Below, piece by piece: positions 1-64,000 of a DNA stretch of 64,000 bases. Made by a program: the position numbers and the translations under genes. Under the pieces are notes generated by a model. The model was not told the DNA's origin, did no database searches, and was given only the letters and a program-made list of their open reading frames with translations. The stretch covers positions 563,001-627,000 of the forward strand of contig OX387201.1 in NCBI GenBank assembly GCA_947561715.1, written 5' to 3'. Origin of the DNA: Ascidia mentula. Its lineage: Eukaryota; Chordata; Ascidiacea; Phlebobranchia; Ascidiidae. Every line of letters begins with the position of its first letter. The stretch's first letter is position 1.

Positions 1-63
1 GCCCCCGCACAAAAATTCACTCCCTACTACCCTTAACCCCGTCATCCATCGCACATTTCTTAC

Positions 64-99
64 CTGCATTTTTTCGAGCATGGCGAACAGATCGTCAGC
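64..99 (-). CDS. RAP1GAP: E13: exon with first half of a GoLoco motif
   Basis: This 36-nt exon is read in phase 0 as ADDLFAMLEKMQ. The acceptor is TTGTTGTAG and the donor CAG|GTAAGA. The residues match the start of GoLoco/GPR motifs, which continue with a basic residue and a D/E-Q-R triad in the next exon, here off the window. Vertebrate Rap1GAP has DLFEMIEKMQG and Rap1GAP2 EFFEMLEKMQG at this place (established knowledge). GoLoco motifs bind GDP-bound G-alpha i/o. Phase 0 at the 5' end agrees with the donor of E12. Confidence 0.72.
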
Positions 100-3000
100 C
101 TACAACAACACAACAAGTAGAAAAACAATCACAACAAACAACAATTGTGACGTCACGGCTGACGTCATACCGACGGTGCAGTGGGTGAAGTTGGAAATTT
201 AGTGTGTGTCGGAGTGTGTGGGCATAGAGATATGAAATTAATGAAAAAACAAGGAGCGAAAACTCATTAATTCGGGTTTGGTCATGCAAGTAAATTAGGG
301 AGGGACTTTCGCTGGATTTAAACCAATCAGCGTCGTCGATTACACGAATCGGCGTGATAATTAGACTACAGAAATAAAATGCTTCGGACACCGAGCAAAT
401 CGCACACACTATTGAGAGGTTTGCTAGGCACACACAAACAAATTACTACAGCTAGATACACCAAGCGCTACTGTTTATTGTATCAACTACAGTCAAAATT
501 AAAACGAGTTTCGGAGTTGGGAAATTCCTTAATAATTCTCCGCAAAAATTTTACTATCACAGGTTTTTGTTGTGAATTATTTGTGGTCATTGCCAAAAGC
601 GGATTTCAAATTTCGACACAAGCGCAAATTTCGGCTGTAGATGATTTACAACAAGGCAGTAGCAAGCAAGCGAGCTCCACAAAGCAGAGAAACAACACCA
701 CTACAAAATAAAACGACTCACCTTTTCATTAGTTAATTTTCCGCCACTAGAGGCATCGTCCGAGCAGGGGTCGCATAAAACCCCCCCGTCTGACTCTTTG
801 CTGCAGATGCAAAAATGTATGTTTAAAAATATGCAAATGATGCGATTTGACGATAAATTTATTTTTAAACCCGTTGGAGAGATTTTTTGTGACGAGAAAC
901 ATTAGCGCTCAAGCGTTTTTAAAACCGCGCGTGATTTCTGAAAAACGAGCCCTGAAAAGGAAAATAGAGGCTCCGGAGCGCCAACTGGCGGCAAAGAAAA
1001 TATCCCTCTTATTTCTACCTTCTGGGGTGGTTGAGATAGGTGGCAAGCGCAGCCGCCTTTGCCACCCGTTCAGCCTTTGCCTTCTGTGCTGAGTGTTTCT
1101 GCAGAGATCCGATAAACCGCGCTGTTATTCGCAGCGTGTTTTTCTTCACTGGCATCCCGTACTGGTCAACCGTGAAATTTTCTTCGCCAACTTCTTCAAC
1201 CGCCCCGGGTTGATCGAAAGATGCGGCGGCAGAAACAGCAGCGCGACGATGTCGGAGTCGGCCGACCTGACCACCTCCCTTGTCCGCGGGACCTAAACTG
1301 CGAATCCTGCGGACTCCATGGGGTTGATGGAACTGGAAAGCCTGACCTTCAACCTCGGATGCGCTCTGGGACACGAAGTTGACCAAACTCTCACTGCTCG
1401 ATTGGGAGATCAACGCCCGTCGCTTGAGGACCTCAGGATCGGGCCAGAAGATGGTCGGAGCACAAGGGTACGGGAAGAACAAACCTCCCTCGTCGGCCGC
1501 ACTGCGGGGAAGCACCGGAGTTGGGGGGGTCAAGTGGGGGCGAAACAGTGACGCATTCACTCAACAATCATTCTACAAACATTCATTCTCCAAGCACGTT
1601 CTAGAATAAATGCGCCCTGCCCGAAAATATATACACGTCATAATTGGGTGTGTGGCGCAACAAACGAGCCAAGAATCGTAACTTTTTTTTTGAGTGTTTG
1701 TAGTTCGCGTCTTGGAAAAAAAATCGACCTCTCCATCGTGGATCGATGCAGATTTACCCACAAAGGTCGTACATTCAATTTCACCGACTTACATGCGGAT
1801 CCAATCATGCATTAAAATTATTCGGTCGATAACCAATCACTTTTATATTTACACAGCGCACTGTCCTTGTGACATCATACAGGAGCGCCAGGTTTGTTTA
1901 TTCTGGATATTGTGCAGGACGATCGTAAATTGCACACGAATTGATTTTGCTGCGACAGCAACTCTTGAGATGAACAAACATATTTTTGCACTTCAACTCT
2001 TTGTGTGACGTAACAGAGCAATTCAACAACGCTATTGTGACGTGAAAATCTGTTGGCTGAATGTGATGTTAACAAAGGGGGTTGGTTTCAGCGACACAAT
2101 TCAACTTTTTGCGGTTATGAGTTATTAAATGAACATTTTTGAGCATTTACAATGAACACCATTTACTCAGGTGGGAATGTGGGACCCCTAACCTGCCCAG
2201 TATCGTGTAACAGGATAACAAAGACTCTGGAATCGAGCCCTGTTGTTCAATTGTTTGACAGATTGTTGAAAATTCTCAATGAACTATTGAGTGCATTATG
2301 ACGCGACAAAGCTAATTGATTGATATTCTTCATAACAAAGCCGAGGTTTTTAAGAGTTGCGTTATACAATTCTAAAATAGCCTTTATTGTAACAAACACA
2401 TAATGCCGCTTCCACATTTAAACAACAACAACACACGAGAACATTTCCCGCCATGTCACAGACCTATAACCTTGTCAGCTACATTATGACCTTGATTTTT
2501 GGAGTAGGTTTTCCTGTCAATTTTGTTGGTGGATTGTTTTGCTCGACTGGGTGTCGCATACATTATTAAGAAGCCAACTTCCAGGTGAAGAAGTATTGAT
2601 TTCTTCGCCCGGTTTCTTTCGACTTTCCGATAACAAGCGCGGGGTGTTTTTATCAACTAACCTCAGAGATAAGTGCGTCCTGAGGGATTAAGACGGAGTC
2701 GTCACGCGAAACAACTCGGTAGTAAACATTGGGTGGAGAATCACAACAACAACAACAACCTTGACATTCGCTAACTTCCTTTTTTTAAGCAAACTTTGAA
2801 TATAGCTGCGACGACATTATTCAAATATCTGAACATTTTCGCAACTGACAAAACAATTACATTTGTTACGTAATAAAGCTTCGCGTTGTGACAAAATTTT
2901 ACCTACTTAACATTAGTGTCTCAGGATGGACTTGATATTAAATATAATAAAACACTCGACTGACTGACGATTACTAACCTGGAAAAAATCCTCACAGAAC

Positions 3001-6000
3001 TAAACGCGCTCAAATTTGTGACCTGTCGATTTAAGAAACTTCAGTTAAACATGACAGCCTGGTGGAAAATATTCTTATCACGCGACAGCAAACAAGAGTT
3101 ACAACCTCGTATGTGGGACCAACCAACCTTACAGGTCTTATTCAAACATTGACCAACATCAGAAACTGCGCCCGTGTAGCTGAGTGAAAAGTGGGAGAAA
3201 AAGGGTGGGCAGCTTACAGATAAACAGTTGCATTGGGCGCCCGACGTGTTCAATTGTGGCTTACAGCAGATGCTTTCGCAGGTTCATCTGCGTACAAACG
3301 GACAGCTGCTCTAATTGCGGCGACTCATTGAATGTTATTGCGGGAATATTGTCAATATTACGATGGAACGAAGGTTTAAACCAATGACAACTTTCATTGC
3401 TTAGTAACCGCCTGATTGAATAACACGAACGTACTGAAATAACTAAGGCGCTGATCAGGTATTGCATTAACACAAAATCCAACATGTATGGAGTTTACTC
3501 ATATATTCTGGTAATGTAAAATGTCCATTGCATGTTTGCAGAATATTCAGGCTGAAACTATGGCGTTAGAGGCCTCGGCTGAAGGCAAAAAGCCTTGATA
3601 TAAACGCTATTATTATCTACTCTATGTCGCGGTATATTCATGGTAACTCTTCTATCTGTCTGCTTCGTACACACTTGCTATACCCGTGACAGACAGAACG
3701 CTAAACGCACGTGAATCTCAGACCTCTTAAAGTCAACACGAGACACTTGAAAGCAATACTGAGTATCAAATCCAAACACTCCTATGCGCGTTCAAGCGTC
3801 ACCGCCGGTCTTTTACGTCACAATGCTCCCTGTGAGGTGACAACACGCTGAGGTGCGTTCTTTGACACCACCACGCGAAGAGCGGCGGATATGAAGGCGT
3901 GTATGATGTAACAATCGATACGGTTCACCCCCCAACACGCGGGGGAAATAAACCCTCCCCGTGTTCTTTGTTATTGATGTGATTTTAATAAGAAGCTCGC
4001 GGTGAAAATATATTTGCAAACACGATTTTTCGCCGCCAACATTCATCAAAGCTCGGATTAACTTGTATGACGTCACACATTTTTGTAGGCGTAAAAATAC
4101 TGTGGATTGACCGCCTTAAATAGACGTGAACCAGACCTTTGAAATATTTCAATTTATTTACTTTGTAAGTCTATCACCGTAAATAAAGTTGGAATATTCA
4201 ACAAAACGCGACGTGAGTTTAGGATCATCAACTTTCAACATTAAAACTAAAAGTAAAAACAATCCCACACGGACAATGGTTAGGTTGTTTCTTAATTGTC
4301 TCAAACAATTTATAAAATCCGACCATTAATTATAAACTAAATTAAAAACCGCAAACACACAGATAAGACGGCGACAGAATGCAACAATTACATGACATAA
4401 TCCTTCATGTCGTTCAACCGTGTTAAGTACTTGTGTAATTATATGCTCCCCTACGATAACTAATAAACCAATCTATATTCCACACTTAGCTTAGACCATC
4501 GTAAAACACAAGCCTCAATTTTTTTACACAGACAAAACTGCTTTCGAATATTACCAGACAATAAGCCTGTGTTAAAGCCAGCTCACAAATCAACCACGCC
4601 ACACGGAACCCAGTAGTGCCCACGTATTATTGTTGTGACGAAACAATCACCTCTTCACGTGAAACAATGAGACCACTTCGACAAAACATTTACCACTGTT
4701 AAAGTACTCGGGTGCACCACCTTGCGGACGAAGTTATAAAAGTTTTATAACACTTGCAAATGGCGGCGGTGTTTAATAAATAATATCGCACGCGGGGCAG
4801 TTTCAAAAGCTGAAAAACGTTTTACTGAAGAAAAATGCCCGTTCATAACTACATAGTTTCATGCAGATTATCCCCGATTGATTTGGCAGCTCGGGGTTTA
4901 GCGTGAAGTGGTGACAGATGTAGTTGCGCGGATACATCCTGGTCATACGAGGAACCCCGGCTCATCCTTCCTCTCACACTTCCCACCACACGACAATCGA
5001 CAATTGTGACATCACAGAGCGCATACTGTGACGTAGCGTGATTAAAAGAAAGGTTGTCGTTCCACAACAACGCGGAACAATAGCTCTGGTGCATTGCATC
5101 GATTTTGTTAGCGTAGCGATTCATGTATTATGAATTATTTCAGAATAAACCGCGGCGCTCATGTCAGAGGGGGAAGAGGGGTTTAACGATTTCTGCAGAA
5201 GCCGAAGCCTCACATAATATAATATGGCAAAAATGATGCTGACGTCTTTTGCACTAAATGCGAATATAACATTGCTGTATGCGCATCACACACAACCTCA
5301 CAAGCACACATGAAAACCATTCATCCATCACATTTAAGTTTCGCCCCACTGTGACGTCACACTTACCTGGCCGTAACCGCCGGAAGGTAGATGACGTCAT
5401 CGTCATCTTCGTCGGATGAGCAGACCGTGGCGAGGTAAACGCGATCGCGATAAGACGCCATAACGAAAGATAGGGAACAGAACAGTTCTAGAATTGTGCT
5501 AGGGAGAAGCTGCACTGACGAAAAAAGTCTTTGTGACATCATAACAAAACAATTTTGGTCAAGAAACAAAAAACTTTGGTTTTATCTCCACTTGAAGCAG
5601 CAGCAACTCTGCAACAATCCAGTAACAACACAGCTTCGTTCTGAACGTCTTGTGATGAACACCCACCCCCTTTCGCACCTGACTGTTTTCGGTCTGTGCA
5701 CTGAGGGTGGTTGCATGCGGGGAAATGACATCAGCCTTTGTAGCTGCTGCTGTGACAAACCTGCTTGCCATGAGGAAGTGCAATCGTTACGCGTAGACAT
5801 TCAAGTTTGTCAATTGTTTTCAAAGTTTCAATATCTAACTGGCCACTAAGCTCACAATGAAAATCTGAGTGCAATAATTTCACCTTTTTTTAATCTTCTG
5901 TTGGTCAGTAAAAGTTGATTCTAAAACTTCATATTGGAAGGAATCAAATTCGACTTGCCTACGTCACGTTTCGAAACAGGTCAGTTTAATTTCGAGTAAA

Positions 6001-9000
6001 CTGCTCTGTTTGTTGTTCTAATCAATTTAAAACCTGGAGCTGGCAAGGCGTTTGCGCACAACCGGTTTAAACAACAACAAACCTCAAAAAGCGCACGGAC
6101 ACCAAACCAACGTCATCGCGACCCATTATTCTGATTCGTTTCACGAACTTTAAGAACATCGATTGTGACGTAACTTCGGTTCAATTGTTCGATGAATCAC
6201 GGCAAGGCCTTGCTTCATAAAGTCGCGATTGTTTTGCAAAAGCTGTTCTGCTGCAAGCGAAGTTATTGTTTGCCTGCTGCAGTGATGTTGTTTTTGGGAT
6301 CAATTCAACCATACAACGTACACCATGGCGTCAAGAAAGGTGTCAACTTTGTAAACTTTTACACAGTTGCAAAGGTGTCAACTTTGCAACTGTGTAAAAG
6401 TTGAATCTCCAAATGAACTCAGTAAGAACGTTTCCTTATTTGAACCAAATCTGCAGTAATCACCCGACTAGCAGTCCAGTAAGCTCACATAACTTCTCAC
6501 ACTCAAATCAACTTCGCATCCGTTCGTAATGCGGCTAGATACAATCAAGCCGCCGCCCACATGAACATGTTGGTACCTTTTGGCTGAGCAAATCAATACC
6601 TACTTCAAACCACTCATCCTTAATCGCAATCCTGCCTTTACCATCATCAACTACACTCACACGCACGATTCTCAGCCCTCTCCAGCGCTGTTATTTCTCA
6701 GGGGGTGCCACCATCATCCATGCATGCATTCCTATGGACTTGGGCATTTCTATGGATTTTGCTGACATGAAATTCGAACCACAGAACAAGCTATCTGGTG
6801 AACTTTTGCTGTCACGCAGATATTATCGTTTGAACTTGCTTCACAAAAACACTTCATTTAACTGAAATGAAAAAATCCTTCAGAGGTTGATTTGCGAGGG
6901 GATCAATGCATAACTGCCTCGTCGTAATAAAGGCGATTAGTGGCGGAAAATCGTCATTTTGCATTAGGGCCTGTCACGTGCCTTTGTCTTTATTGGGGGG
7001 GAAGTGCATTGGATTAAAAGCAATGAATAATTTACGTCCAGTCACGCAACATTTTAACGAATGTTTGCGAAGGCAATTGAAACATTCCCTTTTTAATACA
7101 TTTAAACGACGTTGGTACCACTCTGGGGAAAAGTCAACAATGCGATTCGACCAATAAGAACACAGAGAAACTCGTAATATTTCACTCCAGCACAGAACCC
7201 TAACATTGCTGGATTATAAATTCGCATTTCAACTACAGCTCGTGATGTGAATTTCACCCTACCTCAGGTCAAACTACTTTACAGCAAGAAGTCATGGGAT
7301 TTCAACTGTAACAAGTTATTTTAGTTTTTGGTGATGCAGTTTGTAAATTGATGAAACGACTGGCAGTCAACATCCTGCCCTACGATGGGAAGTCGGCAGA
7401 GCGGTGACAAGTCCCGTATGTTTACGTTTACAAAGAGCAGAATCGTGTGATAAGGTAAACACGTGAGTTGCATGATGCCGTTTTGACTGCGATTAACGAG
7501 GGCGGGCGGAGGAACTCGAGTGGGAACTGATGCTTCCTATCATGAACGACTTTCATTGCATCCGTTCCCCAGTTCCTTACAATTAATTGTCAATCCAATT
7601 TCATCAGTCTCGCTTCCGAAGCAAGTGTTAAACGAAACCAGAACACCATCTTGAAATATATTTTTGACAAAAACAAACAATTTAAAATCAGCAAGGAATC
7701 TGTTTTTCTGGTACAATAAAACATTGACAGCAACACAAGGCATTTTTTTTATATAGTCCAATCTATTACGATAGTGGCCTATTGCAAATATCTTCGTGGC
7801 CTCCACCATGGCCCTCAGACTGGAAGCCATTGATCTAAAAAAGAAACCAGAACCAATTCTCCAAAATCCACAAACGTTGAACTGAACCTGCACTTCCTTG
7901 ACACAACTTAATACAGACAAACTATTCCTGTTGCTCACGACATTAAACTAAAACTCACAAGCTTGTGAGAAACCCTCAGGTCGTTCAGCTCAGTTCTGTA
8001 TCTGCCACCAAAATATTATTGCCCTCACAATCGCTTAAAGTACTGGCGATCTGGTCGTGAAAAAACAAATTCAAGGCCCATCTCCGGATGTGCACTGTGA
8101 GGAAAAACGTGGAGCAGATCTGGAACGCTCCCCAAGCAAGCTTAAGTACTTCCTTGATATGCAACCGACCAAGCTGGGAAAATCTGCGACGCTGTTGTCG
8201 ACTGAGATGAACTCACAATTTAACGCTCGCAATTTTTCACAGTAAGTACTTGTGGATGACTTGATTCAACAAATCACTCAAGCGCCCACAACTGAGAACT
8301 GTACGGTTTGGGTCGACTTTCCATCTTGAGGGGTTTAAAAGCAGACAAAAAAAATATTTTCGTAAAAAGATTTTTGAAATTTAAAGACAACTTGAGCAAA
8401 AAGTTTAATTTTCTAAATCTCCAAATAGGCCAAAGTGACGTAATCACAATAAGGCAAGCAAATGCCGTGAAGCGTAACAAAAATATTGCCAGAAAATCAA
8501 AATCTAGTTAAACCCAAACTTTGCTAACTCTTTAAGGAGCGCTACGAGCTCAGTGAAAACGCCTTAATTGCTAAATTTAACAACAAAGACAAAAAACCGC
8601 ACCTTGAATCCGAATCCCACGTTTTTGCCGTCGCTTCGAGCGCTGATTTACGTTTTTTTGACCCAAGGCGCCTCCTAGGGGGCGACGGGGTCCAGAAATT
8701 GTGGCCACTGGGTGACGCCAACAGGCCACTTATTGGTGACCACTTTCGGCTGGTATCCGGGCTTGTGTCTTGGGCCGAGCGGAGAACTTCAGTTGCCGCC
8801 CTTCGCCTCTGCAGGACTTTGGCGTGGGGCAACGAAGAAAACGAAGCTCTCAGCTCTGCTTTCAGGGAAAGTCTTCCGCTTGGCGCCGGGCTCTCTTTGG
8901 AACATTTGCTTTGATCTATGACGTCATCGGCGCTGTGACGTACCGAGAGTCGTCGGAAGGACTTCATGGTTGCTTTTGTAACAGGTTTGAACGCGCGAAG

Positions 9001-12000
9001 TTTAAGCTTAAGTTCCTACAGTAATTACTTTGATTTGGTCTGATTGCAAAAAATATTTCGAATCAAAATGATGCATTTGAGCGAAGAAATTTCTCCAAAC
9101 ATCTCCAGAGATTGAACTTTACTAAACCTCACACACGCCCGTGTTTAAAAGGAAACTAACCTGCTTGTTGTTGCAAATTTTTCTTAACTCGCAACGACCT
9201 ACGATACGCAAACAGTCGTAACCGATTTTATTGCTTTAAACCGAAGCGCCTTAAAGGTAAGCGGTAAATTTAATACAACGGTTAACTACTCAGCAGCCAT
9301 ATGCCGCACACTTAAACGCAATAAGCCTAATCTAATTACGTACATGCTTTCTTTTTTCACTTTAAATACTTCATTTCGCACCATCAGTTCGTTTACAACT
9401 AGATGACAGAACTCATACAAGCTTAACCGTCACCACAGTTGTTAAAACACTGCCAGTGGTTTATCGTGGGCGGCTGCATTCAGTCACCGACCTTCCCTCG
9501 TTCCAACTATCTCTCACACTCCCATGGGACAGCGGCAACTGCTGTCGGTAGAGAAGTGTCCTTCTCGTCGTATTTCAAAGCGGTTGTGTACACATCCCAG
9601 CTAGAGCTGCCCATTCACCCACTCAATACTTTTCTATATCTCCATAAACACGCGAGTATTGCACGGTTTAACACCGCACCGATCGAAAGGCCAGAGTTTA
9701 ACGAGGTATTATCGTGAAAAGTAACACGACCCGCCAGGTTATCGCCACAGAATATTCGCCTGACTGTTATTCGACGGGCAACCTCAAGTTTTCAAAGCGA
9801 TACATCCTGCTGATACACTGATAAGGCATCGCCTCCCAACTTTTCCGTGAACGTGATAAAGGAAAACTTTTCACCCAAACCTGAACTGTGGAGACGAGGG
9901 AAGCAACACGCACTGAAGCTATTTTAAATTTAACATGAAAACAAACCAACTTTTGCACTTCCTCACAATCACATTATTGTCAAGACCACTTCGGGTTATG
10001 CATGAAATCCTGAACGTTGCTTACGTAGGTTTGTGCAAACCTCAAACCAGTTGGCGACTAGAAGCTTACAGTGCAAAGCTTGCATTGCCTGACGAAGTGC
10101 GAACGAATCATGCAAGCAAAGTCGTATTGAAGTGAACACGTAAGCTGGTTGCAAAACTCTCTCCGATATAAACTTTCGCTGCTTTGTGAAAGTGTCTTTC
10201 TAACTGATGCAGTTCATAATCGGTCATTTTAGTGGGAGTTTGCCCTGAAGCAACTCAACCAGTAATGTAAAAAAGTGGGAGGTGGTTGAAAGTCGCAGCA
10301 ACATTTTCTTCCGGAAGATGTATTAATTGACAACCAGGCTGCTGCATACCCGGTACACATACAACTGAAACACTGTAAATATATATCGGCGGAGATGCTG
10401 AACTGAATAGAAGTTACGATACTTGGTCGAATAATGATTAAAATTTAGCTTCTGTCAATTGTTCTTCTGTTTATGAGTGACGCCAAAAACAACAAGTGAC
10501 GTAGCTACAAACGTCAGAGTGCGATCTGAATGACCTGAGATAACCTTTCACGGACTGTTGCGTGTCCATTTAAGCGTGAATTATTAGAAATGATAACGAC
10601 TCAAGAAGAATTCAAGTGTTGACTGTTTTTGGAGAAAAATCATAAATGCGGAAAATCCACAATTAAATAAAACTAATAAACTGAGTCCAACAGTAAAAAA
10701 GTTTTGTCATTTTCAAGATGATGTCATTAAACTGATAAACATTTTTAACCAAAACAATATCTGAGCTTCAGTTGACTTCAAGCAGATCTGACAACTTTTT
10801 GGGTATTTTCAGCAGCAAACAATTTCCGAAAAGACCCTGAACAACTGATAGCTTGCATCTTCACTGTCAGGTCGCCTACAAACTAACAGTGAAGTCACAA
10901 TGCCATTTGTGGCGTGAGAAAGCATCCACTTGCGCGCGCAGCGGGAGAAGGGAAGCAACGAACATCATCCCCACTATGACGTCATAGTGTGAACTGTTGT
11001 TCAACGTACTTGAAAGCGGGAAAGCGTTTGACAGACTGCACGTGTTGCAAAAACACTTAAAACGCCACAATTTCGGTTGAAATACTTTGGGGTTAACATT
11101 GTGACGTACGGGTACGTCACAAATCTCTCCAACGGGTTGTTTTGTTGTACAGTTGGGGCATAAGTTAAATCAAAACACGAATAAACATAGACTTACCGAG
11201 CCGTTTTCAGTGTGAGGGGAGCGTCACATCTGTAAATTAAAACAGAACACATAAATACAGCGAAGTTTGAACTCATCATGAACAATTACTAGGGTTCGAT
11301 CATTTGGTTGAATAAAATAACCGATATTTACAAAAAAAGCAGCACAGACACTAATTGTAATTTCCCATCCAATATCATCTGGAAATTAGTTCGCCCGCTG
11401 CGAACGTTTCGTATAAAATATGTTACGTGGATTAGCCTGAATACGACGCGTGAACCTTGGTTGAAGCAAGTGACAGCCATTCAGTAACTTGGTCACATGA
11501 CATGGAGCGACACGATGATTGGTCGAGCTTACCTGTTTTCGGCTCGCGACTTTTTGTTCCTTAACACTGGAGGTCGCACAGTGTCGAGCCACTTTCTCTC
11601 GGGCATTATTTTGGGTCGCGCGAACACGTTCTAGAATTAAGTGCTCACGGATGCAGGCTTACAGAACGCGTTAACCACTTGCAATAATAAACAGTCTATA
11701 CTCTGGGGAAATAAACAAGGACGTAATTGACTTGGCATGAGTTGGTCGGAAAAGGGTTTGAAGCTGTGATTTGTGGAAACAAGCGTCCGCGCGCATTGTT
11801 TGCTCACAATCGTCCGCCACTCGAACGGCTTAGTGATGTCACAATTGTGATTCATTTCGTACGCACGATGCTGCGAAGAAATTCTACCCAAGACATATTT
11901 TTTACAGTTTGCTTGCTGCCTCGTCTGGATTGCAGGATTCTATATTAGTATTCAGCTCCTTTATATCATCACAGTATTTCTAAGTTTGGTTACAATTCTA

Positions 12001-15000
12001 CCCCAACTCACTAAGTCAAATCCCACAATTCCTCTGTAAAGCTTTCTTGCCAATACACAAACAACATGAGTCCCCGTAGCACCTGCGTAACCTGGCCCAA
12101 ACCCACTTAAACCCGGAAAATCAACATCTTATTCTGGGAGGATCAGCTTGTGTTCAACATCAATATTGACACGACCTGGTTGTTGCGTCATAAAGCGTTG
12201 TGCCAAATCGCTTTCCGACCAAACAAAGATGTAAACGCTTCCGGTTGCTGATCACTGCTCGACACACAAACCTTCTACAACCTTTGTTGTGTCACAACAG
12301 TGACACACTGTAACCTATAAGCAACCATAACATGCACTAACAACATGATAACCTACAGAAGTTACCAAACATCCAACGCATATGCTGTATACGCTATATA
12401 AGCCAATGCTTCCTTAACACGACTGTTTGCGCCATAATCACTCGAATGAACTGGGAATCACCTAAAGTCACGGGTGTACAGACAGTTGTTGCAATCGAAA
12501 TGCATTGTGTCCAAACACTACGCTTGCTGTGACGCAATAGAGAACTTTGTGGCGCACCACAATGGCGAACTATAGCAAAAAAGTATAGCCGTAATGAGTT
12601 CTTTGTAACTAAACATCAGCGTCCTGTTTCAGCACGATGAAGTAATTAAGAATACCGACATAAACCAGTGATAATATAGGCGCAGGTATATTGACATCGG
12701 GTCCTACTTTTTATTGAAAAAAGAGCGTTTTTGTCCAGGATGCGATACAGACGTTTCCAGCAAAACAGAGACGTTGTAAATATTCCACAGACAATTGTGA
12801 CGTAGGTGGGATTAAATTCACGTTAACACCTGGTTTTGCAAGTCAGTGTGCGATGACCCCCGTGTCACTTTTTTATTTTATTTAAATTAATTAAACTGAG
12901 GATCTAATATCGGAGCATTTAATTTCCATCTTGTCAAAATGGTTGCAAGATTGTTTGGCGTCATTGCACGTCAGGGCAGTATTGCGAACATGTAAAGGTT
13001 TTTTGAACACAACCCGCCCTATACCATATATACTGCCGACCACAGTTTAAAACTTCTACCTCTGGCTGGGTGTAATTGACCAGGTTTAAAATAGCCGCTA
13101 CCGGAGTTACAGCGAGGACATGAGGGTGGAAGCTTAATTACGAGTGGTGACCCACAGGGAGTACCAAGGCACAGGATGCAAGCATTATCGATCAGTCTTA
13201 CATAGCAGCTATCTGAGAGAGTAACTAACCACGCCAACGAAACGTGCAGGATTTAATTGACTTTTTAGATTAAAGTCTGTCGTTTTGCGTTCCGGCAGTT
13301 ACACCAGTCCTGCTACACATTTCTCTTGCCGCCGTCAGGATAGTATGCAGATTATGACGTTGCGTTTGGTTCGTTATACTTGCTCTGCTGCCAGATTTAT
13401 TTATAGCCAAAGTTGCGACTAATTTATAATTTTTGCAAATGATCATTGATTTAAATGCTTTTTTTATGTTTGTTGAATGCCTTTTAACTCTAATCGGCCA
13501 ACGAACACCTCACATAATTTCCAGACCCAAATGCCAGTAAACGTTACAAAAAAACTTCATTAAAACTACAACAGGTCTGTTACCTCACTATGTTGCACAA
13601 CCAAAACACGTACGTAATTAACATCTAACCAAACTGTCTGAACAATATGTAAATTTTAATCTGCCGCATCTTAAAACAAGACCACCATACTGTGATACCA
13701 GGCGTGTTTCCTGCAAACGTAACGCTTTATCAGTAGCGGCGGTGGCACACCGGCCGACTACAACTCTTTCCTATCCTTAACCCCAGTAGACTGCTGTTGA
13801 GGGCAGGAAAACATATGGCTCAATGCCAACACTTGACACCAGTCCAAGACTTTCTCCCGATATTCCCGAGTCAAATTTGTCATGAAAATCTTTGTGCTCA
13901 CTTAATTGCATTAAACCGGGATGATAATATGTTGACAACCTGACGGATAGCAGCTAACAGTGGGAAACTACAGAAAAACACCTTCTACTTTCGCTTTGTC
14001 GAGATTCAAAACAACGCTACGTTGAGCAACAATTCCTCCAGTCAAACATTAAAAGTTTTTAAGAAGCTCCTATGTACACGAAACAAACGCTGGTTAACCA
14101 TTACCTGACAGACAGCCCATACCTGTTCAAACACAATTTACTTGAATAACAATACCTTATAGTGACGTAAAAGCAAAATTATGTTAAAAAACAGACGCCC
14201 ATTGTCTACGCGTAATAAGCACTACTGCTGCGTTGCCAGACATGAGGCGAGATAAACGACAACAACGTGCTCATCATTTTCAACCAGGGTCTATTAAAGG
14301 CGGCTGCAGTGAAATCAGAAAAAAACCGTGACAAATCGTCACGCTCCGGTGCGCTTGCCGCCACTACGTCACGTGATGTAGTGCCTTTCTCTCATGAGTT
14401 TTGAGACAGATGTGATCGGATTTCTGTGCTACGGGTTTGCCCCGGGTTGAAAGTTTTCTTTGTCGTAATTACGCTGCGCAGTGCGCTGGGCGTATGAGAA
14501 AAGCATTACTCAAATTTAGTGTGTATTAATAACATGATATATACTAACAACTAAAAATGTACTGATCTTCTGGCATAAACGTACTGTATTCTTAGGTATC
14601 AGTACCTGATGAAGTCTCGCCGCATGGCAGTGGCAGACGAAACGTCGTAAGAATACAGTATGTTTATGCCAGAAGATCAGTACATTTTTAATTGCAATAT
14701 GCCTGGCAGCAACAGGAATTTCATATTTATTATGACAACTTTTGGCACTTACAAAGTAATTAAACGGATAGTTTTGAAAATGCCAAAGATTCGTGAAACA
14801 GGCTCGAGAAGAAACAAAAACCGTTACCGAATAAAAACACCTATCATACACAGGAAATGGGATATTTATCCGTTCAACCACAACCACCTACGTTATTGTG
14901 AGGTCACAGTGGTTTTAGAACGAAATCGGTGACATATTAAAGCCAAAAGGTCGAAGAAAGATTTTCGACAACCTGCGTTGTGATTTCACCATCTGCTGGT

Positions 15001-18000
15001 TTGACATTTTACTGATTTCTCCGGGGGGTCAATTGTTCTTGTTCGAAAAAGTCAATTGCCATTGTTGGCGTCGAACAAGCTTTATGGATAACAATACCAC
15101 AATGCAAAGGGCATAATAAGGCATAGCTGGGGTTAATTTTACCTGTATACTCGCTTCGTTCGCGTCCAGCGCATATTTCGCATATCCTTGAACCAGGAAA
15201 AACCAAACCAGTAACTTTACTTAACAAACCTGAGTAAAACAGCACATATTGATTGATTGTTACAAAAACTGATGTCATCGCATCTAGGGTTAAAAAGTGT
15301 CAACATCTATAATTAGGGCTTGCCAGAAACCAGCTCATCAAGTCTTTTAATGATTCAACTCCATCAAACCTCATCTCAGTAATGTAGTTACAGCTGGTAG
15401 GACTAAGACCTTATACAGACAAAGATTGATATGAAGGCTCCAATTGATGAGATTACTCATAAAATAAGTGGGTTTTCACCCGCGCAGTCATCTTAACATC
15501 CCCTTCAGTGGCAAAGATTGCCGAAAATAAACATTGTAAACATGATAACTGGGTGGTAATGGCTGGAGTCACAGCACAACCTCCTGCACCTGTTACATTA
15601 TTCATAATTTACTAGGTGACTAAATGCTCCCGAACAATATTAAGAAAAAAACAACCACTACAGCAACCGCTACCTCCAGAAACTGAAAATGCCCAACCTC
15701 GAATGTGAACACTATTAGGTTTATTATTACATCACAAGCCATGTAAAGGTCAGGTAAAGTTCGACCTGCTTTCGAACGACCACTTTCAAGTTGGCGCAAA
15801 TTAGTAGTTTCAGGTTCACAAGGTTCATACTCGGGATAATGTTACCACACTCAATTGGTCGCCACATATCTGATCTAAAATATCAAAGCAGTGATTTGGA
15901 TGGCCACTAACATTACTCCAACTTGGCAGCGCAATATACACCACGGAGTCCATTTTTAAACAAAAGCTTTACTGAATTAATATTCACCAGCTGACTTAAG
16001 ACTGAAAATAATCCAATTTTCTCGATTGAAAGAATAAACGAAATCATACCGAACGCTTTTTGCCTCTGAAATAATTATCTCATCAGTTTGTTCGAGATTA
16101 AATAAACAAACGAAGATGAGTGTACAGAATACAAGGTAGCCCGAGGCGATGAAAATTCTCCTACACAAGTTTAGCAAACGGCAAACAACCACAATTACCT
16201 GCGTGTCAACTTTTCAAACCAAATAAAAACCTGAACGTGCGAACGACATTTGTTAAATATTAAGTTTCTTGAAAGAAAACATACAAAGGCACTGAAGCTG
16301 AACTCTGACTATGGCAACAATGCCATAATTCGAAAGCTTATATACCGTCATTCGCCTGTTTCAATCGTCACAACATACGATTGTGACAGGCGACGACGTA
16401 ACTATGGACCACCCGTTGATCCATGTTTCCGCATCCAACTCTGCTGAATAGCTAACATTATGGGAAACACAAAAAACGTATTCAAACCAAGGCGACGAAT
16501 TGGCCAAGCATCAGACGAGGGCACAAACCTATACATTCTTGTTTCTTGAAAGTTCTATGCTACATTTACCACAATACAGCAAGATTCCACTTAACACACC
16601 GTTTACACAATCCTGCGCCACTCATTCAAACAACAATCTGCAGTAAACGAAATATAACTTATTTCTCTCTTTGTCCGAAATCTTCAAGTATTTTACGACC
16701 AATCTTTCCCTTAACCCTATATGCCTTCAACCCTCACTACATGCCGAAGCAAGTGCAGTCTTGCGTATGACATCAGCACCACGAGACACAAATAAGACCA
16801 ATTCCATTCGATTACCGAGCATTTCACGCACAACTTCCACGAATCGAATGTGTCGCCTCAATTATGTCGTCATAACCGGACTTGTCACATCACACAGACG
16901 TACTGGGGTGGGGGAAGGGGTGCGTGTATTGAGGCTTCCTGCTTTGCGCGAGACTAACAGGTTTCTGTGACGTCACATTCGGAAGGTACAGGATCTCTGG
17001 GGGTCGAATCATAAACAAGTCGCCGCACGCTATACCCCTGTGACGTCACAATCAAATCTTTATCTTTATCTCCATCTTAAAGGTCGTTTCAGTTCTTCGT
17101 TAAACTTTCCTCAAAAAGATCAAACGGGGGAGTCCCCTTTATGACGAGGAAGGCGCAGGAAATTGTGAATTTTTGTTCGTGTTCGGTTAATGAAGCTTAA
17201 TGTGTCGACTGGTCCAGCCGGAAATGAGGAAATGAGTAGCAGGAAATGTCTGCCCTCCATAAACAACTGTTACTTGTTCCGTTTCCAGCGTTCCCATTAC
17301 AAAGCATTCAAGACTTGCCGCAGGATTATAAACCTTTATGACAAAACAGAGATGTTACCTCCTCTGTAAGATTTTGGTATCTTTTCTAGCATTATCCGAA
17401 TGTTAAACAAGAATTTGATACAAATCGGGGAAACCATTTGACGCCTTTACGTTTCACATATGCTCACAAAGACAAAGAAAAATCTTACTTTCTTTAACCA
17501 CTAAGAGTAGGTGATGAACGATGTTTAGTTGTGGATTACACATACGTTTCAACCCAACAGTTCTCCAATACTCCACAACATATGTTGAGGTGTAATAACA
17601 ACCGGGTGTAGAGCTGCTTAAATTCCAGCACCAACTCGAAACACTCAAGTCGGCATTGAAACACAACGTCACCAAACCACATGGAGGTGTTGACGAGGAG
17701 AATTAAGTGTTTGTCGATTCAGTAAATCCCTCTCGTTTGATCCGCTACCAAACAAGGGACATCCGCCCTTCAATGTTGTACGAGGCGGGTTAAGCCTGTT
17801 TAGTGGTTGAAGAATGGTATAAATGAAACTTAGGGTTTTCGTAATGATTGCATACATTTTAGAAAGGCTGGGGATCGAGTATAAGTCTATGTAACATTAA
17901 GATTGATATTACACAATCTTGTATCTTTTTTTTATCATTTAGGTTTGAAAAACAGTCACGGGTCCAAACTCAGATATTCAGTAGAAGCCAGTTTGGCCAA

Positions 18001-21000
18001 GAGTAACTTTTGCATAAACGCCACGCGATCTGCATTCACAAACGCCGGTTGATCTATGATGTCATAAACGATAGACAGTCACCACTCGTACGCAATCGTC
18101 CACGTGGAGAAATCGAAACGACTATGGCGTCATAGACACTCGTCGTAACTCCTGACATGTCTTGAGCGGGGCGAACGTCCATTGAATCAACCGCTGGGTT
18201 TTTCCTGGGGTGTAACGCGGGGTTGATTATGACGTCATGTCTGAGCGTCGACCAAATATGGCAGCGTGGAAAGTGTGTCAGGGTAGGTTTATGGAAGATG
18301 TGATTGTTTTGTAATAGTTCTACTTTTCCACTTAAGTGTGGAGAGTTGGGTCGTGTGTAAACGCTCTCTTTGCGGCTTTTCGACAAAAAATATTTAAAAG
18401 CTGTCGCATATAAAAAGTAACGATAATCGAATATAATTTCACGGGAAGCTTTGCTCAACCCAAACATCCTCGCAAATTTGATTCTAACATTCGTGAGCAC
18501 GATATTAATGCGAATTGACCTTATTAAAATTGAACTTTGAACTCATGACGTAACCTTTGCCCCGAGATGAAAGAGACGTCAAGGCGAGGCAGCTGGTGGT
18601 GACATAACAATGTGCTTCCTGTTGCGTAATAAAGCTTCTGTCACGGCCTGATAGGTTTTGTATTATCGTGGGAGAGAAATAAAGATTTAGAAGAAAAAAA
18701 ACACATTAGAATATTTTTTTACGAGCTATGGCCAAAACTGTTTGTTTTTCAACGTTCAGGGGGCAGCAGGAATATAATAGAATATAATATATAAATACGA
18801 CAACACGACAATTCAAAAGTTAGAAGGTAAACAAAAATAATAAATACCAGGTACCAACTGAAACCTTGAGGTCTTACGCTAAATAGTAAAGCTCTCCTCA
18901 AAGCTAATGAAATCAATGCTATTTAGCGCCCACTCGTGGCCATACACAAAACCAATCTGGTCCACTATGTGGCGGGAGAGAAACCAATGTAAAAAAAATA
19001 TACGGCCACGAGGAATTCTGGTACAATAAAGTTTATGAGGACTACTCATACTGCGCCTGCAATATATAGGATTGGTCAAATAGATATTAGTATGGTCTAC
19101 ATATCACTGCACTAAGCGACCAAATATCTGAATTTCTCCCAACATCAAATCGCATAGCAGCCACAAATGAGACGAAACTTTCATTCATGCGGATATTTTG
19201 CGGTCCGCTGATCCGATTACTAATGTTTACGTACAAATAGGCGTCTTTTCTAATCACAATGCTTTGGTGTGGCTTGAAGGACTTGCGCTTAAACACCGAT
19301 TAGTCAGTGTTTTGTAACGCTCGGTATCACCTCAAAGCGGACAAATACTACTTGAGGAATTCTGCTATGCAGGAACAACAAAAGAACTGAATAACAAACG
19401 ACATTTCTTGAGTTTTGTCATACCGCATTAAAGCACTAAGAATTAATTTCCCCAGCATCTTCTTAGAGATTTGAAACACTCCGCAATCGAAATCAAAGAA
19501 ACTATTCGCTAACATTTATGTTCAGTTTGTTGGAAAAAGTTTAAGAATACCCAGAAATTAAAGAATTGACTTTAAACAATGGCACGCGAACGAATTTTTC
19601 GGGTCAACCTTGGTCGCGTTTTGAAAATACCTTTTCTTTCCTTTCCTCCTCTCAGTCGGTCTCCAACGACTTCCAAAAGATGACGAACTAGAACTGGATG
19701 ACACGGAAGAGGCGGAGGACACTTTCCTCGCCTTTCTGGCTCCAGCTTTCCGGAACAATTCCTCCGCGATCTGATGCTCAGGAAGAGACTGCCTCCTGCT
19801 CGCGGACTCGGAAAAGTCAACGGAAACCGCGGGTTCGTCTTTCTCTGCGCTGTTCGAACGCGAGATGCTGAAAACGTTCTTCAGCAAACTTAAACTCGAA
19901 ATAGAATTCCTCTTCAGCCCAAAAACATTCGGCAAAGATCGTCGACGCGATTTCTTTGTCTCAGAATCCTCAGGAGAATCTTTCTTCTTTCTCAAAACCA
20001 CTTTAACCGAGGGTTCCCGGTGTCCAACCGAGTCTGTTTTGCCGCCAAACGAAACTTCGGCACTTTCAGGGGTCGAAGGTGACAAACTTGCGACGTCATC
20101 ACTCTCCTCCCTCGGTTTTCTCACAACGGTCGATGTGTCTCTCGTTTTCGTCCAGGCCGAATCAACATCCGCGGAAAGATTCACATTTTCCGAACCAGCG
20201 ACCAACGAAAGAGGTCGAGCCGTGACGTCAAAAGCACGAGTCTTTCTGACGTCACTATCGTTTGATTGGCTCCTGGTGATAGTTAGATGTCGGAGGTTGT
20301 TTGCCAGACCGCTGGCTTTCTCCTCATCAGGGATATCGGAGAAGATCGGGAAAGTTTTCGTTCTTCCCACGTTGAAGTGGGTGGCGGATCTGACCTTCAG
20401 CGGGGTCGAAGGTCGACCTTCGAAACTTGTTCGGGGTCGTCGGGTTGGGGGGAATCGCGGGGTCCATGGGTTCTCGTAACAAGTGGGGAATACCCTTTCC
20501 ATGGGGTAACTGGATATCCCCGTGGTTTCTTTGTCAGATTTGTAGAACATTGCTCCTGTCTTAAGAGACGACGAAGAAGAAATCGCGGTCGTTGACTGAT
20601 TCATTGTGACGAAACAATCAATATTTCACATTATTCAAAGAAACTGATCATTTTTATCTGTGAAGAAAAACGTCAGAAATTTGGTTGATGGACAAAAAGG
20701 TTCAAACTGCTTCCATGATTACAAAACAAATGTTTCTTTGAAACAACAGTCACAACATTCTAACTGCTATGAGCCCGACTTTCCGCAACTAAACATGTTT
20801 ATGCAGTGTTTTCAAAATTCCTCAAGTTCTGCATACAACAGCAAGCTAAAATGCACACAAGGTCTAAAAGAATAGAAACCGAGTTTAATCAATGAACTTG
20901 CAACTTTCTCTACGCACATCCTTCATACTTTCAGTCACTTTCAACACAGACTTCTGCGTCAGAGCTAAAGTAACGTAAGTGAAACTTTTTAACAAAAAGC

Positions 21001-24000
21001 AAACAAAAGATTTGTTGCCCCCTAATTTCGGAAAGCGCAAAAAACCACGACTGAAACCTTACAGTGTGGTTGGAAAACCGAATATTCCATCCAAGTACGA
21101 AGGTTTGAAAAGATACGCAATTAACGTAGCATGTGAAAGTTAAATTATCTGGCTTTTATGCGTTCCTATAGAAACTAAATATCGTTTGGGTACAACAATG
21201 GCGCGCAACTATCTTGGCCTGTCAGAGAACACACACGAGATAACGATCAACTACAACTCATTTGGACCAGACAAACTGACTTGGACGGTGTTAACAGCTC
21301 TTAACCCCCCAAAAACTAACTTTGTTGCCTCAAAAAACGTCGATTTGTTTCTGAAAAATTCACGACCTGTTTCCCATTCGAGAACAAACGCTCACTCGAC
21401 GACGAATAACCAACTGGTCAACTTTTTCACGAGCAACTAACCAGCTGACCGGAAACATGCAAGCACACAACACGAGCTATCCCTATGTTGCGTCACCAGT
21501 CGTGCTGTGAGGACACAATGCCCACTGTGACGTCACTCGATCGTCATGTTTTGAATTTCAGCTGAACAAACTATAGCACATGACGGGGAACCCCCCACTC
21601 TGACGTTGTTGTAATAGGCAAAAATGTTAGGTGAATTTTTCCATTAAAAATGTTTAAAACAGGTCAATGTAAATTTGACTACGTGCTTGCGTAGCCTCAT
21701 TAAACCTTAACGTAGCGCGCGCAGAAATATTTCATGAGCAAATACTGTATTTTTGAAACCCCCAAACTGTCTCGCAACCTACGAAGGTGACCCCACGTGC
21801 ATCCGGAATTAAAGACATTAACAGCACCCGGTCCTCATCAATATTTCAGAGTAACCATCTTCTGTCTGCACAAGTAACACAACATGGCAAGGGTTCGAAG
21901 AATAAACGCGTTTCTACGTGCTATAACCGACAACATCATAATTTTAAGTCTATAAACAACAAAATATTTTACTTATAACACTTCCGGCTTCGTGTGGAAA
22001 GTTTTTTTCGCAAAATTAGTTATTTCGCAAATAAAAGATAAAGTCTTACGTTTGGTTAACAACAACCACAAAAACTACAGCTCCGATTTGTAAACGGTTT
22101 ATGAGACCTTGCATTGTCGGCAAAACTGTTGGAACAACGATAAAAAACTGATAACCTGTGTTTAAAACTTGCAGTTGCTCGAATTATTCCAACTAAGATG
22201 AAATCTGAAACCTCTAAAACTTCGACCCGCCCCGTATAAGCCGAGGTTGGTTTACAAACACGCACCACTACATGCAGCAGCATTGGGAAGGATCGCCTGC
22301 TTTTCACGGTCGCTCGCTGATCCCGCACTGCTTGCCGTCCGCCACTCACTAGCTGTTGACGCAACAAGGCAGCAATTACAAAGCGTGTCGCACTGGAAGC
22401 AAATTGCTCACGGCGAAACGCGATTGGAATTCTAGATCGTAAAAAAACGCGCGACGAAGATACCTCGACTTGTGGACTCTCGACAAATATTATGAATCGC
22501 GTTCGACTTTTCGAATCACGTGTTCAATACACGATTGTTTAAGAAACCAGGCAATTCCCGGCAAAGGGACGAATATCAGTTTTTAGTATTTAGTTCATTC
22601 GCACTTAAACAACGCACGGTGCACGAGCTTGAAAAGAATCGCTCTAGCTATTAACTTTTATGGTTTGAACTTGAAAGCTTTTAAGCCCTTTAAACTGATG
22701 ATTGGTCCCCGCGTTTCCGTCCAAGTTTCACTTTGTGGTTGAATGAAACCTTGGTGGACTTTGCAAACAATTTAACTTGCACCCCCGGTTGTACAACAGC
22801 AGCACCAATTAACTCGCGTATGTGGGTTGAAAAATAACTATATAGCATAACATTAACAAGACTGTGCTTACGTCTACAAAATACTCGGTAACCTTTATCT
22901 AAGACAAGCTTAACCAACTTGCACGAGGTTATTGAGCCAGAGCAATAAGCTGCCCATGCAACAAACCTGGATGTCTACAACTAGTAGCACTTAGCTAAGC
23001 TGTGTGTTAAACAGTCGACCAGCCACGCGCCGAACGTACACAGAGGAAAGAGAGAAGCGGGATTTTAATTTTTCCGGCCATGCGAGGAAGGCGGTCTGTA
23101 GTAAGCCGTGCTTGGTGCGTGGCAGCTTGTGTGAATATTCCTGCCTTCGAATTTGCGCTCACAATTCACAGGAATCATGCAGGCATTTGAGTGCGGTCGG
23201 ATGACGCAATATGAGGTTAATGGACTTGATCGAAACATGAGAGGTTGCCAATAGCTACGCTGACGTGAACGACGTTGGTCGAAAATTTTTGACTTTTCTT
23301 TGCTCAACTAAACCATGCATTATTTCGCTCAAAAGGAATTTGTTCGTTAAATCTACTCACGGTGGTCATTTGATTTTACTGCGAAACTGGGCCTTAAAAC
23401 GTTCAAGTAATCAACATTCCCCAAAATCACAAAACAACAAACTGTGCAGATATTCCAGCAAATTACGAGCAGTTTAGGACATTTTCCGTTTGTGAGAAAC
23501 GAAACAAGTTCGATCCAACGCATTGATAAGGTAGAAGCTAACGACCGACTGAGTCACCCAGAGAAACCACAAACGAAACAGAACAAGCAGTTTTTCAGGC
23601 ATTTACCGCCAAATACTTTATACAAAGTTCATTATAAATCACTTTCGCAATCATACGCATTCGTTTGCTTTCAAAATACTTTGCGGAAAATTAGCCACGT
23701 GCTTCCATTAGGAATGGGTCGAGTTTGAGATAAAGTTGAACATTTCGCAAATGCGTTAGACATGATAGGTTGCTGCCTTCTGCGATAACTTGATGCTTCA
23801 AGCCACGTTTGTAGAGCAGTGGTTTTTAACCGGTGGAAGATTCTAGGGCTTCATGTGAGTAACTAGACGACACCGAAACATGCAACGCATGGAGTTACAA
23901 GAAACACGTTACTCACTGTGCTTCGTACATTTGTTCCAAACTGGCCAAACAAATTGACACGGTCGTAGACGAACTATTGTGAAATAACAATTCATCATAA

Positions 24001-27000
24001 TTTGAAAATTGAAAATGAGAGCTTGTGGATTCGGTTAGCGAGCATGGCTTAACACAGGTGCGTGCTTAACGCTATGTTAAGGTTATCGGCGGATGTTTAG
24101 GTTTAACGCATGGCTTCTTGCGCACTTCTTGTCGGGATGTCGGTTGAGATCGACCACCGGTCTTGATGACGTCACTAGATTAACCACAACGACATCGAGA
24201 TGTTCATAGTTGGGACCTGTATTGTCTGTGAGAGCCTTTCCCGTGTATTTACCACATTTTTATATCGCACGGGCTTTCGACTAATACATTCTCCAACTAA
24301 AGTTTCACTACCAAACAATTTGTAGTCCGAAATCTGCGGGGAACCCGAAAAACACACAAAAAAAAACACGCTTTAACTGATGTCTCTGCAAACAGCAGAT
24401 TTTTCTGCACTTTTCGACCTCGTTGTCTGATCTTGGTTAAAACCTTCGCAAGCCGACAACCTACATTCTCACAACCCAAACCTCATCGTTTCCAGTTACA
24501 CTGATTCCACCTAACTTGATGACTCACATGACCAAAGCAAATACTTTTTGATACTCTGCTTTGGACGCCGACGAGTTTGTGTGTCGACTAACAGGAAAAA
24601 TCTCCTCTTTGCTTACTTAGATGTAAGAGATGCGGACATGTGGGTAAATATTTGACAAAGAATCCCCTCACTGTATCCTCAACTCATGTTTCGAGTGGTC
24701 GAATGGGGGAGGGTAATAACACAAGATATTAACCCTCCGCCCGTTTAACGACGCATTCGTTTCCACCGTACGGAAACATACTTGGTTACTCATATCGTAT
24801 AACCGACTATTGATGGAAGCCCATGTTGAAAACACAATAAAATTATGAAATTTAGTTTTTTGAGAAACTTTTACATCGTGACAAACCCGTTTTTAATTGA
24901 AAACGATTTAAAGTCGCTTGAAACCAATAAATGAAACTTGCACTAAAGGTAACAACACTGAGCAATACTTAGTTAATAGCACATGTGTTAAAGCCAAAGC
25001 GAAGCTAAACGCCCACAAATCACCGAATGTCTCTTAAAAGATTTCATTAACTATCGTTTTTTTGCCACAATCAAAAGTCGTCTCGATAAACTTCATCCGT
25101 GTTAATTCTGTGCGCACAACAACATTTTCCCTGCAATCGCTCTTGGAAGGTCGCATTCTCTAACCCCAATTGCACCGAATCTCCTTAAAAATGCCGACGA
25201 TAAATGCAAAGGGCGAACCACCAACACCCACGAATAACCACAAGTTACCGCACGCAATAAGGTTATACGTGGTTTGTCTACGCAAGCAAATTTATCCGAG
25301 TTAAACCTCATTGTTGAGTGTTGGTGTCACAACGACAAACAGTTTTCTATCACAATGCTTCAACCTCACATTTCATACATTTGTTTTATACCCGATTTAT
25401 AAAATATATGACATCTTATAACCTGAACCTAAAGTTATCAAATGAATCCGAACGACCAGGACTCACTATTTTCAATTAAAAGTCAATATTTGATATAATC
25501 CTCTGTCATATATCGCTCAACTTGGCAACTTTACACCTTTCCGTTCCACTTAAGCCAACACAAACTGTCCAGTTTGTAACAGAAAATCGAATGTCCGGGG
25601 AATAAAATCAGCACAATTAAATCCCGAACGGTGCGGGATCGATATAACGGCTAATTAAAGGTGACAGTTGGCTCGTTTTCGCACCCTACAGCTCTGGAAC
25701 AAGGCGAAAGGTTGCTCTACAGGGAATATATTGGTTTTAATTGGCGAATCTTGGCGTGGTTCTGCTTCAAGGACGCAAATACACACGGTCCTTCATTCGC
25801 GTTTGCGGTAGTTGGCATTTCAACAAACCACCCCCAACCTTACAAAGACACGTGTGACATTCCGAGTTTGAGGAAATTATTTAAGTCACCGATCCACTGA
25901 AATGTTGAGGAATTCGAACGTTATTGGTCAAAACACCGAGGTTATTTAATTTCTATGATTGGGGGGGGGAGGGGGCGGCTTCACACAATGACAGAAAACC
26001 GAATGAATTTGGCGAAAAAAACTAGAGCTGACTTCCTTGAACCTCAGCACAGCTTTCGACTTTAATCAAAATGCCAACATTCAAAGTTTCCGTCTCTCTG
26101 ACCTTTACTATGGCAGCGGCAATCGTCTGCAGCGTTAAAGCGGCTGAAATTATGCAATCGCAAACATTTGTTCACTGCAACCAAACTATGAAGTGAAACT
26201 GAAGCAAATTTCCAGCTGCATCTCCGCATCTGGAACCCGACCCTGGCGACCGGAGCGCTCAACATATGTCACGCCGCGCGACCTCTGCTCTATGACGTAA
26301 CAAACTATAACGTTCCTTCAGTTTGTTTCAGCGCGAAGAACCAATTGTTTACCGAACGTGTTTGTTGCAAACTGAGCGCGATCAATAATTTCATCCCCGT
26401 TCTTCATTTGTTTTTAATGGAGAATTCCTGAACGCTGAAACAATATTGACGAAAATATCGCATTGTGATCCGGCGGTTTTCATGATACCGGGTTCGATTT
26501 ACCACCACTGTTCTATACTCGTCAATGTGTTTCTGGAAAAGGCGCATGGGTGCGTTTTCTCAATTGATATCAATTCGTAACTATCGCTGCCACAAACTCC
26601 TTTACACTCAAAACGCCGATATAAGTACACATTATACTATTACGGTATTGAGAAAATCATGTCAATATGTTTGAATGAGACGAAAAAAATGACTAAGAGT
26701 AAGAAACGTGAATTCGTAGAAATCAAAATTACCAGAAATTACTGAACATTAACTCGAAGTCTGCATTCTCCATTTCAGCGCTATCTTCTTACTTGCAATA
26801 CAACTTCTACAACGGACGTACATTTGCTGCTGTTCGCAAGAGACCTGACTTCACAGTGCAACCAGCTACTGCATGCAACCCCTTCCACACAACCAACCGA
26901 AACGACACAAAACCGACAAAAACGCTCAGATTCAGCTCCAGCAAAAAAGTGAAACGGCGTAAGGTCGTGCGCAGCGGGGCGTGACGGCGCCTGAGTGACT

Positions 27001-30000
27001 CCCAGGTCACGTGACCGATTGCCAGTCGTGCTTTGAAGGAGGGAAAACCTCCCGTGGCTTAAACGTCCATCCCTGCTACCACGGGGGTTTGGGACATGAG
27101 TGATAATGGACGCCACTGTGACGCCGCGGTGTCGAACGCTTGGCAATTTGCTCTCAGTGACGTCACGCGATGACGTGGATACTGGGATAGCCTTGAGTGT
27201 CGAGCACACTTACATTGTTATACAGGAAAGTTTGTTGCTAATATCTAAGGAACTGACATTCCGACACAATTAAACTTTGATTTGATTCCATCAATAAAAT
27301 AAAGTCAACGTTTCATTGTGTCGGAATGTGAGTTTCTTAGAAATTAGCAACACAATATTCACCACTGATAGTTCCCAACCTATAATTTATCATTTACTCT
27401 AACCAAGAAGTCAATATGTATATCACAGTTGCCAACATACTATTGGTGGAATTCCAGTGCGCGCTTATAATGCAAATATACATTCTCCTTTCGCCCGCAT
27501 ATCACACAGCACACAAATTTCGCCAAGAGCAAATTCTTCACTGATTGGAAAGTATTTCAATTGCTGGTTTCTCATAGAAACGCGGAGACCACCGCGCAAG
27601 ACAATTACCAACGCGACATCTCCTGTCTATCGCAATCTGGATGTGATTCCACAACCCTGGTTGTACGGTCGCCCCCACTTATTTGGACGATGTCAATTGT
27701 GGGGTTTGGGGTATACGTAGTATTAGCGGTTTGCGGAAGAGACCGTCAGTTACAACGTGGCATTCTTGCGCGTTGTGAAAAAGAAACACTTCATGCTATG
27801 TGTTAGTGAAGTGGATACAGATACGGTTTAATTTAACGCGTTTTAACACTCAGAATCCTCTTAGCACTTTACAAACTGTCACATTCGTTGTCTGCAGCTG
27901 CTCCTATCAACACGCTTTGCTTTGACAAATGCTTATCCACAAAACGACGTCCTCGCTTTATCAAAATCTAGACTTCTCACAATTGGGGGTAAAATGTTAA
28001 AAACCAGGTCTAACCCAATCCGCAACTGAAAATTTCTGCAGCGCAACCAAAACATCCGGGCAAGGAATGACCAGGCATTAAACGTTTGCTTGAAACCCCA
28101 ACAAGGAAGTGAGACCTCTTGGCAGGTCAAACGAGCGCTTGGAGCAAGTTTCGTTCCTGGTCTCGTTTCTTAGGAAATGAGCGGACATACATGGTTTTCA
28201 CCATATAAGGGCATACGCGTAGGCTCCCCAGGGTTGAAAAAGTGGGTGAACGTTGCAATAATGCTTCAGTCTGATATTAGGAAATTATTCGCAACAATGT
28301 AAAAAAAAGTTGATCTGTCTGCAGTTCTTAATAATTATTAAGCTCTTTTAATTTTGCTGTTCTATAATATTGTTAATAATTAATATTTGATTCGTATATT
28401 GCACACCAGCCAATTATTCCTGCACGATATCCCAAAGGACAAAACAAGGTCCACACAAACAGAGCAAAATTATTGTGGCGTCACATGTTGTAGTGACGTC
28501 ACAATCGATTGCGAAAAGCAATAAATCGAATTTTTGTTCTTTTCTGCATTGCAAGAACATACATGAAACTCGCGAAGTGACAGCTTTTTCAAATGTTAAA
28601 TTTCTTTTAATATTACAACAATATGTTTTAGAAGGGGCTGGACAGGGGAATCGAACCCACAACCCACAACCTTTTACAAATTCCTATTTATTCTCAGAAG
28701 TATTATTCAAAACAGTTTGACTCGTAAAAATGAGGAAACAAATGATATTTTAAGTCAGACGAACCTAAAAGATCCTGATTGATTTAATAAATCGTGCAGC
28801 TACCGATCTGTGTGACAAGCATTTCTGACAACTACCATCCGTTTTTCTGTGGAATGAATGATTTTCCGACACGAATCGGAGTGAAAACATGTTAGACCAC
28901 TGGTTTTTAACCTTTTTTCGGTCACGCCATATTTACGCATTGCTCCATGCATTCAGGCCCCAGGTAACGTTCAAACAAATGACATCCCCAGGTTAAAAAC
29001 TACTGTGTTGTTCATCTTTATGTAATCAAAACAACTTAACACAACTTTTAATAATACTGCTATCAACTACACGCTGTGATGCGTTAAAATTCACCTGAGC
29101 TCATCTATCTATGTTATGTTATAGCATTGTGATGTAACAATACCTGCAATCAATCCTTTTGCAAGCCCCACTGACACAATAAATATAAACTCGACTCGAC
29201 TGGCCAAAACCGCGACATTCCACGCAAAAACCGACTAATTCATCGTTTCGCATCTCACAAACAGTTGATTGTCTCGTAACAACATCTAATTATGACGTCA
29301 AAGGCCCATAATTAACTTCCCAGTTCGAATGTGGAACGGTGTGATTCATGTGCGTTGTTGCTGGGTTCGTTTGAAGGCAACGACACCCACGTAAGTGCAA
29401 CGAAGTGTTTTCAGATTTCGGGCTGTGCGTATTTTTTAGCTTGTTTGGGATAATTGCATGCGGAGCTGACGGCAAAGTGTGGAAATGCTGACATGAAAGT
29501 TTTCAAATGGAATCGCGATTGGTTCCCATTGAGAGGACAAATTAACAGGACCCTTACGACGCTCCAATTAATTTAAAGATGAAAATCATGAAACCCACCA
29601 CAGCCCCAAAACAGATTAAACTTTTGGAATTGCATCATCACACCGAGCCTTAAGTGACAATGCGTCTATGCACAAAACAATTAAAACTCCAATGCAGGTT
29701 ATTAACTGTTGCGACATGTTTCACAATAACACTTTATTAAATTATAAGCAAAATAAATTACAGACAATATTAAATCACGTGACGTTTTGAATGGCGCAAC
29801 AACAATTTTTCACCTAAATTTCGCGGAACTGCGACATTTAAACGAAGATAAGCGACACGCGACATGCAGTGACTCACGGCTAAAGTGAATATTAACTAGA
29901 AAAAGACAGAACAAAACAACTCGTTTAACATATAAGTCATTGCAATACCTCATCGATATTCTGACCAACTTACAGATTTTCCACCTTCGGTTCATGTGTT

Positions 30001-33000
30001 AATTGCGGGTACTTATGTACCACGTGACCGCATCCTGTGTGACGCAACAATCGCAACCTGTCACGTTAACTTCCGGTTGCTACCACGGCGGGGATTTCAT
30101 GCAACAATATCAACGTTTATGACCCGACAAAGCACTATGGTGACGTAGTTTTGGTAAACACGCATAAATTGTCTCAAAACAAAGGTGTAACAAACAAAAT
30201 GCTTTAAAAATATCGTTTAAAGCATTTTGATAAAAACAACTGAAGCAAAAAAAACACACTTGATATCCTGGCTGATGATTTTTTTAGTAAAAATGTGACA
30301 ACAAAATCATAAAAAAAGACCTAATGCGATGTCAGTCAATCTGCAAATCCATGCATCCTGGTAAGAAGCCAATTTGTGCACAAACCTACTGCTGAGACGA
30401 CGTCACATAAACGCAAACCTATTAACACGCCCTTTAACCCGAATATCTGCGAAATACTTCCACAGCCATCGACATATCGTACTTATCCCAAAACACCTTT
30501 ACACAAGTTCCAACCCACGAAAAATCCCAACAAAACCTCGCTATCTCTGACCAATGTAACCCAACCACGCAACCAATCTACTATGACAACAATCAAACTA
30601 TCAACTTACCACATGAGAACAGAGCTCGACTATTAACTAGTAGAATGGTGATAGTAAGGCTACTCTGATAACGGTAACTGTACACTCAATATCATAACAA
30701 CATTATCATGGTGATTTTTACGTACACCGTGTCGAACAAAATTTAAGAAAAACGTTTAAACAACACTAAGGGTAGCAAACCCGGGGCTTAATCCTGTCTA
30801 TTCCGATGTAATTAAAAACTCTCATTGGGATATTTTCTTTGTGCTTGAAATCCTCACAGACACAGACACTGGTTCCTTTAATATCAGTGTTGGATTATTT
30901 GCAGACACCCAACATCCATCATCACTTTATAGCAAGAGACACATTAGCTAAAATAAATCTCTTCCCCAAGGGATATCGAATGCGAAGGAAAATAAAATGT
31001 TTTTAATTTCCGAGGAATACAAAAAATCGGTTTCGATCAACACATACAGGTTTTCAGTGCCCACATTTCAAACTCTGGTTTTTTTTCAACGTACACATCT
31101 TACATCACTATATCAGGAAACTGCTGACCCCAGGACGACGTAAAACACCACAAAGGACTGCAACCTCCTGTGAAGCAACCTAACCTCAACAAATAACTGT
31201 TCGATAAATTCTTCCACAAGATCAGCATATCCCCATTGCGGGTTTAAATTTGTGTTCAAACGCATCAGGAATCTTCGGTCGCCAAGCGTTTAAATCGTTC
31301 GACCCTTTCCTGGTCGGTTTCCTATCCATTCACCGCCAGCTTGTCGACCAATCAGGGACGACTTGAATGAAACGTCACAGACGATTCATTATCATTGCGA
31401 TTGTGAGGTCACGTCCACGAGGAGGCTATTAGGGTGGAAATGTGCATGGTTTTAATGCCAAGTTAGTGATGCTTTGCAGTCACGCCGCAAAGCAATAACC
31501 TCCAACCAACATCAAACAACATGACACAAACTATCAACCTCATTTACATATTACATTCAGTGTCTCAATATGTAGTTGGTCGATTATCGTCGAAAATGTG
31601 AGTGTGTGTGTTTTTTAATATATTTAATATATTTAACCAAGGAATGAGCCGTATAGTAAACTCCTTTGATAGAATGTGATTCTAGAAAATTCGTTAAATT
31701 CATGTTCAAGTTTGTTGTTGGAAATATGAGATTTTGCCAATTTCCCCGAAACAAAATTCATCAGCGAATGCGAAATTGAAAACCCTCCGATTCATCTCAG
31801 TACGTGATTAAAATAACAACTTGCCACTGCTTTCACTGCAGTAACGAATTTCCTCCGGCACGCAGCTTGCAATATTATGGGACACCACATCCAAAATAGG
31901 CGAACACTTATTTCAGAAGGTTTGCATGCACTGACTCATAACGGTTGACGTGGGATCACGCGAAACGTTGTGAAACGAGAAGGGTTTGCAAAACAAGTGC
32001 AGCGTGTTCCACGTTGGGGAACGCGAACATTTCAACTGGTTATAAAACGTTGTGATGGTGCGAAAAGAAGGAGAGCAAATAATTGTAAAAGACACCGTAA
32101 GTCAACTCTGAAAGTTTGTTTCACACGAACCGCTTAGTGCTAGTACAAGTTTGGAAACACAAAACCGCTTTCCTCAACCAGAACTTGGCAACAAAGCAAC
32201 TACAGTGCCAACTACACGGTGGCGTCTAGTCTGAACAACTTCACTAAAGAATTTGTGTATAAGCTGCAGACAGATGGCCACTGTTTCGACCTAAAAGGTC
32301 TCATCAGTGCAGCTGGTGTGACTATAAGACGAACTTTGCAGACCAAACGGCCAAGCAAAGTCTTCCACTTCCACTCACACCAGCTGCACTGATGAGACCT
32401 TTTAGGTCGAAACAGTGGCCATCTGTCTGCAGCTTATACACAAATTCATATTATTGGCTCCACATTGCTTATCACTAAAGAATGTTTAATCTGCACAAAC
32501 ATTCAATATCCCAACAATTATTCAAAATCACATCAGCATTCTAACTAAATAATTCTTCAATGTAGCCGCTTTAACTGGTTACGACAGGAAGCGCAACTAT
32601 ACTCACATCGGTTCGCGTTAAACACAGAAGACCGCGACTTATAGCGATGTGAAAATACTGTGGGTTAAAGAATGGGAGTTCAACGAAAGGACACGGGTAT
32701 AAAGTGGATGTGACATAGCGAGCACAGAGAGGGACAGGAAAAATCAGTCAATTCCTATCCGCACCAGTTGCTGCTTGCATACATCCACTGTGTAGACCGC
32801 CATACTCTAGGTTTAATAGAAACCACTGTTGGTTCTGTATTGTCATCTTGTCCTGTGTGAAATGTGCATTAGATTTGCTCTTAATAGGTTGCTGTCTCTT
32901 GCCTAAGGTTGGCTAAAAGTTCCCTGTTTACATTTGGGTTTTAGAGTGCTCTCGTTTATCTTTCTCTCTAATAAACGTTTTGTTTTGCAAAGATCAGAAA

Positions 33001-36000
33001 TCATAGCCTGGACATAAAAACACTTGTAACATATTCTTCAACATACCAATACATTAAGTTAGGCAAATCTCTATCGACAAACTTCACACAAACTCGTTTT
33101 AAAGCAAACCGAACCTCAAGAAATCCCACACCAGAGCGCTCAACCGATGAAAACGAATGTGGAAATTTCCTCTCCGGAAACACTGGAGCTCGGAGTGTTT
33201 ACGGAAAATATTTCGGGAAGACACGTGGGCGGGTGGAACGGAAGGAACGAATCCTTTTAAATTTCGTAATCGAAATTTGAATCGAACTATACAGTGCTGA
33301 GCAATGTTAACAAACACATACCAACACTCGATACCTCTTACATTACCAGGGTTAATCCAACATTTTACACACACCGTAGTAATACATTCACATTTCCCCA
33401 ACAGAACTCTTTACAAGGTGATTTATCTTCTTGGGACAAAAAGCTGCAACAAAGTTGAGAGCAAATATTGAACCACGGGGGAAAGGAATTGAACGCTACT
33501 GGTTTTGTTTGAAGTCAAACATTCAGCCAAACCACCCTTTCCCTTTTCAAAAAACGCCGACTGCAGAAAGTTCCTGGATGTTTTGGCAAAACAATACTTA
33601 TGTTCTGGAATGTACAGTTGTCTCATTTAAAGCTTCAATATATTTACCATCAAGCGTGGAGTTGTCCACCAAGATGCTACATGATCATATTTTGTTTGTT
33701 AGAAGAATGTCAAACAACTTTTGTTTTAACTTTTGTTGCTCTCTAGCGACATCTTGTTGCCGAATATTTCTGAGCTGTTTAGAAAATTCACCAAAAACTT
33801 TTTGCACCGAAAGTTCTTTCAAAACTTTTTCACAAGCTTTTATTGAACTCACTTCACACTTGGTATAAAAGATTACCCCGAACTCAAGAAGTTATTAAGT
33901 AAAACAACCACGACCAAAATCAAAAAATACTTAAAGCATTTGGCGGCAGAAACCTTAAACCAAAGCGTCCTCCCCAGCAGAGCTGATATCAACCAGAGGG
34001 AATCGCTTACAACAAGTTCGCACTGATTAATCACTATTGCATGGTCGCCACGTGGCCACATGTGCAGTTCATTAATGCACACAGCATAGCTTACGTGACA
34101 ATGTGAACGTGCCCGGCGCCTTCGAAGCGGAATCAGCTGGTAACTTTGACGCCCGCAGAGCGTTTTGGTTTCCACACCACCGCGTCACGTGACTACCACG
34201 TTCGGAAGACGTGGTAACGAGATGAGATGAACCGACGAGAGTTCAATACGGATGCCAGTTAATAGATTTCGAAGTGTGTTCGATCAGAGATGATCTTAAC
34301 GACCCACGCAGCAAATTTCTTGGAGAAACACAACAAACTTCTGCTGAAAGTTTGTGAACACAATTCAACCGAACTTGATGTTGGAACGAATCATCATTAC
34401 ATGGCTGAAGAAACGACGACTGTGTTCGTAACTGAAATGATTTCCACAGAACCAGCGAAGATTTGTTTAGCAAAGAGAAGAATTAAGCAACATAGCATGT
34501 CGAGTTGTACCGAAGTGATGATAATTCACAGTAACAATCAATCCTAATGTTTACACATGGCTTGTATTAGGTCTGGAATACTTACAATAAATCCCAATAC
34601 GGGTTCAAGCCCGTATGCTAATTGGATCAAGCTACACGACCGTGTATTCGGCTGACAACCAATTTCCTCTGATCTCTGTGGTTACTGCATTCACATGTGG
34701 AAGGAGAATTGTTCCCGTTTAAATGAAACAAGACACTCTGAACGTATACAGTATTCATAATTGGGAGCTGAATTTCGACTACCTGCACTCACGACACCTC
34801 GCACATTAACCAGTTGTGTTTCCTTGTGGTCCACTGTTGTGTGTTGAATGCAAGAAGGAGAATTTATTTGGAGGTCGACATGAAGTTTGGCTTCGGTGGC
34901 GTAAATATCATTCCAGCATAAACAGGACGATTAATTTTGTAGTGGAGTCAATTCATATAAATAAATTTTTTTGTTTTTTTCTTGAGTGACAGCATTTGTT
35001 GATTCCCCGACCGACCTGTCTTTTTGCACATATGCATGCTAACTTTGCAGATATTTTAAAGCGTTTCTAATCAACACAAACAATCCAACTTCCGTTTGAT
35101 TCAATAAGATGTGTTTTAGAATTATATTTCACAAAACTGAAAACATCTGATCTTATAATTAGAGACTTTTGTGCCAAACCGGGATTCGAACCCAGGATAT
35201 CCTGGTCACGAATCCCGAACGGATTTTCCTCATGTAAGGGTTGGGAGATTTACAAATGTTGCTGACAGAAGAGTCAACAAAAACAAACCTGAATATGACA
35301 GTTCTCTTGTGCCATCTTGTGGAAAGTATAACTGTTTTAAAAGCGGTATCAAGAATTGTTTTAACCCCAAACTGACTTCAGCAAGCAATATGATTAAATA
35401 TAAAAAGAGTATCAGAAAATACATGAAACCAAATGTAACAATCATTAGTAAAATATTTATGAGTTCAGGACAGGGCAAACCTAGAGTTCAAATTCACAAA
35501 TTTTTGTCCGATCACAATCTTGTTTTCAATCTAAACCCAGTCTAATAATTGCTTCCAATTTTGAAAGCAATTCATTGTTACGTTGGAAGGCCGTGTCACA
35601 AATAACATCCAAGGTTTTCGAACGAACATTAAAAAAAAACGTATAAAGAAACATTTTATTATTTATTTGAAACAACACCAACGGCAAAATAAGCCGTAAA
35701 GGTTACTTTAGTCTACAAAGCATGCAAGACTTACTTCCGACATTTGAAGCAATCCTTGTGGTAATGAACCGAGCTGACCGAGACGTAGAGTTCAGTATTT
35801 ATGTTGACCGTGAATCCGCAGCTGTGACATTTACTGTGCGATGATGCGCCGTCACTGGATGAGCTGAAGGCAAATAAACGACACAGGTTAGATGCCAAGT
35901 ACCTAATTCACCAAGGGTAGAAAGGTAAGATTAACTCTTGAAAATCAGTAGAATCAGACACAATCAGACACACGGTGAGCCATTGTCTTTATCGGCGTTA

Positions 36001-39000
36001 CATATTTTAATAAAGAAACACGTTTCGTATGGATGTTAGCTGAATTATTAGTTCGTACTGTCAATATGATGTTTATTAAAGTAAGTATTCCCTTTAATTT
36101 TTGGAGTGATTAGGAAAGTGTCGGGATTGTTACAACCAATTGGTACAAAATGATTTATGTGCTGATGGCATTTGGTCACTGTGTTGTAATTTTATCAAAC
36201 CAGTGGGTAAAGAACTGTCAGTTTCTGTCACAAAAACCCCGCACCACAAAGCAGCCACAATTACGGAACGACTCTTTATGCGGAAATTCCACCGATATCA
36301 CAATGAGCAAAATTATGGCAACCCAATAATTCATTGGCCTGAAATTTACGTCAAAACATACCACAAGGAACAGACAGGGGAAGCAGGAAAACGACATTGT
36401 GGGATTTAATGGCCCTAACCCATTATAAGCCGCCACCCCCGAACACAATCGATTAATGGTTTTTCTGTCTATATCGCAAGGGAAGTGGTTTGTTGCGAAA
36501 GTTTTTGTGTAATGTGAATGGCAATAAGGGGAATCCTCAACCGACTTACTGGAATCTTCTGAACCTAAACATGTTGTATCTTCTAAAGTGCGTCACCCTT
36601 CCAAGCAAGACCAGGGAGTCGGTACTTGACCGGTGGACATTCTGATGGGTCATGATTGAGAGAGGGTTACTCGAGGTCAATCGAGTCGGGGTTATTACAG
36701 GTTTACCTTGTACAGTGTCCTACCTATCACAGCATCACTAAAACTTTTTCAAAGCATGTAGTCAAGCTTGATCAACACCATTGTCTGCAACGTATTAACT
36801 GAACTGAAGCAAAGTTGTATCACTTACGCTAACAAGCTTACTACTGGAAGCTACTTAAACTCTCTCTCTCACAGCGCTAGGAAGCTTGTAAGACGATTGT
36901 TCCAACATTGCGGTACAAATAATTGGAGTAACTTGGATAACCGGGATGTTCGTGTGCGGTCATGCGTAACACAATACGGGTTAGAAATGTCGTTTAATGT
37001 TTCTATGTTTATCGTTTACTTGCAAGCTGTACTTAACTGAACTTTGGTAAACCCTGCGCTCACTGACAACATAAACCCTGCACTCACTGACAATTATATT
37101 GCAGACAGAATTGTCTCAATTTAGAAAAAAATTTCTACATGTTTTATACAAACAGACATCCCTCATCTATTATAAACTGGCTCGTTCCACTTAAACGTAA
37201 TTGATACGAAATCCTGTTTCCGTACAGTGGCTTGTCTGAAACGCCGACAAAAACAAACTAAGGTCATACTCAATCATTGTGAAACGCGCAAACCTCTGCA
37301 AATGTTCCAGTGATCTAAATAAGGATGTCCTGATTGCCATCGTGCGTACGATGCGTTTACTCACAAGCAAAACACCTTCCTATTCAGGATCAAAATAAGC
37401 AGAACAAAGTTGTCAATCTAACATAAAGCAAGAAATAGGAATTCCGCTGACCTGAGCTTGGCAACATTTTGAATCAACAGCAAGTCGACAATAACTAAGC
37501 AGATATCACGCACTGGAAGCCGCAGAGTAACCCGAATCCCTCAAACAGTCTTTAATCTAACTCCCAATCTACTTTTCATTTCAATCAACTGCTTCAAAAC
37601 CTCTACGTAGCGGCTGAGATAAGCACAGGAAACGGTCTAACTGTCAATCAAGTGCTTTCATTTCCACCGGTCTACCCGCTACTCATAATGTGCTCAGCCA
37701 TCTTCAAACCGATACATGAGCATCTGCTGTGATAAGAAACGTGAACCAAGATTTTTTGCTGAACATGAGGTTTTATTAGAGCGCATGTTGCAAAATCGCT
37801 CATTTTTATCCGATTAGTGACACAAATTTATATTAGTCGCATATAAAGGAGTTGCGTAGCCTTGGTTTTATTTAATTTTGTCTCTCAATAAGTCATAATA
37901 TCCTTCATAACTTGTAGAGATTAAATTTCGATGATACTATCGGGTGTTTATCCTACAACTCATTCAGAAACTTTGAAAAGCAATGCTGCGAAGTTGCCAT
38001 GAAACAAACAAAGCATGAGACTTTGACCTGATCTTATCAAGAATTGAAACAATTGCTTCTTCAATTGATATCAAAACTAAATCTAAAATTAAACTTGTCC
38101 AAAAGTATAATGGGGTTTGTCCAAAATGTGTCCAGTCATTATTAGGTGACAAAATACAACGCAGCAGCGAACCTACCAATGCGGTTATCTACAATAGAAT
38201 AGACTTATTCTAAACTCCATTGTTTAACCTGAATCAAAAACTCGTTTGTGACGTAACAGTAAATATATAAATATAGTCCCGAAACATACAAAAGCCATTG
38301 TAGAAAATTAATACGCGCTCTGTCACAACAATATTTGCAAACACTGCCACCCCATCCTATTCTATTTCATCACATGCCAGACTTTCTGCCTGGAGTTATG
38401 AACTTCCCAAGCATAAAGCGCTGACGATTTTCCAGGGCCTCAAGAACCACCAGCAGCATTTTCTCCTTTCGGCTGCCAAGCGTCAAGAAACCTCAAAACA
38501 CATGAGCACATGAACTACTAACAAGACGGTAAGCTTTTACTGCAGACAAGCCGCCACGGAGTTGAATCCACGATAAACAACGCACACTTAATGCTCTGTT
38601 GGTTCGGCTTCGTGACAAATACTTGCGTCAAACAGCCACTGTTTTTATTCGTATATCGTTGTCAACATTACAAGAAATATTTCAACACATACAGCACATA
38701 CAAATAAAATAGCTTTACTAATCAACTTGCTACCTCATATTAACTGCAAACTATTAAGAGGGAAACTAATGGCTTTATGAACTTGAACCTGGGCAACGAA
38801 CCAATACATCATAACATCCGACTACATGCAAATACACTTCCCTGTACATCACACACGTTAATAACCATAACAAAACAGCCAAGTTATGAAGGCAACTAAA
38901 CGTTTGGTTCATCACTAGATCAGGATGGATTGGGCAGTATCCCATTTCGTCCCATTGTATAAGAACGGATGTCGGCGCAAAATATAATAAAGCCGCCTTC

Positions 39001-42000
39001 GTTCGCTCTCGGTTTGAAACGGTCAATTTGCCCTTTCGCCAAACCGCAACAATGGAAAACAAAACCTTTACCAATCACCACCAAACCAACTTGCTTCGGT
39101 TGCTCGATAATTATGAGTCTTGTGGTTTGGTGGCTCCGTTAGATTTCTGCTGCTACAACACAGGAGAAAAGGCAAATGTTTAGCGGCAACTTTACGTTGT
39201 CTTCTTGCTTGCTTTGCGGCGGTATTTCAAGATGATATTTATCGTGTCTGCTGGTCGTTCGTGTTGTCGTAACTTACACCAAAAATTATCACAGTCAAAA
39301 CCAAATTGGGACAAATCATAATAAGGCGTGGGTTTACTGATGCTGCATTGCAAGAGAAAAAGGCAAAGTGTTTGGTGGCAACTTTACGCTCTATAACTGC
39401 TGTACTTGAAACTCACTCGCCTCAAACTATTCGAGTCGGAACAAAATTTGCACATATCAGATCACAGCTCGTAAGTTAATAAACACAAACAAAGCTAATA
39501 TGTTAATCATTGCAAGCAAACGTTTCGAACACTGCCGTGCTCATCACACACATGATAATAATAATTAGCATGTAAGCTTTGGCTTTTCTATTACGTATAA
39601 TCAATTCCAAGTTTTTCGCACCTTAAAACAAAACTAATGCTCTACGTTTCGCCACATATGCCTGGGTAAACCACACATAATCACCTTTACTATCTGCACT
39701 TCCTCGCAAACTATAACCCAGAGAGGTCCAAAAACTCCCAGAAATTATCTCCTCTCGGGGTTACCTCTATCAAATTCACTCAAGCGTAAAATTTATGTCA
39801 CAGTCACTGCTTTTGTTGGACGGTTTTATGTTAGTGTTTATTTATGGCGAAATATCGACTGGGAATTGATTATCAGCTGCTCGATTCTTATACAAGAATT
39901 CACCGGATTTACACAACATTTAACATCACAAGGTTTATGAAACCTCAAAACCCATCCCGTGGTTTCCCGTGACTAAAAATACGTCTGTGGAATTGAAAGC
40001 CACCCAGTTATACGTGATACTGCTCGAGACAAAAGTGGCATAACCAAAGCATGCGGAACATAACACGGGATTTTGCGCTAGCACATAATCCTGACCTTGT
40101 CCTGGACTAAAGTTGCACCGAATAAAATATTATGCACGCAGCTGATTTGAAGCTAGCGGTTATTTTGTGCACATTGGCCCAACATGATAAGCAACTTAAC
40201 AACATCTCTACTTCATGATAAACTACTGACACGTTTCAACATTCCCCCCCATCGATCAAACTCGTGATGAAGTAAAGATCAAGTTTCCGGTCGCATTAAA
40301 ATCGCACGGAGCGATTTGCGCCGGTGTAAACAATGGACGAATCTAGAATATAAATAACCCGTCCAATCCTCCTCCTCCCCACTTACCGCACGTGTGTCTG
40401 CTGAGGTTCCTTCAGCTCCACGCTCCCTCCTCCTCCTCCGACCGAGACTCCGGATTGTTTCTTCTTTAAGCGCTTGAGGCTCCTCCTGGGTGAGAACTTG
40501 TTGCTCTTCGAAGAGGATTTTTCCCTAAAAGTTATTTTGATTTTCAATCTTCAAGACTGGTTCCTTAATTAAGCCTGGATATATCCTTCCACTGGGCATT
40601 GTTATACCAGAGATTTTTTGAAAACAGAACGATTTAGGTTCAAGTCAGCTGGAATTCGATTTTATGTTCATTATAAACCACGTGACTCCAACAATCTAAA
40701 ACGCTTTGTTTTAAATTATTCAAGATTTCATCACATTAATAACAATAAAAATGGCCTCATTGACACAGACGTTATTTATCAGTTCGACTAAAACGTTTTC
40801 TAAACACCAACCAAATAGTTAACATTACACGAATAACATTTCCGACATTTTGCAGCCGGTTTCAAAACAACGCCAAAGCATCTCGACGCCATGTTTGAAA
40901 AGTACTAGAATAACGAAGTCAAAGGTCACGTACTTTTCATCTTGGCTCCCAGATTTGTCTTCAACGACGTCATAGTGGTAACTTTTACGTAAGAAGTTGC
41001 GGACGAACTGAGAGGAACCCGGCGACGTGCTCGCGCCATCTGCCGGCGTGTTCATTTCGGATGGCGAAGCTAAACATATTTTTAAATTTATCCACGTGTG
41101 CTGTATGCAGGACAAGAGAACTGAAATAAATATTAAAGCACAGAGATTCTCAAAGAATCTTCAATTTAAACGTCACCGGTCTTAACCATTCTCAATGCAA
41201 ATCGTAAGAAAATATTGGACCCTTTTGTTTTAAGACTTAGTAGATCTATGCTATGTGTTATGATTATTCGAAACACTTTACAACACATTACGGTTTTGCC
41301 TGCAATTGCTTATGTAAGAAGAGCAAATGCATTGCCATTCTTGATAAATAGTATAAACAAAATAGAAGATAAACATGATTTTGTCACTAAGCAAGTGGTA
41401 AAAATTGCATGTAAAGGTTATGGACTACAAGTTCTTTACTTGTGCAAGTTGCACGTTTATTTTACCAGAAAGTTAAAATAATTTAAACTATTCGTCAAAT
41501 TTATGATAACAAATAAATTTTTCACTAACTCGCTTCCACCAAGTTCTCTGTGCTCGTTTTTGGTGATTTTCGTCGGTCGGGGGAAAGCCGCCTTAAGATG
41601 TCGCTCCTGGGAACAAAGGGTAATTGTGAGTCAACAAACACTGAATAACAAGCACTATGACGCATGACACGCAGGGCAGTTTGACTCATGAATGAACGGA
41701 AGCAGTGGAGGGAAGCTTTGTTTGTGATATCTGTCGGATTTAATATCAACGACAATGACTGTGTTCTGGTAAACAAACAAAGGAATAGTAACTGTGACAT
41801 CACAAGCAAATTGCCATTGTTGATAATACACAACTGTAACCCTTTAGTAATCTATTTATTTGACAAAACTATGGGGCCATGAATTCTTATAGACTGAAGG
41901 CTTTTTGACTCTGCAGTCATAATAAAAAGATGTTTCTGGCTACTTAGCCAAACCACTGATGGCGAATCGCCAAGATATTGTGCAACATATCCAACTAACC

Positions 42001-45000
42001 CAAAGCCCTCAGCTTTAAGCTTTTTTATCTTTTTGCTCCGTTCAGGGATGACATCATGATCTTTGATGGATCCCCTTTGGTTGAGCGGTACGTCAGATAT
42101 CGCGTAACCCTGTATCTGAGCCACAGGAGCGCGTTCTTTAATCAGATCCACATCGGATACGGATTCGAAACGGGCAATTATTGGGACATTTTTGCGCCCC
42201 TTTCGTTTAGCTTCGGCGTGCCCATTTAGTCTCCAGCAGTCGAGCAATGAAAGTGACTTGATTTCTTCCCAACTGAATCCGAGAGATTCCCGGAGAAAAA
42301 GTTTGAGAAGTTTTTCTGTCTCGAATTGGTCCTCCGACCCGGATTTATCGATGTCAATGCCTTGAAACATCAGCAAACTTCCATCGGCTCCTAAATCCGA
42401 AGCGAGAGAAAAATCATCTCCTTCTGTGATGTCACCAGCCTCGCTTGCTGATTCAAAATTGACTTTAAATGATGCCTGCGATGACGTAGTACTTGCTTGC
42501 TTACGTAATGCAGGCCTATCATTCCCCCTTTTCAATTGAGTAAGAGTTTGTTCGATATTTCCGAGACGCGATAAGGTTTGGTGTTCCAGATTTTCCAGTT
42601 TTGACTTCAATGCAAGAATTTCGGCTTCGAGTAGATTGACGTCACAATCGTATCGCGCGTTGCTGTCGAAGGATCGACCGATCCGTTTGGGGGACTTTTT
42701 TGACGACATTATTTCGTCGTTGACTTACTAAGATATCAGCAACGTTTGCAAATTGTTGACCTCCACGACAATGTGTTCGTCACTACAACAGAGTGTTTAA
42801 ATTTTTAAACGCGAAACTTAATACTTGATTACGACCTCCTTTTGACTATAATAAAGCAAAATAGTTGATTAAGCTGAAACTGTTTCAACTTTGTCCCAAC
42901 TAAGCTTGAACAGTCACATAGAACGTGCAGTAAAGTGCAAAAACCTAAACTTGTATTTCCACCAGTTTTTGTCTGACAAAATGTTGCAGAACCTTTCCGT
43001 TCGTTCCGTCTATCTTTTAAATCCTCCACTAAACATTACACAGTACTTCTGCCATGGTTTCCGTGATTTAAGATTGCAACACTGCATGAATCACCAGGGC
43101 TTTTTTAACATATACACTGAATTGTTGCTGAAATATACATCTATTTGCCTTTTACATAAGCCTGAACGTTTTTGAATGGCGATTTTCAGCAGTGTTTAGG
43201 TTATATTAGGTCAGCTGAAAGTTTAGATGAGTTTGCCTGCATTGGTTTATTTTGCAACATTATTATAACTCAAATACATAGAAATATGTGATCGGAATTA
43301 CAAACAGCTTTTAATGTTGTTCTAATATGCCAAATTGTAAATCCCATGACATAAAAAGCTCGCTATGTGTCCAGCAAACCCTACCCTGCGTTTCCATAAC
43401 TGTACTGCACAACATGTAAACATAATACAGCAGCACGAGTCCCTCACACTAAACACATAACTGATGCATCGACACTTAGAATGAGTCATGGCAGTTCCAA
43501 TGCACAGTATGCACATGTGTATAATAAGCTTGTTGTTGTTGTTAGTTGTGGATGAACGCATATCCTTCAATGTGCGCCTGAACGTTTAAATTATTGTGCA
43601 GCGAAGTTACCACGTTTTATGAGAAAATCTGATTTTGTGTTCAAAGCAATAATTAGAAAGTTGAGTTTGATAACTTTCCACCACAAGATGTTGATAAAGA
43701 GCATAGTTTCTATGTCTGGGTCCAAAAGATGTTTCACAAACCTGGTGGACATACTGAATATGTTGAACATAAAATGTAGAATAAATAAAGTGTGAATGCA
43801 TTAATGGAGTCATTAAAATCTTATTTCAAAGTTTGTATCCAAAAATACCTCCACTCTAATACGTTTTATTGTGCTAGATTGTTGATGATTGTGACTATAA
43901 TTCTGATGTCACAAGGGATGATTGTCACGTCAGATGCCACGAGGGGCTTTTACTAAGAAATAATGCCCTGCATCAGATTTTAGGTCTGAGGCATGGCGCT
44001 GGTCCCCTGGGACGAAGTGGTTGGAAACGGAAGGATATTTTGTCGTGTTGTATGACATAGTTTGTCGTCGCAGGGGACAATTATTGTCCAAGGACGAAGA
44101 TTATTGAAATCTGGATGCGACATTGGCGGAAAATTATGACAACTTTTTGCCCATTTTCATATTTAAGTTCAATGATAAGATTCCGACGCAACGACAATAT
44201 GACTTAATAATGTTGTTGTTATGTAAATACTGATTTTAAAAACATTTTCGAAGGAATCGAGTTAAACTTGATGTCGGCGTCTAAGAATACGAGATAACCT
44301 GGTATCAATATGTGCCCATTGAGATCTTTAAACTTCCGACTTTTAAACCATCAAGTATTTACTACCAATCACACAGTATACAAAGGTGTGCGTTCCATGC
44401 TGCTAACTGCACATCAGGTGTGAAACCTCAGGACAAAATCATTTTACTGAATACACGGAAGGTCAGCTGCAGATCACGCCTCAATGTCCAGTATGACGAA
44501 ACAATGGCATACCGTGCCTGAGCTCAGTTTCTGGCGGAAGCAATCGACTGGACGTTGGATTCGGTTCCTCATTTCAAAAGGTCTTGTTACGTCACAAACG
44601 AAACAATTTTAGCGAAACGGAGCGTTAGTATATAAAGCCCAAACCAATTGCGGATGCCAGAAACCAATTCCACACCTACCCTTACTTTACCACCAACGTG
44701 TACATGGCTTTATGACGTAATATGCGCATTATTGTGACCCAAACACATGAAAGATTGTGACAGGTTCCAAGAAAGGTGGATGAGATCCGAGTGTATGTGA
44801 ACGAACAAGCCTTGATTGACATTTTATCAGATGAATGTGTAGTCTTTCTTGGAAGGTTCAGTGCATTAAGCCTATGTTGATGAATTGTTGATAAAACTAT
44901 GAAAGCAAGAAATTCATTAAATATTGCGACGAAAGTCAGAAAGTCAGAAACTCAAGCTATTTGATTTGAGTAGATTTTGTGCAAACACCACCCGCACTAT

Positions 45001-48000
45001 CCCACAGTCTTTCAACAAATAAATGTCTGCTTTGGCAAACACAAGGAAAAGTACCCAGACTTGTACAAACTTCATTTCATTCTTGGCAGTTGTTCTGGAA
45101 ATAGTTTTTGACTAGGAGACACACACGCCCACTGATAAAAACCACAGCAGAGTCATTTGTGGTAACACGAGAGTTCAATGACCCCGGATTTGCCGCACCT
45201 ACGGGGTTACTACAGGCCATTAAATTTATATAAACGCTCACCTGTCAAAAAAACCAGCGGCTTTTTGGAGGAATTTCTTCTTACTTGACGGCGATGAGTT
45301 GACGTCGTACGATTGTCGACGATTTCTGCGTCACAAATAGAATTTGTCCATGACGTCACAATTTAAAAGGTTATGTTTTACATATGTTAAACAGGATAGT
45401 ACATAGGTAATGACACGTAAATTTTAGGTTAAGTTGAAGCTATTTAAATTTATGTACCCGATTACGCCAAAACTTACGTTGCAAAACACGCACTCCTGTT
45501 TCCTGATAAACAGCCTGATTTAAACAGCTAACAGCCTTAACATACGCTAAATTCTGTTTTACAATAACAGATACTTGGTTGCCACACTTTACATGTCCGA
45601 ACACGATAACAACTCTGAAGGAACCACAATTGTTGTAACAAAACAATTTTGTTGCAACAAAATTACGCCACTGAGTATCAAATGAATAAACTATCGGGTT
45701 ACGCAACAATTGAAACAAACGCGCATTCTTTCCTAACTATCATACATTCTCATTATGCAGCTTCCCTTTATTCAAATACAACAATGTCAAATTTGACGTC
45801 ACAATGCACATTTATCTTAAATGTAGTTGACTGGCAGAAGGAGAACTGAAGGCTTCAGGTAAGTATAGTTCAACCGCATTAACCGATGTTGAATTAAAAC
45901 AATTTTATAGCTATAGTTATAGTATCCAGTTGACATTAAGAGTCAATACACTGCAATTGCTCGCACATCGCAAGTTTAATAAAATTCTCGCCTTTTTTGT
46001 CGTTTTGTTAAAAAAACAAATTTCTGCTCGAAGCTCATTTAGCCTGTCTCGCTTAATGTTAAAACACATTGCACCAAAGTTTACCACCAACTGGTGCCAA
46101 AACACTTGACTAAGATCATAACATGAGACTTCTATGCCTAATGAGGACAGACCATGATTCCATTTCACTAAAAATAGAAAGTTTATTATGCGCGCTTGGC
46201 TCAACCACAATACAGATTTACATCTGAAACCTATGGTAATATCCCGAGGAAGAGAAGATATTTTTAGAGTCGCCAAGACGCCTCTATACTTTCTGTTTGG
46301 TTTCACCCTGAAAAGTTTGACCAAATAAGGTTGAAAACCATAGCCTAAAGCCTAAAACTAAGCCTAACAACGCTAAGCCTAAAACTTCAGTCATTGCACA
46401 AACGGACATGAAAGAAACCTTCTGACACACACTTGTTTTTGTGCGAATCTCAACATTCATAAACTGTAACAACCGACTTGTTTAACTGATCAACCTGACC
46501 TACAACCTTCATTCACCAGGCAACCAACCCAAACCAATACATGGATTCACGAGGCATATAGCACACACAAGGCAAAGAAGATATTAAGGGGCTGTAAAAT
46601 CCCAGACTTCCTAAATGTCTCGCTGGGCCTAACATCATAATGCCGCGTGTACTACAGAACAAAATCACGCAATTCCCAGTTGGAGACTTTGGTTTTAAAT
46701 ATCGCATCAAAACACCACGCTCCAGCTAACTGTTTCGCTAGGGGTCATGCCCGCACGTGGTAAAAACGAGGAAGGTCAAACACAGAAAAACGTAACAAAG
46801 ATCACTTCGCCCTCCTCAAACCAACCGAGGTTGGATAAAAGAAAGCAACAGAATCAAACGCATCCATAGTCAATCTAAATACCTCTGCCTTATTACGTTC
46901 TCGGATTACAAACATCCGTAGCAACAAGGTTTCATGCTTACAAGTCACGAAGTATTGTAAACTCCATTGCAAACTAACAAACTTAGTCAACGCAACGCAT
47001 CAGCAATGTGTACAAGATGTACTTTTTACTTGCATTCGGCACAAGTTACAATTATACCAACTGATAGTATTGTAGTGAATTATTCTGACCTGTCTGCAGA
47101 GACTAAAGGATAGTGACATTCCAAACAAAGAAAAAACAACTAATTAACCAGTAATTGCAGCTTGACAAATTCCTTCTGCATGCAATATTAATAGGTTTAA
47201 TGTTAATTCAAGGTGAAATTCGAAGGCTGTCCAGTCGTGTTGTTACATTCTCGTCTCAAACAATCGCACCAGACTCCAAACGTTTGCTTACTCAACAAAG
47301 TTACAACAAGCAGATATAGCACCAATCACACCAACATGTTTAACATATGCACTCCAGCAATCACCTATCAAAGAAAACGTCCCGAAATACGCTGAACTTG
47401 TGGAAAAATATCACCAGGACCACCCAAGCACCGAGCACTAGCACACAGTTACTTTCATCAACTGTTTATAAGACTGGAAAGGAAGCTCGTCTCAACCTAG
47501 ACATCCCGACAGCAACCACGTCGTTCCATTACTTCTATTTACTTGGAGTTATTCCCGTAAACGACAGGAGACGATGAGATATAAAAGGGGTTCAGTAGCA
47601 TTGCTAAGATGAAGGTTCATCACATGAACTATTTGTAATAAAGTGTTGCAAAGTATATTGACCAGATTATGCGCGAAATAACATGCAGGCATGAGCTTTA
47701 TCTTGGATTGTTTGTGTCATTTTATGGCGACTGCAATCCGAATTATGGGAATGCGTTCCATCGACACTTGTTATTAACATCGATTAATTATTCTACTATT
47801 TTGATTATCCCAGTCAAAAACAAAAAATATGTTACAACAAACGGTTTCGTGACTTAAGCAACTGTCAAAAACGAAAAGTTGGACAAGATCTTAAAATCAC
47901 AATACGGTAACTTCGCCCTCCTTTGGTTTTAAATTTGCACCGGTCCTGGCAGCTAACGCTTATCAAACAAGCTTCATGTTCTACACGACAACCTTTGACA

Positions 48001-51000
48001 ACGAAGCAATGGCCCGGAATGTTTGGGGTCAAACATGTGACGTAAATACTATATTACGTCACTCGTTACACGTACAATTTTACGTCACACCGTGAGGAAG
48101 GTATAAAGAAGGGGAAAAACATGTTTTCGCTTAAACGTGGCGATAAACCTGCCGCCCCTTGATAAACATTTAAACATGGAAGGGTTTCGGAAGCTGACGT
48201 CAAAGTGACGAAGCTTGCCTTGACTGAGCTCAACAGTTGGAATACTTGTGTTGTTTTTTGGGAAAGAAGTATCAGCGATAACAGTTAAAAACCTCAACAC
48301 ATAATAAATACAGCCGTTAAGAATCCACTCCACATTTATATCAAGTCATATTGTCTGCAACTAAAACCCGAAAATCTCTTGATCCATTTTAGGTGAATCT
48401 CGGACTGACAACAAACGCAGTGGAAAAACGTGCGAAATAACGTGAGTAACACAAGGAAGTATTCTAACAAGTCGGCAGCCTTACAACGTGCAGCTTATCT
48501 TATCTTGAACAGTCCAAAAAAAAAAACTTAGGTTATTTTGGCCACTGTTAAATGTTCAAACGTGTAATTCTCACCAAATTGTCTGTGCTAACGATATGAT
48601 TTTTATCATGCATGAGCGAGTTTGTCGCAAAAGCGCTTTCAACCACAAACAACTGATCAGATACAAAATTATCGTTTCAGCTTGTTCCTACCACACGCTT
48701 TGTACAAAACATATTCCTTTGCATTTATTTCTTGCACAATATCAAGCTTAAAAGCCGACGACTGTCTGATAAAAACGAAACTGTGTTTTATTAAGAATTT
48801 ACGTCACAATTCATCTGTTACAAAACAGGTTCGCACGAATCTGTTCTTTTTCCGCCGATCAACCCCGTTTGAACCGGGCCGGCGCGTTTCGACGCTCAAG
48901 CCATTCAACAAGTATTACGTCATAATCGCGAGTATGTTTGCGCGCCGCCGCAGCCTTCACCCGCATGGATTGTGACGTAAGAACGGTCTGGCGGGAAATA
49001 GTAATAAGGAAAGTTGTGGGAAATTGTACGCAATAGACGACCTTCTGCTTAAGGTGGTAAGACAGATTTCCTAAGTTCATCAACTCCGTAAATCACGTAA
49101 ACTTGTTTTCACGAAATGACCCAAGTTACACAAATACAGTTTGTTTGAAGGCGAGTGCGGTTTACACAAATGATTGCTGGCACTGCTTGAAATCACATTG
49201 TAACAAGAGATAACAAGCTGGTGCGCTAACACATTTTTCTTCGATGATGAACTTAAACCCCAAAAGAAACGTCATATACGAAAATCCCTGCTCCCTTATG
49301 TGTGTACTGAATAAGTCAGAATGGCAGAATTTCGACAGTGTAACGTAACGACGACATTGTAGTTACATTATCTAACTTTTACCAAAATTAAACGTCCCGT
49401 TAGTCGGGTGAAATTTGTCAAAACAACATCCTACCATCAGAACCAACATTCACACTTCACCAAAACAAGTCACCATCAGCCACATAGATTGGAAATAATG
49501 CCGTGCTGAAATTTACCGATAATTCGCGCAAACAAAAATTAGCCAATGTATCAACACACGAAAAACACTGCGATCGTCCGTGCAGTTGATGATCGCCGAA
49601 AAATAAATCCTCCACGCAAAAAATAAACTTTTTCCAACCTGTCAGCTGCTGACCTGGTGCTTTAAACCTTTAAACTCGATCAGGAGAATGCAAATACCAA
49701 GTAACGCAGGAACACTAGTTGTTTTGAGTGTTTAAACATTCACAACACACTGTCTACACATTCTTGCAACAATGTAGTTATCAACCAACACGCCTACTTG
49801 TAAATATCACAAACAAGAGTGGCTGCTATCTGGTGGAACGTTGTTCACTCAAGTTATGTCAACATTCAATCAACCTCTTCACATCCTCTTTTAGGCCAGT
49901 GCTTACATGCAAAGGCGAGCTTATGTATCAGCCGACCAGCCGCCCACATTATTATGTACCAGCCCAGCAGTTACTGCAGCAGCAAACCGTTTGTTTGACC
50001 TTCAATTTTCCACAAAACACTTATGTCAAAAACCAATTCGACTGAGCAATCGCGTTAAAACTTCCATTAGATAAACCTGGAAACCGTCACTGGACCCTGA
50101 CTTATCCCGGAATCCATCAGCACATCACAGTGAATGGCAACACTTAATCTTTTCTATCGCACAACTTGCTTCTACCCTTCAACATTTCACTCAATCTTCA
50201 CTAGTACACAAGCACTGGCGTTGTAACTCCACATGTTGGCGCGCGAACCGTTGTGAAGTAACGTGGTTTCCGCTAGTTGAGATATGGGTTGGGATGAAAG
50301 CCGTGCAGAGGAATGTTATCAATCCTACCAACGACTGTGAGAGCCAATTTGGAAGAGAAAACTTCTGATAAACGGTCTTTTTCTGAAGTACAAAATGGCT
50401 GGTATGGAAACGGCAGCTAATTTGATTAAACTACAGACACGCGATTCGAATTTGAAAAGTTGCTTTCAATTCAAAATCACGATCCCCGTCAACTTTTCAG
50501 AGGTGTTTCATCTTTAACTTACAATGCAATTATAATTTTCCCTCAACTAACGACTGCAAGTGGTACAGCGTAAATTTTTAGCATTATTTGCAGAAGGTGA
50601 AGTTTTTTGAAAGCCATCAATGAGCAGATAACTACAATATCTATTTCATCATTACTGCTCAAGTCTGCGAAAATTCTCAAGTCTGAACATCGGTAACTTT
50701 TCATCTGTGGGATTTAACGAGGAAACTGGTCGAAGTTTCACCAAAACCCTGTTGATTTTCCTTCACACAAAACCGGAAATTTTCTTTACTTTTCCGCCCA
50801 TACAAATGCACAGGACATCACGTCAGAGGATGACGTCATTTCACCGCAACACCCGCTTCTCTGGCGCTCAACGCAAATTACCTCGAACCGCGTTGATGTT
50901 TCTGAACGGACTGAAAACCTCATTTCGGCGTTTCGCCCACAAGTTAGTTCGCGAGTTTTACATTTCCTGATCTGGAAATTTTAAAGGCAAGATAGCTTGA

Positions 51001-54000
51001 ATTTTTTCGAAAGTTTAAAGGAAAAGCCGAGAGTAATAATTAAATATCGCATGTAGATATTTTTCAAAGTTATCCTTTCACGGGGTTTCAACTAAACTGG
51101 GTAAAGTTTTTCGTTAGGGGAAGGTGTGTTATCTTACATGATCACACTATAACCCGGCATAACAAACACAAAATCTCACAAAGGAAACTTTTCTTTCTGC
51201 ACACACAAATGTAAACTTTCAACTTACTCTAACACTATGTATTTGTTTAATCTGAAACAATTTTGTGGTTTTAAAACCACGTTATTTTTCCATCTTTATG
51301 CTGGTCAAACCATTATCACATTTGTCGGTGCCAAACCCACTAAACGACCAACCAAGTTGTACAGCAAGACACAACATCCCTTCTTTGATTAACAATCAGC
51401 CCATAACCGCCAGACCACTGAACACATGTATTTATATGGCCAAAATGACGAGCCAAGACCGATGTATTTTTGGCGCTTACGCTTGTCAACGTTCATTAAG
51501 GGGAATTTTTATTGCAACCACCGCTGGGTGGCCGACAGGATTTGTACATCGTGCCGCTATAACGTGTTAGCTACTGTGTAACTTGCATACGAAACCTAAC
51601 CTATGTGTCTGTCCTCCAGGTAATTACCGAATATATGGTGTTGATCATTAGGATATATAAAATAATGTATAACGCACTCCTTTTGCATTGACAAGTATAG
51701 GATTACATTATATCCAGAAAATTAAACATTCAAAATGAATGCCTTTGCAGCACAATGTCATGTGCTCATGGCTTAAGTTAAAAAAAATTCCTGCGATGGA
51801 ATTTTGTTTAAATCAAAGAATTAAAACCTGAAACTTACCCATCCTCTGCTTCGTTGCCACCACGTCCGTCGATCTGTTGCTGCCTCTTCTCATACATGTA
51901 CATATCTGCTTTGCTGAAACTGTGAGATCTCCGCTTTATGATCGGGTCGTCCGTTAACAAGTGGAAGTCGTTATAATCGGCGGGGGATAAGAGACCTTTA
52001 AAGGACAATTATAATTTCCAAGGTATTGTTCAAGCTGTAATATTATATTATACGGTATACGCGTTATTAGGCTGCTGTTGTATTTTTAATACTAGAGACA
52101 TGTTGTCCGGAAGGCAATGATATTATTACAAATCGTTTAGAAACAGCATTAAGTGCAGCATTCACTTTATCAGTTTGAAATTCTATGGTAAAAACGTGTT
52201 ATGATTGAAGTTAACGTATAGCCTGTTGTGTGAAAACAACACGAAAAACTTCAAAAAGCATTGTCGCGTCACAGCGGAGCATATTGTTACGTCACGATCA
52301 CAAACCTGCACTTCCCCTGTTAACAATCGCAGGTTCTTTTTTTCCACTTCCATCTTCCAAGTACATTTCTTCGATCGTGAAAGTTGGGGTTTGTCTGCGT
52401 CGAGAATCCCCCGCCGGTGACGTGGATGAAGCTGATTGGTGGAGAGCGTCCTTACTCATCTTGCGGCGCAGGTTCCCAAGTTTCAAAGAAGCCTTTTTGG
52501 CGCGCAAAGTCGACAAATCGCCTGATTCGCTAATGCGAGTGTCTGGAAAAAATAAAGAACATATTTATATAAAATATTCTGTGGTGAAAAAAACTGCGAT
52601 AATAATAATAAGCAAAATAACTCGACTGTCTCTTTAAATACAACATTGTAAAGTTTACACTGTTGTAAAATCGAGAACCAAAAGGATTACGCGAAAGTTT
52701 TAGTGTTTCTTAAAAGTTTTTCCTGAAGCGCCAACACAATAGAAATAAACTATTGCAAAAGTTACACTTAAGAAAATACAAATGCTGCAACTTTTTAGAA
52801 AATATACCACAGTTTTTAATCTTATTGCATCAACATTATAAGATTTCATCTGCTGCCACAATCGAAACAATTCCACAAACTTCAACCAAAACAGACAGAA
52901 CTTAAGTTGCAAGAAATCACAGACTTATGATAGAAATACAACAAGTTGAATAACTATCGTCATTCTTAACAGGGCATTCATCCCCCAGACTCACAAACTT
53001 TGTAAATGGACAAAAAACATTTTCCAGCCGCAATCCGAAATGGAAAGCATTAAAATCACCAGTGTTCCCCCAACCTAATGGTCCAAGCAATTATCGGAAG
53101 CCGACCGTATCATCGCCTTTCCAGGTTACGGTGAAGGTTTATGCATAATTCAACGTACGGTGCCCACGGGAACGTGTGCTTTGACCACGAATCAATTGCA
53201 ACGTTTTAATCCGCGCATTTATGCCCCACTGTCGAATGCGGTTGTCATGGAAGCGATGTTCTCTTACAGGGCGTGACGGCGTTCGCTCTCTTGCACCACC
53301 TATCGGTTGACATTAAAAGTCACAAAACAACTTTTCGCAATTTCAAGCATGTTAGGTTTTCGATGAAAGGGCAAAGTTACAGTTTCGCATACCCGTGTAA
53401 ATAATAGTTAAAGCGCCTTGGCCTTTAACTGCGCTGCACATTTGTACGAGTACATCATGATGAAGGCTACTTCATAACAATCCAAACGTTGATATAGTAG
53501 AGCCTTTTTGTAATTATAATATGCCTCAGTACTGAATTGTGAACAGAAAATAACTTTACAATATCACAACATAGACGCAGGAAATTTTAGAGGGTGTTGG
53601 GTCAAGAACTTAACTTTATACTTCTGGTCGTGACTAAAACCACAGCAAGAAAACAAATTTACTTAACAAGGTGAAAAAATAATTTCCAGAATTGCTCGAA
53701 GACAAAAATGGTTTGAGTCACGTTTAATTTACCGAAATACAAATATTGACAAGAATCCGAAAACAATGGCCCCGATAAAAGCACACAGAAACTACATCAG
53801 TATCTCCCACACAGACAAATACACGGGAACAAATGGAAGGTTTGAGCGATCGATGGACAGAATTTGACAAACACGATCGATCTTCGCTAGTTCTGGCTTT
53901 TAATGTTGGAAAGAGCCTTTTTAAATATGATTGATCCGTTTAGGGGGGGTTCAACAGGCAAGCTATTGCAATCTACACCGAGTACTTTGCATGGATCGAA

Positions 54001-57000
54001 CATACGTTCAACCACAGATAGAATGCTGTGCTGCAACATATGCGAAAAATTGTTGCTTATCGGCACAGAAGATAAAGCAGAGCAGTTGATCCTGTATGAC
54101 TTTAATTGTTGTGATTATTACATTGAAAAATTAGGTTTAAATAATCTGGAATGTTTACGTCAATTTTATCAACCACGACTAATAAACAAGATCAGTAAGT
54201 AAGTAAAACATTTTTCTTGGCCTAACAACACATCCAAACAAACAAACACACACATATAGACAGAAACTTCGCACTAACTGCCAGACTCACTTTACTGCTT
54301 TGCAAACTATAACACGGAAATTTTGCACCACAGTAAAGAGTTTCATCTCAAGACATGGATTCGGAAATTTACTTCCATTCCAAGTTTAAATGTGAATACA
54401 ACTCACAGATTCCACCTCACATAAGCGGCCACGCAAGACAACATACGACGATTCCACTTTGTGGATTGATGAAAGACGTAAACCAGCAACGCACACAGGA
54501 GCGGAATGCAGACGGTTGACATTTAAACAAGAAACAGAACAAAAAGCAAATTTTCGATGAGCCACCGGTAGAATAGGGAGGGGACAATAACCGAACAATC
54601 AATAAGCGTACAACGCTAAGCGATTGTGACGTAATAGTCCGGAGTTGTTTATTAGAACGTAGGTGTCAACAGATCGAGGCGCCTAATGTATAATATTGGC
54701 TATGGAATAACAACGAAATTACAAGACTATGTATTATTATACTTGGACATATTAAGTATCGTGTAGAATAAACTAAGTAACATTTGATGACGAGGTAAAA
54801 TGATAAAACATTCCATAAACATTCTCACAATATCTGCCATTACAGCATGGCATTCTGTATCTTTTCCTTGCAATCCAATCAACCTCCAATACAAACCCTT
54901 GTATTTATAACTAACTTCAAAATTAAGTTCCAACCTCCACACGCCAGAAGCCCAGACAAGACTGTACCGGGTTCATAGGTTGGATGGCGAAGTTATGTTA
55001 GCGCTGCTCCCTGCAATCCCAGGAGGTTTGAACAAACACTTGGACGGTTTTCGCAGCAAACTAATTAACGACCAAAGCACACACAGGGAAAGCAATACGT
55101 CGACCTTACAACAGCTAAGCTATCTACATTTCTGTTTGAAAAGCGGATACGCTGTGTGTTGGTACGAGGCGATGACGCGCGATTGTTACATCATAAAGCA
55201 ATTTGTCAACATCACAATAAAAACGACCGTTTCCTTTTTCACTGCTAATGGTTTGCAAAAAAGCTGCCGCTAATATTTTGCACAACGCACTTTCCTGTGT
55301 GAAACTTATTTATTTTAACCTGGAGATCCAACATAAGTACTTGCCCTTCAAATGGTTTTATCACGTACAACTAACACAAAACACACACGAACCAGTTCGA
55401 AAAACAAGCTTACAAGATAGAATGAATGAAAAGTCATAAATTACCTGCTTCGATTTAGCGTAATGCAAACCAAAAACTACTTTAAGTTTGCTTTCTTACA
55501 AAATCTTGACCGTCAGAGAACAATAGGTCATCAAAACCTTAAACAGCCTTTTAACAATTTGTAACAATATTAAAATATACAGAGGAAATTACAATCAACC
55601 TTGTTCAGCTCCTACTCTACCCACAATGGCTCGTTCTGTGCACTGCTTAACTAATCGTGCGAAAAAATCCTTTAAATCCTCATGAATTTACAAACTAATC
55701 GATATGGCTTTTTTCACATAACCCGGGTTTGCCGGCGGGAAGAGTCGCCACGTGAACTTGGACAGAATCACCATGTAGAGGGGATTTAAATAATTTTCAA
55801 CTTTTGGTGACTGTTGTCTCCAACACAAATACCGGTCGATATAATTAAGGCTTTAAGCATTAATTAAGGTTCGAACTGAGACACCAACAGAACAACCTGC
55901 TATTGCGTAAAACCACGGCTTTTAAGTTTCGACAGTTTCACTGCAACCAGCAGTTATTTAAGAACTGACAATTTGTTTCGTTCTATAAGCAACACCTTCT
56001 AACCCTGTCGTTGACAACCTTCGTCAGCTGTAAAATATTAATGTCGTGCGCGTAGGCCACGTCATGCACGTTTAATGCGTAGCTAACATACTCTCTCGAC
56101 ACGCCTCTAACTGGGGGAAGGTGTGAAGAAAGGTGGAAATTCCCCTGAGCGACCAAAGTGATCGTAAACCGTGTTCGAGGGTCGCATACGTTTGCAATGT
56201 GATATACCTGGTTAACTTGTTCAAGGGTTAGACCCTAGGTTGGCGAACGTGGAATCTAAAGCATTAAGATGAGTGCAATTAACTAAATAATAAACGCCGT
56301 CACCAATTATTCAGACCCTATATTAAGTTCACAATCGAGTTCGCTTCTTTATCATTTTCAACACAAGTTGGGTCCACGCGGTTTTGTTGAGAGAATCAAA
56401 TTACTTCGCTCGACAAAACTTCAGGCACCAAAATCAATTACTAAATATTGTTCGTAAAAATGAGCCATGATATATGACAACGAATGGTTAAGACTGAATA
56501 TTAATACATATTATTTCTGGACTTCAGATTCTAAAAACTGTTGCCACAGCGGACGCATTATAGCAAGTGCTTGTAAGGAATCGCACACACCCGTGCCGTG
56601 GCGATCGATCAGTAAGCTTACAAGCTACGGAAGCAACATTGTAACCGCCGCGTACTCACGGCTTGCTATAAATATAGTTAAGGTTAAAATAAATTGACTC
56701 GGGTCCTCTAACCGGATGAGAATCAGGAGGTCGTGGCTACAAAAATATCCTGACATTTTGTAAGTTCAGAGCATCGAAGTTAAAAAAGGTGACCTTGCAC
56801 AAAAATAAATGCTTCGAACTAAATTTAGGATCGAACTAAACTTATTGGACGACGAAGTTCACAGATAAAAGTAATGGGGATGTTTTTTAAGCCTTGACTC
56901 CAGTAACATTCTTTTGAATTATTCATCCGATGGTAATTAAGCACAAGGTTGTCCACTAAATTTAGTCACATGTATGAAGTAACAAAAAGTATTTATTTGC

Positions 57001-59159
57001 AGTTTTAGGCAACAGTCTTTGCCGTGTAGAAATTTAATACGATACAGTTCATCGTGAAACGACCGCACAATTCTTTCTTTAAAATTCAACATAGATTCAT
57101 GTTTCCCAAAAGATAAATGTATTGGTGTAATGCCCATGATAGACGTATTTCACTGAAACAACTGCTGATCAACAAGGCATATTGTAAGTTGTTGGTCAAG
57201 GTGAAAAATGTACTAGTTAATAGGGTGCAGAAATATACAAACTAGGCACATAAAGCCAGCTGACAAATATAGGTTGCTATTGATGGTTTAACACCTACAA
57301 ATATACAAATATAGAACAAACAACTGAACCTTAGGTTTTCTTGCTTCCTGGACATAACTACGTTATAGTTATTTTCTGGCGGCAATGCTGTCACAGCAGA
57401 CAAAAATCGATCGAAGTCTAATATTGCAACCGTCCCCAAATTTGAACTTGAGCCGTTATAAAAAAAGTAGCGTTATATTGATGATCGAAGCGCGGATCGA
57501 TTGGGGACATTGAGCCACAACGCAGTTTTTTTGGATTTAATGTGTCAAAGGTTGATTGAAAAAAGCAAACATCATCCAAAATATGTCAATTCGGACGACC
57601 ATAGACGATTCACAGGTTATTATCGGTACTCTTAATAATATGGTTATTGTAACGAAGAGTTCTTTGTAATTTACCAACAAACGAATTGTGACTACAGTGC
57701 GTCATATTATGTTTGAAATAGTTACTAAATTTATAACAAGAAAACTTCAATTAATTCGTCAAGTTTGATCGCGGACAATATTCACTCATGCATGAAATTG
57801 TAATTTCATTTTATAACGATTTTTTTCTCAGATTTTTTCTACACGACATGTGATGGATTTTGTGAAACCTCCGTTAGTAACGCGCATCCAATTCGAATGT
57901 GGTACGGATGAATAAAATGGAGATAGACTGTAGGTCTTTAATTCAAACCTATTCGCATGACCGGGCATTGAGGCACTTTAATTCCAACCCAATGCGTTGA
58001 ATAATTAACTTTATGGCACGACCTTTGTCGCCGGATTAAAACCACAAATGTCGCGACCTGAGGTGACACGAACTCACCTGAACCCGACGAGGGGAATCCC
58101 CTGCGGGTAGTGTCCCTCTTGAACCCGGCGCTGGCGGTGAGGCGGCTGTTCCGAACAAAGGGGGATCCCCTTTTCTGGTCTGGCGAAATTCTGCTTGTTG
58201 GTTTGTTGGTGTAGCGGGGCGTGTTCGGGAATTCGTGCAGAGTAGCGCGCTGTTTCGAGTTGCGTTGAAAAGGTTGGGGGGAGGAGGTTGGGGGACTGCT
58301 TTCAACCTTAGAAGTCCAGAATGAAGCTGGGGTAACGCGCGCTGCCTTTTTTTTCTGCAAAGATAAAATTTCGGATTGCTGGTTAATTATTAAGATATGA
58401 CGCTCCTATTTTATGTAGCACGCCTGTTCTTATTTGTAACAAATTATCAAACTTGGCATATTTTTTATCCGACAATACAAAGAAGAACACAACGGTTGAT
58501 TTTGTTAAAACCACATTTTTCCTAAAGTGAAGAAATAACTGATCAACCTATGCTTTAAGACAAGTTAAAACAGTTGGAATGGGTTGGCGTAATATGGACA
58601 ACGACCACCAACAGACCGTAACCACTAACGTCACACAACCACTAACAACTTACCGGTGTAGAACACGTGCAGTTTTGTCTCCCGCACGACAACTTCTTCC
58701 ACACAACTTTCTCCGAAACCTTTCCGTAATTAACTTTTGCTGATCGACGAGCTGGAAATATGGATGCTGAATAAAAACTGATTTCAAATTTGTCACAAAA
58801 TGTTACTGTTTTCACTGTTTTTACCGTGTCTGACAAGAGTTTAGTTTAAACAGGAATCTTATATTACCTAACAAGAAGGTTTAGTTGATGCTTGACAAAC
58901 GCTCAAGGCCTCGGTTAGTTAAAAAACATAATAATCACAGTGTTTCCTATTTACAACTAAGGAAAAAGTAACTTCTTACGCGGCATTTCCGCTATGGGTG
59001 CGTGAATTCTGTTCTGCAGCGCCCCATTGCGAGCCCGCAGTTCGGTGTTACTTCCCGCTTGGTGACGCTCCGGAGCACCGTTAATATCAATAGGAAAAAC
59101 GAAGGGAGAAAATTTGCCATTTCCAACTAGGGGACTTCCCGTGCTTGCGCTGCTGCTAC
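64..59159 (-). CDS. RAP1GAP: Multi-exon LIM-GoLoco (Rap1GAP-like) gene, partial span
   Basis: This is the overall span of the main gene; both ends lie outside the listed exons. Eleven exons (E1-E6, E8-E10, E12, E13) join with compatible phases: 1, 0, 1, 1, 2, 2, 2, 2, 2, 0. Each is bounded by AG/GT sites on the minus strand, and most donors match GTAAGT or GTGAGY. The predicted protein has a long Ser/Arg-rich, probably disordered N-terminal region, a LIM zinc finger, then a GoLoco motif. Rap1GAP proteins stimulate GTP hydrolysis by Rap1, and their GoLoco segment binds G-alpha i/o. The Rap-GAP domain itself is not in the window. Assignment to Rap1GAP rests on only 12 GoLoco residues, in particular the EKMQ ending shared by RAP1GAP and RAP1GAP2. 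Another GoLoco protein is possible. The long introns hold alternative first exons and mobile elements. Confidence 0.65.
100..721. other. Intron E12-E13
   Basis: This is intronic sequence between two well-bordered minus-strand exons. It contains two TGACGTCA palindromes near 149 and 163. Open frames of about 110 codons on both strands (95-433, 379-711) show no domain and overlap each other on opposite strands, so I do not call them genes. Confidence 0.6.
722..800 (-). CDS. RAP1GAP: E12: exon completing the LIM domain (C-x2-C)
   Basis: This 79-nt exon has acceptor ATCTGCAG and donor AAAAG|GTGAGT. One base completes a split codon (phase 2), then 26 codons run to a phase-0 end. It encodes KESDGGVLCDPCSDD followed by a Gly/Ser-rich stretch ending in LTNEK. 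The VLCDPC segment supplies the last two zinc ligands of a LIM domain when joined directly to E10: 18 residues then separate the sixth and seventh ligands, within the family's 16-21. It then leads straight into the GoLoco exon E13. The exon also accepts phase-2 donors from E11 or any of the alternative first exons. Confidence 0.78.
801..1018. other. Intron E11-E12
   Basis: This short intron of 218 nt lies between the E11 donor (AGAAG|GTAGAA) and the E12 acceptor (ATCTGCAG). Nothing else is visible in it. Confidence 0.6.
1019..1501 (-). CDS. E11: 483-nt phase-2/phase-2 exon, probably alternative
   Basis: The acceptor is CTTCCCCGCAG after a C/T-rich tract, and the donor is AGAAG|GTAGAA. The exon is GC-richer than its flanks. 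The frame stays open for 160 codons (starting AADEGGLFFPYP, ending LATYLNHPR) and reads into a TAG only if the donor is ignored. Segments include RRALISQSSSES and a basic, Ala-rich C-terminal part. I recognise no domain. The length is a multiple of three and both ends are phase 2, so it can be included or skipped without a frameshift. Inclusion after E10 would break the LIM domain, whereas inclusion after an alternative first exon would not. A late in-frame Met (in QYGMPVKK) could also act as a start. Confidence 0.65.
1502..5366. other. Intron upstream of E11
   Basis: No supported gene is present. A minus-strand stretch ending near 2661 (IPQDALISE before GTTAGT) looks exon-like, but its phase-0 end does not fit the neighbouring exons. 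The rest is AT-rich, with only short, feature-less open frames. Confidence 0.5.
5367..5461 (-). CDS. Alternative first exon c (MASYRDR...)
   Basis: An ATG at 5461-5459 opens 31 codons ending in a phase-2 AG before the strong donor GTAAGT. The peptide starts MASYRDRVYLATV and contains an acidic run of alternating D/E (SSDEDDDDVIYLP). No acceptor is evident close upstream, so a transcription start is more likely than an internal exon. Joining to E11 gives a Ser at the junction and an open frame; joining to E12 also works. Isoforms from here would lack the LIM domain but keep the GoLoco motif. A TGACGTCA palindrome lies inside the coding part (the DDVI codons), with another just past the donor. 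Confidence 0.62.
5462..8602. other. Intron or promoter region between first exons b and c
   Basis: No supported gene is present. A perfect 20-bp hairpin lies at 6354-6402 (listed separately). The 132-codon minus-strand open frame at 7540-7938 shows no domain and no splice support. Confidence 0.5.
6354..6402. repeat. Perfect 20-bp inverted repeat (hairpin)
   Basis: The arms 6354-6373 and 6383-6402 are exact reverse complements (aacttttacacagttgcaaa). They are separated by a 9-base loop that repeats part of the left flank (ggtgtcaac occurs at both places). It may be a small foldback insertion or a local duplication and inversion. Confidence 0.8.
8603..8967 (-). CDS. Alternative first exon b (MKSFRRLS...)
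   Basis: An ATG at 8967-8965 (context CAACCATGA) opens 121 codons ending in a phase-2 AG before donor GTGCGG. The frame is also open for 16 codons upstream to a TAG that forms part of a possible acceptor (CTGTAG). An internal exon is therefore conceivable, but its phase 0 would not match any upstream exon. The peptide is basic and Ser-rich (RRLSVRHSADD, LQRRRAA, PRRRLGSKKRKS) with possible basophilic kinase sites and no recognised domain. It can splice to E11 or E12, which gives a non-LIM, GoLoco-containing isoform. Confidence 0.62.
8968..11196. other. Intron E10 to downstream exons
   Basis: No supported gene or repeat is present beyond scattered short open frames. A TGACGTCA palindrome lies near 10977. 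Confidence 0.5.
11197..11229 (-). CDS. RAP1GAP: E10: 33-nt microexon, middle of the LIM domain
   Basis: The acceptor is AATTTACAG and the donor GCTCG|GTAAGT. Of the three frames, the phase-2 frame gives K-C-D-A-P-L-T-L-K-T-A-R, and the other two phases meet TGA. After E9 it supplies the sixth LIM ligand in FKCRKCDAPL, with the typical C-x2-C-x2-C spacing and the conserved Leu of the second zinc module. A 33-nt exon conserved in phase on both sides is hard to explain by chance. It may also be used after the 11533-11606 first exon. Confidence 0.78.
11230..11532. other. Short spacer between E10 and first exon d
   Basis: About 300 bases of AT-rich intron. Nothing further is seen in it. Confidence 0.5.
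11533..11606 (-). CDS. Alternative first exon d (MPERKWLD...)
   Basis: An ATG at 11606-11604 opens 24 codons (MPERKWLDTVRPPV, then a basic tail ending RAEN) and ends in phase 2 before donor ACAG|GTAAGC. The exon is short, but donor quality, a clean ATG start and the phase shared with the other first exons support it. The nearest acceptor downstream is E10, only 303 bases away; splicing there would give a partial LIM, and splicing to E11 or E12 none. Confidence 0.5.
11607..19630. other. Long intron region
   Basis: No supported gene. It holds the 14553-14689 foldback (listed separately) and TGACGTCA sites near 16969, 17040 and 18230. A minus-strand open frame at 18054-18500 and a possible short first exon at 15143-15183 were considered and not accepted. 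Confidence 0.5.
14553..14689. mobile_element. Foldback element with hammerhead-like core
   Basis: The 42-bp arms 14553-14594 and 14648-14689 are reverse complements with one mismatch. They enclose 53 bases that contain CTGATGA (14606-14612), a GC-rich stem with GTCT and AGAC at its ends, then GAAACGTC (14639-14646). CTGATGA plus GAAA are the conserved boxes of hammerhead ribozymes, and the outer arms would form stem I. However, the 10.1-11.1 pair that should close stem II is A/C instead of G/C, and stem III is a bare ACGT palindrome. A degenerate or dimer-only ribozyme of a Penelope-type element is therefore an inference. Confidence 0.6.
19631..20604 (-). CDS. Alternative first exon a, long Ser-rich N-terminus (MNQSTT...)
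   Basis: An ATG at 20604-20602 follows an in-frame TGA with no AG between, so this must be a start exon. It has 324 codons and ends in phase 2 at AAAAG|GTATTT. If that donor is not used the frame closes 22 codons later. The protein is low-complexity, rich in Ser, Arg and Lys, with several basophilic kinase or 14-3-3-like sites (RRRSLP, RRQSLP, KRNSIS, SRSNSAE) and a run of nine Ser near the C-end. No domain is recognised. It lies in the intron between E9 and E10, so isoforms started here would lack the first LIM half. It splices in frame to E10, E11 or E12. A separate single-exon gene is the alternative. Confidence 0.7.
23817..23831 (+). repeat. hAT-like terminal sequence
   Basis: CAGTGGTTTTTAACC resembles the ends of hAT (Charlie-type) DNA transposons, typically CAGTGGTTCTCAACC. 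I did not find the matching inverted end close by, so it may be a truncated copy. A better preserved relative lies at 28898-29005. Confidence 0.35.
27234..27351. mobile_element. MITE-like element, 37-bp terminal inverted repeats
   Basis: The arms 27234-27270 and 27315-27351 match as reverse complements at 34 of 37 positions (outer end gttgctaat). They enclose a 44-bp AT-rich centre. There is no coding capacity. No clear target duplication was seen, so the superfamily is open. Confidence 0.7.
28647..28657 (-). repeat. B-box-like sequence, possible tRNA-derived relic
   Basis: On the minus strand GGTTCGATTCC matches the internal Pol III B box. No A box or full cloverleaf was seen upstream, so a decayed SINE or chance are both possible. 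Confidence 0.25.
28898..29005. mobile_element. Small hAT-type MITE
   Basis: The terminal sequences CACTGGTTTTTAACC (28898-28912) and GGTTAAAAACTACTG (28991-29005) are imperfect inverted repeats of the CAGTGGTTCTCAACC kind. The element is 108 bp and non-coding. The flanking 8-mers tgttagac and tgttgttc share five of eight bases, which is weak support for an 8-bp target duplication. Confidence 0.55.
30195..30229. repeat. Perfect 14-bp inverted repeat
   Basis: caaaatgctttaaa (30195-30208) and its exact reverse complement (30216-30229) flank a 7-base loop. The function is unknown; it would form a stable AT-rich hairpin. Confidence 0.7.
32262..32314 (-). ncRNA. Hammerhead ribozyme, minus-strand copy
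   Basis: This is the exact reverse complement of 32382-32434, with the same stems and core. It would be made as part of the sense pre-mRNA of the minus-strand LIM-GoLoco gene, because it sits in the E9-E10 intron. Self-cleavage is predicted on the minus strand between bases 32269 and 32268. Confidence 0.75.
32382..32434 (+). ncRNA. Hammerhead ribozyme, plus-strand copy
   Basis: The core is complete. Stem I pairs AGCTGCA (32382-32388) with TGCAGCT (32428-32434), seven pairs. CUGAUGA spans 32389-32395. Stem II pairs GACCT (32396-32400) with AGGTC (32404-32408) around a TTT loop. GAAA spans 32409-32412. Stem III pairs ACAG (32412-32415) with CTGT (32423-32426) around TGGCCAT. C17 is 32427, so cleavage falls between 32427 and 32428 after GUC. 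All invariant core bases fit the established hammerhead consensus. Confidence 0.8.
35171..35220 (-). repeat. tRNA-derived relic (T-arm and B box)
   Basis: On the minus strand CTGGG-TTCGAAT-CCCGG forms a T-arm (B box 35182-35192), preceded by a short variable loop and followed by TTTGGCA. The anticodon and D arms are not convincing, so this is a SINE or tRNA pseudogene rather than a working tRNA. Confidence 0.4.
35735..35863 (-). CDS. RAP1GAP: E9: exon with first two thirds of the LIM domain
   Basis: The acceptor is ATTTGCCTTCAG and the donor CGGAA|GTAAGT. The exon is 129 nt, phase 2 at both ends. After a Ser-rich lead (SSSDGASSHSK) it encodes C-HS-C, 19 residues, then HKDCFKC and R. These are ligands one to five of a LIM zinc finger, with the family spacing C-x2-C-x16-23-H-x2-C-x2-C. 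LIM domains mediate protein-protein contacts, often at the cytoskeleton or adhesions. The sixth ligand comes from E10 and the last two from E12. No other acceptor sequence within the next 15 kb offers a LIM continuation. Confidence 0.82.
35864..40386. other. Intron E8-E9
   Basis: No supported gene. A short tandem duplication of about 23 bp (aaccctgc-gctcactgac type) lies near 37049-37095. The remainder is AT-rich. Confidence 0.5.
40387..40524 (-). CDS. E8: polybasic exon with Gly run
   Basis: The acceptor is CTTTTAG and the donor GTGCG|GTAAGT; the exon is 138 nt, phase 2 to phase 2. It encodes EKSSSKSNKFSPRRSLKRL, then KKKQS, a five-Gly run and a tail ending QQTHV. The basic patch could be a nuclear, membrane or kinase-target segment. 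It takes phase-2 donors from E6 or from the alternative first exon at 40934-41055. Confidence 0.75.
40525..40933. other. Intron upstream of E8
   Basis: An AT-rich intron of 409 nt; nothing else is seen in it. Confidence 0.5.
40934..41055 (-). CDS. E7: alternative first exon (MNTPADG...)
   Basis: An ATG at 41055-41053 opens 40 codons ending in phase 2 before donor GAAAA|GTACGT. The peptide is MNTPADGASTSPGSSQFVRN and then an acidic tail ending GSQDE. A possible acceptor just upstream (TATGTTTAG) would need phase 1, which E6 does not supply, so a first exon is preferred over an internal one. Splicing to E8 keeps the frame and leads on to the full LIM domain, giving a shorter LIM isoform. Confidence 0.62.
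41056..45241. other. Intron E6-E7 hosting a retroelement ORF
   Basis: It contains the 41852-42709 ORF (listed separately). Outside that, no supported gene or repeat was found. Confidence 0.5.
41852..42709 (-). CDS. Single-exon L1/CR1-type ORF1-like protein
   Basis: A true ATG at 42709-42707 opens 285 codons without introns. Residues about 25-60 form a coiled coil (LLEAEILALKSKLENLEHQ). An acidic Ser-rich linker follows. Residues about 135-195 (WRLNGHAEAKRKGRKNVPII, ARFESVSDVDLIKERA) resemble the RRM-like domain of L1-type ORF1, and the C-terminal part (SKKIKKLKAEG ... VWLSSQKHLFIMTAES) resembles the CTD. Such proteins bind RNA in the retrotransposon RNP. No reverse transcriptase ORF and no poly(A) tail or terminal repeat was seen next to it. 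It may be a 5' fragment of an element or a domesticated copy; the intact frame favours recent arrival or selection. It lies on the host-gene strand within an intron. Confidence 0.65.
   Translation of the reverse strand: MSSKKSPKRIGRSFDSNARYDCDVNLLEAEILALKSKLENLEHQTLSRLGNIEQTLTQLKRGNDRPALRKQASTTSSQASFKVNFESASEAGDITEGDDFSLASDLGADGSLLMFQGIDIDKSGSEDQFETEKLLKLFLRESLGFSWEEIKSLSLLDCWRLNGHAEAKRKGRKNVPIIARFESVSDVDLIKERAPVAQIQGYAISDVPLNQRGSIKDHDVIPERSKKIKKLKAEGFGLVGYVAQYLGDSPSVVWLSSQKHLFIMTAESKSLQSIRIHGPIVLSNK
45242..45325 (-). CDS. E6: short exon with RRQS site
   Basis: The acceptor is TGACGCAG and the donor GACAG|GTGAGC; 84 nt, phase 2 to phase 2. It encodes NRRQSYDVNSSPSSKKKFLQ and ends AAGFFD. RRQS is a typical PKA-type phosphorylation sequence (inference). 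It follows E5 and precedes E8 in frame. Confidence 0.75.
45326..51838. other. Intron E5-E6
   Basis: No supported gene in 6.5 kb. A TGACGTCA-centred site is at 45795. GC-richer patches at 48850-48980 and 50800-50960 have open frames but no consistent splice borders. Short gcctaa-like repeats occur around 46340-46380. Confidence 0.5.
51839..51995 (-). CDS. E5: exon with RRSHSFS motif
   Basis: The acceptor is CCTTTAAAG and the donor GATGG|GTAAGT; 157 nt, phase 1 to phase 2. It encodes LLSPADYNDFHLLTDD, a basic phospho-site-like segment IIKRRSHSFSKAD, and a charged helix-like stretch YMYEKRQQQ followed by an acidic end. No domain is recognised, but composition and borders are those of a real exon. 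Confidence 0.78.
51996..52305. other. Intron E4-E5
   Basis: A compact intron of 310 nt; nothing else is seen in it. Confidence 0.5.
52306..52542 (-). CDS. E4: exon with basic and phospho-site-like segments
   Basis: The acceptor is TTTTTTCCAG and the donor GTGCAG|GTTTGT; 237 nt, phase 1 to phase 1. It encodes TRISESGDLSTLRAKKASLK, then LGNLRRKMSKDALHQSASS, then SRRRQTPTFTIEEMYLEDG and a short tail. The C-terminal TIEEMYLE stretch looks like a short linear motif, but I cannot name it. The frame closes at TGA only past the donor. Confidence 0.75.
52543..58077. other. Intron E3-E4
   Basis: 5.5 kb without a supported gene. The plus-strand open frames near 53903-54202 and 54980-55273 lack domains and splice support. 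Confidence 0.5.
58078..58354 (-). CDS. E3: Ser/Pro/Arg-rich exon
   Basis: The acceptor is CTTTGCAG and the donor GGTTCAG|GTGAGT; 277 nt, phase 0 to phase 1. It is GC-richer than its surroundings. It encodes KKKAARVTPASFWTSKV, a Pro/Ser stretch, and a basic region with repeated TP, SP and RR elements (SRISPDQKRGSPF, FKRDTTRRGFPSSGS). It is probably disordered. Phase 0 matches the end of E2. Confidence 0.75.
58355..58653. other. Intron E2-E3
   Basis: An AT-rich intron of 299 nt; nothing else is seen in it. Confidence 0.5.
58654..58751 (-). CDS. E2: short Cys-containing exon
   Basis: The acceptor is ATATTTCCAG and the donor CACCG|GTAAGT; 98 nt, phase 1 to phase 0. It encodes RRSAKVNYGKVSEKVVWKKL and SCGRQNCTCSTP. 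Another frame is also open in isolation, but only this one matches the phase-1 end of E1 and the phase-0 start of E3. A second acceptor 15 nt upstream (TTTATTCAG) would add five residues in frame. Confidence 0.62.
58752..58979. other. Intron E1-E2
   Basis: A compact intron of 228 nt; nothing else is seen in it. Confidence 0.5.
58980..59159 (-). CDS. E1: most upstream exon joined to the gene
   Basis: The donor is CCGC|GTAAGAAG and the acceptor TTGCTAG, with NAGNAG-like alternatives in the next few bases. The exon is 180 nt, phase 1 to phase 1. It encodes SSSASTGSPLVGNGKFSPF, then VFPIDINGAPERHQ and a tail ending HAPIAEMP. There is no ATG in frame upstream, so earlier exons must exist, to the right or outside the window. 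No domain is recognised. Confidence 0.68.
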
Positions 59160-61986
59160 CTAGCAACACATGACGAGAATTTATAAACAAATCATGACGT
59201 CATTTACAATAAACTCACTCACCGGCACTGGTTGGACTTTTTGCAATCCAGTACTGGCGAAGCTCATGAAAGCTTTCCTTCGAATTCTGCTTTACAACAA
59301 TTCTACTCGGTCTGTTCTGTCGAATCATGCTGATCTACTGCAACGTATGGGATTGTTTGTAATCTTCAATACGTTACGGATGAATGGATTTAGGTATAAA
59401 TCCACTTGGCACGCGAGTATTCCTTGCTTTCTCGGTAAAGTTTTTCAGCAACCAGCAGTTGTGTGATTCCTTAAAATTAAATAATTGTCCAGCTTAGCTT
59501 ATTTTATAGCAACATCTGCACGAAAAAATAATCAAATGATTGATAGCAGCAAGTGAAACTATACGCCATCGTTCGACCAGTGGGTATACGTAAAGCACAA
59601 AGCTGCGATCAGACGCGAAACCGCCAAGTAGGTTGTCAACAATCCACTTCATTAAACAGGCGATTGATTGAGTATGTGAATATACAGGCAACCTTTGTCT
59701 GCAGAAAAACTTCATTCAAGTGAACAAAAGTATATAAAATGATGCAACTAACACTTGAGCGCAATGTTGTCAAACAAAATGAAGGCTTTATGAGGAAGCA
59801 AAAGCCAAACAAAACAAATTGTCTAAAACAAGTAAACTATCTATAAAGCACCAGATTGCTTACTAGCCGACCCTGATGTATTAGGTAAGTTGGTTGAAAT
59901 ATCTAAGTTGTGTGAGTAAACACGGACATTGTAAAACTCCACACTGATATTTTACTTTTGAGCAATCCCTTGTAGCTACTTTGTTTGCTTGCTGTACCCT
60001 GTATGTGTTGCGGATGAACATATGACCAACTGAAACCAAAAAGTCTTTTTTCTAACTGCTGCAGTTCTCAACCCATTGAGGATTGTCCAACTAAACGTAA
60101 GCAATCACAATTTTAGTACAACATTTATAGAATCAGTTAAGTTTGCAGCAGACTAACTAAGGCCTAGGAAATATCCCAGTACAACGATATTGTACACATA
60201 TATTTACAACCTCATGCAAGTTGTAACACAATCTTCCAAAACACGTGGACAGCCTGTAAGAGCAAGACTGCAAAAGTTTTTTTGAAACAAATATCTTCGG
60301 CATCTAACAAATGAATTCACATCAAGAACAAGACCCTGTACTTCCACTTTAGAGCGACTAACTGCCTCTTGAACCCGACTACGCTTCCCAACAACCATCC
60401 ACAATAAGGAGAAGGGAAACCCACAGTGAACAAATACGCAGCAGTTGTAGCTTGTTGACTTAAGCCCGTCCAACATGGGGTGTGCATTTGGTTCAAGCAA
60501 TTAAACGCTCGTTATAAATGACTGCACTATGACGGACAGAGAAGCTAACGCCACAAGGTCTATCGAACTTCTATTTATAGATACAATACCTTGGCCATCG
60601 AAACTTAAGGTCAGAAAAAGACAAACAAAGTATAATGCACTTTTTCTCTTCGCAAAGAATAAACAATGGTATGACGTAACAATATGCAGTGAGCAGCATT
60701 GTACTCCTATCAATTCTGCTAGTTAAGCCATCTATTATGCAGTCAGGAAGTTTAAACCGAGGACAAACCAACGAACTCCACGATGTATTTTAAATCGCTG
60801 AACCACTGGCCTTTCTATTACGATCCTGCTACACTTAGGAACTGTTTGACCACAACCAGCATAATGTTTCTGATGCAGCTAAACTGATATTATTACCACA
60901 CATAACTTAAGGATATCACATTTCCATTGAATATAGCCCAATGATCATCAATAGCTGACAGGAAATATTCAGTCTAATACAGTTTTGAAGAAATGCTGAC
61001 CTGGTAAACCGTTAGGCAGAGCTCGGTAACCCAACATATACACGTTTTATGCGGTATATTAGTGTTTTATCGACCGTCTATAACAACAATATTTAGCTTG
61101 TCATTTAAATTTTCTGATCGAATTCAACTTTGCGTGTTTTGAAGTTTTGAAGTTCGAAGTATTCAAATTCAACTACAGTGATTTTCCCGTTTAAAACTGG
61201 AAAATTTTGTGTTGAATAATTTATCCCGGCAAAAGCATACAATGCATATCCTCCGTATCCACAAACGCCACAGAAGACAGCTGGAAAAGCTTTGAATTTT
61301 TATGTCTGAGCAGACACTAACTCATATCAACTTTTATAAGCTCTGTAAGCACAGCAAACAACTGGAATTGATGCTCAGCGAATGAAGCATGTTAACGATG
61401 CATCTGGAAACGTGATGTTAGTATTTGGCTGCTTTTCCGGTAACCCTTCTTCCAATACTCCGCGTGTAATTTGATGCAACAAGATGTTGCCTCATTTTAA
61501 GTGGACAATATTTTTCATAAACGACACTTAATAAGTTACACATAGGTTTTGTCGTGTTGCTTTTTGGCTTGTTGTACTTCGCGTTGCATTATGTTGAAAG
61601 ATCCTTCACGAAATTTTTCATACTTTGTTGTCTGTTTTAAATTTTCATTGCGGTTACATTTGACACAAAAAGTACACTGAGATCAAAATTTCTTGATTAC
61701 GCCAAATAACAACAGGCATTCCAAAGGAACTCTCAACTTTTTGCTCCAGAATTGCGGAATATCTTTAGTTATAATCACCAAAGCCATGTGAAACATCGGT
61801 GTTTGATCGAAAAACTTACTTAAAAATGCTTGTAGTGTACATCCGTACAAAATACCCCATCGCAAAGCGTTCAATGTACAAACACGTAACGAATCAAGAT
61901 CTTTAAACCAGTTCTGGTCTTGGAATAGAGCAATAACTTTCCCCGCGTAACTTCGATATATTTTGTTTCGTTTCCAACCGGGGCTA
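59160..61986. other. Upstream intron or intergenic stretch
   Basis: No supported gene in about 2.8 kb. One TGACGTCA lies near 59194. The 98-codon open frames on either strand have no domain. Confidence 0.5.
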
Positions 61987-62571
61987 TTAGACTTCCTCAC
62001 TCCTACAACACTTCAAATGAACCTCAGTTCTATAACGAACCACTACCTGACGCCTCCCCTCAGCCAGGCTAAAGTTGCCCACATGGATAATGATGTCATA
62101 CTCCCACGGCTTTTTCGTTTCCAACAGACGTTTTTCAGTTAAATTAGTCTGGCGCCGCCCACCGGGTGACAACATGACGTCATAAAGGTAAGGCTCAGGT
62201 ATAGAACGTAAACACAAAGGATGACGAATTCGCTCGGTGGACGAGTTGGGCGCCACGACGAAGTAAAACAAAATAATAAGTGAAGCAGAAAAAACAACGG
62301 AACGCAAGTTTAGCCCGGGGCCAGTTCGGCGAAAAGTTAAAGTTCGTCGACAGCTAAGAGCTTGAAAAACCAAGTTCAATATTTTGTTGACAAAGACTGT
62401 AGTTTTATTGCCGAGTCGCTTTAATGCTGCGGCATCGACTACGTGAAGGTTGCCAGACACGAAACTCGCTTTAAAGTGCGAGAAAATGCTCGCATTGTCT
62501 TTATTTTGGTGACTTCTATGAGGCACCAACGAAGTGAAAAATACGTACATTTCCGGTGTGCAAACAACCAT
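61987..62571 (-). CDS. Possible single-pass membrane protein ORF
   Basis: An ATG at 62571-62569 opens 194 codons to a TAA. A hydrophobic run, SVVFSASLIILFYFVVAP, about 100 residues in could be a transmembrane segment, followed by a presumed extracytoplasmic part with NSS, NLT and NFS sequons. I recognise no family. A donor-like GGA|GTGAGG shortly before the stop is in phase 1 and would join E1 of the LIM-GoLoco gene in frame, so it might be a 5' exon of that gene; this is speculative. A separate small gene or chance are equally open. Confidence 0.35.
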   Translation of the reverse strand: MVVCTPEMYVFFTSLVPHRSHQNKDNASIFSHFKASFVSGNLHVVDAAALKRLGNKTTVFVNKILNLVFQALSCRRTLTFRRTGPGLNLRSVVFSASLIILFYFVVAPNSSTERIRHPLCLRSIPEPYLYDVMLSPGGRRQTNLTEKRLLETKKPWEYDIIIHVGNFSLAEGRRQVVVRYRTEVHLKCCRSEEV

Positions 62572-64000
62572 TAGTTTTCGTTGATTCGAGTTGGTTGCTT
62601 GTTTACTCTCCACACGGTACTGCTCTCAACCAAGGAAAGGGCGTTTCTCCTCAACCAATAAGGAAAAAGTGATTTAATAAGTGGCGTTTTCCTCCAACAG
62701 ATCGAAACTTAGAAACAAAGAAATCGATTCCTGACAAATTAACACAGGAACTTCATTAATATTTCATTGCAAGCACAAATTGAACATTTTATCTGCACTC
62801 ACGAGTCGGCCTATAGACTTGAGCCAAGCTATACGCTGCGGTTGTGGAGCTCGTGACTTTACAAATCTCTCACCTCGAGTTTGGCATCTGACCCGAAAGA
62901 CAACGATGCGCTTTTAGTGGTTTAATATTTGTACAATTCGTTGGTTGCGCAGGGATTTAGCAATTATTATCATAAATGTTTGACTATTGACACAAAATTA
63001 AGGCTATTTTGTGCTCATTTCTGACAATAATTACCAAGTCCCTGCGTCACCAACGTCGCTAGAGACACAAATGTCGACCATAATGCATCACATGTTTTAT
63101 AAACTCTCTAATGAGGAAAACCAAAAGCCAAGAGAAAGATAGGTTGTTGTTTTAAGGTCGCTGATATGGTTTGAGAAAACGCATGTGGACATCAGCCACC
63201 GACTGACTCACAATCTTAATGCTTGGCTGGACAATGTTTGAACTAAGTTTCTGTCCTCTTGATGGAAATTGCCGTTACAAGCGGTGACCAATGATGAAAG
63301 TTCACCAGAGTCCCATCATACAACACAACGGCATTTCCATTATCTTTCTCTACATAAACTCAGCGCCTATTACATCTCAAATACCACTGAGAAATATCAC
63401 CTAAACGGTGTAATTGTTGAAAACCAACTAAAGACTTGAAAACTACTCGGGTATTAAGCTACTGTAAGTAACATACGTACAGGTTTCTTAGTTATTGATT
63501 CCTTGCAGCTTTGCACTAAACATCAGGTCCTGCAATAAATTAACTGTGCATGAATGTTATACATTCCACGATGCGTCACTTTATTCTTGAAGCCTTATCA
63601 TCGCTCAGTACTTCAACACATACTGGGAATAAGTAATGACTCAAAGAGTGAGTGGAGATTAACACAAAAAAATCCACATTAATTACTTTGACAAGTTACG
63701 AAGATGTTATGTCAAAAAACGGTTTAAAGGTTTTTATTTCAGATCGGTTTAGAAGACCACAAGGCAAGTAACAACGTGTCTACTTGACGTAATGCCACGG
63801 CGGTACAGCTGTTTGCAACATATTATCAGCATAACACTACAAACAACAAATATACAACTAATTATTTGCAATCACTCCACAAAGTTTCTGGTTTCACCAA
63901 CCGTCGACATTCACGGCGCGCCAAGGGCTGAAAAACGATCCATTCCAAAGTTGCTAAATCGCCTGTGACGTCATAGAGCGTTTGTTTCGTTCGATTACCG
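62572..64000. other. Right-edge non-coding stretch
   Basis: It holds the inverted-repeat element at 62939-63055 and a TGACGTCA site near 63965. No coding region is supported. Confidence 0.5.
62939..63055. mobile_element. MITE-like element, 34-bp inverted ends
   Basis: The arms 62939-62972 and 63022-63055 match as reverse complements at 28 of 34 positions (outer end cgttggt). An inner 8-bp inverted repeat cacaaaat/attttgtg lies in the centre. It is non-coding, and no convincing target duplication was seen. Confidence 0.6.

Follow-up and report, generated by a model that had tools for sequence, protein, structure and literature searches.

LIM, GoLoco and Rap-GAP domains in one ascidian gene, with alternative first exons that appear to keep or break the LIM domain

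Can an ascidian gene encode a LIM domain, a G-alpha-binding GoLoco motif and a Rap-GAP domain in one protein, and if so is the combination peculiar to it? Knowledge of Rap1GAP derives largely from vertebrates and flies. The question is raised by a window of 64,000 nucleotides from Ascidia mentula (contig OX387201.1, positions 563,001 to 627,000), and positions given below are those in the window unless the contig is named, with all exons within it on the minus strand. The earlier note on this DNA had placed a first LIM exon at 35863-35735 and a GoLoco exon at 99-64, about 14 residues separating the LIM domain from ADDLFAMLEKMQ, and had presumed a Rap-GAP domain to the left of the window.

Both exons are exactly where they had been placed. 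LIM exon 1 (35735..35863, 129 nt) carries zinc ligands C1, C2, H3, C4 and C5 and ends in phase 2. LIM exon 2 (11197..11229) has 33 nt, is in phase 2 at both ends, carries ligand C6 (CDAPLTLKTA) and is matched by Clavelina P0002, Ciona P0003 and Phallusia P0159. LIM exon 3 (722..800) carries C7 and C8 together with the linker to GoLoco, and the count from the last LIM cysteine to ADDLFAMLEKMQ is indeed 14 residues. Good splice sites and matching phases flank LIM exons 2 and 3. GoLoco exon 1 (64..99, 36 nt, phase 0-0) encodes ADDLFAMLEKMQ, and the second half of the motif, ATRMDEQR, which supplies the D/E-Q-R end that the earlier note proposed to look for, is in frame to the left of the window (contig 560509-560447). 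The presumed Rap-GAP domain is also there, complete and in frame, together with the Rap-GAP dimerisation domain, with exons at contig 559753-555932 and C-terminal pieces running to a stop near 554964. When the second LIM half was sought strictly as a single exon, the sole candidate, at 10364, was poor and was rejected; the 33-nt exon emerged from a listing of acceptors followed by N-TGY. The exon joins were set by homology and splice signals; over a gene span of about 67 kb they hold one frame and the phases match, with one intron in the Rap-GAP part requiring a GC donor.

Splicing in silico gives an open frame of 626 residues in which the LIM, GoLoco, Rap-GAP_dimer and Rap_GAP domains all score above their Pfam cut-offs. 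The LIM domain is C-x2-C-x19-H-x2-C-x2-C-x2-C-x18-C-x2-C, with eight zinc ligands at consensus spacing (LIM positions 1, 4, 24, 27, 30, 33, 52 and 55); as a whole it scores 31.1 bits (E 2.9e-7, cut-off 22.9), and exon 1 by itself 18 bits, under the cut-off. GoLoco (PF02188) is at residues 82-103 with its MDEQR end (E 5.8e-8, 32.5 bits, cut-off 25.1), and in the spliced protein the Rap-GAP dimerisation domain PF21022 and Rap_GAP give E values of 1e-27 and 1.1e-62. The Rap-GAP and dimerisation region matches the Rap1GAP structures 1srq and 3brw with E about 1e-105, and the N-D containing helix QRKRHIGNDIVA, the Asn of which has a role in the Rap-GAP catalytic domain, is an identical motif in the 1srq alignment. 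A PF21022 profile search of the genome found another locus only and missed the split domain of the LIM-Rap1GAP gene itself, so exon-wise domain searches of this genome are insensitive.

The order of domains from GoLoco through Rap-GAP dimerisation to the Rap-GAP catalytic domain is that of RAP1GAP and RAP1GAP2, and the Ascidia mentula protein is about 50% identical in the aligned part to Rap1GAP of turtle (P0012) and rabbit (P0078). Judged from its sequence, the gene is an ascidian (Ascidiidae-like) Rap1GAP orthologue, with an intact LIM domain encodable directly before GoLoco. It can place before GoLoco a domain of which no part was detected by the LIM profile in 105 of 105 vertebrate proteins among the best 120 of 4785, in line with the earlier note's view of vertebrate RAP1GAP and RAP1GAP2; these 105 were picked by hand by name (P0012-P0120 minus one beetle, one snail and two unnamed rows).

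The combination is found well outside Ascidia. Isoform X3 of Ciona LOC100183188 has the same domain order and aligns with the whole 626-residue query at 66% identity, so the order of LIM, GoLoco and Rap-GAP is not a chance one. Orthologues in Ciona, Phallusia, Clavelina and Styela, labelled merely as uncharacterised or as Rap1 GTPase-activating protein, have a LIM domain ahead of Rap-GAP and alternative N-termini that correspond to those of Ascidia mentula, the core of Phallusia P0159 being 87% identical. The LIM form is also in gene models of molluscs, an annelid, nemerteans, a starfish and trichocephalid nematodes; matching domain order was seen in Ciona, Phallusia, Styela, Owenia, Haliotis, Patella, Octopus, Lineus, Acanthaster, Trichuris and others. 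With regard to the earlier note, the union of the three domains in one tunicate protein stands and the search it proposed, for the combination in tunicates and other invertebrates, succeeded; an emphasis on a one-off fusion does not hold, as the architecture is widespread in invertebrate models. On the evidence of those public models it is not new in kind.

The sample behind these comparisons comprises 229 distinct proteins (the best 120 of 4785, 7 of 7, and the best 120 of 4559) and is biased. The LIM profile matched 37 of them at full length, partly by construction since 35 of the 37, or close relatives of them, went into building it; 15 begin where exon 2 does, 29 begin at the exon-3 boundary or close to it with short, weak matches (3.7 to 21.2 bits), one is without C7-C8, one has an exon-1 piece and 146 have no LIM part. 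A hand count gave 34 proteins with LIM among the best 120 of 4559. All nine named Drosophila proteins within the 229 are without a match to the profile. A search with the LIM-GoLoco part of Owenia alone had 8 candidates, 7 of them reported, and so says little on distribution. As the same architecture occurs in four other ascidians, several protostomes and a starfish, the simplest reading is that the LIM domain is ancestral and that other lineages lost or reduced it; we infer that it was present in ancestral bilaterians and lost in vertebrates and Drosophila.

How the LIM domain is used appears to depend on where the transcript starts, and three N-terminal routes can be placed in the window. 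Route 1 has the most distal first coding exon (MIRQNRPSRIVVKQNSKESF..., 59223..59328), matched in tblastn by Phallusia P0159, Clavelina P0168, Ciona X6 P0135 and Styela P0171. It continues with pieces located at about 59.2-59.0 kb and 58.72-58.65 kb, with approximate boundaries, and with internal exons at 58078..58354, 52306..52542, 51839..51995 and 45242..45325, the last ending in phase 2 into an exon at 41.6 kb. Route 2 starts with an alternative first coding exon at 42000..42709, of which one copy was found in the genome and which is 35% identical to Ciona X3 P0001 (E 5e-28), and its donor gttagt leads in phase 2 into the same 41.6-kb exon. The exons common to both are SDILRRLSPDRRKSPKTSTENLVEA (41530..41606), 40934..41069, and the basic exon FSPRRSLKRLKKKQS (40387..40524), which adjoins LIM exon 1. 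Route 3 uses a first coding exon of 974 nt (19631..20604), of which one copy was found in the genome, and which runs in frame into LIM exon 2 and is matched by Ciona X5 P0003, Ciona X4 P0141 and Clavelina X5 P0002. Starts at 59.3 and 42.7 kb thus lead to a full LIM domain, and that at 20.6 kb to a broken one in which C1-C5 are absent.

A cassette exon (1019..1501, 483 nt, phase 2-2) is inside the LIM domain between C6 and C7, and in the 229-protein set is matched by Ciona X4 P0141 (E 1.3e-22) and by sequence P0006 (E 5.5e-6). A 181-residue reading frame at 1560-1015, considered as the end of another gene, matches this cassette instead. The three routes and the cassette are paralleled by Ciona isoforms X3-X6. 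Intact and partial LIM forms are found within one species in Ciona (X3/X5), Clavelina (X3/X5), Styela (X2/X7), Saccostrea (P0148/P0169) and Trichinella (P0181/P0206), and partial entries of several phyla start near the exon-2 and exon-3 boundaries. In Clavelina X5 the alternative exon places a cysteine where the spacing would call for C5 (CYKCDAPL), which might allow the second zinc site to form all the same.

We think it rather probable that choice of start site makes the LIM domain an optional docking module on a G-protein-controlled Rap1 off-switch, and that the domain is ancestral to bilaterians. Going by the models of other species, transcription would begin at no fewer than three places, two keeping LIM whole and one entering at LIM exon 2, and inclusion of the cassette would split the domain. 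GoLoco would tie the protein to G-alpha-i/o and the Rap-GAP domain would turn off Rap1; LIM, most likely through actin- or adhesion-associated partners as the earlier note had supposed, would place this off-switch at particular sites in cells that use the upstream starts. For human Rap1GAP1a and 1b, variation at the N-terminus is reported to alter G-alpha binding (PMC12329598). An ancestral LIM would mean that the first bilaterian Rap1GAP united G-alpha sensing, Rap1 inactivation and LIM docking in one chain, docked and undocked forms being chosen by transcription start, and Ciona makes this question testable.

With a linker of only 14 residues to GoLoco the LIM domain is close to the G-alpha-binding motif, and it might instead act intramolecularly or help in dimerisation, perhaps by covering GoLoco or the GAP face; a cassette within LIM would alter just this neighbourhood. 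A LIM domain that occurs singly usually serves to bind other proteins, a point against the intramolecular reading, which we regard as possible but unlikely. Less likely again is that most half-LIM isoforms are annotation artefacts and that LIM is constitutive wherever its exons survive. Most isoforms of other species come from automatic annotation, and gene predictors can easily pass over an exon of 33 nt, so some partial LIMs may be errors; millipede P0153, one of the 37 full matches, has no exon-2 segment, exon 1 being joined directly to exon 3. Against this, Ciona and Clavelina both conserve the 974-nt open frame of route 3, the donor of which is in phase with exon 2, and it is used by Clavelina X5 and by Ciona X4 and X5. 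That an upstream LIM gene merely adjoins an ordinary Rap1GAP starting near the GoLoco exon, as the 36 kb from LIM exon 1 to that exon might suggest, is very improbable and we reject it, because exon 3, with the last two LIM ligands, joins the GoLoco exon in phase 0 from 0.6 kb away, and Ciona X3, Phallusia P0159 and other invertebrate models unite LIM and GoLoco.

Returning to start-site control of a docking LIM domain, we found no description of a LIM and Rap1GAP architecture or its gating among the papers listed, judged by titles and the starts of abstracts, with subscription journals thinly covered. In the available part of a survey of the LIM superclass (PMC3305314), Rap-GAP is named once, for a PXN-like protein of Capsaspora, and GoLoco is absent from the main text. 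That protein also has LIM and Rap-GAP in one chain, with four divergent LIM domains of paxillin type in contrast to the single LIM of Ascidia mentula. The bilaterians sampled in the survey are Drosophila and human only, which could be why the LIM-Rap1GAP class is not named there.

The first exon of route 2 has a predicted coiled coil followed, in a low-confidence model, by an RRM-like fold; five entries for human LINE-1 ORF1p head the structural matches to it. No Pfam match such as Transposase_22 was obtained for this exon up to E 10, with filters that drop most weak matches, and the Ciona counterpart piece gave a sole weak match, to Tropomyosin (E 0.22). A PF02994 profile search of the genome gave no match, but no control gave a signal either, so LINE ORF1 copies may still be present. 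The full-length Ciona structure model gives the RRM reading no support, since pLDDT stays below 50 across almost the whole of the first 327 residues, and the alignment behind it mixed unrelated N-termini. Tentatively, the modelled combination of coiled coil and RRM-like fold is closest to LINE-1 ORF1p. It is a speculative and rather doubtful extension that the gene swaps its N-terminus among a LIM that is whole, broken or interrupted by 161 inserted residues, and a coiled coil with ORF1p-like RRM before LIM, this last form, common to Ciona, being an RNA-binding, G-alpha-controlled Rap1GAP with a LINE ORF1 domain domesticated long ago. The 42.7-kb exon would resemble LINE-1 ORF1p and the domesticated gene L1TD1 in its predicted coiled coil and RRM-like fold; it differs from them in having no sequence-level match or recognised C-terminal domain, and in being one exon of a host signalling gene.

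The gene can encode a LIM domain, a GoLoco motif and a Rap-GAP domain in one protein. The LIM is divided among three exons on the minus strand: exon 1, at window 35863-35735, closes with CRK in phase 2, exon 2 (window 11229-11197), of 33 nt, carries the sixth zinc ligand, and exon 3 (window 800-722) carries the last two ligands and a 14-residue linker. The GoLoco motif is in two further minus-strand exons, both of phase 0-0, the first of 36 nt at window 99-64 and the second of 63 nt, including DEQR, left of the window at contig positions 560509-560447. The Rap-GAP exons follow on that contig, directly beyond the left edge of the window. Splicing in silico of 16 exons, from LIM exon 1 onward, gave a single open frame of 626 residues in which LIM, GoLoco, Rap-GAP_dimer and Rap_GAP are all above the Pfam cut-offs, and its Rap-GAP part aligns with the Rap1GAP structures 1srq and 3brw with E near 1e-105. 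The splice donors as built are all GT with one exception, a GC donor (AG/GCGAGT) being required at the Rap-GAP intron that follows an exon ending TTGAG (contig C69, 559464-559343, minus strand, left of the window). The earlier note had proposed LIM and GoLoco in one Rap1GAP-like protein, with the rest of GoLoco and a Rap-GAP domain to be sought to the left; the open frame with its four Pfam domains bears this out, and the GoLoco remainder with DEQR and the Rap-GAP exons are both present there.

This LIM does not belong to one species alone; many relatives have it. In a comparison of the core with 13 proteins, P0159 of Phallusia mammillata came closest (87%), which makes an ascidian in or close to the Ascidiidae the likely source. 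The top match among the best 120 of 4785 is isoform X3 of Ciona LOC100183188, which has the identical set of four Pfam domains. With a profile of nine LIM-bearing relatives, the LIM model was found in 34 of the best 120 of 4559 proteins, the bearers including ascidians, gastropods, bivalves, a chiton, octopus, Owenia, two nemerteans, Acanthaster and Trichuris. In a pattern search among the matches listed, 35 of 229 proteins, Trichinella P0181 included, showed a LIM with eight ligands, and a profile built from those 35 and the LIM of this gene gave 37 full matches in the 229, one of which, millipede P0153, is without the exon-2 segment. In the listed isoforms of sea urchins, amphioxus and certain arthropods other than Drosophila, what is left is just the exon-3 piece or exons 2-3, with weak scores in several. 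The LIM profile matched none of the 105 vertebrate proteins among the best 120 of 4785, and none of the nine named Drosophila proteins among the best 120 of 4559; no non-bilaterians are among the proteins named in the matches listed. The expectation that vertebrate Rap1GAP has no LIM held for all 105, and the search for LIM with Rap_GAP in tunicate and other invertebrate proteins found the pair in several phyla. On these comparisons the simplest reading is that the LIM would be ancestral to bilaterians, with later losses.

Mapping of isoforms from other ascidians onto the window suggests that inclusion of the LIM is set by the choice of start. The distal start at 59.3 kb corresponds to that of Phallusia P0159, Clavelina X3, Styela X2 and Ciona X6, and the start at 42.7 kb to that of Ciona X3; from both the route leads to an exon at 41.6 kb and then to a full LIM. 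The third route, from 20.6 kb as in Ciona X4, Ciona X5 and Clavelina X5, joins at LIM exon 2 and so lacks the first five zinc ligands. The frames reconstructed for the second route, and for the third with or without a cassette exon, are fully open; the distal route is in frame from the exon at 52.5 kb on, its earlier exons being placed by location only. Among the matches listed, 15 of 229 have a truncated LIM that starts at the exon-2 boundary and 29 of 229 one that starts at or near the exon-3 boundary; Lingula, oysters, Trichinella, amphioxus and tunicates are among those with such forms. Since exon 2 is tiny, some of these may be annotation errors. Clavelina X5 has its own cysteine at the spacing of the fifth ligand, which counts against one uniform reading of the broken LIM. 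Promoter-dependent gating of the LIM is a new angle on this gene, and the conserved gene models support it as a probable arrangement.

The cassette is an in-frame exon of 483 nt inside the LIM (window 1501-1019, minus strand), which would add 161 residues between the sixth and seventh zinc ligands; it has a homologue in Ciona X4 (E 1.3e-22) and a weaker match in P0006, a related protein from the database searches. The first exon at 42.7 kb (window 42709-42000, minus strand), shared with Ciona X3 and found in one copy in this genome, has a predicted coiled coil and a tentatively predicted RRM-like fold nearest to LINE-1 ORF1p.

GoLoco also behaves as a modular part. Ciona X5 and X6 are without both GoLoco exons, and Clavelina X3 is without the first only, so that GTRMDEQR remains as a truncated GoLoco. 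For human Rap1GAP1, truncated GoLoco is reported to favour G-alpha-o-GTP and full GoLoco to favour G-alpha-o-GDP (PMC12329598). As GoLoco length alters G-alpha-o preference in the human protein, the choice of GoLoco exons in tunicates could matter functionally. Some molluscan proteins, such as P0011 (Patella) and P0122 (Octopus), have another GoLoco-like motif behind the first (for example DFFDTLLKYQSARLDDQR), and so does the related protein P0121.

The protein is most likely a Rap1 off-switch, which G-alpha would steer via GoLoco, and the LIM would be an optional, putative docking module with inclusion set by the promoter.

Elsewhere in the genome there is another locus with Rap_GAP and Rap-GAP_dimer matches (C2:8516980-8521090, minus strand). 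In the stretch to the left of the window a lysine-rich open frame, starting MAEESDLEKDVLKFHQFF, runs on the minus strand from about contig position 553380 and is probably the next gene.
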